Shown here: positions 1 through 64,000 of the stretch, in pieces
Layout: each line of letters starts with the position of its first letter
Position numbering within the stretch: position 1 is the first letter of the stretch
From: an uncultured Flavobacteriaceae bacterium
GTDB taxonomy: Bacteria; Bacteroidota; Bacteroidia; Flavobacteriales; Flavobacteriaceae
Assembly: GCA_947494565.1 (NCBI GenBank)
Contig: CANLVG010000006.1
Location: 248,001 to 312,000, forward strand
DNA length: 64,000 nt
Direction: 5' to 3'
Translations under genes and position numbers: made by a program
The notes under the pieces: generated by a model
The model's database searches: none
What the model was told of the DNA's origin: nothing
Seen by the model: the letters and a program-made list of their open reading frames with translations, nothing else

Positions 1-208
1 GGATATCATGGTCTACCATAGCCTTAATGGCATGCCCTCCTTTACCCCCTGTATAGGTGTAACCCGTTCCATGAGTACCGTCCTCCAAGATGATAGTCGT
101 TGTGACCAACTCGAAATGGGTATGGTCGCCGTGTTTGGCGTCGTTCAACACTTCGGGTAACGGCACTCGGAACAAGGTACAGTTAATGGTCTTTATCTGT
201 GTGCCCAT
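1..208 (-). CDS. Enolase-superfamily sugar-acid dehydratase (mandelate racemase/muconate lactonizing type), N-terminal part
   Basis: Minus-strand reading frame that starts with ATG at 208 and runs off the window edge, so only about 69 codons are seen. The visible part is the N-terminal capping domain of the mandelate racemase family. It has the FELVTT stretch followed by a GTGYTYTGGKGG segment, which in relatives such as fuconate or galactonate dehydratases forms part of the substrate loop. The metal ligands and catalytic lysines lie outside the window. The stop codon of the AldA-like gene (209-211) directly abuts this ATG, so the two are surely cotranscribed. Substrate is inferred only: a hexonate or 6-deoxyhexonate, given the KduD-like and AldA-like neighbours. 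Confidence 0.75.
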   Translation of the reverse strand, partial: MGTQIKTINCTLFRVPLPEVLNDAKHGDHTHFELVTTTIILEDGTHGTGYTYTGGKGGHAIKAMVDHDI

Positions 209-1663
209 TTATGCTTTATGCCTAATGTAAAAGGTCTTTTTTTCCAAGTATTGTTCGAATCCATATTTGCCATCCTCACCACCGCTACCGGAAAGTTTGT
301 AACCATTGTGGAAACCCTGGTGTTGCTCTCCGTGACCTCGATTGACATAGATTTCGCCATATTCCAATTCGTCATTACATTTCATAATGGTATTCATGTC
401 GTTCGTAAATACCATAGCCGCCAAACCGTATTCGGAATCATTGGCATACCCTACAACTTCATCGAAGGTCTTGAATTTCAGTACGGGCAGAATCGGTCCG
501 AAAGACTCCTCGTGTACAATGGTCATGTCTTGTTTGACATCCGTTAAAACTGTCGGCTCAAACCAATAGCCTTTTTCGAATTGACTTCCTTCTGGGCGTT
601 TGCCTCCTGTAGCCAATGTGGCGCCCTCTTTCAAACTGATTTCCACTAAATGCTGCATATGTTTCAATTCGGAGGCATTAACCTTTGGTCCCATATCAGT
701 ATCCTCCAACATAGGATCACCAACTTTCAAGGCTTTGGTCTTGGCAATGAATTTTTCCATGAAAGGTTCGTAGATGTCCTCATGAACATACATACGCTCA
801 TTGCAGGTACAAACCTGTCCGCAGTTGTCGAATCGCGAATGCAGGGCAGCCTCTACAGCGGCATCAATATCTGCATCCTCGAATACGATGAAAGGAGCCT
901 TGCCACCGAGTTCCAGTTGTACGTGGGTCAGATTTTGGGCCGCATTGCGGGCAATTTGTTGCCCAACGGGAGTAGAACCGGTCATCGTAACCATTTTCGT
1001 AATCGGACTCTCCACAAGGGCATTTCCCATGGCGCGTCCAGGACCTGTAAGAATGTTGAGAACCCCATCTGGGAGTCCCGCTTTTTTAGCCAAATAACCT
1101 AATTCCAAAGTTGACAGGGGTGTTTCGGAAGTGGGTTTGATGACCACGGTGTTTCCTGCTATTAATGCGGGACCTAATTTACGCCCGGCCAAAGCCAATG
1201 GAAAGTTCCACGCGGTGATGGCCACAACAACTCCTCTAGGAATTTTTTGTATCCATATCTGCTCATTGGGGTTGTCGGAAGGAATAATGTCGCCCTCTAT
1301 CCGTCGCGCTCCCTCACAGGCATATTCAATGAAAGAAGCAGTGACGGCAACCTCCATTTTTGCAACTTTAAGCAATTTGCCCTGTTCCTTGACCAGAAGT
1401 TCGGCTAAATAGTCGGCATTGGCTTTGATTTCATCGACCAACTTATATAATAATTCCGCACGCTGCCTGGCAGGTAATTTTTTCCATGATTTTTGGGCTC
1501 GTTCCGCTGCTTCCAAGGCCATCTGTGCTTCTCCTACGGTACCATTTTGGACTCTCCCCACAATTTCCTCGGTTGAGGGATTGACCACATCAATAGTATC
1601 GCCGGAAGCCGAGGTTATCCATTTGCCGTCTATAAATAGTTGATATTCTTTAGGGTCTGTCAT
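209..1663 (-). CDS. aldA: NAD(P)-dependent aldehyde dehydrogenase, lactaldehyde dehydrogenase (AldA)-like
   Basis: A 484-residue cytosolic aldehyde dehydrogenase of normal family length. Landmarks are the AWNFP segment near residue 151, the general-base glutamate E251 in LELGGKAP, the catalytic cysteine C285 in CGQVCTCNER, and the HEESFGP motif. The sequence pattern, including the GFHNGYKLSG(S)GG tail, is close to E. coli AldA, which oxidises L-lactaldehyde and glycolaldehyde. That would fit aldol cleavage of a 6-deoxy sugar acid such as 2-keto-3-deoxyfuconate. It lies between the SDR gene and the partial dehydratase, suggesting a short sugar-acid oxidation operon. Another hydroxyaldehyde substrate is possible. 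Confidence 0.85.
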   Translation of the reverse strand: MTDPKEYQLFIDGKWITSASGDTIDVVNPSTEEIVGRVQNGTVGEAQMALEAAERAQKSWKKLPARQRAELLYKLVDEIKANADYLAELLVKEQGKLLKVAKMEVAVTASFIEYACEGARRIEGDIIPSDNPNEQIWIQKIPRGVVVAITAWNFPLALAGRKLGPALIAGNTVVIKPTSETPLSTLELGYLAKKAGLPDGVLNILTGPGRAMGNALVESPITKMVTMTGSTPVGQQIARNAAQNLTHVQLELGGKAPFIVFEDADIDAAVEAALHSRFDNCGQVCTCNERMYVHEDIYEPFMEKFIAKTKALKVGDPMLEDTDMGPKVNASELKHMQHLVEISLKEGATLATGGKRPEGSQFEKGYWFEPTVLTDVKQDMTIVHEESFGPILPVLKFKTFDEVVGYANDSEYGLAAMVFTNDMNTIMKCNDELEYGEIYVNRGHGEQHQGFHNGYKLSGSGGEDGKYGFEQYLEKKTFYIRHKA

Positions 1664-1702
1664 GATGTGATTACTTAAGGTATTTTTTATTTGAGATGCA
1701 CT

Positions 1703-1795
1703 TTATTCGGGCTTCGGCTACGCTCAGCCTTCGGCTTTTTGACATCGTTTTGTTGGTTATTCGGGCTTTGGCTACGCTCAGCCTTCGGCTTTTTG
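1703..1795. repeat. Two tandem copies of a 39-bp GC-rich repeat
   Basis: Copies at 1703-1741 and 1757-1795 differ by one base and sit in the gap between the AldA-like and KduD-like genes. Each holds short inverted arms around the CTTCGGCTACGCTCAG core, a sequence of the dispersed palindromic-repeat type common in Bacteroidota intergenic DNA. A minus-strand frame (1671-1880) reads through the repeat as KSRRLSVA twice, which is a by-product and not a gene. The repeat could act as an mRNA-stabilising or processing hairpin between two operon genes. Confidence 0.75.
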
Positions 1796-1818
1796 TTTTG
1801 ACTTCGGTCGGTTCTGGG

Positions 1819-2589
1819 TTAGCGTCCCATCCAGCCACCGTCAACGAGCATTGTTCCACCATGCATGTAACTTGAGGCATCTGAGCATAGGAAGACTATC
1901 GGCCCTTTGAAATCTTCGGGTTGTCCCCATCTTCCGGCCGGGATACGTGCTAGAATCGATTCGTTTCGTTCTGGGTTGTTGCGTAAGGCCTCCGTATTGT
2001 CGGTACTGATGTAGCCTGGGGCAATGGCGTTCACGTTGACCCCTTTACCGGCCCACTCATTGGCAAAGGCCATGGTCATTTGACCAATAGCACCTTTACT
2101 TGCTGCATATCCGGGAACGGTAATTCCCCCTTGAAAGGTGAGGAGGGAAGCGGTGAAAACAATTTTACCTTCACCTCGTGCGACCATTTCCTTTCCGAGC
2201 TCACGAGTCAATACAAACTGTGCTGTTTGGTTGACTTCGATTACCTTATCCCAGTATTCATCGGAATGTTCTACCGCCGGTGCCCTTAAAATGGTACCTG
2301 CATTATTGACTAAAATGTCAATTTTGGGATAATCATCCTTTACCTGTTTTATAAATGCATAAAGCGATTCACGCTTGCTAAAATCACATTGGTAGGCCTT
2401 GAATTTTCTGCCCAGCCCCTCGACTTCTTGCTCAACAATGCTTCCGTAAGGTTCCAAGGAGGCACTGACACCGATGATATCCGCGCCAGCTTCTGCTAAA
2501 GCAACCGCCATTCCTTTGCCGATTCCCCGTTTACAACCGGTAACTAATGCCGTTTTTCCCTTTAGACTAAATTGATTCAATATACTCAT
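1819..2589 (-). CDS. kduD: SDR oxidoreductase, 2-dehydro-3-deoxy-gluconate 5-dehydrogenase (KduD)-like
   Basis: A 256-residue classical short-chain dehydrogenase. It has the nucleotide-binding TGCKRGIG near residue 17, NNAG near 95, the catalytic YAASK near 160 and a C-terminal DGGWMGR. The start FSLKGKTALVTGC and the segment IPAGRWGQPEDFKGPIVFL follow E. coli KduD closely, so action on a 3-deoxy-2-keto hexonate (or its 6-deoxy analogue) is likely. Placed between the Zn dehydrogenase and the AldA-like gene. If the pathway handles L-fucose or L-galactose, this enzyme would instead be the ketodeoxyfuconate or ketodeoxygalactonate dehydrogenase. Confidence 0.75.
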   Translation of the reverse strand: MSILNQFSLKGKTALVTGCKRGIGKGMAVALAEAGADIIGVSASLEPYGSIVEQEVEGLGRKFKAYQCDFSKRESLYAFIKQVKDDYPKIDILVNNAGTILRAPAVEHSDEYWDKVIEVNQTAQFVLTRELGKEMVARGEGKIVFTASLLTFQGGITVPGYAASKGAIGQMTMAFANEWAGKGVNVNAIAPGYISTDNTEALRNNPERNESILARIPAGRWGQPEDFKGPIVFLCSDASSYMHGGTMLVDGGWMGR

Positions 2590-2633
2590 TGATTAAGTGA
2601 TTTATATTTTAGTGTTTATTTGATGGGTCTTTC

Positions 2634-3650
2634 TTAGGATTGACAATCCATTAAAACCTTCATCCCATCCGGATTGTTATCGATGTTTTCAAAAACCTGT
2701 TGAATATTGGTCAAAGGTTGAACGTCTGTTATCATCTGCTCAAACGGTAGTGCACTTTCGGTAATCAGTGCTATGGCTTTTTCATAATCCTCTTTTTCAT
2801 AAACTCGGGCTCCGATGAGTTTCAGTTCTTTCCAAAAGAACTTGAAAAGGTCAATTTCTCTTTTTTGCCCGTGTATGGCCACCATGAGAATTCTACCACG
2901 AATTCCTGCAATCTCTGTCATGACATCCAATGCGGGTTGCACTCCGGCCACTTCAAAAACGACATCGGCCCGTCGCCCCTCGGTTTGTTCCTTCACATAT
3001 TCGACCAAATCCAACTTTAGTGGATTCACCGCATGCAACCCCAACTCTTTTGCCTTGGCGACACGATTCTCGTTCACTTCCGAGACAATGACATTCGCCC
3101 CACTTTCTTTGGCGACCAGCGCCACCAATAGTCCGATGGGACCGCCGCCTAAAACCACTGCGGTTTCCCCCGTCTTTAATTCGCTGAGACGCACATCGTG
3201 CACCGCTACGGACAAAGGCTCGATCAAGGCAGCCAATTTTAAATCGGTCTCGGCTCTGAGCTTATGAAGCGTGAAGGCGGGTACGTTCCAATACTGCTGC
3301 ATGGAACCCGGACTGTCGATGCCAATAAATTTCAAATCTTCACAGATATGATTAAAGCCTTTGTCGGAGGGTTTGACCCCACGGTCATCTAAAGGCCTTA
3401 CCACTACCTTTTCCCCAACTTCAAAACCAGTAACCTCTTCGCCTAAGGCGTCTACTGTACCCGACATTTCATGACCTATAGTTACCGGAATATTCACGCG
3501 TTGATCCATCATTCCGTGATAGATATGTACATCGGTACCACAAACACCTGAGTAGGCCACTTTGATTCGTACTTCTTCTGCAGACGGACTTTCCATCTCC
3601 TTTTCTATGATGGAAAACGTCTTATTCCCCTGATATACTGTTGCTTTCAT
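2634..3650 (-). CDS. Medium-chain Zn-dependent alcohol/polyol dehydrogenase lacking the structural zinc site
   Basis: A 338-residue MDR-family enzyme. Catalytic-zinc residues are visible as C37, H60 and E61 (GHEMSG), and the NAD(P)-binding VVLGGGPIGLLVAL lies near residue 165. The loop that normally carries four structural-zinc cysteines has only C103, as in some sorbitol and sugar dehydrogenases, so the lobe must be held without that metal. It is the first gene after GH117 and 28 nt from it. The likely role is oxidation of a free sugar or sugar alcohol, for example L-fucose or L-galactose to lactone. Substrate not proven. Confidence 0.75.
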   Translation of the reverse strand: MKATVYQGNKTFSIIEKEMESPSAEEVRIKVAYSGVCGTDVHIYHGMMDQRVNIPVTIGHEMSGTVDALGEEVTGFEVGEKVVVRPLDDRGVKPSDKGFNHICEDLKFIGIDSPGSMQQYWNVPAFTLHKLRAETDLKLAALIEPLSVAVHDVRLSELKTGETAVVLGGGPIGLLVALVAKESGANVIVSEVNENRVAKAKELGLHAVNPLKLDLVEYVKEQTEGRRADVVFEVAGVQPALDVMTEIAGIRGRILMVAIHGQKREIDLFKFFWKELKLIGARVYEKEDYEKAIALITESALPFEQMITDVQPLTNIQQVFENIDNNPDGMKVLMDCQS

Positions 3651-3677
3651 TGTTTTAATGTATGCGTTACACGCTGT

Positions 3678-4895
3678 TTATTTTGATTTTACTCCTTTGG
3701 CCACATGCCTGGTTTTTCGTTTCGACGAGAATCGCATGATACTTTGATAGTCACTATTGTTATACACATGGGTGAGTCCCCAACGGAGAATTTCAGTAGG
3801 TTCCTTTTCGTTGTCTGCCGTGCGGTTCAGACCGATGGCATGCGCGTTTACCCCTGGAATAACCGACATGATTTCAAAGTTGATTCCATCGGGCGCCCAT
3901 TGAATGGTATTTTTTTCGGGACCATCGGTGGTAATCAATGAAGCGATACCCCCATTATAAGGCCAAACACAGATTTCATGTCCGCTATTGCTTATCGGGT
4001 TGTACAAGGATTTTACATAAGGTCCTTTTGGATTATCGGCAATGGCTACTCCATGGCGGATCTGCCTACCTCCAAAGGTGATTTCCTCACCCATTTGCTC
4101 ACCTTTATAATACAAATAGAACTTGCCTTTATAGGGTAGAATACAAGGGTCGTGTACTTTATGACTATCAAAATCCCCCTTCTTTTCTACCATAAAGCGA
4201 TTTTGTTCCTCACCCTTCCAGACCCCATTATCGGCAGGTAGTAAAATGGGTTCCTCGCTTTTTGTCCATGGCCCATCAGGGGAATCTGACCAAGCCAGCC
4301 CCACTGTGTTTTTTACACGGACATTATAAGGCGATTTGACCGCCTGGTAGCTTAGGTAATAGGTATCTTCCCATTTCATGATTTCGACCGTAAAGACCGA
4401 GCGGTCATCATAAGCCCCCTTTTGTCCTCTAGGTACGGCCAGACCTTCTTCTTTCCAAGTCCATCCATCTTCTGAAGTCGCATACCAGATGTCACAACGA
4501 TCCCAAGGGAATACCTTTTCGGTTTCTATATTACCTCCAAAACCTTGAGTTGGACCGGTACTCTTCGTATACCATACATAGTATTTGCCATTTTCTTTGA
4601 TGATGGCGCTGGGATCCCTACGTACCACTCCTTTTTCGTAGGCCAAATCACCCTTTAAGGGTTCTAAAGCACCAAATTGAATGAACCATTCATTGCCAAG
4701 GTCAATAGGCCATTCCAAGGCCCTTTTTGAAGCTGCGCTAAGGTATTCGGGATCGGTGATTCCTAAATGGTCGATTTGTTCTTGGGTTATTTTCATTTCG
4801 GAATCATTTTGGTCATTGGGTTCAGCGTCTTGATGTTGCGAATTACAACTTACGATCAATAGTGCGGAACATAGTAAAAAGGTAAAAATCTTCAT
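3678..4895 (-). CDS. GH117 exo-alpha-1,3-(3,6-anhydro)galactosidase-like lipoprotein
   Basis: 405 residues with a lipoprotein signal peptide (LLIVSC, lipid cysteine C17), so it acts in the periplasm or at the cell surface. The five-bladed propeller fold of GH117 is indicated by repeated YYVWYT, YYLSYQ and FYLYYK strands. Family catalytic positions are present: D94 in RRDPS, D249 in HDP, and H306-E307 in SGHE. Characterised GH117 members remove terminal 3,6-anhydro-L-galactose from neoagaro-oligosaccharides. Other clades have unknown specificity, and some seem to act on non-anhydro sugars. It heads the sugar-acid oxidation genes and has its own promoter motif upstream. Confidence 0.85.
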   Translation of the reverse strand: MKIFTFLLCSALLIVSCNSQHQDAEPNDQNDSEMKITQEQIDHLGITDPEYLSAASKRALEWPIDLGNEWFIQFGALEPLKGDLAYEKGVVRRDPSAIIKENGKYYVWYTKSTGPTQGFGGNIETEKVFPWDRCDIWYATSEDGWTWKEEGLAVPRGQKGAYDDRSVFTVEIMKWEDTYYLSYQAVKSPYNVRVKNTVGLAWSDSPDGPWTKSEEPILLPADNGVWKGEEQNRFMVEKKGDFDSHKVHDPCILPYKGKFYLYYKGEQMGEEITFGGRQIRHGVAIADNPKGPYVKSLYNPISNSGHEICVWPYNGGIASLITTDGPEKNTIQWAPDGINFEIMSVIPGVNAHAIGLNRTADNEKEPTEILRWGLTHVYNNSDYQSIMRFSSKRKTRHVAKGVKSK

Positions 4896-4943
4896 TTTAT
4901 ATTTGGTTTATCTACAGGTGTCAAAAATAACTGGGCGAAGGGC

Positions 4944-4999
4944 TAAATATAATCGAATCACCCATTGCACTTAGGTTTACGAACTAGACAAAACCTAAA
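4944..4999 (-). promoter_or_regulatory. Promoter with TTTAG-N6-TCTAG activator-type site
   Basis: Read on the minus strand: half-sites TTTAG (4999-4995) and TCTAG (4988-4984) at an 11-bp period, then 32 nt, then the -7-like element TATATTTA (4951-4944), about 50 nt before the GH117 start. The same arrangement recurs before susC, the aldolase and the last sulfatase, which is the reason for calling it. Confidence 0.6.
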
Positions 5000-5014
5000 C
5001 AGTGACTAAAATCC

Positions 5015-6661
5015 CTATAGATTCGCGATGAACTCCTCAAGATTGACACTTCTTTCCAGCCCCATTTTTTTGCGCAGTCTATAGCGTGTGGTATGTACCG
5101 ATTCTACGGATATGCCCAGTAACCTTGCCATCTCCTTGCTTGAAAAATTGAGTTTGATCAGGGCGCAAATTTTTTGGTCTGACTGCGTGAGTTTCGGGTA
5201 CCGGGTAGTCACCTTCTTATAAAACGCTTCATTGACCGCGGTAAAACGAAGTTTAAACTCCTCCCAGTTGTTTTGGTTACTGGTCGATATCGACTTCAGG
5301 ACTTTATGGATTTCATCGGTTTTGATTTTGCCATCATTGCCTTTCAACGTACCCTTTAATTCTTTTAGAAATTCATCTTTTTCGACCAGTTGTAGGGCTG
5401 AGGTGGCCAATTCCTTGTTTTTTAGTTCTAGGAGTTCCTTCGCTTTTTGTATTTCCAATTCCTTGTTTCGTCTGATGAGTTCTTTTTCTATTTTATGTTT
5501 TGCACGGATCTGAAGAATATAGATGACGGCAATGATCAACGTGAATACCAAAGCGCCCAATAGGATGATACGTTGTAGAAAGGAGATTTTATCTTCTTGC
5601 TCTAATTGCTCTAGACGTTGCTTTTGAATGAGTTTTTCCTGTCGTTCTTTCTCGATCCGGTACTCATCCTTTATTTCTAAAAGGGGTTGGTTACCGGTAC
5701 TACGGCTATCAAAGAACTGGGCATCCAGTTCCTTGGCTTTCTTTTGACTGTAAAATGCCTTTTCAAAATCCCCTTTTTCAATAAAGAGCTGGGCTAAGCG
5801 TTCATGCACCAACACGGAAAAATCGACGTGGCTGTTATACTCGGCTGAAATGGCCAGGGCTTTTTGGTAGTAGTTCTCTCTTTGCCTCAGATCATCAAGA
5901 TTTCTGTAGATATCGCCCCAATAGGTATACACCAAAACCAGATAAGACGGGCGATGCTCTTGAAACCATGGTTCTATTTCATTGAGAATGGCTATGGCTT
6001 GATCGTTCTGTCCTTCCTGGGCCATAATAAAGGATTTTTCAAAATCCAAATAGGCTCGATCCAATTTATTCCTTTTGGAATCGTACTTCTGAAAGCAGCT
6101 ATCGAGGTAGATTTTTCCGATTTCGGGTTTACCCAATTCACGATAGGTGGCACAAATCAGATAATAGTTTTGGACCAACGATGCCTCATCTAACGCTCCT
6201 TTTTTTACCAATGATTTGTTCAGGGCCAAGGAGGTGTTCAAATATTCAAAAGCTTTCCCCTCCTTTTTGTAGAAACTATACAACCGGCCAAGGCGATCGT
6301 ATATCACTGCCTTAAGCGAATCGTTCTTCAAGTCATCTGCCAAAAAAAGCGCTAACCAAAGACCGTCATATGACTTGGCATAATCCACTTTTTGTCCGTA
6401 GTGGTAGGGCATTTCAAGCAGGGCGGCAATGGCATTCAAGGTATCTCCTTTCTTGAGAAAATCTTCATGTACTTTTTGCAGTAAGGTCACTGCCCGATCG
6501 GGGTTTTTAAAGCGAATGGCCTTGGCTTCATCGAAATATTCATCCGTGGTCAGTTCGCTCTGGGCATCTGTATTTTGAGAACTGGCGACCAATATGCCCA
6601 TGAGAAATGAACCCATAGTCAAAAACCGAACGACCGATATGCCATGGGCTGATCTTTTCAT
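5015..6661 (-). CDS. Membrane TPR regulator with C-terminal LuxR-type HTH
   Basis: A 548-residue protein. It has an N-terminal signal-like helix (to about residue 34), a helical TPR region to about residue 330, one transmembrane segment near 365-388 (IILLGALVFTLIIAVIYIL), a charged coiled-coil stretch, and a C-terminal LuxR/GerE helix-turn-helix (SSKEMARLLGISVESVHTTR). This layout is typical of Bacteroidota sensors that take a periplasmic cue and act in the cytosol. Its ATG overlaps the TGA of the upstream FG-GAP gene by 4 nt, so it is translationally coupled and belongs to the susCD operon. It is a candidate regulator of the PUL. The TPR face might bind a partner protein, but no ligand is evident. 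Confidence 0.8.
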   Translation of the reverse strand: MKRSAHGISVVRFLTMGSFLMGILVASSQNTDAQSELTTDEYFDEAKAIRFKNPDRAVTLLQKVHEDFLKKGDTLNAIAALLEMPYHYGQKVDYAKSYDGLWLALFLADDLKNDSLKAVIYDRLGRLYSFYKKEGKAFEYLNTSLALNKSLVKKGALDEASLVQNYYLICATYRELGKPEIGKIYLDSCFQKYDSKRNKLDRAYLDFEKSFIMAQEGQNDQAIAILNEIEPWFQEHRPSYLVLVYTYWGDIYRNLDDLRQRENYYQKALAISAEYNSHVDFSVLVHERLAQLFIEKGDFEKAFYSQKKAKELDAQFFDSRSTGNQPLLEIKDEYRIEKERQEKLIQKQRLEQLEQEDKISFLQRIILLGALVFTLIIAVIYILQIRAKHKIEKELIRRNKELEIQKAKELLELKNKELATSALQLVEKDEFLKELKGTLKGNDGKIKTDEIHKVLKSISTSNQNNWEEFKLRFTAVNEAFYKKVTTRYPKLTQSDQKICALIKLNFSSKEMARLLGISVESVHTTRYRLRKKMGLERSVNLEEFIANL

Positions 6662-9600
6662 TTTAGGGATGTCTTGACTTTAAAGAGATCATGCGTATCA
6701 TTATTGTTGGCCACCAGAACATACTTCGCCTTGCTTGAATTGAAGAGAACCATATCGCGCACATCCTTATCTGCAAAAAAGCCGGACTTCATAAAGGAGA
6801 TAGGCTGAAATTCTCCTTTGCCATTTCCCTTCAAGAAAGTGCCGATACCGGCATCTGATCGCGTGGTCTCTACCTCGGAATGATGATTATTTCCGGCCAA
6901 TAAGAGGTCTTTAAGACCATCACCATCAAAATCTTCGAATACGATACTGTTAACCGGCGACTGTTGTACGGCATTGTTAAAGGGAATAAAGGAAAAATCT
7001 TGATTGCCATTATTCAGAAAGATACCCGATCTAAACTCGGTGGCCTTGTAGTGCAATGCGGTTTCAAGTTCTTCACCTACAATGCCTTTTAAGTCTTTCG
7101 TGGCAAATTCATTGTAGGTCGGTATTTTTTGGGCGAGATAGGGCAGCTGTTGTGTCATACAGGTTTTTCCCCTGACAGGAACTTGCTTTCCCTGGTACTC
7201 CTTGGCGAGAATGATATCTTGCGAACCGTTGAGATCAAAATCAGAGGTATAGATTTCAAACGGTTTTTCCGGCGATGCGTGAAATTTATAGTTTAACCCC
7301 AAGTTACCAGCAATGATATCTTGGTCACCGTCATTATCGATATCGGTTACCTGAAGTTCGTTCCACCATCCGACCGCTTCTGATAAGGTGGTGTATTTAT
7401 CACTTCGGACCAGCTGGTTGTTTTGATTTAAAAAGACCTGTACGCCCATCCACTCACCAGTGATGACCAAGTCTGTTTTTGTATCGTTATCGAGGTCTAC
7501 CCATTGTGCATCGGTGACCAGACCGATGCTATTAAGCTGGGGAGCTAATCTGTCGTTTTGGACCGTAAACCGCCCTCCATCGTTTATGAGCAATAGACTG
7601 CTGGCCGGATGGGGATATCTTCCCGTAATGACCCGACCTCCTAAGAACAGGTCGATATCACCATCGTTGTCATAATCAGAAGGTACGATGACCGATCCGG
7701 CGATTCCGACTTCCGGAATCGCGTCCGCAGCTTTTTCAAAATTACCGTGGCCGTCATTCAAATACAATCGGTCGACCAACAATCGAGGATTCTCCATGAA
7801 CTCGTAGCTACCGCTTACGACATACAGATCATCATCTCCATCATTATCGGCATCGAAAAATGTAGCACCTACGTCTTCATACATTTTGTCTTTTGAGAAT
7901 GCATCACTGTTTAGCGGTTTAAAAGGACCTTTTTTGTTTCCTAAAAGTAGTTGCCCACTTTGATTGTGTCCACCCCCGATAAAAAGATCTTCCAAGCCAT
8001 CGCCATTAATGTCGCCTTTTGCTACCCCCGGACCGGTTTGGGATAATTTATGCGGTAGGAGTATTTGTATCGCATAATCATTAAAATAGGGGTCTTCGTG
8101 CAAAATTTGTGAATCGACTTTTTCAAATATTTTTTCATCGCTATGCGATACAACTGGTTCCGTTTCTTCAGCGAATTGATGGTTCATGAACAACCACTGA
8201 TTGGCCATCACATCTTCCAAGACCTGTACCTTGCCATCAGGCCATATGATTTCCATCTTTTTGGCTTTCAAATGTTTGCCCATTCCGAAATGCAGGTTAT
8301 TGGAAACCGATGATAAGAAACCACGGGTGTTGACCAAGGTTCTGACCTGTACGGAATCGTTTTCAAAATGTAGTTTTACTGTGGTTCCCACCCCATATTG
8401 ATTATCACGCGGACCATCTAGACTAACCCTGAGGTAATAATTACGCTCGTAAGGATTCATTTTGTGGTTTTCCAGGAGGGTGGCCTTGTCATTGATGTTG
8501 TTGACTAGCACATCAAGGTCACCATCGTTGTCTAGATCGGCATATACCGCCCCGTTTGAGAAAGTAGCCTTGTTGTCGGACCATTCGTCGGTTACATCTT
8601 CGAACGTTCTATCACCCTTATTTCTAAAAAAATAGTTTTGAAGTTTTTGTTGCGGAAGCATTTTGGCAAATTGAAGAAAATCTTCGTCTGTAGGCTTGCG
8701 TTGATTGGCTTTGAGTATATCAAGTGTCTCGGCGAGCATATCACGATCCATAACATCTCGGTACACCCCGTTGGTAATGAATAGGTCATTGAATCCATCC
8801 AAATCAAAATCGGCGGATAAGATAGACCAACTCCAATCGGTATCGGCCATTCCAGCCATTTTGCTTACTTCGCTGAACGTACTATTGCCATTGTTCATAT
8901 GCAGCATATTGTGCATGTATTGATGGTGATACCCCTCGTTGACCATCAATTCAAATTGCTCGATAGAGGTCATTGCCATGGTGGTCTTCGATCGCACGTA
9001 GTCTGCCGGATTCATATCCAAAGTCATCAAATCTAACAACCCGTCGTTATCAATGTCTGCCATGTCACTCCCCATGCTGTTGAATGACATATGCTTGAAA
9101 AACTGGTCTCTTGATTCTGTAAAGGAACCATTCTGGTTATTGATGTACACCAGATCCGGAACATTGAAATCATTACATACATAAATATCCGGCCACCCAT
9201 CATTATTTAGGTCACCGACCTGTGGATTAAGACCAAAACCAATATCGTTTTGTAGCCCTGCCTTTTTGGAAACATCGGTGAAATGCCCACTACCATCATT
9301 TTGATACAATCGATCACTTCCTTTGAGTTCTAAGGTCTTGGGGTCTTTCTGAATTTTTTCCAAATCCAGCACTTCTGTTCTACTGGTAATATCCGGTGTA
9401 TTGGAAACATAGGCATCCAAATCACCGTCTTTATCATAGTCAAAAAAGGTGGTCTGTATGGTACGATTTGCATCCGCCAGTCCCATTTCCTCCGCTTTTT
9501 CGGTGAAGGTTTCATCGCCATTGTTCATATACAGGAGATTAGCGAACTTATTATTGTCATCTTTCCATCCCCCTCGCGAAACATAGATATCCAACATACC

Positions 9601-10029
9601 ATCATTGTTGACGTCAACCATAGTGACCCCGGTGTTGAAGCCATCGTTGTGTATGATGCCCGCTTTCTGCGTTATATCACTAAATTCAAGACCGCCCCTA
9701 TTCAGGTACAGCTTATCCTCTCCTGAATTGGAGGTGAAGTACACGTCTACAAACCCATCTTCGTTAAGATCACCGACAGCAATACCTCCGCCAATGTAGG
9801 TATACATATATTGGTAGTAATTTGATTCTAGGGTCTCTTCCAAAGTATTCACAAAATCTATTTTTGATCGCTCTGGGGAAACTTCAGTGAACATTTTCCT
9901 TTGTGGATGTGCATTGACGCTACTCCCTTTTTTTGAACTCGATTTTTGACACGATTGAAAAAGAAAAAGGAGCAGTGCAAGGACCGGAAGAAAAAGTTTA
10001 GAAGATGGTGTTACTCTCTTATTGTACAT
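6658..10029 (-). CDS. FG-GAP/VCBS repeat lipoprotein with UnbV/ASPIC domain (CRTAC1 family)
   Basis: About 1123 residues from the ATG at 10029, which is followed by a lipoprotein signal (LFLFQSC). A longer frame opening with TTG at 10080 is possible but would bury the signal peptide. At least a dozen DxDxDG-like calcium loops (DLNEDGFVD, DYDKDGDLD, DLDNDGDLD, DADNDGDDD and others) mark two integrin-alpha-like beta-propellers, separated by an ASPIC/UnbV segment (RGFLSSVSNNLHFG...IIWPDG). Such proteins are common beside SusCD pairs. A surface glycan- or protein-binding role is inferred, with no enzymatic motif seen. It follows susD after a terminator-like hairpin and overlaps the TPR-LuxR start. 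Confidence 0.85.
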   Translation of the reverse strand: MYNKRVTPSSKLFLPVLALLLFLFQSCQKSSSKKGSSVNAHPQRKMFTEVSPERSKIDFVNTLEETLESNYYQYMYTYIGGGIAVGDLNEDGFVDVYFTSNSGEDKLYLNRGGLEFSDITQKAGIIHNDGFNTGVTMVDVNNDGMLDIYVSRGGWKDDNNKFANLLYMNNGDETFTEKAEEMGLADANRTIQTTFFDYDKDGDLDAYVSNTPDITSRTEVLDLEKIQKDPKTLELKGSDRLYQNDGSGHFTDVSKKAGLQNDIGFGLNPQVGDLNNDGWPDIYVCNDFNVPDLVYINNQNGSFTESRDQFFKHMSFNSMGSDMADIDNDGLLDLMTLDMNPADYVRSKTTMAMTSIEQFELMVNEGYHHQYMHNMLHMNNGNSTFSEVSKMAGMADTDWSWSILSADFDLDGFNDLFITNGVYRDVMDRDMLAETLDILKANQRKPTDEDFLQFAKMLPQQKLQNYFFRNKGDRTFEDVTDEWSDNKATFSNGAVYADLDNDGDLDVLVNNINDKATLLENHKMNPYERNYYLRVSLDGPRDNQYGVGTTVKLHFENDSVQVRTLVNTRGFLSSVSNNLHFGMGKHLKAKKMEIIWPDGKVQVLEDVMANQWLFMNHQFAEETEPVVSHSDEKIFEKVDSQILHEDPYFNDYAIQILLPHKLSQTGPGVAKGDINGDGLEDLFIGGGHNQSGQLLLGNKKGPFKPLNSDAFSKDKMYEDVGATFFDADNDGDDDLYVVSGSYEFMENPRLLVDRLYLNDGHGNFEKAADAIPEVGIAGSVIVPSDYDNDGDIDLFLGGRVITGRYPHPASSLLLINDGGRFTVQNDRLAPQLNSIGLVTDAQWVDLDNDTKTDLVITGEWMGVQVFLNQNNQLVRSDKYTTLSEAVGWWNELQVTDIDNDGDQDIIAGNLGLNYKFHASPEKPFEIYTSDFDLNGSQDIILAKEYQGKQVPVRGKTCMTQQLPYLAQKIPTYNEFATKDLKGIVGEELETALHYKATEFRSGIFLNNGNQDFSFIPFNNAVQQSPVNSIVFEDFDGDGLKDLLLAGNNHHSEVETTRSDAGIGTFLKGNGKGEFQPISFMKSGFFADKDVRDMVLFNSSKAKYVLVANNNDTHDLFKVKTSLK

Positions 10030-10120
10030 CGAAAAAGTGTCTGAATAGTAATGTTCTAAAATACGAATAATTAAAATCAAGGATGGGATCTAACCTTGCT
10101 TATTACATGAAGAATTGACT

Positions 10121-10155
10121 AAAAAAGCAAAGCGGTAAAGTATAAACCTTACCGC
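10121..10155 (-). terminator. Rho-independent-type hairpin after susD
   Basis: On the minus strand a 9-bp arm pair GCGGTAAGG / CTTTACCGC (one mismatch) with a 6-nt loop at 10155-10132 is followed by a T-rich tail containing TTTTTT. It lies 36 nt after the susD stop and before the FG-GAP gene. It would reduce transcription into the downstream genes rather than separate them, since no clear new promoter is seen. Confidence 0.6.
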
Positions 10156-10190
10156 CGTACTAAAACTAAAATAAACTAACTCAATTCTTA

Positions 10191-11804
10191 TTAATTCCCA
10201 AGATTTGGTAGCCTAGCTACTTCTCCTTCTGGAAGCGGTGCAAAGTAATTACTAGTGGATAGACCACCTAAAATCGGGTTTGAAGGAGCAGTAAGCGGTG
10301 TCGGTGTACCATTGCCATCTCCATCAAAAACGGTTCCTATAGAAACCCTTGGGTCTCTGGCGGTTCCACCTAAGGCCGCCTCGACTTGTTCTTTCCGTAC
10401 TAAATCGTTCCAACGCAGATATTCGCCGGCCAATTCCCATTTCCGTTCTTGGAATGCCAAGTCTTGAATGGTACCATCAGCTGCACTTACATCTGGAAGA
10501 CCTGCCCTGGTGCGTACGGCATTTAAGGCAGCCCATGCATCTGCTCCTGCGGATCCCGCTTCCCCTGAAGCTTCGGCATAGATCAATAATATTTCGGCAT
10601 ATCTCATAAAGTAATCATTTCTGTCACTTTGAAACCCTTGCCATGTGCCTTCCTCGAAAGGACCTACGATTTTTCGGAATACCGGATTTTGCTGATCCTT
10701 GAATTCTGTCCATGGTAACGAGTCAACGGGTGTGGTCGATGCATCGGAAATGATACTTCCGTCAGCGGCTAGAGGCATGGCTACATGATAGGTAGCATCT
10801 TTTCTTGGCCCTTCAGGAAAATCTTCAAAAAAGCGGATTTCGGCAAATGTCTCTTGCCAACCATTGGTCGGGGCACCGCTAGGAAGCCCTAATTTGCCAT
10901 GTTTACGATTCGCCAGACCACAAGGGGTACAATATGCAATGGTAAATAAAGATTCGGAATTGAACCTTCCGGCAATGGTATACAGACTGGCCATATCATC
11001 AACTAGCGCAAAACCATGTGCCCCGGCATTGTCCATGACTTGTTTCGCACTTGCCGCCGCCTCTGCATATTTACCAGCGTCTTTTACTGGAAACCCGGCC
11101 CAATCTAAATACAATCGAGCCAAAATAGCCCTAGCTGATCCTGCGTTCGGCCTTGAAGCCCCAACGTTTGTTGAAGTCGGAAGCAAAGATTCGGCCCGTA
11201 GCATATCGCTTTCGATTTGTTGATACACTTCTACTTGAGAGGCCAGTCCAATTTCTGGATCTACTTCAATGGAGAGGGGTAAGGGAATCCTACCGTGTAC
11301 ACGTGCCATTTGGTAGAACATCAATCCTCTTAAAAAATAGGTCTCTCCTGTAAATACATCTTGGGCTCCTTTTTCAGTCAACTCGACACCTTCTAAATTG
11401 GTCAGTACCGTGTTTGCCGCTAGTATCATCGAATAGACACCACGCCAGTTGGTGGCTGTTCTACCGTTGGATTGTACCACATTTCGTTGGTCGTATTCCC
11501 GGAAATCTGCCTTGTTACTGGCTCGGTGCGTGGTGATATCATCGCCTGACCAGCCATTGACATAAAAAGTGGTCATCCACGCCGCTGATCTTAACTGCCC
11601 ATAAATACCGTTTACGGCCAGTTCCAATTCGGCGATGTTATTGTAGGGAACAACGGCCAGTAATGCCTGAGTCGGGTCTTCTTCCAAATCAAACTGTTCA
11701 CAACTATTTATGGTCATGGAGAAAGCCAAGAGGCCCGCCATCCAGAGCTTCACTTTCATAGCGTTATAAAATTTCATTGTTTTCATATTTTGTATTTTTT
11801 TCAT
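10191..11804 (-). CDS. susD: SusD-like surface glycan-binding lipoprotein (RagB/SusD family)
   Basis: About 537 residues from ATG 11804. The longer TTG-started frame (11822) overlaps the susC stop and is less likely. A lipoprotein signal ends in TINSC. The body shows the SusD signature: an N-terminal TPR-like helical part (NNIAELELAVNGIYGQLR), the middle ARAILARLYLDWAG, and C-terminal FMRYAEILLIYAEA and WELAGEYLRWNDLVR. SusD proteins form the lid on the SusC channel and pass oligosaccharides into it. It follows susC directly, as in nearly all PULs. Ligand inferred as a red-algal galactan oligosaccharide from context. Confidence 0.95.
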   Translation of the reverse strand: MKKIQNMKTMKFYNAMKVKLWMAGLLAFSMTINSCEQFDLEEDPTQALLAVVPYNNIAELELAVNGIYGQLRSAAWMTTFYVNGWSGDDITTHRASNKADFREYDQRNVVQSNGRTATNWRGVYSMILAANTVLTNLEGVELTEKGAQDVFTGETYFLRGLMFYQMARVHGRIPLPLSIEVDPEIGLASQVEVYQQIESDMLRAESLLPTSTNVGASRPNAGSARAILARLYLDWAGFPVKDAGKYAEAAASAKQVMDNAGAHGFALVDDMASLYTIAGRFNSESLFTIAYCTPCGLANRKHGKLGLPSGAPTNGWQETFAEIRFFEDFPEGPRKDATYHVAMPLAADGSIISDASTTPVDSLPWTEFKDQQNPVFRKIVGPFEEGTWQGFQSDRNDYFMRYAEILLIYAEASGEAGSAGADAWAALNAVRTRAGLPDVSAADGTIQDLAFQERKWELAGEYLRWNDLVRKEQVEAALGGTARDPRVSIGTVFDGDGNGTPTPLTAPSNPILGGLSTSNYFAPLPEGEVARLPNLGN

Positions 11805-11811
11805 AGTTATA

Positions 11812-14800
11812 TTAAAACCCAACCTTTAAACCAATTGAAAGTGTTCTGGGGTTTGGATAGGCACCAATATTAATACCAGCAGCGGCATCTTCGTTTCCTT
11901 GATTATTAGTTCTTCTGGAAGTTGCTTCAGGGTCGTAGCCTGAGTAATCTGAAATCAAGAATAAGTTTTGACCACTAGCGTATATCTTTAGAGAGGTTCC
12001 TTCCAAGCCAGCGACATCTTGAATGGTGTAGCCTAGGGCCAAGTTGCTAAGCCTTATAAAATCACCTTTCTCCACATAGCGTGATGACTCGTATAAGTGG
12101 GCGAAGGCAGGGATGTCCGTCTCATTCGAGGCGGTCCAAGCGTTTACTTGGTCACTGGCCAAGAAGCTTCGAGAATCTCCAGCACCACCAGTGATACCAC
12201 CTTGCTGAATATTGTAGACATCAAATCCATGAACACCCTGAACGAAAACATTGAGGTCCCAGTTCTTATAATTGACAGAGTTGTTCCAACCCCACGTGAA
12301 GTCAGGGGTACCGTTACCAATGGCACCAAAGACGATCTGGTTGTCTTCGTCCAACAGGTATTTGGCATCACCAGGCACGGCCACTGGGTTTCCTTCTGAA
12401 TTCAACGGAATATCATCGGTTGTTTTCCAGGTACCCAGGAATGTCGCTCCGAAGAACTGACCTATGGGCTGTCCGACCTCAATTCCGTTAATGATGTTTC
12501 CTTGTCCCCCTGGAGCGGTAAATCGACCTTCAATACGCTCTAGTCCATCATAGAGCGAGGTAACCTCGTTTTTGACATAGGACATGGCGAAATTCGAATT
12601 CCAGTTCAAGTTATCAGTACTGATAATGTCATAACCGATGGTGAAATCGATACCGGTATTGTCCATCTCTCCTACATTACGACGAACCGTGATCTGTGAA
12701 TTGTTTCCACCAAAGGTATCGGGTAAGGCTACAGGTAAAAGAATATCCGTTGTTGTTTTTTGGTATCCCTCAACCGTAATGTTTCCACGACCATTGCTGA
12801 AGCCCAAATCAACACCTACATTAAACTGGCTTGTAGTCTCCCAGGTTAGATCGGGATTTCCGATTCTATTCAAACGGGTACCTGCTGTTGCTGAACTGCC
12901 ATCAAAGGCATAGCTATTAAAGGCCGGGGTGGTAAACGTATCGAAAGGATCTACATTCTGATTACCCACCTGTCCCCAACCTGCTCTTAGCTTTAAACTA
13001 CTAATGGCTTCTGAATCGCCAAGCATGTCATTAAAGCTGTAGGCCAATGCTACCGAAGGGAAAAAGCCCCAGCGGTTTTCTTCTCTAAATACGGAAGAGG
13101 CGTCATAACGACCAGTGGCGGTCAGAAATAGATTGTTATCTAAAATATACTCCGCACGAAGCATGAACGAAGATAATTCTCTTGGGGCAAAACTATTATT
13201 CACGGTTTGCCCAGAATTTGGGGCCAATTCCGCGAAATAGAAATTCTTGCCATCCAATGTTAAGTCATTGGCATTGTAACCATTAACTATACGTTTAGCA
13301 TTAGTATATTCCTGAACTCCGGTCAATTTGATGTCGTGCTTTCCAAACTCTTTTTGCCATGTCAGGATATTGGTCAATTGAAAAGAGGTGAATTTATCGT
13401 TGCTGAATGAAGTATGCGGCAATTGGTCGTCGCCTACTTCCACCGCATATCGCTGTACATTGAAGTTGTTCAACTGCGAACCCAGGGTCATTGAATACGA
13501 CAGGTTGTCGGTAATGTCATATTTTAGGTTAAGTGCCCCGTTCAATCGCTCATTGATGTCACGAATGTCCGTATCCATTAAGGTCCTGACCGGATTATCA
13601 TTCAATGAGGCTATACCTTTTAATGATCTAATGTTGTAATTGCCATCCGCATCGAATACCGGTGTTGTAGGATCCCAAGTCAATGCCTTATAGATAAAGC
13701 TACCTTGCCCGTTGCCAAATCGTTGTACATTGTTCTTTAGTTCGGCCCGGATAGCAAAAATATTCAACCCCACCTTGAGTCTGTCGGAGACTTGGGCATC
13801 GATATTGGAACGAACTGAAAGTTGTTGTAATCCGGTGTTGATAACCACACCTTCTTCATCCCGATAATTACCGGATAGGAAATAACTCAGTTTTCCCTCT
13901 GAACCGCTAGCCGAAATCTGTAAATTCTCGCTTATTCCGGTTCGCAACAATTCATCTTGGTAATTTGTCCCTCCATTTGCAGCCAAATTAGAGATTTCCG
14001 CATCGGAAAAAATAGGACTCCCACCCGTTTGTGTTCTTCTTAGGTTTTCGATTCTAGCAAACTCATCGGGATTATCTGCCAATGTCGGTAAAAATCTTGG
14101 TACACTAGAGATAGTTGTAAAGAAATCAACACCTATCCTACCTTTTCCTGAGCCTCTTTTTGTTGTAATGATGATTACCCCGTTTGAACCTCTTACCCCG
14201 TAAATCGCAGTTGCCGATGCATCTTTTAAGATGTCCATGGTTGCAATGTCATTCGGGTTGATAGTGGTGAGGTCCGCACCTTGTATTCCGTCAATAACCA
14301 CCAACGGGCTATTATCACCTTCTATGGAGTTGATACCTCGAATACGTACTTTGATCGCTCCACCTGGCTGTCCGTTCGCTCGGGCTACAGTTACACCGGC
14401 AGCTCTACCTTGTAAGGCTTCTTCAACCCTTGTGACCGGTTGATCTTCAAAGGCCTCGGTGGTTACCCTTGAAACAGCACCGGTAAGGTCACTTTTCTTG
14501 GCCGTTCCATAACCGATAACGATTACCTCATCTAATTGACTGGCATCCTCCGCCAATTGAACGTTGATTGTAGTTTGATTTCCAACGGTGACGTTTTGTG
14601 TTGCGTAACCTAAGTAGGAGAAAACAAGTACGGCATCAGATGGGACATCAATGGTGAAATTACCATCAAAATCGGTTTGCGTACCATCTGTAGTACCCTG
14701 CACAACAATGTTCGCACCCGGTACGGGTCCCCCAGTCTCGTCAGTTACTGTTCCTGTAACCGTTTGCTGTGCCATAGCGCTTTGCATACTCAAAAGCACT

Positions 14801-14862
14801 AAAAACAGCCCTGTCAGGAAGCATTGTTTTAAAAGTTTGAAGAATTGTTTTTTCATAATCAT
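11812..14862 (-). CDS. susC: SusC-like TonB-dependent oligosaccharide transporter
   Basis: A 1016-residue outer-membrane receptor with a signal peptide (ending SAMAQQ), an N-terminal carboxypeptidase-D-regulatory-like domain (about 33-110, VTGTVTDETGGPVPGANIVVQG), a TonB-box-like DEVIVIGYG, a plug domain (LQGRAAGVTV...VRIRGINS...IYGVRGSNGVIIITT) and a 22-strand barrel ending in GLKVGF. This is the standard SusC architecture for energy-dependent import of glycan fragments. It is the first gene of the susC-susD-FG-GAP-regulator operon and is preceded by a double copy of the PUL promoter motif. Confidence 0.95.
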   Translation of the reverse strand: MIMKKQFFKLLKQCFLTGLFLVLLSMQSAMAQQTVTGTVTDETGGPVPGANIVVQGTTDGTQTDFDGNFTIDVPSDAVLVFSYLGYATQNVTVGNQTTINVQLAEDASQLDEVIVIGYGTAKKSDLTGAVSRVTTEAFEDQPVTRVEEALQGRAAGVTVARANGQPGGAIKVRIRGINSIEGDNSPLVVIDGIQGADLTTINPNDIATMDILKDASATAIYGVRGSNGVIIITTKRGSGKGRIGVDFFTTISSVPRFLPTLADNPDEFARIENLRRTQTGGSPIFSDAEISNLAANGGTNYQDELLRTGISENLQISASGSEGKLSYFLSGNYRDEEGVVINTGLQQLSVRSNIDAQVSDRLKVGLNIFAIRAELKNNVQRFGNGQGSFIYKALTWDPTTPVFDADGNYNIRSLKGIASLNDNPVRTLMDTDIRDINERLNGALNLKYDITDNLSYSMTLGSQLNNFNVQRYAVEVGDDQLPHTSFSNDKFTSFQLTNILTWQKEFGKHDIKLTGVQEYTNAKRIVNGYNANDLTLDGKNFYFAELAPNSGQTVNNSFAPRELSSFMLRAEYILDNNLFLTATGRYDASSVFREENRWGFFPSVALAYSFNDMLGDSEAISSLKLRAGWGQVGNQNVDPFDTFTTPAFNSYAFDGSSATAGTRLNRIGNPDLTWETTSQFNVGVDLGFSNGRGNITVEGYQKTTTDILLPVALPDTFGGNNSQITVRRNVGEMDNTGIDFTIGYDIISTDNLNWNSNFAMSYVKNEVTSLYDGLERIEGRFTAPGGQGNIINGIEVGQPIGQFFGATFLGTWKTTDDIPLNSEGNPVAVPGDAKYLLDEDNQIVFGAIGNGTPDFTWGWNNSVNYKNWDLNVFVQGVHGFDVYNIQQGGITGGAGDSRSFLASDQVNAWTASNETDIPAFAHLYESSRYVEKGDFIRLSNLALGYTIQDVAGLEGTSLKIYASGQNLFLISDYSGYDPEATSRRTNNQGNEDAAAGINIGAYPNPRTLSIGLKVGF

Positions 14863-15449
14863 TGGTTTAAGTTGAAATAGTTCTGAGTTAAAAAATATTT
14901 TTAGGGTCGGTTCTTTTTGTTGAAAAATAGTATGGTATTCTTAAATTTTTACCACTTGAATGTTGATTCCGCAATTTGATTTAAGTAAAACTAAGAATAG
15001 TGCATCACCATAATAAAAATCGCACTAGACTAAAACTAGACAAAGGCGACAGTCCGCTGATTTTCTAGAATTTTAACATTTTCGAGACATCATTGACAGC
15101 ATTATTGACTTTCGCGGTGTTAGAATTTAACATTGTTTGTATGTCATTCGTTATTCAATACATTTAGTGTACCTAGACAATTCGATAACGTACACCAACA
15201 AATGTGATGAACTTTAATCCGGTACCAGTGAACAAATGGTTCCTAGTGTATTACAAATGATTTTAATATTGCTTTAACAAAAAATATCCTCTTGAAATGT
15301 TCTTTTTCATTAAAGTGGCTATGTTCGACTGTTTAAAATTAGCGAGTAGTATCTGTTTCAAATGAACTGCCATTAACCAATGGTGGCACTATTTTAACAA
15401 GGGAAATGATCGGCTTTGGTGGGTAGGTGTCGAAATGTACTAGAAGTGA
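14863..15449. other. Intergenic region between GntP permease and susC
   Basis: 587 nt, AT-rich, with no credible gene on either strand. It holds the susC promoter (14986-15043) and an isolated extra CTAGACAA word at 15173-15180 that has no matching -7 element at the usual distance. The remaining part, 15190-15449, shows nothing I can name. The susC leader downstream of the proposed promoter is about 120 nt. Confidence 0.6.
14986..15043 (-). promoter_or_regulatory. susC promoter with tandem TCTAG half-sites
   Basis: On the minus strand, TCTAG (15040-15036) and TCTAG (15029-15025) are exact repeats 11 bp apart, then 31 nt, then TAGTTTTA (14993-14986), a -7-like element. This is the most perfect copy of the motif, placed before the transporter operon that usually responds most strongly to substrate. 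Confidence 0.6.
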
Positions 15450-16745
15450 CTATTTGAAAAGGAAGAGTACAAAAACCATAAGTCCGCCAAATATGGAGAC
15501 TACCGCGGTTAGTACACTAAAGGTCTTCAGCAATTTGGTCGTACCGATGTCATGTACTTCCTTGAACAACCAAAAAAAACTACTGTTTACGTGTATAACC
15601 CCTAATGAGCCAGCACCAATGGCAGCAGCCGTCAATTCAGGGGGGAGACTACCATTGGCAATAATGGGTGCCATAATCGAAGCGGTGGTAATCAATGAGA
15701 CCGTAATAGAACCGGTAACGGTAGTAAACATAAAACTCAATAGAAAAGGCAACAGGATTCCGAAGGCTGACCATCCACTCGCATCGGGCAATAGCGCATT
15801 TACGATTTCCGTATCCTTGATTACCTGACCAAAGGCACCTCCGGTTCCGGTAATCAATATAACCGTTGCCGACTTAGCACCTGCTGTTTGAAAGAAGTCA
15901 TTCAATTTTTTTGAGAAGCCCTTCCGTTCTAACAGGGGCAGCGCGAAAACGACGCCGATAAGGAGTGCCCAAACCGGATTTTTGATAAAAGCTATAATCG
16001 CCGTATCCGAAGAAAACAGATTTCCCATTCCCATCAAGATCAGTGGTATAAGTAGTGCTATGAAGGGCAAAGCGCGCTTTGGGCCGTGTATCGTTTTTTT
16101 GTCGCCTTCATCCACAAGGAGTCTTTTACTAAGCGGAAGGGCGAGGTGGTGTCTGTTGAATTTTATCCAGAGCAATCCTCCAACGACCGCAACTAGGCCA
16201 ACGGTCACATTAATCGGTATCATTCCGCCAATATCGGTTTCCAAGATGGCCGCTACGGCTAGCGGTCCCGGGGTTGGAGGAATCAAGGCATGCGCAACAG
16301 TCAAACTACTGGCCAGAGAAAGGCCTAATACAAGCACCGAATGTCCTGATTTACGCGATAGGGCAATGATGGTTGGCAACAGCGTCAGATAGGCGACATC
16401 GACAAAAACGGGAATACCGACTAGAAAACCGATAACGGCCATGGCCAGGGGCAGTCGCTTGATTCCAAAAACCTTGATGACGCTATCCGCAATTACATCG
16501 GCACCACCGGTTACCGCTAAAATCTCGCCCAATAAGGTGCCAAAAAGGATGACTAGGCCAATCCATTTTAGCGTATTGCCGAAGCCGCTTAAAAGGCTTT
16601 CCGTAACGGCCTCTACCGAACCACCGGAAGACAGTCCCAAAATCAAACCGGCAATCAGCAATGCTGGAATCGGATGCACTTTTAGTATCGTAATCGCGAC
16701 TATGAGCAATACGATACATCCGATTAAAACAGCAAGGCCGGTCAT
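15450..16745 (-). CDS. GntP-family gluconate/sugar-acid:H+ symporter
   Basis: 431 residues, almost wholly hydrophobic, with 12 or more membrane segments and GntP family motifs: the FGTLLGEILAVTGGADVIA region near residue 70 and the PPTPGPLAVA loop near 155. The family imports gluconate, galactonate, 2-keto-3-deoxygluconate or glycerate with protons. Stop-to-start distance from the sulfatase upstream is 7 nt, so it is the last gene of the sulfatase operon. Uptake of a released uronate or aldonate, or export of a surplus sugar acid, is inferred. Confidence 0.85.
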   Translation of the reverse strand: MTGLAVLIGCIVLLIVAITILKVHPIPALLIAGLILGLSSGGSVEAVTESLLSGFGNTLKWIGLVILFGTLLGEILAVTGGADVIADSVIKVFGIKRLPLAMAVIGFLVGIPVFVDVAYLTLLPTIIALSRKSGHSVLVLGLSLASSLTVAHALIPPTPGPLAVAAILETDIGGMIPINVTVGLVAVVGGLLWIKFNRHHLALPLSKRLLVDEGDKKTIHGPKRALPFIALLIPLILMGMGNLFSSDTAIIAFIKNPVWALLIGVVFALPLLERKGFSKKLNDFFQTAGAKSATVILITGTGGAFGQVIKDTEIVNALLPDASGWSAFGILLPFLLSFMFTTVTGSITVSLITTASIMAPIIANGSLPPELTAAAIGAGSLGVIHVNSSFFWLFKEVHDIGTTKLLKTFSVLTAVVSIFGGLMVFVLFLFK

Positions 16746-16752
16746 TTATTCC

Positions 16753-18303
16753 CTATTTTAATTCCAGTTGTTCCACGCTCATCTGCTCCGTGCCACGAAT
16801 GGCCTCATAGGCTTTGATCATTTGTTGTAATTTTTCGGGATTGGTTTTCGCCAAATTATTTTGCTGACCGATATCTTCCTTCAGGTTATATAGTAAGTAC
16901 ACATCGGAATTCGCCAACTCGATATTCACCTGTGTATTGATTTGGGGTCCGTCATAGGGTGGGATCATTGCCCAATCGCCCTGTCGAAAAGCGGTTCTTG
17001 AAGTCGCTTCGATAACCATTTGCTCACGCCCCTCTTGACCTTGTCCCAAGAACAAATCCAATAACTCTTGACTATCATCCGTTCTTTCGTTGCTATCGAC
17101 CAATGCGGCAATAGAAGAAAACAGGTCGAGTTGAGAAACCATCGCATCGGAAACACCGGAACTGATCTTACCTTTCCAATAGGTAAAGAAGGGAACGCGG
17201 GTACCCGCTTCGAATAAGCTATACTTTCCCCCACGGAGCACGCCTGCAGGGGTGTGGTCTCCTAATTTTTCTACCGAGTCATCATAATATCCGTCGTTTA
17301 CAACAGGCCCATTATCACTGGAAAATACAATAAGGGTGTTTTCCAACAGCCCTTCAGCTTCCAAGGTTTTAATAAACTCCCCGACCATCCAATCGGCCTC
17401 TACGATAACATCACCTCTTGGTCCCATTCCTGAAGAACCAACAAAACGTGCGTGAGGCGTTCGGGGAACATGCGGTTGCTGTAAGGCGTAATATAGAAAA
17501 AAGGGCTCGTCTTTATGCTTCTTCACATAGGTCTGGGCCTCGGTCAAAAAGTAATCCGCCATATCCTCATCAACCCATTTGGCGACCTCGCCTCCTTTCA
17601 TAAAGCCGATGCGGGGTATTCCGTTTACAATACTATTATTATGTCCATGGTGCCATTTCATTTTGAGCATTTCAGGATTTTCGAGCCCGGTGGGTTCCCC
17701 TTCAAAATTCTCTTGATAATTCACCTCAATGGGATCGTTTGGATCGAGATTGACGACATGTCCATTTTCAATATAAACCGTGGGTACCCTATCTTGGGTA
17801 GCGGCCAGAATGTTGCTGTAATCAAATCCCACTTCGTTAGGACCCGGGCTGATTCGTTCGTTCCAATTGACATTACCGGTACCAAGACCTAAGTGCCATT
17901 TTCCAACAATGCCCGTATGATACCCTTGCTTTTTCAACATCTTCGGAATCGTATTCTGCGCTGTGTCGATAATCAGAGGTGCTGTACCCGGAAGTATTTT
18001 AGCCTGTTCGTTCCTCCAAGGATATATGCCCGTGAGTAGTGCATATCTGCTGGGTGTGCAAGTAGCGGAGGAAGCATAACCGTTGGTGAATCGCATTCCG
18101 CCATTGGCCAATCGATCAAGATTGGGTGTTTTCAATGCCGTAGCTCCATAAGCGCCCAACTCTCCATACCCCAGGTCATCGGCATAAATGATGACGATGT
18201 TAGGTTTGGTTATCTCTTTGGGGGTTTCTACGCTTCTCTTTTCCTCTTTACACGATACAAAGGCCAGCAAAAAACCGACACTGATTAGGATATTTTTTTT
18301 CAT
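16753..18303 (-). CDS. Cys-type type I sulfatase (arylsulfatase A-like), exported lipoprotein
   Basis: 516 residues from ATG 18303. A frame opening with TTG at 18318 would only add five residues before the true lipoprotein signal (LLAFVSC). Metal-binding NIVIIYADDLGYGELG opens the alkaline-phosphatase-like fold. The formylglycine motif is C82-T-P-S-R86, followed by GIYPWR and GKWHLGLG. FSSDNGPV holds further metal ligands. The S1 family subgroup cannot be fixed by eye, but the long insert between GKWHLG and the second metal site resembles galactose/N-acetylgalactosamine 6-sulfatases. It is 15 nt after the preceding sulfatase and 7 nt before GntP. Confidence 0.9.
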   Translation of the reverse strand: MKKNILISVGFLLAFVSCKEEKRSVETPKEITKPNIVIIYADDLGYGELGAYGATALKTPNLDRLANGGMRFTNGYASSATCTPSRYALLTGIYPWRNEQAKILPGTAPLIIDTAQNTIPKMLKKQGYHTGIVGKWHLGLGTGNVNWNERISPGPNEVGFDYSNILAATQDRVPTVYIENGHVVNLDPNDPIEVNYQENFEGEPTGLENPEMLKMKWHHGHNNSIVNGIPRIGFMKGGEVAKWVDEDMADYFLTEAQTYVKKHKDEPFFLYYALQQPHVPRTPHARFVGSSGMGPRGDVIVEADWMVGEFIKTLEAEGLLENTLIVFSSDNGPVVNDGYYDDSVEKLGDHTPAGVLRGGKYSLFEAGTRVPFFTYWKGKISSGVSDAMVSQLDLFSSIAALVDSNERTDDSQELLDLFLGQGQEGREQMVIEATSRTAFRQGDWAMIPPYDGPQINTQVNIELANSDVYLLYNLKEDIGQQNNLAKTNPEKLQQMIKAYEAIRGTEQMSVEQLELK

Positions 18304-18318
18304 GCTGTGGTATTTCAA

Positions 18319-20184
18319 TTAGTAGTTTTCATTTATAAAATCGATACGGCGGTTGACCAAATCTCCAGCTTGATCCGTCCAGTTCGCGGGAAACATCGAT
18401 TTGGGAATGGTCATCTTAAAATCGGGTCGTTGTGTTTTGATCAATGCAATACTGTTCAATATGAGATTGGTCTCGGTTTCGGACTCAGAATTTTCGAGTA
18501 CCTCCAAAATTAGGGTGTTGGGTACATTCTGAACATTTAGCATGAGGTATTCAATTGCTCTGGCACGCACGAGGTTGTTGGTATCGTATTTTGACAGTTG
18601 TACTCCCATTTTGAAAAAGGGGGAGGATTCTTTTCCAAAAGTACTGCAGACCATCAAGCCCCAATATCGTTTCCAGGGATTATCGGATAACAAGGCTTTC
18701 TCAATATCCGCTTTGGCGGCCTCAAAGGGTCGTAAACTCAAATCGGCGATGTCAATCAATTCCGAAATTTCGTTTTTATGCTGTTGCCCAAAACCCACCG
18801 GATTGGAAAGGCCTGCTTCCAGGAAATAGGATTCGGGATAAAAGCTTAAATCGGGCATGGACTTCACCTGATCTTGTAGGTTTGTACGGAGTTCCAGCAG
18901 GGTGTTTTGATACTTTGGGTCCGCTGCTAAATTATAGACTTCATGCGGATCTTTTTCAATATCGTATAAGGCTTCGGGCGTACGGGCCTCAAAAAACCGT
19001 TGCTGTTCATCATTTAGATCCCCGGCCTTAAAAAGCTCCTTCCATTCCGAATAGGCTAGCATTTTGTACCGATAGAAATTAAAGAGTGCATCTACATTGA
19101 AGGGTTGGTAATTTCTCATGTATTTGTATTTCCCCTTTCGAATAGACCGCACTAAATCGTATTTTTCATCAAACCTATCGGCGTAACCGATGGCCGTATT
19201 CCGTTGTTCAAGTTGTTGCAAGCTTACGGATTCTCCCAAAAAGGGGTTTCCATCGATTTGTCTGGGGATAGGGATTCCGGCCAAATTCAATACGGTAGGG
19301 GCCAGGTCAATAAATTGTACAAAAGCGTCCGTTCTACTGCCTGATTGTATCGGAGTCAGATGTTTCCACTTTTCAGGAACATAGACAACCATAGGTACAT
19401 GTAGCCCATTTTCATAGATGTATCCCTTGCTTCTGGGAAGCACCCCTCCATGATCTCCGTAATAAAAGATAATCGTGTTCTCCATCACCCCATCTGTTTC
19501 CAATTGGTTTAAGAATTCTCCGATTTGCGTATCTACCTTTTGGTGTAAATCCCGATAGTAGGCATTGGTATAGCGGTAGCTTGGTGTGTCTGGGTGATAG
19601 GGGAAAACCGTAACGTTTTCTACTGAGGTTTGGGTAGGCGTGCTATCCATTTGGCTCTTGGTGAAATGCAATTGTCCTTCATGGGTAGCATGGAAATTCT
19701 GTACATGGAAAAAAGGTTGCCCAGGCTTCCGGTTTTTATAAGTGGCCTCCTTTGAGGATTCATCCCAAACACTGTCCGACTTTACGAAATTATAATCTTC
19801 CTTAGCATTGTTCGTGGTATAATACCCCGCTTCCCTTAAATACTCGGGAAACATTTTCAAACCTTCGGGCATGGGTGCCAGTTCCATTCTTCGGTGGTAT
19901 TGGGTGCCGACTCTCGGTGCGTAACAGCCGGAGATGATCGTGCTTCGCGCCACAGAACAAACCGGAGCGTTGGAAAACGCATTGTTGAAAACGATTCCCT
20001 TTTTTGCCAAGGCCTCAACATGTGGCATAGGAGCGCCGCCCTCGTCATATAATTTTAGAAAATGTTTCGAATTGTCCTCACTAACGAGCCATACGATATT
20101 GGGTTTTTTCTCCGGTTCTTCTTTTTCTTGGCAGGAAAAAAGGAAAACCATCAGTACTAAGGAGACTATTTTTTTAAATGACAT
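18319..20184 (-). CDS. Type I sulfatase with atypical C-S-V-A-R activation motif and helical C-terminal extension
   Basis: 621 residues with lipoprotein signal (LMVFLFSC). The sulfatase fold is clear: NIVWLVSEDNSKHFLKLY, then the modification site C76-S-V-A-R80 followed by STIISGCYAPRVGTQYHRR, and IFYYGDHGGVLP with metal ligands. The usual formylglycine consensus is C-x-P/A-x-R, and here the third residue is valine. The long GTQYHRR form recalls heparan N-sulfatase-like (S1_8-type) enzymes. After about residue 500 a helical, HEAT-like tail (KADIEKALLSDNPWKRYWGL) is added. It is the first gene of a sulfatase-sulfatase-GntP operon. Substrate sulfate position unknown. Confidence 0.85.
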   Translation of the reverse strand: MSFKKIVSLVLMVFLFSCQEKEEPEKKPNIVWLVSEDNSKHFLKLYDEGGAPMPHVEALAKKGIVFNNAFSNAPVCSVARSTIISGCYAPRVGTQYHRRMELAPMPEGLKMFPEYLREAGYYTTNNAKEDYNFVKSDSVWDESSKEATYKNRKPGQPFFHVQNFHATHEGQLHFTKSQMDSTPTQTSVENVTVFPYHPDTPSYRYTNAYYRDLHQKVDTQIGEFLNQLETDGVMENTIIFYYGDHGGVLPRSKGYIYENGLHVPMVVYVPEKWKHLTPIQSGSRTDAFVQFIDLAPTVLNLAGIPIPRQIDGNPFLGESVSLQQLEQRNTAIGYADRFDEKYDLVRSIRKGKYKYMRNYQPFNVDALFNFYRYKMLAYSEWKELFKAGDLNDEQQRFFEARTPEALYDIEKDPHEVYNLAADPKYQNTLLELRTNLQDQVKSMPDLSFYPESYFLEAGLSNPVGFGQQHKNEISELIDIADLSLRPFEAAKADIEKALLSDNPWKRYWGLMVCSTFGKESSPFFKMGVQLSKYDTNNLVRARAIEYLMLNVQNVPNTLILEVLENSESETETNLILNSIALIKTQRPDFKMTIPKSMFPANWTDQAGDLVNRRIDFINENY

Positions 20185-20294
20185 AACGCTTGTTAGAATT
20201 GAATTATATGGTTTCCCTCTTCCAATGTAAAATAGGTATTTCCTTTTGTTTCTTTACTTAAGATGACATTATTGATCAAGATTGAAGCCCTTGA

Positions 20295-20307
20295 CTCGAT
20301 AATCGAG
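20295..20307. promoter_or_regulatory. Palindrome CTCGATAATCGAG, copy 1
   Basis: A perfect 13-bp palindrome about 110 nt before the sulfatase start at 20184. With its flanks (TTGA on the left, GTTTATAAT on the right) it is nearly the same as the copy at 27078-27090, which suggests an operator. Confidence 0.5.
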
Positions 20308-20406
20308 GTTTATAATTGATTGCGGTCAGGCAAATAGTATTGGCGCCTGCGTCGATTCACTAAGACCGTTCCCTTCAATTACCACGCAAAATTGCCATGT
20401 ATTGCT

Positions 20407-21495
20407 TTACCTGACAACTCTTCCTGAGGCGTTGCCTCCCATCAAACGTTCGACCTCGGCCCGGGTGGAATAATTGAAGTCACCTTTTATAGAATGCTTT
20501 AGACAAGAAGCCGCAACCGCATAATTCACAGCAGTTTGGGTTTCATTCAATTCAGGGGTGGTCAAAGCAAAAATCAAACCACCTGCAAACGAATCCCCTC
20601 CGCCTACACGATCTACAATATTTTTGATTTGATATGGGTTATAGTTCCCGTTGGAGTCCAAGGGAGCAAAAGAAGGGGAATCCGTGGCCGCATCGAAAAG
20701 CATGGCGCCCCAATTATTATGGCTGGCCGATAGACTCTCTCGCAACGTAATGGCCACCTTACTCACATTGGGAAATTGTTGGACTACTTTACGTGCAACA
20801 TCGGGGTATCTAGAAGTATCGAGGGCTCCCGAATGTACGTCGGTATCTCCTGCTTGGATGCCTAAAACATCATGACAGTCTTCCTCGTTGCCCACGACGA
20901 CATCAATAAAGGGAAGAATACTCCGCATGGTTTTTTGAGCCAGGTCTTTGGTGGTGTAGTTGGCGTCCCATTTCCACAGTTTTCCCCTGAAATTCAAGTC
21001 AATGGAAACGGAAGCACCAGCTTCTTTTGCTTTTTTGGCGGCTACCAATGTGGCTTCCGCCGCGGTCTTCGATAGGGCAGGGGTGATACCGCTTAAATGC
21101 AACCATTGTGCATCTTCAAAAATAGCATCCCAATCATAGGCGCTTGCTGGTGTAATAGATACGGCCGAATCGGCCCTGTCGTAAATCACGTTACTGGGTC
21201 TTTGGTTCGCTCCCGTTTCCAAGAAATATAGTCCCAATCGCCCTTCATCGGTTCTTAGAATAAAATCCGTGTCGATACCAACGGCCCGTATGGAATCCAT
21301 TGTAGCTTCCGCTAGTGAGTGTTTGGGCAGGGCCGTGACATACCGTGCCTTTCCTCCGAAGTTACATATAGAGGCCGCTACGCTCGCTTCGGCTCCGGCA
21401 TAAGTGATTTCAAAATTTCTTGTTTGTCGCAATCTTAAGTTTGCGGGTGAGGCCATACGCCCCATAATTTCTCCAAAGGTTACTACTTTTTTCAT
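20407..21495 (-). CDS. PfkB-family 2-keto-3-deoxy sugar-acid kinase (KDG/KDGal kinase)
   Basis: 362 residues, ribokinase fold. It opens with KKVVTFGEIMGRMASP, as in KDG kinases, and carries the PfkB signature IVDRVGGGDSFAGG with its catalytic aspartate near residue 300. The reaction proposed is ATP-dependent phosphorylation of 2-keto-3-deoxy-galactonate or -gluconate to the 6-phospho form. It comes 20 nt after the aldolase gene that would split this product. Together with the cycloisomerase and aldehyde dehydrogenase upstream this completes the known 3,6-anhydrogalactose route (AHG to anhydrogalactonate to KDGal to KDPGal to pyruvate and glyceraldehyde 3-phosphate). Confidence 0.85.
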   Translation of the reverse strand: MKKVVTFGEIMGRMASPANLRLRQTRNFEITYAGAEASVAASICNFGGKARYVTALPKHSLAEATMDSIRAVGIDTDFILRTDEGRLGLYFLETGANQRPSNVIYDRADSAVSITPASAYDWDAIFEDAQWLHLSGITPALSKTAAEATLVAAKKAKEAGASVSIDLNFRGKLWKWDANYTTKDLAQKTMRSILPFIDVVVGNEEDCHDVLGIQAGDTDVHSGALDTSRYPDVARKVVQQFPNVSKVAITLRESLSASHNNWGAMLFDAATDSPSFAPLDSNGNYNPYQIKNIVDRVGGGDSFAGGLIFALTTPELNETQTAVNYAVAASCLKHSIKGDFNYSTRAEVERLMGGNASGRVVR

Positions 21496-21515
21496 GGTGC
21501 TTTGATGATGTGGTC

Positions 21516-22187
21516 TTACAATCTGATTTTGGTGATCAAGTTTCTAATTTCCAATGCGTTTTGTGTTATGGTGGTCCAATCTTCCGCTTGGATCAAATTT
21601 CTTTTGGCGACCCATGTACCGCCTATGGCGGTTATCAAATCGGATTGTAAATAGCTTGGTGCATTTTCGATATTGCAGCCGCCCAAGGGAATGAACTTCA
21701 GTCCCAAATAGTTGTAAGGGGCAGACATGCTTTCAAGGTGTTTCATACCACCCGAGGTTGCGGCCGGAAAAAATTTGAGTACTCGACAGCCTTCTTGTAC
21801 GGCAATTTCTATGTCTGTTGGGGTCATGATTCCTGGCGCAAACGACAATCCTTGTTTATATGCCTCTGCGATGATTTTTGGATTGCACCCAGGTGATACA
21901 GCAAAATCCGCTCCCATATCCACTACTGCTTTTACTTGGTCAACGGTCAGTACTGTTCCGAATCCCAAAGTGATTTCCGGAACTTCTTTCTTAATTATTT
22001 TGGCCGCTTCCAATGCTGCTGGTGTACGAAGCGTTAATTCGATGGCATCAACACCTCCTTTAAGCAAGGCATTGGCCAAGGGAACGGCATGTTTTACCTC
22101 ATCAACGATCAATACGGCAATGATACCTGCCGTATCGATTTTTTGAATTAACTCTGGAGACATGGCCTGTTGAACTATAGGTTGCAT
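21516..22187 (-). CDS. KDPG/KDPGal-type class I aldolase
   Basis: 223 residues, a short TIM barrel of the Eda family. The general acid/base glutamate E50 sits in GGVDAIELTLRTP and the Schiff-base lysine K138 in CRVLKFFPAA, both standard. It cleaves a 2-keto-3-deoxy-6-phosphohexonate to pyruvate and glyceraldehyde 3-phosphate in the cytosol. It is the first gene after a gap holding a PUL-type promoter and is followed by the kinase. Which epimer is used (gluco or galacto) cannot be read from the sequence. The anhydrogalactose genes upstream favour the galacto form. Confidence 0.9.
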   Translation of the reverse strand: MQPIVQQAMSPELIQKIDTAGIIAVLIVDEVKHAVPLANALLKGGVDAIELTLRTPAALEAAKIIKKEVPEITLGFGTVLTVDQVKAVVDMGADFAVSPGCNPKIIAEAYKQGLSFAPGIMTPTDIEIAVQEGCRVLKFFPAATSGGMKHLESMSAPYNYLGLKFIPLGGCNIENAPSYLQSDLITAIGGTWVAKRNLIQAEDWTTITQNALEIRNLITKIRL

Positions 22188-22211
22188 ATTCTTGTTTTAC
22201 TATTTGTATTG

Positions 22212-22267
22212 TAAATGTATCGTTTCGATGGGAATTTGCTTCATTTGTGAACTCGACAAAAACTAAA
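22212..22267 (-). promoter_or_regulatory. Aldolase-kinase promoter with TTTAG-N6-TCGAG site
   Basis: On the minus strand TTTAG (22267-22263) and TCGAG (22256-22252) at an 11-bp period, then 32 nt, then TACATTTA (22219-22212), about 25 nt before the aldolase ATG. One base of the second half-site differs from the other copies. Confidence 0.6.
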
Positions 22268-22294
22268 TGTTGCCCTTATTTGGCCTATAATATC

Positions 22295-23731
22295 CTAGAT
22301 TGCCATTGAAATCCGCTTTTTGACCAAATAATCGTCCAATGCCAAATGTGAGCAATCGTGACCGATTCCGCTGTTTTTGATTCCTCCATGGGGCAGATAT
22401 ATCGAATATTTGACCCCATTGATTTGAATCTCTCCAAATTGGAGGTCTCTTGAAAATCGTTCAATTCGTCTATGGTCGTTGGTAAAAATATAGGAGGCCA
22501 GTCCATATTCGGTGTCATTTGCCAAGGCCAACACTTCATCATCGGTTTCAAATGGCATTAAGGATGCCACGGCACCGAAGGTTTCCTTTTTGAATACTTC
22601 CATTTCTGGGGTCATTCCTGAAAGTACGGTAGGCTGAATCCAGTTGCCTTTTTCTTTTCCTTTGGGAATTTTCCCTCCGTATTCAAGTGTGGCTCCCTTA
22701 CTTACCGCATCTTTGATCAAATCGAACATACGGTCCCGATCTTTTTTTGACACCATGGGCCCCATATCGGCATCGGAGTCTACACCATGGCCTAATTTAA
22801 GTTTGGATGCTCGTTCGATATAAGCCGCCAAGAATTTCCCATAGATATTTTGATGGACGAATATGCGGTTGGCCGCAACACAGACTTGACCTGAATTTCC
22901 GAATTTCAAAGCGATTCCCAAATTAAGTGCCTTTTCGAAATCGGCATCCTCGAATACAATGAATGGGGCGTTTCCCCCTAGTTCCATACCTAATTTTTTA
23001 ATGGAAGTCGTACTGTCGGCAATCACTTTTTGTCCGGTTTGTGTTGATCCGATCATGGTCAACACTGCAGGGATGGTGCTTGTCGTCATGGAGTGGGCAA
23101 CGGTGCTGCTGGGTCCGCATAAGATATTGACAACTCCTGGAGGGAAATTGATATCGTGTAAGATCTTACCGATCAAATAAGCGGAAAGGGGAGAAGCGGC
23201 AGAGGGTTTAATAATCAGCGAACAACCTGCAGCCAATGCGGGACCCATCTTGAATCCCACATTGAGCAAAGGAAAATTCCAGGCCAAATAGGCGACCGCC
23301 ACCCCTGCAGGCTGATGTACCATTTTGTGTGTGTGGGTATTTTCGTAATCCGGAATCTGTTCATCGCGCATATTCTTCATGGCAGCCGGGTACCATTCCA
23401 GTCCGTTGATGACTCCTTCAATATCTTCCCAAGCGCCCGCGTAGGTCTTTCCCATTTCATAGACCATCGCCGCACGTAATTCGTGTTCATTTTCCAGAAC
23501 GGCGGTCCGCAATTTGGTCATCCATTCGGTACGTTCGGCAAGCGATAATTTCGACCAGTATTCAAAACCTTTTTGGGCCGCTACCAATGCTAAGGTGGCG
23601 TCTTCTTCACCTGCCCAAGCTATTTCGGCTGTGGGCTCATCGTTGGCCGGGCATACGACGGTGTGCCTTTTACCGGAAACGGCATCGACTAGCGCACCCC
23701 CAATGTATAATTTGTGGTATCCAAAATTCAT
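22295..23731 (-). CDS. Aldehyde dehydrogenase, probable 3,6-anhydrogalactose dehydrogenase
   Basis: 478 residues of the succinate-semialdehyde/aldehyde dehydrogenase type. Visible landmarks are AWNFP near 150, base E250 in MELGGNAP, nucleophile C284 in GQVCVAANR, and KETFGAV. In agarolytic and carrageenolytic bacteria an enzyme of this type oxidises 3,6-anhydrogalactose to 3,6-anhydrogalactonate, and it is always next to a cycloisomerase, as here (14-nt gap to the enolase-superfamily gene). Cofactor choice (NAD or NADP) and sugar stereochemistry (L from agar, D from carrageenan) are not decided by what I can see. Confidence 0.8.
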   Translation of the reverse strand: MNFGYHKLYIGGALVDAVSGKRHTVVCPANDEPTAEIAWAGEEDATLALVAAQKGFEYWSKLSLAERTEWMTKLRTAVLENEHELRAAMVYEMGKTYAGAWEDIEGVINGLEWYPAAMKNMRDEQIPDYENTHTHKMVHQPAGVAVAYLAWNFPLLNVGFKMGPALAAGCSLIIKPSAASPLSAYLIGKILHDINFPPGVVNILCGPSSTVAHSMTTSTIPAVLTMIGSTQTGQKVIADSTTSIKKLGMELGGNAPFIVFEDADFEKALNLGIALKFGNSGQVCVAANRIFVHQNIYGKFLAAYIERASKLKLGHGVDSDADMGPMVSKKDRDRMFDLIKDAVSKGATLEYGGKIPKGKEKGNWIQPTVLSGMTPEMEVFKKETFGAVASLMPFETDDEVLALANDTEYGLASYIFTNDHRRIERFSRDLQFGEIQINGVKYSIYLPHGGIKNSGIGHDCSHLALDDYLVKKRISMAI

Positions 23732-23745
23732 AATTGTCGTTGTTT

Positions 23746-24885
23746 TTAAATCAGGATTTCGGAGGAAAAATTACGTACCACTTCTTCATCGACCGTTATA
23801 CCCAACCCTGGACTTTGTGGAATATCAATACATCCGTTTTTCATCTGAATAGAAGGTACTGTAAGTGATTCCCGGATTTCATTTTCCGTTCGATCATATT
23901 CGATGTACATATCAGGCGGATGCAATCGGCCTGGTATCGGCTCTTGGTTGGCTATGAAATGCAGCGCGGCGTGAAAAGCGATACCTGTTCCCCAAACATG
24001 TGGTATAATTTCAATACCCCTTGTATTGGCCAAAGTACATATCCGTTTCGCCTCACTTAGTCCACCCGCACCACAAATATCGACTTGTAGAATATCTACA
24101 CAATTATTTTCCAATAGGGTCTGAAATCCGTATCGTAGATATTCACATTCGCCTCCGGCAATGGGGATGGTCGTTTTTGACCTTAATTCTCGATACTGGT
24201 GATAGTATTCAGGTGATACCGGTTCTTCAAACCACCCGATGTCATACTGCTCTATTGCTTTTGCCAAAGCGGTTGCCTCCCGAAGTGAATACGCATGATT
24301 GGAATCGACCATTAATTCAATGTCATTTCCGATCGCTTTGCGGACGGCCTTAACCAACGCAATATCTTGAGTTACCGAAAGACCGACTTTCATCTTTATG
24401 GCCTTAAAACCTTGGTCAACATACGAACGGGCCTCATCAACCAGTTTTACTGTAAGATTATCGCTTTCGGAAAAATAAAGACCAGTGGCATAGGGAATGA
24501 CCCATTTGCGATGTTGCCCGCCCATTAAGACACTTACTGGTTGGTTGAATACCTTTCCCTTGATATCCCACAAAGCGACATCAATGGCACTTATCGAAGC
24601 TGCCAAAACGCCTCTTCGCGCAAAATCCAAGGTTTTTCGGTACATCTTATGCCAAAGAGTTTCATTCTCTAACGGATTTTCACCGATCAGTAACGGAGTG
24701 ACTAGCTTGATTCCCGTTTTTATAAGATCGGCAGGGCCGTACCCTTCACCCCAACCACAGAGACCTTCATCTGTGGTAATCTTTACGATGCATATGCGTC
24801 TTTCACTATACGTCCATTGTGAGAAAGAAAAGGTTTCTTTCAACTGGTTCGATAAGACGAAGGCTTCAATTTTGGCTATTTTCAT
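23746..24885 (-). CDS. Enolase-superfamily 3,6-anhydrogalactonate cycloisomerase (probable)
   Basis: 379 residues. It is a full mandelate racemase/muconate lactonizing fold: catalytic lysine pair K164-M-K166, metal ligands D194 (VDSN), E220 (WFEEP) and E246 (GGECEY), and a histidine in IIPHVWGTG near 296. The reaction proposed is ring opening of 3,6-anhydrogalactonate to 2-keto-3-deoxygalactonate. That assignment rests on its place directly before the aldehyde dehydrogenase, kinase and aldolase that surround this step in known pathways. A sugar-acid dehydratase is the alternative. Confidence 0.8.
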   Translation of the reverse strand: MKIAKIEAFVLSNQLKETFSFSQWTYSERRICIVKITTDEGLCGWGEGYGPADLIKTGIKLVTPLLIGENPLENETLWHKMYRKTLDFARRGVLAASISAIDVALWDIKGKVFNQPVSVLMGGQHRKWVIPYATGLYFSESDNLTVKLVDEARSYVDQGFKAIKMKVGLSVTQDIALVKAVRKAIGNDIELMVDSNHAYSLREATALAKAIEQYDIGWFEEPVSPEYYHQYRELRSKTTIPIAGGECEYLRYGFQTLLENNCVDILQVDICGAGGLSEAKRICTLANTRGIEIIPHVWGTGIAFHAALHFIANQEPIPGRLHPPDMYIEYDRTENEIRESLTVPSIQMKNGCIDIPQSPGLGITVDEEVVRNFSSEILI

Positions 24886-25009
24886 TGGTCAGGTATTAAT
24901 GGAGCGAATCCGAGAAATTAAAATTAGAAAAGGCATTTGAATTACATTGAACCATATTTATCTGTGGCTAACCTTATTTTAACACTAATTGCCATGCATA
25001 TAAGCAGGT

Positions 25010-25897
25010 TTAGGAAACCTCTGGGAGGTTGTATTGAATGAAATTACTGTAGTTGTCACGATATGTGCTGGGTGAGATCCCCTTAAAATTTTTAAACGTT
25101 CTATTGAAATTGGTCAGCGAGGAGAATCCGACGTCATAACATATTTGTTTGATGGGTGCCTCCCCGTTGATCAAGAGTTGACAGGCCTTACTGATGCGAA
25201 CTTCATTTAAAAATAAGGAGAAGGTCTTATTGGTTCTTGTCTTGAAAAACCGACAAAAGGCGGGCGGTGTCATCACGGCAATTTTAGAAATATCGCCCAA
25301 ACCGATATTTTGGGCGTAATTGGTCGAAATGTAGTTGATGACTTTATGCAACCTATTTTCACCGGCCACCTGCTTCGGAATGGTGAAGTTCGGTCCGGAT
25401 AGAAGGGTATGATTTTGGCTTATGAGCAATTTTCGAAGTATGGCCAGTAAAAGTATCAACCTTTCCGAAGATTCGGCTTTCGTTAATTTTAATAGGTCTT
25501 CATGTACCGATTGCCGTGTCTCCTCAGAAAACAATAGCCCCTGATCGGCCTCTTTCAAAAGTGCCTTGATATGCACAAGTTCAGGCATTGAAAATAAGTC
25601 GATGTCCCCGAACATTCTTGTGAATTTTACCACGATAAAATCCGTTGTCACATCGTCGAGGCTGTCCACGTCATTCCGCCAAAGATGGGGAAGCCACTGC
25701 CCAACAAGTACCAATTCTCCCTTCTGAAAATTTGAAATATGGTCGCCCACAACGCGCATGCCTTGGCCTTTTAAAAAATAAATGAGTTCAAATTCTTTAT
25801 GGAAGTGCCAATCACCGCCAATATGGGGTCGATAGACTCTTTTCGCATAAATGGAACTCAGGGAGTCGTGTTCCGAGGATTTGAATTGAAGTTTCAC
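25010..25897 (-). CDS. AraC-family transcriptional regulator
   Basis: 295 residues starting at GTG 25897, since an in-frame stop lies just upstream and no ATG fits. An N-terminal cupin-like sensing domain (DWHFHKEFELIYFLKGQG, KGELVLVGQWLPHLWRND) is followed by a double helix-turn-helix with the AraC signature (ISKACQLLINGEAPIKQICYDVGFSSLTNFNRTFKNFKGISPSTYR). It lies at the end of the P450 block and before the anhydrogalactose pathway. It is a paralogue of the AraC regulator at 31270-32109. The presumed ligand is a sugar or sugar acid released by the locus. Confidence 0.9.
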   Translation of the reverse strand: MKLQFKSSEHDSLSSIYAKRVYRPHIGGDWHFHKEFELIYFLKGQGMRVVGDHISNFQKGELVLVGQWLPHLWRNDVDSLDDVTTDFIVVKFTRMFGDIDLFSMPELVHIKALLKEADQGLLFSEETRQSVHEDLLKLTKAESSERLILLLAILRKLLISQNHTLLSGPNFTIPKQVAGENRLHKVINYISTNYAQNIGLGDISKIAVMTPPAFCRFFKTRTNKTFSLFLNEVRISKACQLLINGEAPIKQICYDVGFSSLTNFNRTFKNFKGISPSTYRDNYSNFIQYNLPEVS

Positions 25898-25907
25898 CTG
25901 TTAGATT

Positions 25908-26102
25908 TTAATGATTTTTACCTGCCATGAATTTCAAGAAATTGAAGCTGTGCAAACCATCGCTTTTTACATTGAATCTTAACCAACACTTTGGGATCAA
26001 CGCTTTACTGCTCTTGCGGCCGTTTCCCTTGGGTTGATTTTCTATGGTAATCCGCTCGCTTTGGTCTCCTTTGGACAAATAGTACACAGCGTTTTTATCC
26101 AT
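25908..26102 (-). CDS. Small hypothetical protein (64 aa)
   Basis: An ATG-started frame filling the gap between the esterase and the AraC gene. It has a mixed, protein-like composition with basic KGNGRKSSK in the middle and an aromatic end (HSFNFLKFM), no signal peptide, no membrane helix and no known motif. I do not recognise it. It may be a small real gene, a decayed fragment or chance. Confidence 0.25.
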   Translation of the reverse strand: MDKNAVYYLSKGDQSERITIENQPKGNGRKSSKALIPKCWLRFNVKSDGLHSFNFLKFMAGKNH

Positions 26103-26149
26103 ATGGGCACTTTAAACTAGTAAAAAATTACCCCTTTGGCAAATGTTTC

Positions 26150-26941
26150 TCAAGTATTTGAGTTAAAAAACGATAAGGATTGCCTGATGTGTGTCTGCCA
26201 ATACGTCCATTCGTGGCCCCCAGGAAACTCTTGGTAGGTATGTATGATTTTCAATCTATCCAAATCGGCGTGTAGTTGTCTATTATGGCTGATCAATTCA
26301 TCTTCCGTACCACAATCAAAGCGGATTTTCAGTACATCGGGTCTATAGTTTTCAATCACCCCGAGCACCGAGTTCTCGTAGCTATCCTCTTGTTGGTAAT
26401 TGTTCAAGTCTTCTTCTACAAAAAGGGGCATCTGTGTAATATCGGTAATAGCCGAATGGGCCGAAACGGCCTTAAACCTTCCGGAGTGTTTTATACCTAA
26501 TCGCAAAGCGCCGAAACCTCCCATGGAAAGTCCTGAAAGGAATAGATCGGAACTCGTGCTCACCGATGGAATATTTTCGATTACCGCATTGGTTACGTCT
26601 TCGACAATCCACTTTTCGAAATCTTTTTGATTATGCGCTAGATATCCTGAGCCGTCACCCCATAGTCCGTCGGAAGGCATGGCGATGACCATAGGGCGTA
26701 TTTCGCCGTTTTGAATCATTTGCAAAGCCGTTCGGTGCACCCCTGCCTTTTGCGTCCATACCCATGAGCTGCCATAGACCCCATGCAATAAGATGACCAA
26801 CGGAAGGTTGTCTATTGTTTCCCCCGGCGGAACAAAAACACAAATATCTCCACGACCTTTAAGGTTTTCGGTCTTGACCGTAATATAGCGAAGGTGGTCA
26901 CTTTCAAATTGGGGATCTGAGATTTCTGTAGTTCTGAACAT
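26150..26941 (-). CDS. Esterase D / S-formylglutathione hydrolase-like alpha/beta hydrolase
   Basis: 263 residues, no signal peptide. The catalytic triad can be placed: S139 in the elbow G-L-S-M-G, an aspartate in FDCGTEDELI, and a histidine in PGGHEWTYW. HGVYGSSWVW supplies the oxyanion region. This is the esterase D/putative esterase fold that includes S-formylglutathione hydrolases and deacetylases. Being next to the P450 demethylase cassette, which releases formaldehyde, a role in formaldehyde clearance is attractive. Removal of an acyl group from a sugar is the alternative. It is preceded by the second CTCGATAATCGAG palindrome. Confidence 0.75.
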   Translation of the reverse strand: MFRTTEISDPQFESDHLRYITVKTENLKGRGDICVFVPPGETIDNLPLVILLHGVYGSSWVWTQKAGVHRTALQMIQNGEIRPMVIAMPSDGLWGDGSGYLAHNQKDFEKWIVEDVTNAVIENIPSVSTSSDLFLSGLSMGGFGALRLGIKHSGRFKAVSAHSAITDITQMPLFVEEDLNNYQQEDSYENSVLGVIENYRPDVLKIRFDCGTEDELISHNRQLHADLDRLKIIHTYQEFPGGHEWTYWQTHIRQSLSFFNSNT

Positions 26942-27077
26942 AGTTTGTCGGGTCTTTTATATTTGACAGGTTTCGGATGTCACCGCAAAGGTCGCAGGCA
27001 ATAATTTGAATCCGTTGCTTGCTGAGTGTTTTTATAGTACTGGCGGTTCAACCAGTATCAGTATGGTTTTAAATTTA

Positions 27078-27090
27078 CTCGATAATCGAG
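27078..27090. promoter_or_regulatory. Palindrome CTCGATAATCGAG, copy 2
   Basis: Same 13-bp perfect palindrome as at 20295, here flanked by further weak symmetry (TTTTAAAT on the left, ATTTAAAA on the right), 137 nt before the esterase start. A candidate operator for one of the local regulators. Confidence 0.5.
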
Positions 27091-27103
27091 ATTTAAAATG
27101 CTC

Positions 27104-27186
27104 CGACGCCTGCTTGCCGGACAGGCAGGCTTGCGTCGAAATCAATATTAATTTTCCTTCTAATGCCTCGCGGGCTTGCCCCGAGG
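27104..27186. repeat. Pair of GC-rich inverted repeats after the alcohol dehydrogenase gene
   Basis: Hairpin 1 (27104-27138): outer arms CGACGC/GCGTCG and inner arms GCCTGCTTG/CAGGCAGGC around a 5-nt loop. Hairpin 2 (27166-27186): CCTCG-c-GGGC / GCCC-CGAGG with a 2-nt loop. They lie just downstream of the dehydrogenase stop (27191) on the minus strand. No T-run follows, so they look like dispersed palindromic repeats or mRNA 3' stabilisers rather than classical terminators. Confidence 0.65.
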
Positions 27187-27190
27187 TTAT

Positions 27191-28309
27191 TTACTCAAAT
27201 ACGATTACGCCTTTGGCGTTTTTACCCGAAAGCATATCTTCAAATGCCTGTTCCAATTGATCTAACTTATAGGTCTGTGTAATCATTTCTTCCAATTTCA
27301 GCGCTCCGGAACGGTAGTGTTCCACAATTTTTGGGAAGTCTTTTTCTGGGTTACACCCGCCATATAAGGGATTGATATACACCTTGTCCCACTCAAAAAG
27401 ATTCATATCGATGACGATTTCCTGTTCGATACCGCTGACTTGTACGGCCGTACCGGCATTTCTTACCATGGCTAAGGGAGCGGCGCCTAATTCAGGAACG
27501 GCCGTGCATTCAAAAGCATAGTCGGCACCTCTATTGGCAGTCATTTTCTTTACTTCTTTGGCCGCCAATAGTAGACCGGTATCTTCTCTGTCGGCCAAAA
27601 TCGTGTGGGTCGCCCCGAATTTTTTAGCCAACTCCAGGCGATTGGTATTGATGTCTATTGCGATAATCTTGCCCGCTTTATTGACTTTCGCCCCCTGTAT
27701 GACACTCAGGCCGACTCCTCCCGTACCAAGCACAACGACCGAACTTCCCTCCGTCACCTTTGCCGAATTTACGACCGAACCATAGCCCGTCATCACCCCG
27801 CAACTGATAATGCTTGCCGCTGCGAAAGACATGTCGGAAACAGGATTCTTGACCACGGCCGAAGCCTTGACCAAGGTATATTCCGATAAGGTGCCGATGT
27901 TAAATGAGCGTTCGATGGGTTCTCCATTATAACGCGATCCTTCCAAGTGGGCATGGCCTTCGGTATAACCATTTGCACCGGCCACTACTGGCGAATTATT
28001 CTCGCATATATGTTCATTCCCCAAATCACATTGGAAACATGATCTACATGGGGTTGCCCAGTTTAGAATGACAGTATCTCCAACAGCTACATTTTCAACA
28101 TCCGGGCCAATGGCCTCAATAACTCCAGATCCTTCATGGCCCATAACAATAGGCTTTCCCCAGTTCAGCGAATCATGGTCCGTATGGCATAAACCCGCAG
28201 CTTTCATGCGTACCAAAACCTCATTTTTTTTTGGTTCGGCGACACTTACGGTATCTATAACGTAGGTTCCATCACCTTTGGCAATGGCGCTTTTTGAAGT
28301 TAGGGTCAT
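27191..28309 (-). CDS. Zn-dependent alcohol dehydrogenase linked to the P450 demethylation cassette
   Basis: 372 residues from ATG 28309. The longer TTG frame (28342) adds eleven unlikely residues. It has the full MDR zinc set: catalytic C41, H58 and E59, structural C88, C91, C94 and C102, plus the NAD fold VVLGTGGVGLSVI near 185. It resembles class III/aryl alcohol dehydrogenases. Genes of this type accompany the P450-ferredoxin-reductase trio in flavobacterial porphyran loci, and formaldehyde or hydroxymethyl adduct oxidation is the usual proposal, though not certain. It follows the ferredoxin reductase by 101 nt. Confidence 0.8.
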   Translation of the reverse strand: MTLTSKSAIAKGDGTYVIDTVSVAEPKKNEVLVRMKAAGLCHTDHDSLNWGKPIVMGHEGSGVIEAIGPDVENVAVGDTVILNWATPCRSCFQCDLGNEHICENNSPVVAGANGYTEGHAHLEGSRYNGEPIERSFNIGTLSEYTLVKASAVVKNPVSDMSFAAASIISCGVMTGYGSVVNSAKVTEGSSVVVLGTGGVGLSVIQGAKVNKAGKIIAIDINTNRLELAKKFGATHTILADREDTGLLLAAKEVKKMTANRGADYAFECTAVPELGAAPLAMVRNAGTAVQVSGIEQEIVIDMNLFEWDKVYINPLYGGCNPEKDFPKIVEHYRSGALKLEEMITQTYKLDQLEQAFEDMLSGKNAKGVIVFE

Positions 28310-28410
28310 TTGTTTTGGTTTTAAAATTAGTTGTATTGTCAAAATTTCACCGGCTTCTAAAACCAGTGAGATCTAGAACTTGTGTACTGGCAAATGCGGT
28401 TATTCAGCTC

Positions 28411-29646
28411 CTAAATCATAAGATGTGCCGGCTTTAGCTCAACGGATGTATCGGCCAAATTGGATTTGTTGATCAATTGACCGGTCTTTATGAATTTTGT
28501 GCCAAGTACAAATGCCTTGGCACTATTGATTGCATCTACCGACAATAGCCGATCACCACTAAAATACCAAATCGAAAAACAAGGTTGCTCTTTTTCCTCT
28601 TTTCGAATGATGCTGTTATCGTGCCCTTCCGAAAGTCCGACAATCTGTAATTTCACATCATATTGGTCGGACCAAAACCAAGGGATGGAATCATAGATGA
28701 CCTCTTTCCCGCAGATGGCCGCGGCAGCTACCTTGGCTTGATCAACGGCATTTTGAACGGATTCAAGACGAACAAATCGGTCATAATGTGGGTTATGATG
28801 AAACGTACAATCGCCTATGGCATAGATATCTTCGTTACTGGTTTTGGCCATGGCATCTACTTTGATCCCATTTTCCGTGACGAGTCCGGCCTTTTCCGCA
28901 ATCTCCGTATTTACACGGATTCCTACACCTATTATGATGATATCGGCGAAGTAGGCCGAGCCATCATCGCAAATAATTGTATGCCCAGTGTTGGTTTCAA
29001 CGGCAGTCACGTTTTTTTTCGTTAAAATGTCCACCCCTTTTTTTTGGTGAAGCGAATGAAAGAATTCTGACATCTCCGATACGGTAACTCGGGCCAGAAT
29101 GCGTTCTTCACGTTCGAGTACCGTAACCGTTGCTCCTAATTTGTTTAGGGAGGCCGCTATCTCCAAACCGATGTACCCCCCGCCAATGATTACCACATTC
29201 TTTTTTGGGCTTTCGCCCAGGGCTTTTCGAATACCCTCCACATCGGCCATGGTCCGTAAAGGGAAAATATTTTTGGCGTTATCAAGACCTGTTATAGGAG
29301 GAATCAAAGGCCGCGCGCCTGTCGCTAAAATCAATTTGTCATACGCTTGAACCTTTCCGTCACTTAATGCAATTTTCCTTTCCCCAGAATCAATGCTCGT
29401 GACCTCAATTCCCAAATTCAATTGAATTTCGGAACGTTCATAACTTTCTTCAGATTTTAAGAGATTTTTTTGAGCCCCTTCTGTATTTGTCAAATAGGTT
29501 TTTGATAGCGGTGGTCTATGGTACGGAAGCTCCGGATCCGCATCATACAGAATGATTTGGCCCTGCCAACCTTCCTTGCGCAAGGCAAAGGCGCAATTCA
29601 CCCCGGCATGACTTGCTCCGATAATGACACAAACGGTATCGGTCAT
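28411..29646 (-). CDS. FAD-dependent ferredoxin reductase (putidaredoxin reductase-like)
   Basis: 411 residues with two dinucleotide-binding folds: FAD at VIIGASHAG (8-15) and NAD(P)H at VVIIGGGYIGLEIA (151-164). A second FAD contact is YAIGDCTFHHNP near 280. It passes electrons from NAD(P)H to the [2Fe-2S] ferredoxin encoded 6 nt upstream, which then reduces the P450. The order P450, ferredoxin, reductase in one tight operon is the class I bacterial P450 system. Confidence 0.92.
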   Translation of the reverse strand: MTDTVCVIIGASHAGVNCAFALRKEGWQGQIILYDADPELPYHRPPLSKTYLTNTEGAQKNLLKSEESYERSEIQLNLGIEVTSIDSGERKIALSDGKVQAYDKLILATGARPLIPPITGLDNAKNIFPLRTMADVEGIRKALGESPKKNVVIIGGGYIGLEIAASLNKLGATVTVLEREERILARVTVSEMSEFFHSLHQKKGVDILTKKNVTAVETNTGHTIICDDGSAYFADIIIIGVGIRVNTEIAEKAGLVTENGIKVDAMAKTSNEDIYAIGDCTFHHNPHYDRFVRLESVQNAVDQAKVAAAAICGKEVIYDSIPWFWSDQYDVKLQIVGLSEGHDNSIIRKEEKEQPCFSIWYFSGDRLLSVDAINSAKAFVLGTKFIKTGQLINKSNLADTSVELKPAHLMI

Positions 29647-29652
29647 TGGTGA

Positions 29653-29961
29653 TTATTTGGCTACCGTCAAGATAACGCCATCAATGGCATCACTGATCAC
29701 GATTTGACAAGATAGGCGACTGTACGCATCGGCGTTATCATCTAGCTCCAACATATCGGTTTCAATTTCGCTAGCAGCTCCGGTTTTTTCCATATCCTCC
29801 GGTCGCACATGTACATGACAAGTGGCACAAGAACAGACACCACCACAGTCTCCGTCGATACCGTTTACATTATGTTCTACTGCCAGCTCCATTACTGAAC
29901 CGGAATCACCCTCTAACTCAATCGTCTGATGATCACTTGTGATAAATGTTATTTTCGCCAT
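29653..29961 (-). CDS. [2Fe-2S] ferredoxin, adrenodoxin/putidaredoxin type
   Basis: 102 residues. Cluster ligands are C39, C45, C48 and C85 in the C-x5-C-x2-C...C pattern. An additional cysteine, C43, lies inside the loop where putidaredoxin has a small residue. It carries electrons one at a time from the reductase to the P450. It starts 2 nt after the P450 stop and ends 6 nt before the reductase, so the three are made together. Confidence 0.95.
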   Translation of the reverse strand: MAKITFITSDHQTIELEGDSGSVMELAVEHNVNGIDGDCGGVCSCATCHVHVRPEDMEKTGAASEIETDMLELDDNADAYSRLSCQIVISDAIDGVILTVAK

Positions 29962-29963
29962 AT

Positions 29964-31175
29964 TTACTGTATAGGATTAAATTTTACATGAATGTAGTCA
30001 TAGCCGACCTTACGTTGGAATTCTGCAAGATCCTCAATATTTTCCTTGCATTCGAACAGTTCGATACGATCTACTTTTTCTGCTAAGGTAGCGAGTAAGA
30101 CTTTCATGATCTGTCGTGCATGTGAGGCGCCTAAACAATTATGATGGCTGAAACCAAACCCCACATGTGGATTCATTTTTCTATCGATTATGATTTCATT
30201 TGGCTTTTCGAATACCGAGGCATCACGATTTGCGGAAGCCCAACATAAGGAAACCCTAGAGTCGGCCTTCATTGCATGCTCACAGACCTGTGTATCTTCG
30301 GTAACCACGCGCCCCATCTGGGTCAACGGTGAAAAGTAGCGAATCATTTCCTCTACAGCCTTACCTATAATTTCAGGCTCCTTTCGAAAACGTTCCAAAG
30401 ATTCTGGGTGTTCCGATAGATAGGCAATGGCATTGGTTACTGCATTAATGATGGTATCACGGCCTCCGGCAAAGGTCAAGACCATAACGCCCTTGACTTC
30501 TTCTTTCGTCAGCCTTTTACCGGCTACTTCCGATGCCAATAGCACGGAGTACAGATCCTCTCCGGGATTTTCCATTGCGACTTCTATCTGCCCATCGATA
30601 TAGTCATATAAAATATTCGCCTTGTCGGCATCCAATGCCGTATCCTCACTTCGAAAAACGTGGGTACCCCAAGAAATCCAGGTTTCGGCCTCTTCATATG
30701 GAATATTCAATAATAAGGTCAAGGCACGTGATTGCAATACCAATGCGAATTCCTCGATAACCTCGAAGCTGTCCTTCTGAACCACCTCATCGACCAAGGC
30801 TGAAATCTGTGCGCTAAGTTTTTCGGTGTATTCAGGCTGCAAAGGTCTTTTGAACCAAGGTTCGATTAAAGCGCGGTAGGCACCATGAACCGGAGGGTCA
30901 AGCTCGAAGGGAATCTGACGTGTTTCTCGAATGTTCACCTCGGAGGGAACTACAATACGACCCGGCTTTGCTTCGGATTGAAATGTTTTGTAGTTGTGGG
31001 CTGTTTTACGCACATCTTTATGACGCAAAATCATTTTAACCGGATCATTTTGATCGTTGAGGTCACCAAGCCCCTTTTTCAAACGGGCATTTTCAAATGG
31101 ATCGGGTAGTGCACTTTTTTCCATCACAACTGTGGCTTTTGGGATTGTTATTTTCCTTTTCACAAAACTTAGCAT
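29964..31175 (-). CDS. Cytochrome P450 (CYP236-like), probable 6-O-methyl-D-galactose demethylase
   Basis: 403 residues, soluble bacterial P450. Landmarks are the I-helix AGGRDT at 236-241, the ExxR pair E276/R279 in EEMIRY, and the heme loop GFGFSHHNCLGA with axial cysteine C347. P450s of this context in Zobellia and Formosa remove the methyl group of 6-O-methyl-D-galactose from porphyran or agar as formaldehyde, using O2 and the neighbouring ferredoxin/reductase. The specificity here is inferred from the operon, as no substrate residues can be checked. It diverges from an AraC gene, with 94 nt between. Confidence 0.88.
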   Translation of the reverse strand: MLSFVKRKITIPKATVVMEKSALPDPFENARLKKGLGDLNDQNDPVKMILRHKDVRKTAHNYKTFQSEAKPGRIVVPSEVNIRETRQIPFELDPPVHGAYRALIEPWFKRPLQPEYTEKLSAQISALVDEVVQKDSFEVIEEFALVLQSRALTLLLNIPYEEAETWISWGTHVFRSEDTALDADKANILYDYIDGQIEVAMENPGEDLYSVLLASEVAGKRLTKEEVKGVMVLTFAGGRDTIINAVTNAIAYLSEHPESLERFRKEPEIIGKAVEEMIRYFSPLTQMGRVVTEDTQVCEHAMKADSRVSLCWASANRDASVFEKPNEIIIDRKMNPHVGFGFSHHNCLGASHARQIMKVLLATLAEKVDRIELFECKENIEDLAEFQRKVGYDYIHVKFNPIQ

Positions 31176-31207
31176 TATTATTTCAAAACAAGTAATCGAT
31201 TTTGTTC

Positions 31208-31240
31208 AATACATATGCTATTCTGTTTAAAATATGTATT
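31208..31240. promoter_or_regulatory. Inverted repeat in the divergent P450/AraC promoter region
   Basis: Perfect 8-bp arms AATACATA (31208-31215) and TATGTATT (31233-31240) separated by 17 nt, in the only region that can hold promoters for both the P450 operon and the AraC gene. Arm centres are 25 bp apart, a distance that suits a dimer. The region is AT-rich, so chance is not excluded. Confidence 0.4.
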
Positions 31241-31269
31241 TTTAAGAATTTCTTCAGATGTAATAGTGT

Positions 31270-32109
31270 ATGAAACCTTATTTAGAACCCATTCCCTTAG
31301 GTCAGGAAAAGTCCATACTTGGATTCAGTTATGCTGCGGACAATTTTGACACACCTTGGCATTTTCATCCACAACATGAACTGACCTATATCGAAGAAAG
31401 TACCGGTACCAAATTTATTGGGGACTATGTGGGTTCATACGAACCTGGGGAATTGGTACTGCTCCGATCGAACCTTCCCCACTGCTGGAAAAATGCCCAG
31501 AATGGGCAAAATCAATCAAGGTCCTTAGTGGTGCAATGGAACGTTGGTATTTTTCCAAAAGTTCCCGAACTGCAGGTCGTTTTCGATTTGTTACGTACTG
31601 CGGCCAAGGGTATGCTATTCGATTTTAAGGAAACAAAAGAACTGATTCCAACCCTCAAAAGGTTGCCAAGCCTAGAGGGACACGAACTATATATTCAACT
31701 ATTAGAACTACTTACCGCACTTGCTAAATGTCCCTATCGAACGTTATCTGAGGCTAGTTTCATTGATGACTTGCCCACGGAGTATGGAAGCCGCATGTCG
31801 ACCATACACGAATTCGTTTCTAAGTATTTTGAACGAAAAATATATCTAAAGGAAGTTGCCGATTTAGTCAGTTTATCCGAACAGTCATTTTCACGATTTT
31901 TTTCAAAAATGATGGGGCGTTCCTTTTTTACTTTTTTGAACGAGTATCGTATCAATAGGGCATCTAGAATGCTATTGGATACGGATTATTCGGTGGCCGA
32001 AATAGGATACTTTTGCGGGTATGAGTCGTTGCCTTTCTTTCACAAGCAATTCAACAAGTTCAAGAACTGCACGCCCTTGGTTTATCGAAAGAAGCACGGT
32101 CTTACTTGA
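31270..32109 (+). CDS. AraC-family transcriptional regulator, divergent from the P450 operon
   Basis: 279 residues, the only plus-strand gene in the PUL. The N-terminal cupin domain (PWHFHPQHELTYIEESTG, YEPGELVLLRSNLPHCW) precedes an AraC DNA-binding region (IYLKEVADLVSLSEQSFSRFFSKMMG, ASRMLLDTDYSVAEIGYFCGYESLPFFHKQFNKF). Divergent placement implies local control of the P450 operon, probably sensing a methylated or free galactose. It converges with the sulfatase at 32121, leaving only 11 nt between the stop codons and no obvious shared terminator. Confidence 0.92.
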   Translation: MKPYLEPIPLGQEKSILGFSYAADNFDTPWHFHPQHELTYIEESTGTKFIGDYVGSYEPGELVLLRSNLPHCWKNAQNGQNQSRSLVVQWNVGIFPKVPELQVVFDLLRTAAKGMLFDFKETKELIPTLKRLPSLEGHELYIQLLELLTALAKCPYRTLSEASFIDDLPTEYGSRMSTIHEFVSKYFERKIYLKEVADLVSLSEQSFSRFFSKMMGRSFFTFLNEYRINRASRMLLDTDYSVAEIGYFCGYESLPFFHKQFNKFKNCTPLVYRKKHGLT

Positions 32110-32120
32110 GGTCATCACCC

Positions 32121-33770
32121 CTAATGGGCTAAGCTACTCTTCCAGCCTGCCTGGAGTTGTGTGGTCAGATCCGCCACAATATCCGGATGTTCCGCAGCGA
32201 TATTTTTGGTTTCCGAAGGATCGGTGCGATGGTCATAGAGTTCAACGGCAATAGGTGCCATTTCTGTAGTTGTTCGGTCTTTCCAAGCGACGAAGCGGAA
32301 GTGTTCCGTACGCATAGAGTAGCCCATCAATCGATTTTCATATAGATCACGATCCCATTTCTTCGCTTGTTGTTGTATAATTCGGCCTTCCACCTCGTTA
32401 ATCAGCGGACCAAAGTACGTTTCCCTCATTTGGGCGGTCAAGGGGTTTGCGGCCCATTCGCGTAGGGCCGGAGTCGGAAATTGACTAAATGCGGTTTTCT
32501 TCCACGTTCTTTTAGGATTATCGAGCAAGGGAACAAAACTTTGGCCTTCTAGATGATCAGGTAGTTCAAGTCCTGACAACTCGGCTAGTGTAGGGTATAT
32601 ATCAACAAGTTCCACTAGGGCTTTTGTTTTTTGCCCACGAGTGCTTTCCGGCATATCGGGCGTGCTGATTACCAGCGGTACCCTAGTAGCGATTTCATAA
32701 TTTGTGGCCTTACCCCATACGCCCATATCACCTAGATGCCATCCATGATCGCTCCAAAGAATGATAACCGTATTTTCACGTTGTCCGGTCCGCTCTAGGG
32801 CCGAGATCATTTTTCCGATTTGCGCGTCTACATAACTTACCGAAGCCAAATAGGCATGTTTGAGGGTTTTTGCCAACTCGCCTTCAATTGGGCCAGTTTT
32901 AGGGATGCCATGGCGCACTCGAAGTTCAAAAGAAGCGTGAAGCCCCATGGCAGCGGCGTTTTCGGGCGCTGTAGTATGGGTCGCCATAGGAATATCGTCT
33001 CGGTCGTACAAATCCCAGTATTTTTTGGGTGCGTTCCAGTCCAAATGGGGCAATCGAAAACCAAGGCCTAAAAAGAAGGGTTTTTCATTTTTCTCGACCA
33101 TCTCTTCCATGGTAGCAATGGCCAATTCGGTATGGTAGCCATCAATGTATTCATGGTCTTCGACATCGGCCATTTCAAAAGCAGGTCCTCTACCTAGGGC
33201 ATAATGGCTAACACTATTGTATTTCGCTCGAATTTCAGCTTGGTTCTTTTTATAAATTTCTTGATTTTTTTTCAAGGCATAGGCCCCAGGATAGTCCGGT
33301 TTCGCATGTTTTATCTTGTTCAGCGCTGGTTTTCTGCTCCAAGATAGTGCGGTGTCCGTAAACCTCCCGTGATAGATCTTTCCGGTATATACCGTTTCAT
33401 ACCCGTTGTTCTTAAAATGCTGAGGTAGCGTAATGATATCGGGATTTTCATCTCGGAAATAGGTATAATTCTCAAAGACCCCAATAGTTTCTGGTCGCGC
33501 ACCGGTCATCAAACTTGCCCGAGAGGGACTGCAAATCGCTTGTTGACAATAGGCGTTTTCGAATAGTAGTCCTTCCGTAGCCAGTTTATCGATATTTGGG
33601 GTAATCGCGATTTCAGATCCATAGGCCCCAAGTTCAGGGCGAAGGTCGTCAACCGCAATAAACAAGATATTGGGTCTTTTTGCTATGGTTTGCTCAATGG
33701 GCTTTTCGCCCTTACAAGCAACTCCCAAAACGATTAGAATGAAGAAAAAAGCTATTCTCATGAGGTTCAT
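32121..33770 (-). CDS. Cys-type sulfatase, iduronate-2-sulfatase-like (S1_7 type)
   Basis: 549 residues with a lipoprotein signal (LIVLGVAC). NILFIAVDDLRPELGAYG opens the fold, the formylglycine motif is C80-S-P-S-R84 followed by TGARPETIGVFENYTYFRD, and ILWSDHGWHLGDMGVWGK carries later metal ligands. This wording is typical of iduronate-2-sulfatase relatives, a group that in marine PULs includes carrageenan and porphyran sulfatases. Its ATG overlaps the TGA of the GH16 gene by 4 nt, so enzyme and sulfatase are translationally coupled. It is the last gene of its operon. Confidence 0.9.
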   Translation of the reverse strand: MNLMRIAFFFILIVLGVACKGEKPIEQTIAKRPNILFIAVDDLRPELGAYGSEIAITPNIDKLATEGLLFENAYCQQAICSPSRASLMTGARPETIGVFENYTYFRDENPDIITLPQHFKNNGYETVYTGKIYHGRFTDTALSWSRKPALNKIKHAKPDYPGAYALKKNQEIYKKNQAEIRAKYNSVSHYALGRGPAFEMADVEDHEYIDGYHTELAIATMEEMVEKNEKPFFLGLGFRLPHLDWNAPKKYWDLYDRDDIPMATHTTAPENAAAMGLHASFELRVRHGIPKTGPIEGELAKTLKHAYLASVSYVDAQIGKMISALERTGQRENTVIILWSDHGWHLGDMGVWGKATNYEIATRVPLVISTPDMPESTRGQKTKALVELVDIYPTLAELSGLELPDHLEGQSFVPLLDNPKRTWKKTAFSQFPTPALREWAANPLTAQMRETYFGPLINEVEGRIIQQQAKKWDRDLYENRLMGYSMRTEHFRFVAWKDRTTTEMAPIAVELYDHRTDPSETKNIAAEHPDIVADLTTQLQAGWKSSLAH

Positions 33771-35191
33771 TTTTGTTTTGGACGTATTTCGATAGTATCA
33801 ATGAAAAACGGGGTCGCCTTTTTATCAGGTACATCTACTTTTCTAACTTCGATCTTAAATCGGTCGTTTGTACTGGAAGCTTCCGCTTTCAAGAACGTTT
33901 TTTTAACGGATATCCATTGGCGTCTTTCCAAACCAGTTAGGTCAATTGGAATGTCAAGTTTCGGATTTTCAAACGAGAGGTGTAGTTGTTTTACGGGCCT
34001 TCCTTGGTCTAACCATAGGTTCAGTGAAAGCTCATACGTTCCTTGGGGAATGTTGATGGCCCCCGCCGGGGATAAGGCAATTACGTTGTCGGTTTCCAAT
34101 TTTTCATTTTTCCCCAAACCGGAAAATCGCAAGCTGTTGACTCCGGTGGCATAGTCGCCTTCTACAATGGAAAAGTATTTTGAGGAGAGGCTATCTATTT
34201 CCCAAAACTTTTGATAATCGTTGGTTTCTGAGCTTTCGGGCACCATTTTTAAAGGACGTGGCTGTTCTTCGTAGAGCATAGGTCCTTCAAAGCCATAAAA
34301 CTGCCGCGCCAAAAGATTATCATTCGGCTTTTGCCATACACGCAGGTACTCTATTTCAAAGTCCACCGGGAGTTCTTCTTTATGGGGCATCCCGAGCCAA
34401 AAGAAAATTTCGGAATCGAGCCAAACCTCCATAGGATTGTTCAGTACCCAATCCAACCCTACATCATCTTGCGTGAAGTGATGAACCAGTTGACCATCGA
34501 TGTAAATGCTCAAATAGTCTTCGCCCCAATCGGCGCCATAGATATGAAAATCGTCTGCAGTACGATAGGGAAGGTGTTCAACATGCTGAAATACATTTGT
34601 TGGCCTTTGTGCAGGCGGACTCCAATCATGGGCCGTGGCCAATGAACTCGTTGCCGTGATTTTTTCACCTTTCTTTGGGTTTCCCATTTGCTCGAAAACA
34701 TCCAATTCTTGCTCGTAGCCTATTCCCCAGAAAGCTGCGGTAATTGCGGCATTGCCCGACTTTGATTTGACTTCCATATAACCATTCAGGAATCGTTTTT
34801 TCGTAATGACCGCAGCAGTGGTCACCGGCATTGGTTCTTCCTTATATTCTCCATACTTGGCCGTACCCATGGCGCCATCGGTATACGACTCTTGAATGAA
34901 TTCATATTTAGGCTCCCAAGCAGTTCGCAGTTTTAACTTCCCATTTTCAACGCGAACATTATGGGGCACGAATTGGGAGGGAGCTCGGCCTTTCCAAATA
35001 TAATAGTCGCCATGCTCACCTTCGATAAACCACTTGCTTCGGTCCAGTTCTTTGCCTTCGAATTCGTCGCTTACTTCTTTATTTAAAACCCATCCGCCTT
35101 CATTGTTTGGGTCTGAGGCCGGAAACGCCTTTTTTGTTTGTTGTGCAATACATCCAGAAATCGAAAAGATTACAATGAGTATATTTTTCAT
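33767..35191 (-). CDS. GH16 endo-galactanase (agarase/porphyranase/carrageenase-like) lipoprotein
   Basis: 474 residues from ATG 35191, where a lipoprotein signal (SISGCIAQQ) begins. The frame extends 52 codons further up inside the MFS gene and that part is not real. GH16 catalytic motif E162-L-D-V-F-E167 (E162 nucleophile, E167 acid/base) follows GYMEVKSKSG. WKGRAPSQFVPHNVRVENGKL is typical of marine agarase/porphyranase members. A C-terminal beta-rich module (about 330-474) may bind carbohydrate. It is the only endo-acting hydrolase of the window. The exact polymer cleaved cannot be decided from sequence alone. Confidence 0.88.
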   Translation of the reverse strand: MKNILIVIFSISGCIAQQTKKAFPASDPNNEGGWVLNKEVSDEFEGKELDRSKWFIEGEHGDYYIWKGRAPSQFVPHNVRVENGKLKLRTAWEPKYEFIQESYTDGAMGTAKYGEYKEEPMPVTTAAVITKKRFLNGYMEVKSKSGNAAITAAFWGIGYEQELDVFEQMGNPKKGEKITATSSLATAHDWSPPAQRPTNVFQHVEHLPYRTADDFHIYGADWGEDYLSIYIDGQLVHHFTQDDVGLDWVLNNPMEVWLDSEIFFWLGMPHKEELPVDFEIEYLRVWQKPNDNLLARQFYGFEGPMLYEEQPRPLKMVPESSETNDYQKFWEIDSLSSKYFSIVEGDYATGVNSLRFSGLGKNEKLETDNVIALSPAGAINIPQGTYELSLNLWLDQGRPVKQLHLSFENPKLDIPIDLTGLERRQWISVKKTFLKAEASSTNDRFKIEVRKVDVPDKKATPFFIDTIEIRPKQK

Positions 35192-36765
35192 TCTGATTTC
35201 TTTTTTGGTGCCAAGGCCAATTGTACTTCTTCGATCGTCATGTTTTTGGTCTCCTTCAAATAGATAAAAAGAATGACAAGTCCAATGGCCACCGTACTTG
35301 CATAAAAAAGCAGTGTTGAACCTATGCCTAGATTCTCTAATTGCCACGGGAAAAATGTTTGTATCAATGAACTGGTTATACTGGTTAGGAATACAAAAAC
35401 GGGTATCGCGATTCCTCGATTTGATATTGGAAATATTTCAGAAAAAAGTACCCACATCACAGGACCTATGGTCGATTGAAATGCGGCTATAAAACTTAAT
35501 ATTCCTATCAAAATCAATAGACCATTAAGATTAGCTGCCTTTTGAATCAAGGCGCTTGAGTGTTTTTTAGCCTCTTCTTCACCCAGAGTTTCCATCAATG
35601 CCTCCTTGAAGTCAATGTCGCTATCATAAGACGTATCTATCAGTATATTCAACCGTTCTGCACCTGACACTTCGGTAAGTTCAACAACATTTTCTTTTGA
35701 TAGGGAATAGGTGGCATTATGAAACCCATAAAAGCAAATGCCCAGGCTAATAATAATCCATAGTAGTCCCCCAAGAACCATTGGGCGGCGCCCGATCTTA
35801 TCTACAAGAAGTAACCCTAAAACGGTGAATATGACGCTAATCACACCTATCCAAATGGCTTGTGAAAATGCCGCATCGGTGCCCATACCCAATTGTTCAA
35901 ATACTGTGGGGGCATAAAACAGTATTGCATTAATACCGGTAGATTGTTGTACGATAGCCAAGGTCGCCGCAATGATAAACGTAATTCGCATCGGCCGGTT
36001 AAATATTTCTTTGAATTGTGCCCAATCCGAATGATCTGCCCCCATTGTTTGTAGCGATTCTTTCATTTCTACAATATGGGTTTCAACTTCATTTTCCGAT
36101 ATAACCCTTTTCAGGGTTTCCTTTGCCTCTTCAATTCGTTCTTTAAGCATCAACCATACCGGACTGTGAGGGATAAACATCAAAAGGATCAACCATAAAA
36201 GGGCAAAAATAATCTCCGAACCAAGCATCCAGCGCCAAGTATTGGTATCGATACCCAAAGTGATGACCCATTCCGCTCCTGAATTGGCCCAATTTTGTAT
36301 CATATAGTTGATGAAATAAGCGGCGGATAGGCCCACCACAATGTTGATCTGAATCATGGAAACAAGCTTGCCGCGCCACTTGGGCGGGGCAATTTCGCCT
36401 ATATACATTGAAGCCATTGAAATAGAACTGAAGGCCAGTCCACCTAAAAATCGAGCAGATAGGAAGATCCAATAGTTGGGTGCAAAGGCAGAACCAAGAG
36501 CAGAAATCAAATAGACGGCCGCGGAAATTTGCAAGGCTCTTTTTCGTCCAATCTTGTTGACCGCGTACCCCACGAATACAAGTGCCAACAATACGCCCCA
36601 AGCCGCCGCTCCCACGGCCGCACCAAGTTGTAATTCATTGAGGGCAAATTCTTCCGTAAGGTAATTGGTCGTGCCGGAAATCAGCGCTGCATCGATACCG
36701 AAGACAAAGCCACCCATGGCTACAATTGTCGCGTATTTGTAGGCATTCTTTTTATGGTCGGTCAT
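35188..36765 (-). CDS. MFS sugar porter, SP family (galactose/xylose:H+ type)
   Basis: 525 residues with about 12 membrane helices and sugar-porter signatures: NKIGRKRALQ between helices 2 and 3, a large cytosolic loop near 220-250, DKIGRRPMVLGG near 320, and QQSTGINAILFYAP in helix 7. Inner-membrane import of a monosaccharide released by the periplasmic enzymes is the expected role. An extra hydrophilic insert of about 60 residues (around 365-425, KENVVELTEVSGAERLNI) lies between two C-terminal helices. The stop overlaps the GH16 start (4 nt). Confidence 0.92.
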   Translation of the reverse strand: MTDHKKNAYKYATIVAMGGFVFGIDAALISGTTNYLTEEFALNELQLGAAVGAAAWGVLLALVFVGYAVNKIGRKRALQISAAVYLISALGSAFAPNYWIFLSARFLGGLAFSSISMASMYIGEIAPPKWRGKLVSMIQINIVVGLSAAYFINYMIQNWANSGAEWVITLGIDTNTWRWMLGSEIIFALLWLILLMFIPHSPVWLMLKERIEEAKETLKRVISENEVETHIVEMKESLQTMGADHSDWAQFKEIFNRPMRITFIIAATLAIVQQSTGINAILFYAPTVFEQLGMGTDAAFSQAIWIGVISVIFTVLGLLLVDKIGRRPMVLGGLLWIIISLGICFYGFHNATYSLSKENVVELTEVSGAERLNILIDTSYDSDIDFKEALMETLGEEEAKKHSSALIQKAANLNGLLILIGILSFIAAFQSTIGPVMWVLFSEIFPISNRGIAIPVFVFLTSITSSLIQTFFPWQLENLGIGSTLLFYASTVAIGLVILFIYLKETKNMTIEEVQLALAPKKKSE

Positions 36766-36787
36766 ATGGTTTATGCGTATTGGTGGT

Positions 36788-38890
36788 TTATTCGTTAGCC
36801 CAAATTACGGGCATGAAAACGGTCATTTCGCTTTGCCCCCTATTACTCCAGGTGTAATACGGAATCAATTGTGTGGAGAAGCGTTCAAACTTTGGTTTTG
36901 ATACCTCATTGTACATGCTTTTTAGCGCATCTTTACGGATGAGCAAATCGGTTTCTAGGGTAGTCACCCCTCCTAAGACATCGGTTTTATGTATAGCCCT
37001 GAGTTCTTTATTACTTGAGATATAAACGTCTTTAATATCAGTGTCTTTGGGAAGGTCAGGGGACTCGAGAGCATAGACAATGGGACCTCTTTTAACCGCT
37101 ACTTGATTTCTGACCTCTTCAATTCTCGGATGTCCTTCGATCAATTTGGCCTCCATTGGCATATGTAAGGAAATAACATCTCCTGTGGACCATTGGCGTT
37201 CGATTTTTGCAAAACTACCTGATGTGACATTGGCAAGGGACTCACCGTTTATTGTTAAGGTACTTCCTTTAGCCCATGCCGGAATTCTCAATGTTATTTC
37301 AAAAGGCTCCGATTTAGCTTCTTCCAGGGTCACTTCTACTGCACCATCCCAAGGGTAATTGCTTTTTTGGGAAAGTTTAAGAGCAGAACCATCCAACAAC
37401 GTTGTTTCCAATTTGTTACTTCCATAGAGGTTTATGGCGAGGCCCTTTTCGGTTTTACTGTATGCCCACGCGGGAGACTTGGCCACCGTTCGAACCAAAT
37501 TCGGTGGGCAACAAAAACATTTTAAATAGGGTTGTCTTTCTGGGAATTCTACGTTCATATGCTCATAATCCAATGCGCCATCAATTTTTCGTAAGGGATT
37601 GGAATAATAATAATCCTTGCCTCCAAGACCAATGCCTGAAAGCCCGCTATTGTGCAACACCAATTCCATGATATCACCGTGTTTGGAATCACCGGTGAGG
37701 GTCAACATACGGTAATTGAACATCGAATTGCAGATATTGGCACAAGTTTCATTGTAAGCCGTCATATTCGGCATCATATATTCATCTATAAAACCCTCTT
37801 CGATTTTATCTAATCTGGAAGACCTTCCATAATGTGTTTGACCAACAGCCCCGGTTACGTACATTTTTTTATGGGTCACGTTATCCCAAAGTCTGTCCAA
37901 AGCATCGATTAATGCTTTTTCTCCGGTTTCGGCATAAACATCCGCTGCGCCGGCATAGTAATACAACGCTAACACCGCATGACCTACCGCTTCGGTTTCC
38001 TCTCTCAGCGGAACCCGTTCTTGCACCATATCACCAATCGGATAGCCTTTGGTCGCCGAGGTATCGTTTATTTCGTAGGTACCTCGAAGATTAATAAACT
38101 GTTCGGCAAGTTCTAAATAACGTTTGTCCTGGACGGTTCGATACAATTCTACCAAGCCCATGATCTGGGTCTGATTGAACCCGAACCGTTCGAGCTCAGG
38201 GGTAATAGGTACAAAAAGGTCGTAGAGATAATCGGCATGTTTGATCGCGATATCCAGGAAGTTGGTCTTTCCGGTCACCCGATGGTGAATACAAGCACTT
38301 GTCAGTAAATGCCCGCTGTTATAAAGTTCATGGTATTTTCGGTTGGAAAAAGGTTCCAGATCATCGCGAATGATTATTGGCGTGGACAGATATCCGTTGT
38401 CTTGCTGTGCCTGCCCTATAATAGTAATGATCTCATCCATTTCTTGAACGATTTTCTCGTTCTTGTTCACTGCATAGATGTACATACTGGCCTCCATCCA
38501 TTTATAGAAATCCCCATCATGCCACCACCATCCTTGATGCTCCCCTTCTTTTAGACCTGCCGCGATCTTGAAGTTGTTGAGTCCGTGACCGATATCCCCT
38601 TTCAATAAGCTTCCCATGTACGGCACCATCGTTTCCTCGGCCTGTTTCCATTTTTCCGCCCAAAAACCATCCGTCCAATGACAATCACCGATATCGATAC
38701 TTTTTAATTTGACATGCGGACTCTCCGTATTATTGATGATGCCGCGGGCATTGTCTTTTATCATGGCAGTGGTTTTGGGTTTTACAATTTTGGGTTTTTC
38801 CGATTTTTCACTTGAATTCCGACAGGATGAAATGAGTAGTAAGGGAGCGATAATCATTGTAGCCAAACCAAAATAGTGCCTCCGTTTCAT
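36788..38890 (-). CDS. GH127-family lipoprotein, candidate alpha-1,3-(3,6-anhydro)-D-galactosidase
   Basis: 700 residues from ATG 38890 with a lipoprotein signal (LLLISSC). The (alpha/alpha)6-barrel of GH127 is supported by its zinc/catalytic cluster: E381 and C383 in NETCAN, and C460-C461 in CFCCPPN, matching Glu338, Cys340, Cys417 and Cys418 of the beta-L-arabinofuranosidase HypBA1. Marine PUL members of GH127 have been shown to remove 3,6-anhydro-D-galactose from carrageenan oligosaccharides, so that is the favoured role. Beta-L-arabinofuranosidase activity is the other option. It sits between an S1_19-type sulfatase and the sugar porter. Confidence 0.87.
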   Translation of the reverse strand: MKRRHYFGLATMIIAPLLLISSCRNSSEKSEKPKIVKPKTTAMIKDNARGIINNTESPHVKLKSIDIGDCHWTDGFWAEKWKQAEETMVPYMGSLLKGDIGHGLNNFKIAAGLKEGEHQGWWWHDGDFYKWMEASMYIYAVNKNEKIVQEMDEIITIIGQAQQDNGYLSTPIIIRDDLEPFSNRKYHELYNSGHLLTSACIHHRVTGKTNFLDIAIKHADYLYDLFVPITPELERFGFNQTQIMGLVELYRTVQDKRYLELAEQFINLRGTYEINDTSATKGYPIGDMVQERVPLREETEAVGHAVLALYYYAGAADVYAETGEKALIDALDRLWDNVTHKKMYVTGAVGQTHYGRSSRLDKIEEGFIDEYMMPNMTAYNETCANICNSMFNYRMLTLTGDSKHGDIMELVLHNSGLSGIGLGGKDYYYSNPLRKIDGALDYEHMNVEFPERQPYLKCFCCPPNLVRTVAKSPAWAYSKTEKGLAINLYGSNKLETTLLDGSALKLSQKSNYPWDGAVEVTLEEAKSEPFEITLRIPAWAKGSTLTINGESLANVTSGSFAKIERQWSTGDVISLHMPMEAKLIEGHPRIEEVRNQVAVKRGPIVYALESPDLPKDTDIKDVYISSNKELRAIHKTDVLGGVTTLETDLLIRKDALKSMYNEVSKPKFERFSTQLIPYYTWSNRGQSEMTVFMPVIWANE

Positions 38891-38897
38891 AAACAGT

Positions 38898-40322
38898 TTA
38901 TTGGTTATTCTTTTTAGGCCAAAACTTATACATACGTTGCACATCCCGCCATTCGTACTCTTTTTTCAGCAGCCATCTAGGGCGCTCTAAAGTGGCTTCC
39001 CAAGCGAAGAGCTCCTTGTACATTTGCAAGTAGCGCTCCGGTTCTTTGTCGGCCAGATTGTTCAATTCACGCTCATCCTCCGGTAAATAGAACAGTTCTG
39101 CGGGCCGATCGGGGAAACGAATGAATTTCCAATCGCCTTTTCGCATAACAGCTCGGGCATCACGTTTCCAAAAAAGGGTTTCATGCGGCCGTTCTGTTAG
39201 AGTTCCATTGATATAGGGAAGTAAATCTACGCCATCAATATCCTTTAGATTTTTAGTGTCTCCACCAGCTGCCTTAAAGAAGGTAGGAAGCAAGTCAAAA
39301 GTGCTTATCGGTTTTGTATAGGTTGTATTTGGGGTAAGTTTACCGGGCCACTTCATTAGAAAAGGCACTCGAATACCTCCTTCTAAATGAGTTGCTTTTA
39401 TGCCACTTAAGGGGAGATTGCTCGATGCATTCGCATCCGTTGGCCCCCCATTATCATTAGTAAAAACCACAATAGTGTTTTTATCAATACCCAATTCTTT
39501 TAGCTTGTTCAATACTTTACCCACAGCCCTATCTAAAGCCAAGCCCATTGCAGCCACAATTTTGCGTTTGCCGGTCAATTTTGGAAATTTTGCCAAATCC
39601 TCCGGAACTGCATCCATCGGAGTATGGACGGCATTAAAGGAAAGAAAAGCAAAGAATGGCTTGTTGATTTTACTATTTCGCTCGATAAAATCCAGGGATT
39701 CGTTTGCAATAGCCTCCGTAAGATATGCTTTGGATTCTTCAAATTTTCCAAAACCTCTTTCCATTAGATTCATGCGATCTTTCGGTGCTTCTGTGTATTC
39801 AAAATAACTGCGCGAACCGCCACGAAATCCGTAAAATTCATCGAATCCCCTTTTCGTTGGATGGAACCTATCAGCTCCCCCCAAATGCCATTTCCCATAG
39901 ATTGCTGTAGCATAGCCTTGTTTTTTTAGGTAATCGGCCATGGTTACCTCTTCTATCGGAAGGCCCATTTCGGTTCCGTCAACTGCCGAAACGGCACTCA
40001 TATATGTGGGTACATTGTTTTCTTCATACCCGAATCGGTACTGTGATTTTCCGGTCATCAATCCTGCACGTGAAGGCCCGCAGGTCGGATGTGTCACATA
40101 GGCCTGGGTAAAGCGCACACCCTCTAAGGCAATTTTATCCAAATGGGGCGTGATCATTTCCGTACTCCCTTGAAAACCAAAATCGGCATAACCTGCATCA
40201 TCGGCAAAGAGCAAGATAATATTGGGTTTTTTTGCAGGTTCAACTGTCGTTGTTTGTTGTGCCGTAGTTCCCCAAGGGATATACATGACGAATAGTAAGG
40301 CTAAAAGATGTCTCATGTGCAT
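38898..40322 (-). CDS. Cys-type sulfatase, S1_19-like (carrageenan sulfatase type)
   Basis: 474 residues with a cleavable signal peptide ([11 protein letters not shown]). The order of motifs is [17 protein letters not shown]81-G-P-S-R85 followed by [21 protein letters not shown], and [12 protein letters not shown]. The MTGKxQxRFGYE wording is characteristic of S1_19 sulfatases, which include kappa/iota-carrageenan and other galactan 4-O- or 2-O-sulfatases. Sulfate removal by this enzyme would expose the substrate of the GH127 encoded 7 nt downstream. No maturase gene (FGE or anSME) is in the window. Confidence 0.9.
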
Positions 40323-40452
40323 AGTCTCTATGGTTTCAAAAGTACCGTTATCGTTTTTCTTCGAATTTGCAGGAATTATCTGGAGCTAACTCTATTTTAA
40401 CCCAAAAAACAATTATGGAACCCCAGAAGGGTAAAATACAAAGCTCACAGGC

Positions 40453-41733
40453 CTATTTTGGTGGTTTTTCACTTCTCAGTTTCCGCTGTTTTTTACTTAA
40501 CCCTTGTTGTAAATACACCTCTGGTGAATGTACCACACGATGTTTCTTCATTTCAGGGTCGTGTAGGTCTTGACTTAGATCACAATCGAAACGGACCAGT
40601 TTGGAACTGAACTTATTCCAATTGTCTGTAACATTGATGAAATGGGCGATCCCCCAACTGATTCCACGACCATTCTTGGTGTCCGTGAAAGCATCTGGAA
40701 CATAGGGAGCAGCCGCATAGGGCATTAGCTCCGTGATGGAGGCAATTTCGAAGTTCACCCAATCTTCGGCATACTGTACCGTATTATGTTCAGGTCCATC
40801 TTTATAGACTAAGGCGGCAACCCCTTCTTTAAATGGAAACAGTGATGTTTCATGCCCTGAGGTAATTACGGGGTTCAAGGGATGTTTTGTAAAGGGGCCT
40901 AAAGGGTCATCCGCTATGGCCAATCCTTGCATACGAACGAGGTCGGGACGCTCGCCAAAATCGGATTTGTAATACAGATAGATTTTACCATTGTGAACCA
41001 AGGGGTAGGGGTCGTGAATAGAGTTTTGGTCCCATTCGCCTTCCGCCCCATTGGGAATTACGACTTGGTTATAGGGTATCCAGGGTCCATCGGGAGAATC
41101 GGCATAGGATACGGCTACGGGGCAATCGTCTCCTCCATTTTTACCGGATGCCACTGAAAAGGCTTGATAGTATAAATAGTATTTTCCTTTCCACACTAAA
41201 ATATCGGTAGTGGTCACAGAACGATGACCGACATTGGGTGCCGGTGGCCTTGGTATGGCCACTCCTTGTTCTTCCCAGATAAACCCGTCTTCAGAAGTCG
41301 CATAATAAATATCAGCTAGATCCCAATCCGATGATGGAATGGTATCATTCGATTTCGAGGCATTGGGAATTCCGACTGGTGGTACAGGGGTTTCACGATG
41401 CGTATACCATACATAGTATTTGCCTTTATATAAAATAGTTTTAGAAGGGTCGCGACGTGAGATGGTGCCGTCGTGATCCTTATAATCAAAACCCTCGAGT
41501 TCGGTATATTTGAATTGACTGAACAGTTCGTTTTGCTCTGGCCTTGGTGAGGCATAATCGGTATATATTCTTTCCATAGCGGCGCTCAGGGCCCTTTTCG
41601 GTTTTTCTTCGGGTAGATGAAACGGGAAGCCCTTTTGGTTTTCAATAATCTCTTGTTCAGAAATGCTATTATCCTGTCTACAGGAAAAAAGAACTGACAT
41701 CACTAAACAGAACAATACAATTGGTTTGCTCAT
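40453..41733 (-). CDS. GH117 exo-galactosidase-like lipoprotein, second copy
   Basis: 426 residues with lipoprotein signal (SVLFSC). GH117 catalytic positions are present as D95 (RRDPS), D241 (HDP) and H294-E295 (SGHE), and propeller strands as KYYVWYT and KYYLYYQ. It shares the fold and motifs of the copy at 3678-4895 but differs across most of the length, notably in PAPNVGHRSVTTTD and the DCPVAVSYADSPDGPW region, so the two are separate clades rather than a recent duplication. Its own C-terminus (HSPEVYLQQ) is mirrored by a relic just upstream at 41757-41828. Confidence 0.85.
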   Translation of the reverse strand: MSKPIVLFCLVMSVLFSCRQDNSISEQEIIENQKGFPFHLPEEKPKRALSAAMERIYTDYASPRPEQNELFSQFKYTELEGFDYKDHDGTISRRDPSKTILYKGKYYVWYTHRETPVPPVGIPNASKSNDTIPSSDWDLADIYYATSEDGFIWEEQGVAIPRPPAPNVGHRSVTTTDILVWKGKYYLYYQAFSVASGKNGGDDCPVAVSYADSPDGPWIPYNQVVIPNGAEGEWDQNSIHDPYPLVHNGKIYLYYKSDFGERPDLVRMQGLAIADDPLGPFTKHPLNPVITSGHETSLFPFKEGVAALVYKDGPEHNTVQYAEDWVNFEIASITELMPYAAAPYVPDAFTDTKNGRGISWGIAHFINVTDNWNKFSSKLVRFDCDLSQDLHDPEMKKHRVVHSPEVYLQQGLSKKQRKLRSEKPPK

Positions 41734-41756
41734 GGGTTTGTTTTATAAGAGGTTAG

Positions 41757-41828
41757 CTATTTTTTCGGACTATTTTCCTTTGGATTAATCCGCTGTTGAA
41801 AATACACATCGGGTTCGTGCCAAATCGT
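41757..41828 (-). pseudogene. C-terminal relic of another GH117 gene
   Basis: On the minus strand, 23 codons followed by TAG read TIWHEPDVYFQQRINPKENS..., matching the C-terminal end of the intact GH117 next door (VVHSPEVYLQQGLSKKQRKL...). The frame is closed by a stop a few codons upstream, so only the tail remains. It sits between the GH117 start and the flavinylated-protein gene, as expected for a deletion or recombination that removed an older paralogue. Confidence 0.6.
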
Positions 41829-41867
41829 ATTTTATAACTTTAAAGTTCTTCAATGTTCCGTAATTTT

Positions 41868-42953
41868 CTACTTTGATTCCTCAAGAAAACCCATTACCAA
41901 ATAGGAGTAGGTTTCATTTTTAGAATTCGCAAACTCCAAAAGGTTGTTTCGTATTTCAGCGCTCATTTTTCCTTTGTCGAACAAGTGCCCTAAAAAGGTC
42001 TTTAACTGGTTCTTGCTCATTGAACCAAGCTGTTGGGAAAGTATATCAAATACATAGTTCGGTGCATTGTTTACCGCTTTCAACAATAAACTTCTACTTC
42101 CAGAATCGACCTTATCAAAGGCCTGCCAAAAGGGCCTTTGTAGCTCTGGAGCATCATTATATTTAGAAATCAATCGTTTGGCGATAATGCTTCGAACCAG
42201 GGGAGTACTCGTTTTAAAAGCGAGGGCAATCTGCTCGTAATGTTCTTGGTATTGTGGTACACTGAATTTTTCCAAGGCAAAGAGTTGATACTCATCATTG
42301 CTACTATAAAGCATAGCAACCAGCATTTGCTTATTCAAAACCGATATCGTGTTCGCCTTAAGCTGCGCTTGAATCTCTCCATGAACCAAGTGCCATGCCG
42401 TATAACAGGAATATAAGGCTCCTGAAACAACGGCTTCCTTAACTTGGGTAATGGTGGCACCGGAAATGGCGTCAACCCCATTTACCGTTCTCATTGTTGG
42501 CTTTTCAACCAGTTGGTCGATTGTTCGGCGACCTAAAGGGCTTTTGTCATCATTTAAAAGACGATGCAGTTTTTGATAGTCCTCTTCTTCAAAGACATCA
42601 TGGTCGTGTTTGGTCAAAGGCATCATGGGGTATCGGTCAAATCCGGCGTACTCGCCTAACAACGTCCAATAGAATTTCATGTTCATCAGTTTGCATTCGC
42701 CATCTGCACAAACAGGGGTGGCTATATCCGCTGTGTACAATATGGGTGCTTTTTTTTCATCGACCAATGCAAACACCTCTTGCCGGCCGAAGGAATCTAT
42801 CTCAATAAAAAAATCTGTTGGTTCGTGATGCAATCTTGTACCTTCTTTCCACTCGAGCACAAAGTATTCCGGAGGACTATCCATGACCTCTTTCGGAATT
42901 GGACGGGTTCCGGAAAGTAGACCTACTAAAACCAGAAAAAGGAGGGTTCTCAT
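41868..42953 (-). CDS. Exported protein with FMN-transfer (ApbE) motif and helical C-terminus
   Basis: 361 residues with a short signal peptide. In the first half, D161-A-I-S-G-A-T167 fits the Dxx(S/T)GAT consensus at which ApbE links FMN to threonine in FMN_bind proteins, so T167 is the predicted flavin site. Two cysteines (C82, C87) lie earlier. From about residue 205 on, the protein is helical and HEAT-like (LVRSIIAKRLISKYNDAPE, SLLLKAVNNAPNYVFDIL). The start overlaps the stop of the FAD oxidoreductase gene by 4 nt. I infer an extracytoplasmic flavin electron carrier for that enzyme. The fold assignment rests on the motif alone. Confidence 0.6.
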   Translation of the reverse strand: MRTLLFLVLVGLLSGTRPIPKEVMDSPPEYFVLEWKEGTRLHHEPTDFFIEIDSFGRQEVFALVDEKKAPILYTADIATPVCADGECKLMNMKFYWTLLGEYAGFDRYPMMPLTKHDHDVFEEEDYQKLHRLLNDDKSPLGRRTIDQLVEKPTMRTVNGVDAISGATITQVKEAVVSGALYSCYTAWHLVHGEIQAQLKANTISVLNKQMLVAMLYSSNDEYQLFALEKFSVPQYQEHYEQIALAFKTSTPLVRSIIAKRLISKYNDAPELQRPFWQAFDKVDSGSRSLLLKAVNNAPNYVFDILSQQLGSMSKNQLKTFLGHLFDKGKMSAEIRNNLLEFANSKNETYSYLVMGFLEESK

Positions 42954-44746
42954 TTTTTCGATTCTGGAATTTTTTCAAATTTTTGTCGTTCGATCAGGGC
43001 CAGATACTCCTCTAAATAACCCGTATAGATTTCTCGGGGGTTGACGTCGTACTTTTTGCACAATGCCGCAGCAAAACCCACCGCGGCCCCCATTTGTCCG
43101 GTTGTGCGCATGACCCGTGGACCACCGAGTCCCGCATGCGAGCAACTGAAATTTCGCCCGGCCATAAATAAGTTCGAAATGTTCTTGGAATAGAGACTGC
43201 GATAGGGAATGTAGTATTGCGGTGTCTTGTAGAACAACGCCTCGGAAATAAAATCGGGATTTTCTTCATCTTCCAAAACAGTCTGGTAGTGAATATCCAC
43301 ATCGCGAACCTCGATAACGACTCCATCAGGAAACTTACGCCCTTCTTTGGCATCGTTGAAGGTGAAGATATGGTCACCGACCAAGCGTCGTGATTCGCGT
43401 TTTCCGACAAGGGAGGAAACCCACTCCAACTTTCGCTTGCTATTCAATGAATCTTTTTTGGCATTGGCGAACGAGCCGTAAATCGCACGTAACATATGGT
43501 CTCGAATATCTTCGGTATCATCGATTTGATTGTGGTCGGGACTACTGAATTCCCATTGCCACTCTCCGGCGACCCTTGCATATTTTTTTGCTACGGGCAT
43601 GGCCCAGGGAACATCAGGAAATTCTTGTGCTACCTCTGTCTCCTTTGAACCCCACAGTACGGAAGACCCCATAACCGCATCATCGGGTTCGGTCGGGGTC
43701 CATAGTTCACCATGTTCTTCCCAGGTTTCGCCGTAGGTTTCGGAGCTCTCGCGCCCATAGTTGAATTCCGCACCTGCCCAAAAACCGATCCATCCGTCAC
43801 CGGTGGAATCTACAAAACGGGGCGCGGTAAAACGAATGCGATGACCAGTGGCGGTATGTCTGGCATCGACATATTGAATTGAATTATCTTCGGCTTTTGC
43901 GTCGTATGCCCTGTGGTTTAAAAATAGATCGATGTTCTTATAACTCTTTACGTTGTCATCCCTTTTTTTCTGATCTGCTTTCGCTTCGGCACTTCCATTT
44001 GGATAGTGCTCCGTATCCAATTTCTTAAGAATACGCTCAAAATTCCCATAGATACCCAAGGTATGTACACGAATCTCTTCACTGGCATTTCCGCCCAAAA
44101 CCGGTCGATCATGAATCAAAGCCACTTTGAGTCCCTCTTCCGCCGCCGCTATAGAGGCGGCACATCCAGCGATTCCCCCTCCGATGACTACCAAGTCATA
44201 CGATTTGGTCAATGATGGAGCATTCGGTTCAGCTTTTACTTTCTTGCGCCATTCAACTAACTTTTTGAATGCCGAGGGCGGCTCTTCGTATTTTGTTGAA
44301 AAATAAATGGCATCGCACCTACCATCGAATCCGGTGAGATCCACCAGTTCTATATCGATTTGCTTATCGGTGATGCCCATTTTATCGACATATTCCCAGC
44401 CCCAGCCGGAACGGAGCCCTAATACCTTATCTAGTGTTTTTTCTCCTATTTTCAGCTGAAATTGGCCAGGGGCCTCCCAATCACCGGGGACCCAGTTTTT
44501 TGTACGGACCCAGATATGATATTCCCCTGGTGATTCAAACGACACCTGGGTTGTGGCATTTTGTACAGGCTCACCGATACCATGGGCCAATAAATACGGT
44601 GATCCCATTTGCTGCTCGAATTGTGGGTCAATGGTCCACCCTCCAGGATTGTCGAAACTCTCAGCTTCGACTAGGAGGTCTTGACCGATGAGACGGTTCA
44701 TTCCCAGTAGGACACAAAGAAGGGTTATGTAGTGAAGTGTTTTCAT
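42950..44746 (-). CDS. Exported FAD-dependent oxidoreductase with N-terminal beta-sandwich domain
   Basis: 598 residues from ATG 44746 (a TTG at 44767 gives only seven extra residues), with a signal peptide to about residue 22. Residues 25-150 look like a carbohydrate-binding-type beta-sandwich (LLVEAESFDNPGGW, GEYHIWVRTKNW). An FAD Rossmann fold follows (YDLVVIGGGIAGCAASIAAA, 183-202) with GNASEEIRVHTLGIYG, and DSTGDGWIGFWAG and FMAGRNFSCSHAGLGGPRVM towards the end. This is the FAD_oxidored (PF12831-like) family often found in PULs but without a known reaction. An oxidation or reduction of the algal glycan or a released sugar is inferred. Confidence 0.8.
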   Translation of the reverse strand: MKTLHYITLLCVLLGMNRLIGQDLLVEAESFDNPGGWTIDPQFEQQMGSPYLLAHGIGEPVQNATTQVSFESPGEYHIWVRTKNWVPGDWEAPGQFQLKIGEKTLDKVLGLRSGWGWEYVDKMGITDKQIDIELVDLTGFDGRCDAIYFSTKYEEPPSAFKKLVEWRKKVKAEPNAPSLTKSYDLVVIGGGIAGCAASIAAAEEGLKVALIHDRPVLGGNASEEIRVHTLGIYGNFERILKKLDTEHYPNGSAEAKADQKKRDDNVKSYKNIDLFLNHRAYDAKAEDNSIQYVDARHTATGHRIRFTAPRFVDSTGDGWIGFWAGAEFNYGRESSETYGETWEEHGELWTPTEPDDAVMGSSVLWGSKETEVAQEFPDVPWAMPVAKKYARVAGEWQWEFSSPDHNQIDDTEDIRDHMLRAIYGSFANAKKDSLNSKRKLEWVSSLVGKRESRRLVGDHIFTFNDAKEGRKFPDGVVIEVRDVDIHYQTVLEDEENPDFISEALFYKTPQYYIPYRSLYSKNISNLFMAGRNFSCSHAGLGGPRVMRTTGQMGAAVGFAAALCKKYDVNPREIYTGYLEEYLALIERQKFEKIPESKK

Positions 44747-44754
44747 TTCGTATG

Positions 44755-46446
44755 TTAATCGTTCCAATGTGCGTCGATCACTTTTTGTATATGTGGATAG
44801 TTTGCGTCGGTTTCATTCAGCTCTTCACGTAGCGTAATGAGCTGTCGCTTTAGATCGGCAATGGTATCGGTATATGCTGGGTCTTCGTAAGCATTGTTCA
44901 TTTCCTTCGGGTCTTTTTTCAAATCGTAAAACTCCCAAGCGGGAGGCGTGTGGTTGGTAAAGTCGTTACCCCAGCTCTCCTTATTCCAGGTGGCCTTTGG
45001 ATCATCGGTATCGACCCAGTATTTGCCATAATAAAATATCAGTTTATAATCTTTGGTACGTACACCAAAATGCGCAGGATTTTGATGGCGGTGGGCCAAA
45101 TGCATCCAATAGCGGTAATAGGTGGCCTTTTGCCAATCTGCGGGCTCGTTACCGGTTTCTAAAATGGTTTTGAAACTTTTTCCTTGCATATACTCTGGGG
45201 TTGTTCCACCAGCCAATTCGATCATCGTAGGGGCGAAATCAGTATTGTTGATGATGGCATCCGTGCGGCTAGCTGCTTTGATTCTTTCAGGGTAGCGTAC
45301 AAAGAAGGGCATTCGCATCGATTCATCGTACATCCAGCGTTTGTCGATATAATCATGTTCGCCAAGCATAAAGCCTTGGTCGCCGGTATAGACGATGATG
45401 GTGTTTTCAAGAAGATTTTCTTCCTTCAGGTAATCCAACAGGCGTTTGATATTGTCATCGACCCCCTTTACGCAGCGCAAGTACTTTTTTAAATAATCTT
45501 GATAGACTTTACTGGTATAGTTTCGTTCTTCCTCGTCCATTTGCCATTTCACATATTCTTCCGGTTTGATATCCCGTGCATTTCGGTATTGTTTATAAAT
45601 GGTACTGTCATTCCAATAAATATTCATGGCCTGGTTTCGAATGACATTTCGATGGGAGACCGATGAACCCACAATTCGCGTTAATGAATCATTGGTGCCC
45701 CGAATGGCTTCGGAACCATGGTTTCCGATAGCATACAGACTTTCAGGCTCGGGGATAAACGTATCCGCAAGATAGTCCTCATAGCGCGGGGCATATTCGA
45801 AATCATCATGGGGTGCCTTAAAATGATGCATCAAGAAAAAAGGTTGATCGGGATTCCTTTTATTTTTGAGATAGTCCAGGGTAGCATCCATAATCATATC
45901 GGACGAATGCCCCTTGGTTTGAACCACGTTTTCCGGCCATGGATTTTCACCTTGGACCCGGAATTCGGGATCATAATACTTTCCCTGTCCGGGCAATACC
46001 TGATAGAAATCAAAAGCGGCAGGTTCATGATGTAGATGCCACTTACCGACAATGGCGGTCTGATAGCCTAATTTCTTCATTTCCTTTGGAAGGAATTGTT
46101 TTTCCGGAGCAATCGCCCCTTCTAAATCCAATACCCCGTTGGTCTGTGCCCGTTGACCGGTGATAATGGCCGCTCTACTCGGAACACAAATAGCATTGTT
46201 CACGAAAGCGTTGTCAAAGATCATCCCCTCTTTGGCAAGTGCATCGAGATTCGGCGTCGGATTTAGTGATGCCAATCTGCTGCCGTAGATCCCAAAGCCT
46301 TGCGTAGTGTGATCATCTGACATGATGTAAATAATGTTCGGTTTTTGGGAACGGGCTTTTTCTTCTTCTTTTCCATCACAAGAAATAAAAAGGAATACGA
46401 GTGCCACGCTAAAAACGATAGTAGAAGCGATGGATTTGATTTTCAT
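44755..46446 (-). CDS. Cys-type sulfatase (S1_16-like) lipoprotein
   Basis: 563 residues with lipoprotein signal (VFLFISC). NIIYIMSDDHTTQGFGIYG, C87-V-P-S-R91 followed by TGQRAQTNGV, GKWHLHHEP, and VYTGDQGFMLGEHDYIDKRWMYDESMRMPF give a complete type I sulfatase. The wording resembles the S1_16 group, which includes galactose-4-sulfatases. It is the first gene of the long operon running down to 32121 and is preceded by a PUL-type promoter. The target sulfate position is not determined. Confidence 0.9.
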   Translation of the reverse strand: MKIKSIASTIVFSVALVFLFISCDGKEEEKARSQKPNIIYIMSDDHTTQGFGIYGSRLASLNPTPNLDALAKEGMIFDNAFVNNAICVPSRAAIITGQRAQTNGVLDLEGAIAPEKQFLPKEMKKLGYQTAIVGKWHLHHEPAAFDFYQVLPGQGKYYDPEFRVQGENPWPENVVQTKGHSSDMIMDATLDYLKNKRNPDQPFFLMHHFKAPHDDFEYAPRYEDYLADTFIPEPESLYAIGNHGSEAIRGTNDSLTRIVGSSVSHRNVIRNQAMNIYWNDSTIYKQYRNARDIKPEEYVKWQMDEEERNYTSKVYQDYLKKYLRCVKGVDDNIKRLLDYLKEENLLENTIIVYTGDQGFMLGEHDYIDKRWMYDESMRMPFFVRYPERIKAASRTDAIINNTDFAPTMIELAGGTTPEYMQGKSFKTILETGNEPADWQKATYYRYWMHLAHRHQNPAHFGVRTKDYKLIFYYGKYWVDTDDPKATWNKESWGNDFTNHTPPAWEFYDLKKDPKEMNNAYEDPAYTDTIADLKRQLITLREELNETDANYPHIQKVIDAHWND

Positions 46447-46498
46447 AAGGTCGGTTGTTTCACTTGTTCAAGCTGATCGGTATATGGATAATGCTGTT

Positions 46499-46554
46499 TA
46501 AATATAGCGAAAGTATGACACGATAATACCTATTCTTACTAGACAATAGCTCAA
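46499..46554 (-). promoter_or_regulatory. Promoter of the sulfatase-FAD-GH117-GH127-GH16 operon
   Basis: On the minus strand TTGAG (46554-46550) and TCTAG (46543-46539) at an 11-bp period, then 32 nt, then TATATTTA (46506-46499), 52 nt before the sulfatase ATG. The second half-site, the spacing and the -7 element equal those before GH117. The first half-site is the weakest copy. Confidence 0.6.
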
Positions 46555-46620
46555 CAATGGGTTAAAAAGTAACTCATATGTCTTTCTGGCGGTCCAAAAA
46601 CAATACAGGCCAAGTCAAAC

Positions 46621-46664
46621 ATGACTTTAGTCATATTTTGAATCGTGCGGGCTACCTAGCTTTG
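46621..46664 (+). promoter_or_regulatory. hemN promoter: FNR-type box and -7 element
   Basis: Perfect palindrome ATGACTTTAGTCAT (46621-46634), 22 nt, then TAGCTTTG (46657-46664), which matches the Bacteroidota TAnnTTTG -7 element. The box centre would lie near -42, the class II activation position. The ATG at 46686 follows 21 nt after the -7 element, so the box also decides the start of hemN. Confidence 0.75.
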
Positions 46665-46685
46665 GGGAAAGATTATAATCAAATT

Positions 46686-48047
46686 ATGTGCAGTTTAGTT
46701 CAGAAATACAACATACCAGGGCCAAGATATACAAGTTACCCCACTGTTCCTTATTGGGATTTGAATTCTTTTTCCGGAAAGAAATGGGAAGAATCGGTAG
46801 CCCATAGTTTCAAGGCGACCAATTCAAAAGAGGGAATGAGCCTCTACATTCACTTACCGTTTTGCGAGAGTATGTGTACGTTCTGCGGTTGTCATAAGCG
46901 AATTACCAAACGACACGATGTTGAATTGCCTTATGTCCATGCAATTCTCAAAGAATGGAAGCTGTACCGCAATCTTTTTTCCGAAAAGGCTATGATTAAG
47001 GAGTTGCATCTTGGAGGGGGTACGCCAACTTTTTTCTCCCCGGAAAATTTGAAAAAACTCATTATAGGCATTTTCCGATATGCCCATAAGGCGGAGAACG
47101 CGGAATTGAGTTTTGAAGGGCATCCGAACAATACCACCCGTGCGCATTTACAGGCGCTATATGACGTGGGTTTCAGAAGGGTCAGCTATGGAGTGCAAGA
47201 TTATAACCTGACGGTTCAGAAAGCCATTCATCGGGTTCAACCTTTCGAAAATGTGAAGCGGGTAACCGATTGGGCTCGGGAAATAGGATATACCTCTGTG
47301 GGTCATGATATTATTTTTGGGCTTCCCCACCAGACGTTGAAACATGTAGAGGAAACCATATTAAAAACGAAGGAACTGCAACCAGATCGCTTGGCATTTT
47401 ATAGCTATGCGCATGTGCCTTGGATGAAAGGTAATGGGCAGCGTGGTTATAAAGATTCGGATTTGCCCTCTGCTGATGAAAAGCGTCAACAGTATGAAAA
47501 GGGAAAGGCGCTACTCATCGATGTAGGTTATCACGAAATCGGTATGGATCATTTTGCCTTGGAAAGCGATACCCTTTACCAATCGATGGAGGCAGGAAAA
47601 CTGCACCGGAATTTTATGGGCTATACCGCATCGAAGACCTCTTTAATGGTAGGTCTTGGTGCATCGAGTATCAGTGACAGCTGGTATGGTTTTGCCCAGA
47701 ACGTCAAGAGTCTGGAGGAATATCAGCATTTGGTGGAAAACGATATCATTCCCATTTTCAGAGGACATATCCTGAACAAAGAAGACCAGATCGTTCGCAG
47801 GCACATCTTGAATTTGATGTGCAACTTCGAAACTTCTTGGGACACCCATCGCGGCTATCTTTCAGAAATGGATAGTATACAGGACAGCTTGGCCGAAATG
47901 TCCGCCGACGGATTGATCGTAATGCGTGAAGGTCATCTTAAGATAACTTCTAAAGGCAAGCCTTTTGTCCGTAATATCTGTATGGCCTTTGACTTGCGTT
48001 TGCAACGAAAGGCCCCGGAAACTAAATTATTCTCTATGACCGTTTAA
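46686..48047 (+). CDS. hemN: Oxygen-independent coproporphyrinogen III dehydrogenase
   Basis: 453 residues from ATG 46686. The frame is open back to an ATG at 46578, but that would place the promoter inside the gene and add residues that relatives lack. Relatives start near the conserved YNIPGPRYTSYP. The radical-SAM cluster motif is C60-x3-C64-x2-C67 (LPFCESMCTFCGC), followed by LHLGGGTPTFF and FEGHPNNTT. It converts coproporphyrinogen III to protoporphyrinogen IX without O2, supplying heme under low oxygen. The FNR-type promoter agrees with that role. Confidence 0.93.
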   Translation: MCSLVQKYNIPGPRYTSYPTVPYWDLNSFSGKKWEESVAHSFKATNSKEGMSLYIHLPFCESMCTFCGCHKRITKRHDVELPYVHAILKEWKLYRNLFSEKAMIKELHLGGGTPTFFSPENLKKLIIGIFRYAHKAENAELSFEGHPNNTTRAHLQALYDVGFRRVSYGVQDYNLTVQKAIHRVQPFENVKRVTDWAREIGYTSVGHDIIFGLPHQTLKHVEETILKTKELQPDRLAFYSYAHVPWMKGNGQRGYKDSDLPSADEKRQQYEKGKALLIDVGYHEIGMDHFALESDTLYQSMEAGKLHRNFMGYTASKTSLMVGLGASSISDSWYGFAQNVKSLEEYQHLVENDIIPIFRGHILNKEDQIVRRHILNLMCNFETSWDTHRGYLSEMDSIQDSLAEMSADGLIVMREGHLKITSKGKPFVRNICMAFDLRLQRKAPETKLFSMTV

Positions 48048-48133
48048 AGGGCTTCATAATAAATGAAATACGAATCGAACCCCTCAAATAACATTCTTTT
48101 GACCAAAGGAATCTAAACTAAAAATAGTGCTCT

Positions 48134-48955
48134 ATGAAAAAAATAATCGTACCCGTAGACTTTTCAGAACAATCTAAATTTGCCATCAAAGTTGCCGCTT
48201 CCTTGGCAAAAAAACACGATGCCGAGATTTTGGCATTGCATATGCTCGAGTTGAATCAGGCCATGATCACCTCCTCTGAGGGATTTCATCCTGAACAGAC
48301 CGTTTTTCTTCTCAAGCTGGCCGAAAAAAGATTTGGTGAATTTTTAGACCGACCTTGTTTGGAAGGTATCAAAGTGACTCCTATTATTAAGCATTTTAAG
48401 GTTTTTAGTGAGGTCAACGAGGTGGCCGAAGAAAACGGTGCCGACTTGATCGCAATGGGTTCGCACGGTACCGATGGTTTAAAGGAGATATTTGTGGGAT
48501 CTAATGCCGAGAAAGTAGTTCGCAACGCGGATATACCGGTTTTGGTCATCAAGGAAGAAATTAAGGACTTCAAAGTCGAACGGTTTGCTTTTGCCTGTGA
48601 TTTTAAGGAAGAGAGTTTGACAGCTTTTCATAAGGCCAAGGATTTTGCTAAACTACTCAATGCCGAACTGGAATTGGTGTATATCAACACGCCTGGAGAT
48701 GACTTTCTAAGCCATAAGGATACCTATGAGCAGATCAATACGTTTTTAAGCAAAGCGAATGCGGGCTTGGAAGTAGAAATCTATAATGATTATAGTGTAC
48801 AGAGTGGTATCTTGAATTTTAGTGAAACCATCAGCGCTGATATGATCGGAATTCCGACCCATGGACGAAAGGGGCTCTCTCATTTCTTTATGGGAAGTAT
48901 AGGGGAAGATGTATCAAATCATTCTACAATACCAGTGGTCACCTTTAAGATTTGA
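48134..48955 (+). CDS. Universal stress protein, tandem UspA domains
   Basis: 273 residues with two Usp domains. The first opens with KKIIVPVDFSEQSKFAIKVA and ends with the ATP-loop-like GSHGTDGLKEIFVGSNAEKVVRNADIPVLVI. The second runs from about 148, with GIPTHGRKGLSHFFMGSIGEDVSNHSTIPVVT at the end. It lies 86 nt after hemN on the same strand with no clear promoter box of its own, so cotranscription is likely. Usp proteins in this setting support survival in low oxygen. A second uspA starts at 63865. Confidence 0.9.
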   Translation: MKKIIVPVDFSEQSKFAIKVAASLAKKHDAEILALHMLELNQAMITSSEGFHPEQTVFLLKLAEKRFGEFLDRPCLEGIKVTPIIKHFKVFSEVNEVAEENGADLIAMGSHGTDGLKEIFVGSNAEKVVRNADIPVLVIKEEIKDFKVERFAFACDFKEESLTAFHKAKDFAKLLNAELELVYINTPGDDFLSHKDTYEQINTFLSKANAGLEVEIYNDYSVQSGILNFSETISADMIGIPTHGRKGLSHFFMGSIGEDVSNHSTIPVVTFKI

Positions 48956-49057
48956 TCTGCTGGATGAATATCGGGTTTTAATTGCGCTCCGGTGTATTCA
49001 AGACAATGGCGAAGTTTATTTGAAGACCAAGTAGTTAGGTTGAGCTGGGTTGTCGCA

Positions 49058-50854
49058 TCACATCGTCGCTATCTCTTCCTCTAACGACCGTAAGATGCTG
49101 GAACCTTTTTCCAAATCGTGGCCTAACTGAGATTTGACCTCTTTAAAGTCCGCCCCCAAACGGTCAAAAATGGTATGGTAATACGCTATACCGTCTTTAA
49201 GATTAGCAGCGAACGTTAGCATGTGTTTTTTTTGTCGATCGGTGACCCTTTTCCTGGTATCTTCAATTTTGTCTTTTAAATAGTCGAGATAAATGAAGAG
49301 TTCTTTGATGAACATATTAGGGCGGTCAGTCCGATCCATAATATTCGTTTTACCATAAATATGGCGGATCATATCCTGTAGTGATGTAATCTTCGAAAAA
49401 TAGGCCATGTTCGGTCCGGGGCATATGGATACCCCATCTCCCTCGATCTTTGTGTCAAGATCGTATGCGAGCAAGGCAGCCGTACCCAATCCTACGCAGG
49501 TACACGATTTTTCGGTGATTTTTTGATAGTGGTATTCGTATTCCGATCTGTTGAGGTTTAGCGTCTCTAACTCTTCTAGTTTTTTATTTTGGTATTGCCG
49601 TGAAGCAGTGCAGAGACCATTTTCCTTGAAATCTTTGTTGAGGGCGACGAACTTTTTCGGGCAAGGACTGCCCGGTTTCCCATGTGAAATCCGAATTTCT
49701 TTTTCAATGTCTTTGGTATTGCCTTTTAAACTGTGGAAAGGGATACCTAAAGGTGAGATATTGCTCAAGTAGAGATCTTTTTCCTTGGCCCGTACCAATT
49801 TCTTCAAGGTGTCCTTATCTACCGTTGTGGCATCGGGAACCAAAAGGAAGGCTGAACCCCAACCCACGGAATCTACTTGGTATTCTTCCAATAGAAATCG
49901 ATGCTCTTCAGCAGTACCAACACCCCCTTGTGCCGTAATTTTTAAAGGCAATGGTCGCTTCGGTATCGTCCGCCCTTTGAGTTGAAGTGCATTTATCAAG
50001 AGTTCGTGGACCGTCACTATCAATTGCTTTCGATTATCCTTGAATTGTTGCAAGATCGGTCCCATTAGGTAACCATCCGTGGCAAAGGCATGACCTCCGC
50101 AATTGAGTCCTGATTCAATACGGTATTCCGATACCCAAATCCCTTTCTTTGCTAGAAATTTCCCTTGTATTAGAGCCGATCGATAATCACTTACCTTTAG
50201 AACGATTTTCTTTTCGATATAGCCGTTGGAATCGGGAAAAAACGCATCGAACTGCTCCAAATAGCTATACAGTCTAGGGTTCATTCCAGCGGAAAGCACT
50301 ACGGAGGAATGTAATTTGCTTTTTGCAAATCCTCTTAGGGCCGCGTGGGCATCATTAAATTCAGCGGGTAGTTTCTTTTTTTTAATATAGTTCTCCTTAT
50401 CTACTTTTGTCATGATGTTGACATCGATGCTTCCCATTGGCATATGTTCTTTCATCCACTTTTTGACGTCTTCCAGATTGAAATCGTTTCGTGTCAACTG
50501 AAAAAACTCTTGTTTGAATACTGACGAATCCGGGAGTGAACTGAAGTAGTGTTTGATGCTGTTGGCCGTTTCGGTCGTTGTCGTCTTGAAATCCTCAAAT
50601 TTTTCTTGGGCAATATGCTGTATCGTATCGAGATACGAAGTAATACGCAATGCCCTGAAATCGTCTATTTTGTCCGTAATCTCGTTATAGGGAAGGTTGA
50701 ACTTACCACAGTACATTTTGCGTAACTTTTCAAGAAGGATATCATCGACTAGAGATATTACCGAGTCGATACCGAATTGAGAAACTTTTACCGGGGAATC
50801 AATGGTAAAGCCGATGCCCATAACGGGAATGTGAAAAGAATGTCCAGTAGTCAT
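49058..50854 (-). CDS. TIM-barrel flavoprotein-like protein (FabK/nitronate monooxygenase-like), function unknown
   Basis: 598 residues, no signal peptide. The N-terminal HIPVMGIGFTIDSPVKVSQFGIDSVISLVDD and the middle GGVGTAEEHRFLLEEY with GWGSAFLLVPDATTVD resemble the FMN-phosphate loop and barrel strands of the FabK/2-nitropropane dioxygenase group. The rest, including GLCTASRQYQNKK and the cysteine-bearing EKSCTCVGLGTAALLAYD, is family-specific. I cannot assign a reaction. An FNR-type promoter and a small overlapping upstream frame precede it, so microaerobic expression is expected. It converges with the plus-strand uspA. Confidence 0.55.
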   Translation of the reverse strand: MTTGHSFHIPVMGIGFTIDSPVKVSQFGIDSVISLVDDILLEKLRKMYCGKFNLPYNEITDKIDDFRALRITSYLDTIQHIAQEKFEDFKTTTTETANSIKHYFSSLPDSSVFKQEFFQLTRNDFNLEDVKKWMKEHMPMGSIDVNIMTKVDKENYIKKKKLPAEFNDAHAALRGFAKSKLHSSVVLSAGMNPRLYSYLEQFDAFFPDSNGYIEKKIVLKVSDYRSALIQGKFLAKKGIWVSEYRIESGLNCGGHAFATDGYLMGPILQQFKDNRKQLIVTVHELLINALQLKGRTIPKRPLPLKITAQGGVGTAEEHRFLLEEYQVDSVGWGSAFLLVPDATTVDKDTLKKLVRAKEKDLYLSNISPLGIPFHSLKGNTKDIEKEIRISHGKPGSPCPKKFVALNKDFKENGLCTASRQYQNKKLEELETLNLNRSEYEYHYQKITEKSCTCVGLGTAALLAYDLDTKIEGDGVSICPGPNMAYFSKITSLQDMIRHIYGKTNIMDRTDRPNMFIKELFIYLDYLKDKIEDTRKRVTDRQKKHMLTFAANLKDGIAYYHTIFDRLGADFKEVKSQLGHDLEKGSSILRSLEEEIATM

Positions 50855-50912
50855 AGAAGGTTATTTTGATTTCTTCAAAAGAGTTAAGTGCCTCCGAGCC
50901 ATTTTTGTTCAT
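50799..50912 (-). CDS. Possible 37-aa leader frame overlapping the TIM-barrel gene start
   Basis: ATG at 50912 lies 20 nt after the -7 element, the same place other genes of this regulon start. The frame begins MNKNGSEALNSFEEIKITFY and overlaps the first 56 nt of the large gene in another frame, ending at TGA 50799. It could be a translated leader that couples initiation of the main gene. Its last third is only a shadow of that gene, so a stable product is doubtful. Confidence 0.35.
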   Translation of the reverse strand: MNKNGSEALNSFEEIKITFYDYWTFFSHSRYGHRLYH

Positions 50913-50932
50913 GAGGTGGAGTCCGTAGTGTA

Positions 50933-50976
50933 CAAAAATGGCCTTTATGCCTCCCTTAAAACATGATTTTTATCAG
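50933..50976 (-). promoter_or_regulatory. FNR-type box and -7 element before the TIM-barrel gene
   Basis: On the minus strand CTGATAAAAATCAT (50976-50963), 22 nt, then CATTTTTG (50940-50933), one base from TAnnTTTG. The ATG of the leader frame is 20 nt further on. The main gene start is 78 nt after the -7 element. Confidence 0.65.
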
Positions 50977-51303
50977 GTTTTTTTGGCCTGATTAACTGTT
51001 CTCAATCCGATGTTAACAACCAAATTATCTGAAGGATTTCTAGAACCTACCGCAAACAAATGATGTCTTTGAAATTACATCTTGGGCAGCGTTCCTTTAC
51101 TTTTTTGTAGCAGCTGTATAGGGCGTGATTTTACGTTTATTCTAGGTTTTTGACCTACCGACAACCTAAAATTCGTTGTACAAACGTACGCACGTATCGC
51201 GTTGTTGGGCTGGGTATCGCGATTCTCAATGGATATTTTAAACCTTGGTGCTGGCAAGTTGTCTGATTCCATTGAATCTGGTATGGCTCTTTTTTACGAA
51301 ACG

Positions 51304-51322
51304 TTCGGTTCAAAGGACCGAA
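51304..51322 (-). terminator. Hairpin after tryptophan 2,3-dioxygenase
   Basis: Arms TTCGGTCC and GAACCGAA (one mismatch) with a 3-nt loop, 17 nt after the dioxygenase stop on the minus strand. No T-run follows on that strand, so it is a weak terminator at best. Confidence 0.3.
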
Positions 51323-51338
51323 GGGCAGGTGTAAATTC

Positions 51339-52238
51339 TTATTCCGTACCCCAATTCTTCTTTTCCTCCTCGCTCCAAAGTAACGGGAAGAATTTTCGTT
51401 GTTGATATTTTGGATGCAAGTATTTTTTCCATTCCGACCCTCCAGTCGCGGCTTTGTTCTCTCCTTTACTATTTAAATAGTGTTGCGCCGTTTTTAAATG
51501 TACCATGGGCCATTTCACGTTGTACAGATGGTCAAATTCCTTCAGTTTTTGCTTGAGGTGTTCAGAGGGGTCTTGAATCTGTAATACTTTATCTTCAATG
51601 GTCTTACCCTTATTTTTCTTGGCAAGTATCATTAATTCTTCCAAGTATCTTTCTTCAAACTGGATAAGGGTCAATGTTTTTTTATGGGATTTACGGTCGA
51701 ATCCTGCATCTTTCCAATACAGTTGTTCAAAATATTCTTCAAGGGTAGGGTGCTCTGGCAGTCTCTTTTTGCCTTCGGAGTTCACCAGATTTTCTAAACG
51801 CGTACAATACAATTCGATAAATCTGAACTGGGCACTTTGAAAACCGCTTGCCGGGGTAAGAGTGGTTCGGAAGGTATTATAGTCATCGTAGTTCATTCCA
51901 TCTTTCATAATATCAAAAGAAGTAATAAGCATCGTCGTATAGCGATTGAGACGGTTTATTTTTTCAATCAAAAATGGTTCGTCAACTTTTTTTTCTTCAA
52001 CGATCTGCTTGATTTCATGGCGCATCATTTTTAATAAGAGTTCCGTTACCTGATGATACATAATGAAAATGGTTTCATCTTTGAAATCGGTACGAGGTTT
52101 TTGTAGGGATAATAAGGTGTCAACTTCAACATAATCCCAGTACGCAATGGGCTTTGCATGTAGTAAACCTTGTAAATAGGTTTCAGGATTCTCACCCAAT
52201 TCCTCATATTTCTTTTGGATCTTTTTATTGGTATTCAC
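51339..52238 (-). CDS. kynA: Tryptophan 2,3-dioxygenase family protein
   Basis: 299 residues from a GTG start (no in-frame ATG upstream). The helical TDO fold is recognised from IAYWDYVEVDTLLSLQ, the substrate/heme-side FIMYHQVTELLLKMMRHE, and the C-terminal KTAQHYLNSKGENKAATGGSEW, with the GTGGS-like loop and a heme-proximal histidine in the same region. It oxidises L-tryptophan to N-formylkynurenine, the first step of the kynurenine route. It is on the same strand as the cco genes, 75 nt beyond the small membrane protein gene. Cotranscription is possible but not shown. Confidence 0.8.
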   Translation of the reverse strand: MNTNKKIQKKYEELGENPETYLQGLLHAKPIAYWDYVEVDTLLSLQKPRTDFKDETIFIMYHQVTELLLKMMRHEIKQIVEEKKVDEPFLIEKINRLNRYTTMLITSFDIMKDGMNYDDYNTFRTTLTPASGFQSAQFRFIELYCTRLENLVNSEGKKRLPEHPTLEEYFEQLYWKDAGFDRKSHKKTLTLIQFEERYLEELMILAKKNKGKTIEDKVLQIQDPSEHLKQKLKEFDHLYNVKWPMVHLKTAQHYLNSKGENKAATGGSEWKKYLHPKYQQRKFFPLLWSEEEKKNWGTE

Positions 52239-52313
52239 AATGATTATTTTATGTTCGTAGATGTCGATGGTCTATCAGTTCAAGCACTTTGATCAAGAGG
52301 TTTACATGAACCG

Positions 52314-52802
52314 TTACGTCAAAACTCCCATCATAAAACGGTAGAGCTCTTCCATTTGTGGTTTCCCTTTGTGTTTTCCGGTTCTACCGAAAATGTAGAG
52401 CACTATCCACAACAGTACCATAAATACCATCAATACAAGTTGAAATTTGTAGGGTTTGTTCAACGAGGCACTTGAATAGGCCCAAACCCCCAAGATGATG
52501 AATATGGTGGCTACTCCGAAATGTAGAAACATGAAAAAGGTCCATAGGGTCGGATTGGGTCCAAAAACCCCGTGCAACTTACTGCTCGTTTCATTCAAAC
52601 CGTCGATTTCCAGATGTAGTTGCGGAGACCAGAAATGATTGTGTTCCGGACTGAATTTGATAAATACATGTTCGTCTAAACGCTTCACCAAGAATGGGGG
52701 TATTTGCGATTTTTCAAAACTTTCTAGAAGCTGTTCTTTTGGAGTTGATAGCTCTAATTGAAACCGAGGCCTTAAAACGATGTCATTGGGTATCGGCTTC
52801 AT
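52314..52802 (-). CDS. Membrane protein of unknown function at the end of the cco operon
   Basis: 162 residues. The first 85 are soluble and polar (FVKRLDEHVFIKFSPEHNHFWSPQLHLEID), followed by two membrane helices (FFMFLHFGVATIFIILGVWA and FQLVLMVFMVLLWIVLYIFG). A basic linker KHKGKPQ precedes the end. I do not recognise a domain. Its 10-nt distance from the SafE gene suggests a part in oxidase assembly or copper handling. Confidence 0.7.
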   Translation of the reverse strand: MKPIPNDIVLRPRFQLELSTPKEQLLESFEKSQIPPFLVKRLDEHVFIKFSPEHNHFWSPQLHLEIDGLNETSSKLHGVFGPNPTLWTFFMFLHFGVATIFIILGVWAYSSASLNKPYKFQLVLMVFMVLLWIVLYIFGRTGKHKGKPQMEELYRFMMGVLT

Positions 52803-52812
52803 AAGCGTTTGA

Positions 52813-53517
52813 TTAGTTATGGCACTCGACCGTACTGGATACCATATCCAAAACTGGAGCGGGGGAGAGGTAGGGAATACCTAGGCCCAACCCTCGTAAA
52901 ATAAACAGCGCACCGATCAAAACAATGAAAACCGGTATGAGTCGTTGCACGTTTTGACGGACAGCACCTTTTAATAGACCGCTAAAGTAAATGGCGGCGG
53001 TCATGAGCGGAACCGTACCTAACCCAAACAAGACCATGTATAAACTTCCCTTGAGCGCATCGCCCATGGCGATTGCTCCAAACAGGGCCATGTATACCAA
53101 TCCGCAGGGAAGAAAGCCGTTCAAAAAACCGATGGTGATAAAGGTATCGGGCGATTTCTTTTTGAGCTCTTGACCTAGTCGACTTTTGATTTTTGAAATA
53201 AGTCGGTATACGGGTTTTGCCAAACTAAAACGTTTCATGCTTTTATAGGGGATCAAAACCAAGACGATCATTACTATTCCAATGATGATGGAGAGTTTTT
53301 GTTGTATTCCAAAGACATAAAGTCCTTTGCCAAGCAACCCGAACACCAGACCGATAAGGCCATATGCGGTAAGTCGCCCAAGATGATAGATCAAGACCTG
53401 TCCGAATTTTCGATACCCATTGGTTCTGTCTACCGGAAGCATAAAGGCGATAGGGCCGCACATACCAACGCAGTGAAGACTACCCATTAAACCCAATATG
53501 ATTGCCGATACAAGCAT
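52813..53517 (-). CDS. SafE/TauE-type (DsbD-like) membrane protein of the cbb3 cluster
   Basis: 234 residues with six to seven membrane segments. The first carries GLMGSLHCVGMCGPIAFMLP, the paired-cysteine motif of the sulfite exporter TauE/SafE family branch that accompanies cbb3 oxidase genes. A second conserved part is GFLNGFLPCGLVYMALFGAI with another cysteine, recalling CcdA/DsbD electron or copper transfer. It probably helps supply copper or reductant during oxidase assembly. Its start lies 1 nt past the ccoH stop. Confidence 0.8.
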   Translation of the reverse strand: MLVSAIILGLMGSLHCVGMCGPIAFMLPVDRTNGYRKFGQVLIYHLGRLTAYGLIGLVFGLLGKGLYVFGIQQKLSIIIGIVMIVLVLIPYKSMKRFSLAKPVYRLISKIKSRLGQELKKKSPDTFITIGFLNGFLPCGLVYMALFGAIAMGDALKGSLYMVLFGLGTVPLMTAAIYFSGLLKGAVRQNVQRLIPVFIVLIGALFILRGLGLGIPYLSPAPVLDMVSSTVECHN

Positions 53518-53518
53518 G

Positions 53519-53965
53519 TTAGTACGTTATACTTTCTTTATGTAAATAAGTTTCATTCTGATATTCCCAAGAAACCGTAATGTTCCAACGGCCACCCACC
53601 AAGCGTTTGTCAGGTATGAGCAAATGTGAATTGGACAGACTTATTGGAAAGTCAAAATCCAAGTGCTTATTGGATGGCCTGTATAGGAACACTTTTCCTT
53701 CTACTTTTTCTGCGGTCACCTTTTCTGGGAATGTTACGAGGAGGCCGTTTGTGTTTTTTTCGATAACCAATTGCACAGCATCGGTTTTGGCATTGGTCTC
53801 CGCATCGATTTCGTCCTGATAACTCAATTCTGCCCTGTAGTAGTCTTCGGTGACCAAATCGTGGTTGGCTTTGTCATCGGTACTCATGCGTACGACAAAG
53901 AAGAGAATGAAGCCGATAAAGGATATGATAGCTATGACGATCGAAGTTCCCCAGTTGAGTTTCAT
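53519..53965 (-). CDS. ccoH: CcoH/FixH-type cbb3 oxidase accessory protein
   Basis: 148 residues. One N-terminal membrane anchor (SIVIAIISFIGFILFFVVRM) is followed by the DKANHDLVTEDYYRAELSYQ segment typical of FixH, then a beta-rich periplasmic domain ending in LVGGRWNITVSWEYQNETY. FixH/CcoH is needed for stable assembly of the cbb3 oxidase, probably with the copper pump CcoI. It follows ccoG by 91 nt. Confidence 0.88.
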   Translation of the reverse strand: MKLNWGTSIVIAIISFIGFILFFVVRMSTDDKANHDLVTEDYYRAELSYQDEIDAETNAKTDAVQLVIEKNTNGLLVTFPEKVTAEKVEGKVFLYRPSNKHLDFDFPISLSNSHLLIPDKRLVGGRWNITVSWEYQNETYLHKESITY

Positions 53966-54056
53966 AGTTTAGGTCTTTATTTGGATTCCTGTTCTTTCAA
54001 GAATCGTTTATTATTATTTAGGTCCTTGCGCATAGTGCAGGGCCTTTTCGCTGCTA

Positions 54057-55475
54057 TTAATTGTAGCTTCTCGGAGCTAAAAATGCCGTGGTGGTCGTTT
54101 CAACGAGCTTTCCATCACTGTACACTCCGATTTTTACTTTTTCCTTATCACTTTTAATGGCGGCATTATTGATTTCAATGAACAGGGTACCCTCCGCCAA
54201 GTCTTGTGCCGGTACGGTGAAGTCTTCATTGCGGACCAGTTTTACAGCTCCTTTGTGTGATAGGAGTTTAAAATTGACATCAACTACCGCTTCGGTGGTC
54301 TTATTGACCAACTTGTAGGTATAGACATTACTGATAATATTACCTTCCTTGTGTTCATACAATTGCCCCGGAAGTCGTAAGATGTTGGCTTCTAGGTTAT
54401 TTCGTAGGAATAGCATCCCGACCAGAACGCCGGTCAAAATGGTCAATACTGCCGTATAGCCTTTTAGGCGGGGTGTGAACTTGAACTTCTCTTTCTTGGT
54501 GATTTCATCTTCACTAGCGTACCGAATGAGTCCTTTGGGCAGGTTGACCTTTTCCATAATAGTGTCGCACTCATCAATACAAGCGGTACAGTTAACGCAT
54601 TCAAGCTGCGTACCGTTTCTGATATCGATACCGGTCGGGCATACATTGACACATTGAAAACAATCGATACAGTCTCCATGGCCCAAAACGTTGCGATCTT
54701 CGTTTTTTCGCCATTTTTTACGTCCATTTTCAGCTTCCCCTCTTTTATGGTCGTAGGCAACAACAATGGACTTATTGTCCAATAAAACACCTTGCATTCT
54801 TCCATAAGGGCAGGCAATGATGCAGACTTGCTCTCGAAACCAAGCAAAGACCCAAAAAAACACTCCGGTAAATATCAATAACGATATCATGGTGCTTACA
54901 TGCTGCATGGGGCCGTCGGTGACATACTGGATCAACCGATCACTTCCGATCAAATAGGCGAGAAAAACATTCGCTATGATAAAGGAAATGATGAAAAAGA
55001 TAAACCACTTCGTCCCCCTTTTTCTTATTTTTTCAGCATTCCAAGGTTGGCGATCTAACTTGATCTGTGCGCCTCGGTCTCCATCGATCCAATATTCGAT
55101 TCTTCGAAATACCATTTCGAGGAAAATGGTCTGAGGGCACATCCATCCACAAAAAATACGCCCAAAGGCTACCGTAAATAGGGCAACAAAGATGACACCG
55201 ATGATCATTGAAATGACAAAGAGGTGAAAATCTTGTGGCCAGAAAGGAAAACCGAAAATATTGAAACGACGTTCCAAGACATTGAACATCAAAAACTGGT
55301 TGCCGTTGATTTTTACAAAGGGTGCTGCGATCAAAAAAATAAGCAAAACATAGCTGACGTATTTTCGGTATTTATAGAACCGGCCGCTTGGTTTTTTTGG
55401 AAAAACCCAAGCGCGTTTGCCCTCGGCGTTGATCGTTCCTATGGAATCCCTAAAGTTCTCTTGGTCTTGAGGCAT
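54057..55475 (-). CDS. ccoG: CcoG/FixG ferredoxin-like cbb3 oxidase accessory protein
   Basis: 472 residues. Five membrane segments are visible, with FCGWMCPQTIFLEMVFRRIEY between helices. Two 4Fe-4S sets follow: CIDCFQCVNVCP and CVNCTACIDEC. After the last helix comes a periplasmic IgG-like domain (about 355-470). CcoG is a Cu(II) reductase in other bacteria and prepares copper for the oxidase. It comes 46 nt after ccoP, a gap that contains a small G-rich hairpin (near 55490-55505). Confidence 0.93.
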   Translation of the reverse strand: MPQDQENFRDSIGTINAEGKRAWVFPKKPSGRFYKYRKYVSYVLLIFLIAAPFVKINGNQFLMFNVLERRFNIFGFPFWPQDFHLFVISMIIGVIFVALFTVAFGRIFCGWMCPQTIFLEMVFRRIEYWIDGDRGAQIKLDRQPWNAEKIRKRGTKWFIFFIISFIIANVFLAYLIGSDRLIQYVTDGPMQHVSTMISLLIFTGVFFWVFAWFREQVCIIACPYGRMQGVLLDNKSIVVAYDHKRGEAENGRKKWRKNEDRNVLGHGDCIDCFQCVNVCPTGIDIRNGTQLECVNCTACIDECDTIMEKVNLPKGLIRYASEDEITKKEKFKFTPRLKGYTAVLTILTGVLVGMLFLRNNLEANILRLPGQLYEHKEGNIISNVYTYKLVNKTTEAVVDVNFKLLSHKGAVKLVRNEDFTVPAQDLAEGTLFIEINNAAIKSDKEKVKIGVYSDGKLVETTTTAFLAPRSYN

Positions 55476-55521
55476 GATGCTACTCCCTAAATCCCCCCTT
55501 TGCAGGAGGGAAATTATTGTT

Positions 55522-56481
55522 TCAGTTTACGGCTACCGTGGTAGAATCGGTGACCACTGCCGTTGAATCTTTTTCTTGTACCGGAGGGGTCTCTTTTGCA
55601 GGTGCGTCCGGGTCTATCCAAATATCCCCTTCAGGTGCTTTGGGGTTGGCAGCAGTCGTTCCTTGAAAGGTGAGCACATAGCTTGCCACTTGCGCCATTT
55701 CTGCAGGCTTTAGACTCTGTTTCCATGCGACCATTCCCTTACCGTCACGACCCCCTTCTGAAATGGTATTGAAGACGTTTTTAATACCGCCACCCAAGAT
55801 CCAGTTGTCATCGGTAAGATTAGGACCGATTCCACCACCACCATCCGCCATGTGACAGGCGACACAGTTGGTTTCAAAAATACTTTTACCGGCATTGAGG
55901 TCCGAAGCGTCGGTCAATACTTCTACGGTATTGACATCGACCAAGTCTTTGGCCGTTTTTTTATAGGCTTCGATTTCCAGTTGCGCAGCTGCCACTTCCT
56001 GTTCGTATTCCATGTCTTGATCGTAGTCGTTCATCACATGAAAACGGATCAAGTAGATCAGGCCGAAGATGATGGTTGCATAGAACATATATACCCACCA
56101 TGGTGGTAATTTGTTATCCAGTTCACGGATACCATCGTAATTGTGGTCTAAAATAATCTCTCCTTCTGCTTCGAGGGGTTTAGATCCCAGCATCTTTTGA
56201 TAGACCCGTTTTCCCCATTTCCATTCCCAACCTTGGGATTTTGCTTCCAGATAACGTTCTTGCGCCTCTTTTGACATCGACAAGAAGGAGATGTTCTCCA
56301 CTGATTGCAATATCAGCGCCACGGCAATCAATAGCAAAAGAATGGCGAACAGGAAAAATTGGGTAATCGGGTACTCGATAATCGCCGGTTTGTCCCCTGA
56401 GTCGATGAAGTACTCCATAAGTCCGAAGACTACGAAAAAGATGATTACGATATATAACCACCAGGGTCTTGTATTTTTCAT
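55522..56481 (-). CDS. ccoP: cbb3 oxidase subunit CcoP with a single heme c site
   Basis: 319 residues. Two N-terminal membrane helices (9-23, 40-60) and the CcoP N-terminal domain with another helix (127-146, PPWWVYMFYATIIFGLIYLI) precede one cytochrome c domain with C206-V-A-C209-H210 and a probable axial methionine in GKGMVAW. Proteobacterial CcoP has two heme sites, and here only one CxxCH exists. The C-terminal 45 residues are proline/acid-rich. It donates electrons to the CcoNO core at low oxygen. The start overlaps the ccoQ stop by 4 nt. Confidence 0.93.
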   Translation of the reverse strand: MKNTRPWWLYIVIIFFVVFGLMEYFIDSGDKPAIIEYPITQFFLFAILLLLIAVALILQSVENISFLSMSKEAQERYLEAKSQGWEWKWGKRVYQKMLGSKPLEAEGEIILDHNYDGIRELDNKLPPWWVYMFYATIIFGLIYLIRFHVMNDYDQDMEYEQEVAAAQLEIEAYKKTAKDLVDVNTVEVLTDASDLNAGKSIFETNCVACHMADGGGGIGPNLTDDNWILGGGIKNVFNTISEGGRDGKGMVAWKQSLKPAEMAQVASYVLTFQGTTAANPKAPEGDIWIDPDAPAKETPPVQEKDSTAVVTDSTTVAVN

Positions 56482-56672
56482 ATCTCTAAGTTGTTTTGTT
56501 GGTTGTCTTTATCTAGGGGTAATTCACTGACTTCTTCGATATAGGACTTTGATGCGGTGAACACCCACCAGCCTAAAATCATGAAGAATGCGAAGAATAT
56601 GATCAATGATATCATCGGATAGGTGGCCACGCCCTCTATACTTTCCATATAACCTTTTACGAATTTTAACAT
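56478..56672 (-). CDS. ccoQ: cbb3 oxidase small subunit CcoQ
   Basis: 64 residues with one membrane helix (YPMISLIIFFAFFMILGWWVF) and a polar C-terminal tail. Size and place between ccoNO and ccoP identify it as CcoQ/FixQ, which stabilises the complex. It starts 3 nt after the ccoNO stop. Confidence 0.85.
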   Translation of the reverse strand: MLKFVKGYMESIEGVATYPMISLIIFFAFFMILGWWVFTASKSYIEEVSELPLDKDNQQNNLEI

Positions 56673-56675
56673 GGC

Positions 56676-58877
56676 TTATTTGTTTTCTGATAGTAATTCA
56701 TCTGTTTCCTTGATCTTGATATCCGTTCCGAGCCTTTGCAAATAGGCGATCATAGCAACGATTTCGCGGTCTTTCATTTCTATGAAATCTTGACCATTCT
56801 CGGAGGCATACTTTTTATCGGCTTCATACGATTTTGCAAAATCGGGATCAGCGTACAAATTCTTTTCTATTTGTGTGGCTTGCGCGGTCATATGGGCAGG
56901 TGCATTGGCAATTTCCTCAGCGGTGTAAGGAACACCTAATGAGACCATAGCTTCCATTTTGGTCTGTGTTTTACTACGGTCATGTTTGTTTCGTACGAGC
57001 CACTGATAGGCGGGCATAATCGAACCAGATGACGTGCTTTGTGGATCGTACATGTGGTTTAGGTGCCAGTTGTCCGAATATTTTCCACCGACCCGGAGCA
57101 AATCAGGACCTGTACGTTTACTACCCCAGAGGAACGGGTGATCGTATACGAATTCACCAGCCTTGGCATATTCACCATAACGTTCTACCTCACTTCTAAA
57201 CGGCCTGACCATTTGCGAGTGACATCCGACACAACCTTCACGGATGTAAAGGTCTCTACCTTCCAATTCTAAAGGGGTATATGGGGTGACGCTAGTAATT
57301 GTGGGAATATTTGACTTGACCAATAGGGTGGGAACGATTTGTATGATCCCTCCGATCAAAATAGCGACGGTGGCCAATAGTGTCAGTTGAATCGGCTTAC
57401 GCTCCAACCAAGTGTGAAAGGTCTCGCCTACGGTCCTTCTAGCGGCCACTCTTGTCAATGGGGCAGCTTCGGCCAGTTCATCTTCTACCTTGCTGCCTGA
57501 TTTAATGGTGATTACCACATTGTATATCATGACACAGGCACCGATGAGGTACATGGTACCGCCAATGGCGCGCATCCAGTACATGGGCATGATTTCATTC
57601 ACCGTCTCCAAGAAGTTGCCGTAGACCAAAGATCCATCAGGATTAAAGTCTTTCCACATCAATGCTTGCGTAAAACCGGCCACATACATTGGTAGGGCAT
57701 ATAAGATAATCCCTAGCGTACCGATCCAAAAGTGGAAGTTTGCCAAACCTGTGGACGCCAACTTGGTCTTGAACATTTTCGGAACCATCCAATAGATCAT
57801 ACCGAAGGCCATGAAACCATTCCAAGCCAAGGCACCAACATGCACGTGGGCAATGATCCAATCGCTAAAGTGCGCGATGGCATTTACATTTTTTAGTGAG
57901 AGCATTGGGCCTTCAAATGTGGCCATGCCATAACCGGTAATGGCGACCACCATGAACTTCAGGGTAGGACTCGTACGAACTTTGTCCCAAGCACCACGAA
58001 GTGTTAATAACCCGTTGATCATACCTCCCCAAGACGGGGCGATCAACATCACGGAAAAGGCAACACCAAGATTTTGCGCCCAATCTGGTAAAGATGAATA
58101 GAGCAAATGGTGTGGTCCGGCCCAGATATATATGAAGATCAACGACCAGAAGTGCACTATCGATAGCCGATAGGAATACACCGGTCTATTGGCCGCTTTG
58201 GGTACGAAGTAATACATCAGCCCCAAAAACGGTGTCGTTAAGAAGAAAGCAACCGCATTGTGCCCGTACCACCATTGTACCAAGGCATCTTGCACACCGG
58301 CATACACTGAATAACTCTTCAATGCGCTGACCGGAAGCTCTAGACTATTGAAAATATGCAATACGGCAACCGTCACTATGGTAGCCAGATAAAACCATAT
58401 GGCGACATAGAGATGGCGCTGTCTTCTTTTTAAGAGCGTACCTATGAAGTTAACGGCAAAGACTACCCAGATCAACGTAATGGCAATGTCAATAGGCCAC
58501 TCCAATTCAGCATATTCCTTTGAAGTAGTATAGCCTAATGGTAAGGTCACTGCCGCGGCGACTATAATCAACTGCCAGCCCCAAAAATTAATTTGGCTCA
58601 ACATATCGTTGAACATTCGGGCCTTAAGAAGCCGTTGGGTCGAGTAGTAGATACCCGCGAACATCGCATTTCCAACAAAGGCAAAGATGACCGCATTGGT
58701 GTGCAACGGACGAAGACGCCCAAAACTCAACCACGAAATACCATCGGTCAAGTTCGGGAAAATGAACATGAAGGCCAAAAGGAGGCCTACCAGAAAACCT
58801 ACGATTCCCCAGAGCATTGTAGCGTAGAGAAAGTTTTTTACGATTTTATTGTCGTAATAGAACTGCTGTAATTCCAT
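56676..58877 (-). CDS. ccoNO: Fused cbb3 oxidase subunits I and II (CcoN-CcoO)
   Basis: 733 residues. Residues 1 to about 480 are CcoN: twelve helices with heme/copper histidines in LHTNAVIFAF, WYGHNAVAFFLTTP, IWAGPHHLLY and WIIAHVHVGALAWNG. After a linker and one helix (LTLLATVAILIGGIIQIVPTLL), the CcoO part carries CVGCHSQMVRP as its heme c site and ends in an aminoacyl-rich cytochrome tail (MIAYLQRLGTDI). Fusion of N and O is usual in Bacteroidota. The complex reduces O2 with high affinity and pumps protons. It starts 2 nt after the ccoS stop. Confidence 0.96.
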   Translation of the reverse strand: MELQQFYYDNKIVKNFLYATMLWGIVGFLVGLLLAFMFIFPNLTDGISWLSFGRLRPLHTNAVIFAFVGNAMFAGIYYSTQRLLKARMFNDMLSQINFWGWQLIIVAAAVTLPLGYTTSKEYAELEWPIDIAITLIWVVFAVNFIGTLLKRRQRHLYVAIWFYLATIVTVAVLHIFNSLELPVSALKSYSVYAGVQDALVQWWYGHNAVAFFLTTPFLGLMYYFVPKAANRPVYSYRLSIVHFWSLIFIYIWAGPHHLLYSSLPDWAQNLGVAFSVMLIAPSWGGMINGLLTLRGAWDKVRTSPTLKFMVVAITGYGMATFEGPMLSLKNVNAIAHFSDWIIAHVHVGALAWNGFMAFGMIYWMVPKMFKTKLASTGLANFHFWIGTLGIILYALPMYVAGFTQALMWKDFNPDGSLVYGNFLETVNEIMPMYWMRAIGGTMYLIGACVMIYNVVITIKSGSKVEDELAEAAPLTRVAARRTVGETFHTWLERKPIQLTLLATVAILIGGIIQIVPTLLVKSNIPTITSVTPYTPLELEGRDLYIREGCVGCHSQMVRPFRSEVERYGEYAKAGEFVYDHPFLWGSKRTGPDLLRVGGKYSDNWHLNHMYDPQSTSSGSIMPAYQWLVRNKHDRSKTQTKMEAMVSLGVPYTAEEIANAPAHMTAQATQIEKNLYADPDFAKSYEADKKYASENGQDFIEMKDREIVAMIAYLQRLGTDIKIKETDELLSENK

Positions 58878-58879
58878 AA

Positions 58880-59089
58880 TTATCGTTGTTTATTTAGTTG
58901 GATTTTATCTTGCTGTTTGTTTTTTACAGGGGTCTCTTTTTCGTGAACCAATTCGTCTTCGAATAGCATACGAACCGATGGTGTGTACGCGTCGTCATAT
59001 TGCCCACTCTTTACCGAAATGATAAAGGCGATGAAAAAGAAGACCGCAACGATGATGCTGATGGCCAATAACACATAAATAACACTCAT
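58880..59089 (-). CDS. ccoS: cbb3 oxidase maturation protein CcoS
   Basis: 69 residues with an N-terminal helix (IYVLLAISIIVAVFFFIAFI) and the SGQYDDAYTPSVRMLFED region that matches the FixS/CcoS hallmark (GQYDD...P..R.L..D). CcoS is needed for cofactor insertion into CcoN. It is the first gene of the cco operon and lies 20 nt below the -7 element of an FNR-type promoter. Confidence 0.92.
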   Translation of the reverse strand: MSVIYVLLAISIIVAVFFFIAFIISVKSGQYDDAYTPSVRMLFEDELVHEKETPVKNKQQDKIQLNKQR

Positions 59090-59108
59090 ACCTACCTGAA
59101 TTCTTGTG

Positions 59109-59152
59109 TAAAATTATGCTGATAGCCTTTCCTAAAACATGACATTTATCAG
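59109..59152 (-). promoter_or_regulatory. cco operon promoter: FNR-type box and -7 element
   Basis: On the minus strand CTGATAAATGTCAT (59152-59139), 22 nt, then TAATTTTA (59116-59109), a one-base variant of TAnnTTTG. It drives ccoS, ccoNO, ccoQ, ccoP and probably the genes after them. Confidence 0.75.
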
Positions 59153-59168
59153 CTTCGTTTTTTATTTT

Positions 59169-59612
59169 TTAAGGTTCTATAATTTTCGTTTTTTGTTGCG
59201 CGGGCGGTTTCTCCTTGATAATCGAGAGAAGGGCCGCGACGATGATTAGGTTTTTGATAATGTACTGCCCCACAAGGGTTAGAAAAATGGGGTATCCATT
59301 AAAGGAAATCTCGTTAAAAAAAAAGAGTGGCGTGAAGGTGCAGAGCAAATGCCCCAAGGTCACGACAGCTACTTTTTTGGGATGGATATTCAGCAAAAAA
59401 AAGATTCCGATGCCCACTTCCAATGCCGCTAACATTATGATGGAAACATTAGCGGGAAGTATACCCAGGGTCAATTGGGAAATCGTATCGGTAGCTAGCC
59501 CCTCTGCCGGACTCAACTCGGGAAAGAATTTAAGACCACCAAACCAGAGGTATACCAGACCGATACAGATTTTTATGAAACTATTTTGCCTGATATTTTT
59601 CAACACGTGCAT
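59169..59612 (-). CDS. DoxX/DUF417-like small membrane protein
   Basis: 147 residues with four predicted helices, for example ICIGLVYLWFGGLKFFPELS, IIMLAALEVGIGIFFLLNI and FLTLVGQYIIKNLIIVAALL. The YLWFGGLKFFP segment is typical of the DoxX/YkgB-like superfamily. It starts 7 nt after the ccoI stop, so it is made with the copper pump. No biochemical role is known to me. A quinone-linked or assembly role is a guess. Confidence 0.7.
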   Translation of the reverse strand: MHVLKNIRQNSFIKICIGLVYLWFGGLKFFPELSPAEGLATDTISQLTLGILPANVSIIMLAALEVGIGIFFLLNIHPKKVAVVTLGHLLCTFTPLFFFNEISFNGYPIFLTLVGQYIIKNLIIVAALLSIIKEKPPAQQKTKIIEP

Positions 59613-59619
59613 ACAGTTT

Positions 59620-62016
59620 TTAGGTTAGTTTACGGTTCATTAAATTGGTCATGACCGTGGTGAAAGCCACTACACTTATCGAGCTCAATGGCATCAAAAT
59701 AGCTGCGATGACTGGCGATAATTGACCGGTCACGGCAAAATAGAGCCCGATCAGGTTGTAGGCCAACGAGAGCCCAAAGCTTAGTTTTATGATGTTCATC
59801 GCTTGTTTTGATGCAAGGATGTATGCATACAATTGCTGAAATTTGGAGGCATCCAAGATGGCATCACAGGCAGGGGAGAACACGTTTACGTTTTCCGAAA
59901 TGGCAATACCCACATTACTTTGTGCCAATGCCCCGGCGTCATTGAGGCCATCACCTACCATCATTACGTTCTTATCTTGTTGCTGTAAGGCTTTGATAAA
60001 TTCCAACTTTTCTTCGGGTTTTTGATGGAAGTAGAGGGGAGTCAATTTAGGAACCAATTGTTCCAAACGCCCTTTTTCACCATCGTTATCGCCCGATAAA
60101 ATGGCAAGCTGGAGGGTTTCCGACATGGTTTTAAAAACCTCGGAAAGGCCTTCACGGTACTCATTGTGAAAGATGAACTTGCCTTTGTACACATTATTAC
60201 TGCTAATATGAACGGCCGTGTTCGTACTTTCCTCGATTTGTTGCTCCCCAACGAAATCAGCAGAACCAACCTTCATATGATCGTCTCCCATGCTGCCTTC
60301 GACCCCTTGGCCCAAATGCTCCTCATACTCATCTAAAGTGATGATATTCTGCTCGTTAAGTAGGTCATAAAGGGTGCGGCTGAGCGGATGGTTCGAAGCT
60401 CGAATTGTGTTTTTAAGTAATGATTCCTCCTCGGGGGTCAAGGGCATGCCCTCATAGGTAGCTACACTTTTTAAAGAGGTGGTTATGGTACCGGTCTTAT
60501 CAAAGATCGCGGTGTCTATTTGTGCCAGTTGTTCAATGGTACGGATGTCTTTCAGATAGAATTTCCTACGACCGAAAATCCGTAACATATTCCCCAAAGT
60601 AAAGGGTGCGGCCAGGGCAATCGCACAGGGGCAAGCTATAATCAATACTGCGGTAAAGACGTTCATTGCACGACTGGGGTCGGTATACAGCCAATACGCT
60701 GATGCCACTATGGCAATGGACAAAACAGCGATGGTAAACCGTTTTCCGATACGGTCGGTCAGTGTTTGAAAGGTACTGGATGTATCCTTCCGAAAGACCG
60801 AATTACTCCAGAGTTGTGTCAAGTAGCTTTGCGATACCTTTTTTAGGGCCTCCATTTCAATTAGACCATTCAACTGCTTGCCACCGGCAAAAATCTTATC
60901 GCCCGATTCCTTTCGGACGGGCTCTGATTCACCGCTTACAAAACTGTAATCAATTCGTGCCTTTCCATTGATGAGAATCCCGTCGACCGGAATCAATTCC
61001 TCATTGCGGATCAGTAGACGATCCCCTTTTTTGATATCGTGTACCTGAGTGGTTTCTTCCGCTCCCTTGGCATTGATTCGCGTCACCGCAATCGGGAAAT
61101 AGGATTTGTAATCGCGTTCGAAAGAAAGAAAGGAGTATGTTTTCTGTTGGAAGAACTTGCCGAGCAGCAAGAAGAACACGAGCCCCGTGAGCGAATCGAA
61201 AAAACCCGGTCCCCAATCAAAAATAATTTCCAAGGTACTCCTCACAAATAGAACAAGAATACCGAGGGCTATGGGAACATCTATATTTAACAGGCCACTA
61301 CGCAGCCCCTTATAACCCGAAATGAAGTAGTCTCTACCCGCATAGAAAACCACAGGTAGGGAAAAGGCGAACATCAACCAACGAAAGATCGGTTCGTACC
61401 GGTTCAGCCAAAATTCCCCCCCCGACACGTCACTGGTCGATAAATCAAAATAATCCGGAAAAGAAAGGAACATGACATTGCCAAAGGCGAATCCCGCAAC
61501 CCCTAACTTATAGAGTAGGCTTCGGTCTACAGGTTTCTTTTTATTGTCATAATCTTCCAATGAAATATTGGGCTCATAGCCAATATGCCCCAAAAGAAGT
61601 ACCAACTGTTTTAGGCTAAAATCAATGGTGTTATAGGTGATTCGAACCGATTTTTTTGGAAAATCGACTTGCGAACTTTTGATCGCTGGATGTAACTTAT
61701 TCAAATTTTCCAAGACCCAAATACATGAACTACAATGAATGTGTGGAATGTAGAGATTGACAATTTCCATGTTACCGTCATTGAATTCGGTAAGCCTACC
61801 GACAATGGATTCATTGTCAAGAAAATCATACTTTCCTTCGATGGCATTGGGTGTAGCCCCGGCAGACGATTCTAGGTCATAGTAATACGATAAATCGTTG
61901 TTCGAGAAGATTTCATATACTGTCTTGCAACCGTTACAGCAAAACACTCGGTCATCGAAATCGATGCGCGTCTTGGTGCAATCGTCACCACAGTGATAGC
62001 AGCTTGGCCTATCCAT
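59620..62016 (-). CDS. ccoI: Copper-translocating P-type ATPase CcoI/FixI
   Basis: 798 residues from ATG 62016. A GTG further up (62061) is unlikely because it would overlap the promoter. It has an N-terminal zinc-ribbon-like CYHCGDDC and CCNGC, a heavy-metal domain with C95-S-S-C98, eight helices, the transport motif CPCAIALAAP, the phosphorylation site DKTGTITT and the hinge MVGDGLNDAGALAQ. This is the copper pump that loads the cbb3 oxidase. It shares one FNR-type box with the divergent crp gene. Confidence 0.95.
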   Translation of the reverse strand: MDRPSCYHCGDDCTKTRIDFDDRVFCCNGCKTVYEIFSNNDLSYYYDLESSAGATPNAIEGKYDFLDNESIVGRLTEFNDGNMEIVNLYIPHIHCSSCIWVLENLNKLHPAIKSSQVDFPKKSVRITYNTIDFSLKQLVLLLGHIGYEPNISLEDYDNKKKPVDRSLLYKLGVAGFAFGNVMFLSFPDYFDLSTSDVSGGEFWLNRYEPIFRWLMFAFSLPVVFYAGRDYFISGYKGLRSGLLNIDVPIALGILVLFVRSTLEIIFDWGPGFFDSLTGLVFFLLLGKFFQQKTYSFLSFERDYKSYFPIAVTRINAKGAEETTQVHDIKKGDRLLIRNEELIPVDGILINGKARIDYSFVSGESEPVRKESGDKIFAGGKQLNGLIEMEALKKVSQSYLTQLWSNSVFRKDTSSTFQTLTDRIGKRFTIAVLSIAIVASAYWLYTDPSRAMNVFTAVLIIACPCAIALAAPFTLGNMLRIFGRRKFYLKDIRTIEQLAQIDTAIFDKTGTITTSLKSVATYEGMPLTPEEESLLKNTIRASNHPLSRTLYDLLNEQNIITLDEYEEHLGQGVEGSMGDDHMKVGSADFVGEQQIEESTNTAVHISSNNVYKGKFIFHNEYREGLSEVFKTMSETLQLAILSGDNDGEKGRLEQLVPKLTPLYFHQKPEEKLEFIKALQQQDKNVMMVGDGLNDAGALAQSNVGIAISENVNVFSPACDAILDASKFQQLYAYILASKQAMNIIKLSFGLSLAYNLIGLYFAVTGQLSPVIAAILMPLSSISVVAFTTVMTNLMNRKLT

Positions 62017-62039
62017 ATTCACTTTACTTATACCTGATG

Positions 62040-62083
62040 CAAAAGTGTGGAAGTATTCCACTTTAAAACATGATATAAGTCAG
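62040..62083 (-). promoter_or_regulatory. ccoI promoter using the shared FNR-type box
   Basis: On the minus strand CTGACTTATATCAT (62083-62070), 22 nt, then CACTTTTG (62047-62040), one base from the -7 consensus, 23 nt before the ccoI ATG at 62016. Confidence 0.7.
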
Positions 62084-62113
62084 GTTTTGGAAATTTTTCG
62101 GTAGTTACCTTTG
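62070..62113 (+). promoter_or_regulatory. Promoter of the first crp gene using the same FNR-type box
   Basis: ATGATATAAGTCAG (62070-62083), 22 nt, then TACCTTTG (62106-62113), a perfect TAnnTTTG. One box therefore has correctly spaced -7 elements on both sides. Confidence 0.7.
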
Positions 62114-62129
62114 AAGTATATTAAAATGG

Positions 62130-62816
62130 ATGCGGATGACTTCCTGTGATTTTCAAATAGCCAGGCAATTTAATTTTTTAAGGAGCATGACCGAGGTCGA
62201 ACGGGCCGAATTGACGAAAACAAGTAGCCCACGACACCTTCAAAAAGGGGAGGTGCTCTTTATGGAGGCAGAGCAATTGCAAAAACTATTCTGTATCCGT
62301 GAGGGTGCCTGTAAATTTTCTAAAATAGATGAAAAGGGTAAGGAGCATATTACAAAGCTGCTCGGTAAGGGAGAGTTGATGGGCCGTAGGTCATTGATTT
62401 CCAAAAAGGGCGCCATGGTTACCGCCACGGCCATTACGGACACAACGATCTGTTCGGTTGATAAATTACCTGTGCTAAGGTGTTTAATGAAGAACACCGA
62501 TTTCTGTATGGATGTCATCAAGGGCTTTGTGGAAGATACCGAGGAGGAAGCCAAAAGAAAGGGGCTCTTTGATAACCATCAAAGTATCACCAAACGCCTT
62601 GCCGGACTCCTTATCTATCTCGATGAAAAATTCGGCACGGAAAGGGATGGAACTTTGAAGCTGTTCTTGAAGCGTGAGGATATGGCCAATTTGATCGGTA
62701 CCTCGAGTGAGTATGTAATATCCATTTTGTCGAGGTTCAAGAGGGGAGGACTACTTGATTTGGAACGGGGAAAAATACGATTGCTCGACAAAAAAGGACT
62801 TGAAAAAATGTGCTGA
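62130..62816 (+). CDS. Crp/Fnr-family regulator 1
   Basis: 228 residues. A cyclic-nucleotide-type beta-roll (about 30-120) is followed by a dimer helix and a C-terminal winged HTH (LKREDMANLIGTSSEYVISILSRFKRGGLL). Cysteines C6, C55 and C108 align with C10, C59 and C112 of the second Crp protein, and the N-terminal FLRSMTEVE resembles FNR-like regulators. It is likely an oxygen-responsive activator of the cco/hemN regulon. Start choice is uncertain: ATGs at 62130 and 62136 are in frame, and an ATG at 62126 opens an eight-codon frame that overlaps. Confidence 0.88.
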   Translation: MRMTSCDFQIARQFNFLRSMTEVERAELTKTSSPRHLQKGEVLFMEAEQLQKLFCIREGACKFSKIDEKGKEHITKLLGKGELMGRRSLISKKGAMVTATAITDTTICSVDKLPVLRCLMKNTDFCMDVIKGFVEDTEEEAKRKGLFDNHQSITKRLAGLLIYLDEKFGTERDGTLKLFLKREDMANLIGTSSEYVISILSRFKRGGLLDLERGKIRLLDKKGLEKMC

Positions 62817-62921
62817 CCCCAAACCCGAAATAAGCGCGCCAACTAGTTTATTAAAATGTTAAACTTAATTACGCCCAATACTGTACATGCCCATGCCGTG
62901 GGAGGTTGTTGGGTAATAGTT

Positions 62922-62954
62922 CAAAACCTATAAAATTATAGGTTTTGTTTTTTT
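62922..62954 (+). terminator. Rho-independent terminator after crp gene 1
   Basis: A perfect 12-bp stem (CAAAACCTATAA / TTATAGGTTTTG, 62922-62947) with a 2-nt nominal loop, followed by a run of seven T. It ends transcription about 100 nt after the stop codon. Its right arm and T-run also reach into the promoter of the next gene. Confidence 0.85.
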
Positions 62955-62963
62955 CGTATCTTG

Positions 62964-62981
62964 TATTTTTGACTTAGTCAG
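62964..62981 (+). promoter_or_regulatory. crp gene 2 promoter overlapped by a shortened FNR-type palindrome
   Basis: TATTTTTG (62964-62971) is a perfect -7 element. The palindrome TTGACTTAGTCAG (62969-62981) starts inside it and has a 3-nt rather than 4-nt centre. It ends 14 nt before the ATG. This position fits repression, not activation. Confidence 0.5.
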
Positions 62982-62995
62982 GTAAAATATTCACC

Positions 62996-63700
62996 ATGGA
63001 GCATCAAGAAGAACAAAGTCGTTGTGAGAATTGTATCGTCCGGCAATTCAACGCTTTAAGGGCGATGACCAAGGAAGAACTCAAGAAGGTTTCCGACTCC
63101 AAAATTTCCAAAAAAATCAAAAAAGGCGAAACACTTTTTGAGGAAGGCGAAAAACTCAATGGGGTGTATTGCGTGCGCAATGGTATTTCCAAACTGGCCA
63201 AACTGAGCGCCAACGGAAAAGATCAAATTGTGAAGCTTGCCGCAAAAGGGGAGGTCATCGGTCAGCGTTCCGTTATTGCCGAAGAACAGTCTAATTTGAG
63301 TGCCACAGCCGTAAGCGATATGGAGGTTTGCTTTATTCCGAAAGATGATATTATCAGTACGCTACATACCAATCCGAACTTTACGCTGGAGGTGCTGCGT
63401 CATATGGCACACGATCTAAAGGAGGCGGATGACGTTATCGTGAATATGAGTCAAAAGAACGTAAAGCAACGTATAGCAGAAGCCTTTTTGTATTTAAGAA
63501 ACAATTTTGGGGAAGATACTGAGGGTTATCTAATGCTGACCCTTTCCAGAGAAGATATTTCCAATGTTGTGGGTACTGCTACGGAATCTTGTATTCGTAT
63601 CATTTCGGAATTCAAGAAAAAAGGATTTTTGAAGACTTCGGGTAAAAAAATCGGTATTGCCAATACCAAGGCACTACAAGATATGGTCGACGGTTTCTAA
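62996..63700 (+). CDS. Crp/Fnr-family regulator 2 with FNR-like cysteine set
   Basis: 234 residues. It begins RCENCIVRQFNALRAM, with C10 and C13 before the beta-roll. Two further cysteines, C59 (GVYCVRNG) and C112 (EVCFIP), bring the number of candidate cluster ligands to four, as in FNR. A winged HTH is at the end (LSREDISNVVGTATESCIRIISEFKKKGFL). It is likely an iron-sulfur oxygen sensor for the six promoters with FNR-type boxes, with possible self-repression through the palindrome over its own -7 element. Confidence 0.9.
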   Translation: MEHQEEQSRCENCIVRQFNALRAMTKEELKKVSDSKISKKIKKGETLFEEGEKLNGVYCVRNGISKLAKLSANGKDQIVKLAAKGEVIGQRSVIAEEQSNLSATAVSDMEVCFIPKDDIISTLHTNPNFTLEVLRHMAHDLKEADDVIVNMSQKNVKQRIAEAFLYLRNNFGEDTEGYLMLTLSREDISNVVGTATESCIRIISEFKKKGFLKTSGKKIGIANTKALQDMVDGF

Positions 63701-63795
63701 AAGCGGGCTATAGACCGAGAGAAGGCTTCATAAAACACGACGGAAGTATCAATGAGTTACCTTAACCAAGGTTCATACCTAATTCCATTTAAAAC

Positions 63796-63839
63796 CTGAC
63801 TTATGTCATAGTTTCGGCATACGACATCCGCTAATTTTA
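63796..63839 (+). promoter_or_regulatory. FNR-type promoter of the second uspA
   Basis: CTGACTTATGTCAT (63796-63809), 22 nt, then TAATTTTA (63832-63839), the same -7 variant as before ccoS. The ATG follows 25 nt later. Confidence 0.7.
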
Positions 63840-63864
63840 CCCTGTAAGTTTTAGACGGATACCT

Positions 63865-64000
63865 ATGAAAAACATTTTGATTCCCACTGATTTTTCGGAG
63901 AATGCTTGGAACGCTACGTGCTATGCCATCGCCCTTTTTCAAAATGAGGAATGTGTTTTTCATTTGTTGAATACCTATACGCCGGCCATTGCCAGTAGTC
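63865..64000 (+). CDS. Universal stress protein (UspA), N-terminal part
   Basis: ATG at 63865, 45 codons visible before the window ends. It begins MKNILIPTDFSENAWNATCY, the standard Usp N-terminal strand and ATP-contact aspartate, followed by an alpha helix and VFHLLNTYTP. Preceded by an FNR-type promoter, so it belongs to the low-oxygen regulon. A minus-strand frame over the same DNA (63757-63963) is a shadow. Confidence 0.85.
   Translation, partial: MKNILIPTDFSENAWNATCYAIALFQNEECVFHLLNTYTPAIASS

Follow-up and report, generated by a model that had tools for sequence, protein, structure and literature searches.

Direct-repeat sites at four promoters of a Flavobacteriaceae polysaccharide locus and their proposed activator, a predicted membrane-spanning TPR-LuxR protein

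The SusR-like regulators of Bacteroides are Bacteroidota-specific activators of polysaccharide loci with periplasmic sugar binding, a C-terminal HTH, direct-repeat operators and frequent linkage to susCD, in the available part of their description (PMC3878776), and all of these are features that the protein proposed here would have in common with them. Compared by description, however, their predicted repeats lie 67 or 77 bp apart in that part of the source (PMC3878776), while those described here are 11 bp apart. The HTCS of Bacteroides, in the same portion (PMC3878776), are likewise periplasmic sugar sensors for polysaccharide loci with direct-repeat operators, but they carry AraC-type DNA-binding domains and have repeats ~21 bp apart, whereas our protein shows neither kinase nor receiver in Pfam and its repeats are spaced by 11 bp. 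The carrageenan regulon of Zobellia comprises the same pathway enzymes under an AraC regulator, CgrA; LUXR-like genes are named in a figure legend, and the accessible part of the source reports no operator (PMC5698469). Proteins of the NarL/LuxR type, such as EsrB and SsrB, share the HTH, although NarL-type response regulators have an N-terminal receiver domain where the protein described here has a TPR and membrane architecture. NarL sites are usually inverted heptamers, whereas the present ones are direct. MalT of E. coli combines a TPR-like sensor and a LuxR-type HTH with direct-repeat sites and a maltodextrin regulon, and is a soluble ATPase. Compared with MalT by description, our protein instead carries a predicted signal peptide and a single predicted membrane helix, and Pfam shows no ATPase domain in it; Pfam TPR_MalT matches it below the cut-off.

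The window, by which we mean the whole stretch of 64,000 nt analysed, comes from an uncultured marine Flavobacteriaceae bacterium (GCA_947494565.1, CANLVG010000006.1, positions 248,001-312,000) and includes a locus for seaweed sugars. The original prediction placed four sites on its minus strand, each a pair of half-sites 11 bp apart, with a -7-like box 32, 31, 32 and 32 nt after the end of the second half-site. All four are present with these coordinates, letters and distances:

4983-5000, minus strand: site 1 dyad, GTTTAGG-TTTT-GTCTAGT, upstream of the GH43-clan gene at 3678-4895 (previously called GH117)
4944-4951, minus strand: -7 box of site 1, TATATTTA, predicted +1 near 4939
15024-15041, minus strand: site 2 dyad, GTCTAGT-TTTA-GTCTAGT, upstream of susC
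14986-14993, minus strand: -7 box of site 2, TAGTTTTA, predicted +1 near 14981
22251-22268, minus strand: site 3 dyad, ATTTAGT-TTTT-GTCGAGT, upstream of a KDPG-type aldolase gene, with dauA-like and dauD-like genes flanking
22212-22219, minus strand: -7 box of site 3, TACATTTA, predicted +1 near 22207
46538-46555, minus strand: site 4 dyad, GTTGAGC-TATT-GTCTAGT, upstream of the sulfatase at the head of a long operon
46499-46506, minus strand: -7 box of site 4, TATATTTA, predicted +1 near 46494

The half-sites read TTTAG/TCTAG (4999), TCTAG/TCTAG (15040), TTTAG/TCGAG (22267) and TTGAG/TCTAG (46554), direct repeats one helical turn apart as proposed, and site 1 carries a third half-site, TTTAG, 11 bp further upstream (5010-5006). 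The site may be refined to TGTYYAGT-TTTT-GTCTAGT; as had been stated, no description of a site of this form was found in the literature searched. Counted from the start of the second half-site, the boxes begin at 37, 36, 37 and 37 nt (sites 1-4), and an alternative box at susC, TATTCTTA at 30 nt (14999-14992), is less conserved than that at 36. In Bacteroidota sigma-A promoters TAnnTTTG stands at -12 to -5, according to the available part of PMC9723704; the four boxes keep a fixed distance, but have A in place of the G of TAnnTTTG, and their +1 positions are predicted only. Outside the window, a TAnn box lies at 36-38 nt in 24 of 47 sites and at exactly 37 in 15, loci fetched by the motif being excluded (27 of 57 and 18 with them). 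Where found, the TAnnTTTG-like box clusters 36-38 nt downstream of the second TCTAG start; the 23 of 47 sites without a box at that distance count against the explanation that we favour below. Taken as sequence evidence, these features support the earlier view of a four-promoter regulon with a fixed distance to a Bacteroidota -7 box and an activator-like position.

On both window strands, T[CTG][TG]AG-N6-T[CTG][TG]AG followed after 24-32 nt by TAnn[TC]TTA has four matches, all intergenic and on the minus strand. Matrices built from three sites ranked the fourth first, or second in the case of 46554, among 127,962 window positions with the training sites set aside. With a broad matrix, windows shuffled in 50-bp blocks gave a mean maximum of 13.0 and reached 24.1 in one of 60, and a single site score is therefore not decisive. 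In the 5.39-Mb genome the loose pair TBKAGN5GTCKAG alone is not enriched (18 matches against 18 for the backwards control), yet among those 18 only the four sites have a box TAnn[TC]T[TA] at 36-38 nt, L082 having one at 35. A relaxed 20-mer with three mismatches gave six own-genome matches against four in the control, recovering three of the four sites and missing 46554. The pattern TNNAGTNNNNTNTNNAG, with half-sites 12 rather than 11 bp apart and an extra fixed T, was dropped (195 matches against 388 controls), and C6:236000, a strict own-genome match, was rejected as a fifth member, having neither a -7 box nor a gene on its strand; its occurrence also counts against the explanation favoured below. 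A search for long-spaced repeats of the SusR-like kind was negative: at 67 or 77 bp from each of the four sites, nothing scored above 9 bits as a second dyad.

The site is conserved upstream of orthologous genes in other genera. In seven aligned susC upstream regions (the window and six genomes) the dyad forms the longest stretch of invariant sequence outside the start-codon region, with the TTT of the -7 box coming next. A dyad equivalent to site 1 directly follows the LuxR gene in genomes G002, G003, G004, G005 and G007, preceding in G002 and G004 an extra gene of ~840 codons. Site 3 is kept in G002 and G003, weaker in G004 and locus L003, lost in L008 and without an equivalent in L005 and L009, while site 4 is kept in G002, altered in its first half-site in G007 and half-conserved in G006. 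The regulons are partial among relatives (G006, L008, L005, L009), which counts against the favoured explanation. In Zobellia, dauA and dauB respond to anhydrogalactose and dauD and dauC do not (PMC5698469, available part), a pattern that would fit a separate promoter at the position of site 3, within the limit set on this comparison by DauA identities of only 52-53% in G018, G405 and G253 (Zobellia by guess).

Each species is represented by a single genome in the collections; G201 and G005 have identical coordinates and appear to be one genome, as do G067 and G007. The strict pattern GTYYAGTWTWTGTCTAGT has 19 matches in 14 of 397 family genomes, against one in the control. Of these genomes, 13 belong to the 27 that encode a strong LuxR homolog; in the remaining one, a 32% homolog is encoded at a distance of 0.5 kb from the site. 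The pattern was written after part of its sites were known, nine of the 19 matches lying in places already seen; the unseen matches fall in eight genomes, seven of them among the 27 (p 2e-8). That it finds only 13 of the 27 LuxR genomes counts against our explanation. A phylum-wide scan with the strict pattern covered 395 genomes; its six matches fall in four of them, all within the family. In G557 the match is flanked by a divergent ORF whose linker resembles that of LuxR and by a GH2-looking ORF, both judged by eye, and the phylum-wide match in G644 looks like chance.

The candidate regulator, its putative specificity residue and its gene run are located as follows:

5015-6661, minus strand: proposed regulator, 548 aa, with signal peptide, TPR domain, one TM helix (~358-389), long helix and LuxR-type HTH (487-548)
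5081-5083, minus strand: codon of Tyr527 in the recognition helix; whether this residue is Tyr or His co-varies with base 4 of the half-site heptamer
5015-14862, minus strand: susC-susD-FG-GAP/ASPIC-LuxR gene run, downstream of site 2

This protein had been named as a LuxR-type candidate; it does track the motif, but is predicted to be a membrane-spanning TPR sensor rather than a soluble LuxR. A signal-peptide-like N-terminus, the hydrophobic stretch 358-389, TPR helices at 39-317 and a C-terminal HTH (493-547 in the structural model) give it the SusR-like layout, with a predicted topology that would place the TPR domain in the periplasm; a single-sequence AlphaFold model (mean pLDDT 68) was used for helix order alone. 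At E 0.001, Pfam returned TPR models, a sigma-70 region-4-type HTH and a sub-threshold DUF, nothing else, and no kinase, receiver or ATPase domain. GerE (Pfam) matches 16 of 18 family members (best E 1.1e-5) and Sigma70_r4_2 all 18; the window member alone scores 20.0 bits with GerE, below the 23.5 cut-off, and a profile of the 18 homologs matches EsrB at E 1.9e-4. These profile matches assign the C-terminal HTH to the LuxR/NarL-type (GerE-type) superfamily. The gene order is shared by G002-G007; for G018 and G405 the ORF sizes suggest the same. With the LuxR gene in the susC run, the promoter at site 2 would drive transcription of the gene for its own regulator, so that the loop would probably be self-activating.

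Within ~1.5 kb on each side of the LuxR gene, and with the own locus left out, a dyad of at least 15 bits accompanies 7 of 9 homologs of 60-100% identity (2 in the control), 8 of 17 at 45-60%, 10 of 14 at 36-45% and 1 of 12 below 36% (control 0 in each of these three). Sites flank LuxR homologs even at 37-42% identity, where the neighbour genes are different; for 7 of 41 homologs of at least 36%, however, the examined stretch contains no site that reaches 12 bits, a point against the explanation favoured below. In the co-variation count, which used 20-kb stretches for L165, L166, L174 and L189, the first heptamer has A as its fourth base with 1 of 22 Tyr against 9 of 11 His regulators (Fisher p 1.3e-5), and the second with none of 22 against 5 of 11 (Fisher p 0.002), kinship being ignored in both tests. 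The tree has at least three Tyr/His changes at residue 527, two of them accompanied by a site shift. L180, a His regulator yet with TCTAG in its best site, counts against.

Site, spacing, conservation, association with the LuxR family and co-variation are all seen at the level of sequence. On this evidence we hold it highly probable that the TPR-LuxR protein encoded in the locus (5015-6661) uses the four sites as its operators, acting as a one-component activator predicted to span the inner membrane. Co-occurrence is a correlation, and some sites lie on contigs other than those of the strong LuxR homologs (G034, G387, G351, G101), as points in favour of a different, unlinked regulator whose distribution happens to follow the TPR-LuxR loci; such a reader of the dyad is nevertheless unlikely, considering the sites that adjoin distant homologs amid other neighbours and the two independent changes in which residue 527 shifts with the site. 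A reading of the dyad as an upstream promoter element or as a product of chance, with no specific activator needed, agrees with the unenriched loose pair, but we consider it extremely improbable. Cross-genus conservation, the association with LuxR genomes and the preferred spacing speak against it. So does location: in 0.84 Mb, from which the 19 loci retrieved by the motif itself were excluded, 51 of the 55 distinct sites scoring at least 15 bits fall between genes (61 of 65 when those loci are included), against 10.2% of bases. In addition, 37 comparable dau loci (0.74 Mb, including L026 with its 28% LuxR paralog) contain only four such matches, each with at least one half-site damaged. The repeat period is a further point for TPR-LuxR: of 175 occurrences of GTC[TAG]AGT, 35 are paired at 11 bp, and no other distance from 7 to 29 bp accounts for more than three.

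AraC geometry fits direct repeats 11 bp apart, one monomer reading two sub-sites one turn apart, and AraC1 (25010), the probable counterpart of Zobellia CgrA, is encoded in the locus. Deletion of CgrA slows growth on carrageenan (PMC5698469, available part), a further point for AraC1. Its orthologs of at least 71%, however, occur in 8 of 15 genomes and are missing in G008, G012, G013 and G017, which retain the motif near LuxR (as GTCAAGT in G017); only 3 of the 14 strict-motif genomes have one, and dauB, adjoining AraC1, has a different conserved element of 11-bp period, GGTTAAAATAAGGTTAG. Binding by AraC1 is thus quite improbable. AraC2 (31270) also belongs to the AraC family and lies within the locus, but only 6 of the 15 genomes searched have an ortholog of at least 57%, G003, G007, G008, G012 and G013 carry the motif with best matches of 35-43%, and the AraC2/P450 intergene has its own conserved block without the dyad, which leaves it a most improbable binder. 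The motif persists without orthologs of AraC1 or AraC2 and other conserved elements adjoin each gene, so that the earlier suggestion of an AraC protein as the binder is not supported; the two would probably drive other promoters of the locus (dauB; the P450 operon).

For TPR-LuxR we envisage the following mechanism. On the periplasmic side, the TPR domain may respond to a galactan oligosaccharide, either directly or through a partner that binds one. The cytoplasmic LuxR-type HTHs would then bind the two direct heptamers GTYYAGT-N4-GTCTAGT on one helix face, at ~-61 to -44, next to sigma-A RNA polymerase on the TAnnTTTG-type box. We infer that activation would raise the susCD gene run, regulator included, the GH43-clan gene, the KDPG-type aldolase/kinase genes and the sulfatase operon.

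To our knowledge, the DNA target of the regulator is unknown for most marine polysaccharide loci. It seems rather likely that, in Flavobacteriaceae, TPR-LuxR proteins join the SusR-like regulators and HTCS as a third class of activators for polysaccharide loci. They would use one direct-repeat code throughout the family, GTYYAGT-N4-GTCTAGT followed by TAnnTTTG with its start 36-38 nt downstream of that of the second TCTAG, and residue 527 would set the fourth base (Tyr: T/C/G; His: A). Our observations also suggest a division of labour within one locus, in which the membrane sensor would serve the uptake and desulfation genes and the AraC proteins the anhydrosugar and methyl-galactose steps. 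Site, promoter geometry, candidate regulator and specificity residue together would make regulons predictable from sequence, including genes far from the locus; if true, regulons would become readable in this way across many loci and substrates.

The genome that holds the window (C6:248001-312000) is 5.39 Mb in 45 contigs, and the window genes form a galactan locus, within which the three candidate regulators of the original prediction lie:

enzymes: GH43-clan, GH16, GH127, sulfatases
sugar-catabolic genes: aldehyde dehydrogenase and enolase-type (dauA-/dauB-like), KDPG-type aldolase and kinase
oxidation set: P450/ferredoxin/reductase
remaining genes: susC-susD, FG-GAP/ASPIC protein and three regulators (AraC1 at 25010; AraC2 at 31270; TPR-LuxR, 5015..6661, minus strand, 548 aa)

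The dau labels are given by resemblance to a published pathway. Against the kappa-carrageenase model the GH16 gene scores 58 bits, a weak match under the cut-off of 350. A GH117 label proposed earlier was unconfirmed, the Pfam result for that gene being GH43.

Each composite site had been described as two direct half-sites 11 bp apart (here called a dyad, and refined in this analysis to GTYYAGT-N4-GTCTAGT) followed by a TAnnTTTA-like -7 element, and the window sequence matches that description exactly at four positions. Half-sites plus box give four matches in the window, all intergenic and on the minus strand, 80-178 bp upstream of the next gene's start (site 1, GH43-clan gene; site 2, susC; site 3, aldolase; site 4, sulfatase). 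Across the whole genome a loose half-site pair has 18 matches, the same as the backwards control (18), and the TAnn box lies at 36-38 in only the four window sites among them; half-sites alone are therefore cheap, whereas half-sites at a fixed distance from the box are not. An orphan strict dyad lies 12 kb before the window (C6:236000-236017; loci L159 and L197). No -7 box and no same-strand gene accompany it; on one side is a gene run that includes a Rieske/glutamate-synthase-type protein, on the other a DUF5107-TPR gene.

LuxR and locus stretches totalling 0.84 Mb, without the 19 loci retrieved by the motif itself, contain 55 distinct sites scoring 15 bits or more; 51 of these are intergenic, against an intergenic share of 10.2% of bases (61/65 with the 19 loci included). 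The 57 non-window intergenic sites, those loci included, give the consensus TGTYYAGT-TTTT-GTCTAGT. In 24 of 47 sites the TAnn box, which played no part in choosing sites for the spacing count, begins 36-38 nt downstream of where the second TCTAG starts (15 at 37); every other offset from 15 to 59 is represented by 3 sites at most. The repeat period is sharp: 35 of 175 GTC[TAG]AGT heptamers are paired at 11 bp, and no other distance accounts for more than 3. Passages of PMC9723704 map TAnnTTTG to -12 to -5 in Flavobacterium psychrophilum, which would place the heptamers at about -61 to -55 and -50 to -44. All 19 strict hits lie outside ORFs of 100 codons or longer; for 16 of them there is a same-strand ORF no more than 600 bp away, and a box at 36-38 is present for 11. 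In one genome (G034 C3; L191 and L204) two nearly identical strict dyads lie 1.5 kb apart, with no downstream ORF found.

Conservation was followed in 80 loci around relatives of the dauB-like gene and in longer stretches from ten further genomes. In G002 and G003 the aldolase promoters retain ATTC[AG]GTTTTTGTC[GT]AGT, with TAAATTTG at 37; this site is weaker in L003 and G004 and lost in L008. Across seven susC upstream regions no invariant stretch away from the start codon is longer than TGTCTAGTT...TCTAGT, and the box keeps its TTT in every one. Upstream of the sulfatase, TATATTTA is kept in all four aligned genomes; the dyad is intact in the window and G002, altered in its first half-site in G007 and reduced to its second half in G006. 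A matrix built from the four window sites alone has best or near-best matches before susC and after LuxR (closer genomes) and, in some genomes, before the sulfatase or aldolase too.

The activator had been proposed to be of AraC or LuxR type, and only the latter part is supported. AraC1 orthologs (71% or more) occur in 8 and AraC2 orthologs (57% or more) in 6 of 15 genomes searched, and AraC1 in 3 of the 14 strict-motif genomes; since the motif is found in genomes without an AraC1 ortholog and in genomes without an AraC2 ortholog, neither is retained as the binder. TPR-LuxR homologs do accompany the motif. Of 397 family genomes, 27 encode a strong homolog (E 1e-100 or better), and these include 13 of the 14 genomes with a strict motif; in the remaining one, G134, a 32% homolog lies 0.5 kb from the site. 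Places unseen when the pattern was written account for ten of the 19 strict hits; these ten fall in eight genomes, seven of which belong to the 27, and 14 of the 27 have no strict hit. Dyads flank homologs of 36-45% identity at 10/14 loci, against 0/14 with reversed flanks, and homologs below 36% at 1/12 loci only. A further 37 dau loci (0.74 Mb) yielded four hits scoring 15 bits or more, each with at least one half-site altered. Around the 32% homolog of G134 (C30, L221) lie two divergent dyads (8371 and 10390, boxes at 38), which may mean that the code reaches past the main family.

Other elements adjoin the AraC genes. The region upstream of dauB, next to AraC1, carries a different conserved element, GGTTAAAATAAGGTTAG. 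This element, GGTTAAAATAAGGTTAG...GATAATTACC, has an 11-bp period and lies on the minus strand at about 24915-24985 of the window, before the dauB-like gene and immediately downstream of AraC1. Most of the nine sequences aligned retain it, G006 does not, and it is a candidate AraC1 operator. A separate block conserved in five genomes in the AraC2/P450 divergent intergene (31176-31269) is likewise a candidate operator, through which AraC2 would act on the P450 operon.

Regulator and half-site also vary together. When the scan disregarded the fourth base in both heptamers, 34 of 41 loci with regulators at 36% or more had sites of at least 12 bits. In the first half-site this base is A for 1/22 regulators with Tyr527 and 9/11 with His527 (Fisher p 1.3e-5, ignoring kinship), and in the second for 0/22 and 5/11 (p 0.002, likewise ignoring kinship); one regulator has Ser. 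Tyr and His interchange at least three times on the tree of 41 proteins. A His clade of eight has A at the first base in 7/8, and the pair L189/L174 has A at both; in L180 (His527) the best site is still TCTAG, although GTCAAGT occurs in the second and third. As the Fisher values ignore kinship, a fair count is two independent shifts. G405, a third genome of the L189/L174 type, has GTCAAGTTTTTGTCAA before a susC-like ORF. In G018 C13, G405 C10 and G253 C1 (L217, L219, L220) a paralogous TPR-LuxR adjoins another susC-like ORF, whose promoter carries the variant code GTCAAGTTTTTGTCAA. In the structure model the HTH helix 519-532 contains residue 527, which we take to be the counterpart of a base-contacting lysine in NarL.

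The 11-bp dyads differ from the operators described in passages of PMC3878776, where SusR-like repeats are predicted 67 or 77 bp apart and HTCS repeats lie about 21 bp apart. Passages of the Zobellia carrageenan paper (PMC5698469) name LUXR-like genes in a legend only, and PMC5613140 yielded neither LuxR nor TPR on word search and no operator in its passages. Among the open-access titles and abstract openings found by searching, none concerned the site or TPR-LuxR regulators of such loci, in agreement with the earlier statement that no published site of this form was known. In section 9 and Table 1 of PMC5698469, anhydrogalactose induced Zobellia dauA and dauB (log2 5.6, 5.2) but not dauD or dauC (0.4, 1.2, not significant), carrageenans induced all four, and susCD responded to anhydrogalactose (4.3, 4.2). 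The dauA/dauB versus dauD/dauC split fits a separate promoter at site 3; the susCD response is not explained by a simple two-signal split, and the Zobellia locus appears to be only distantly related.

TPR-LuxR has hydrophobic stretches at its N terminus (7-28) and at about 358-389, and Pfam and the structure model give TPR helices (39-317), one long helix (325-426) and a terminal HTH. We read this as a predicted periplasmic sensor with a cytoplasmic DNA-binding head. Its gene follows susC-susD-FG-GAP with no large gap between, an order kept in G002-G007 and, judged by ORF sizes, in G018 and G405, which suggests that site 2, the susC promoter, probably drives transcription of TPR-LuxR itself.
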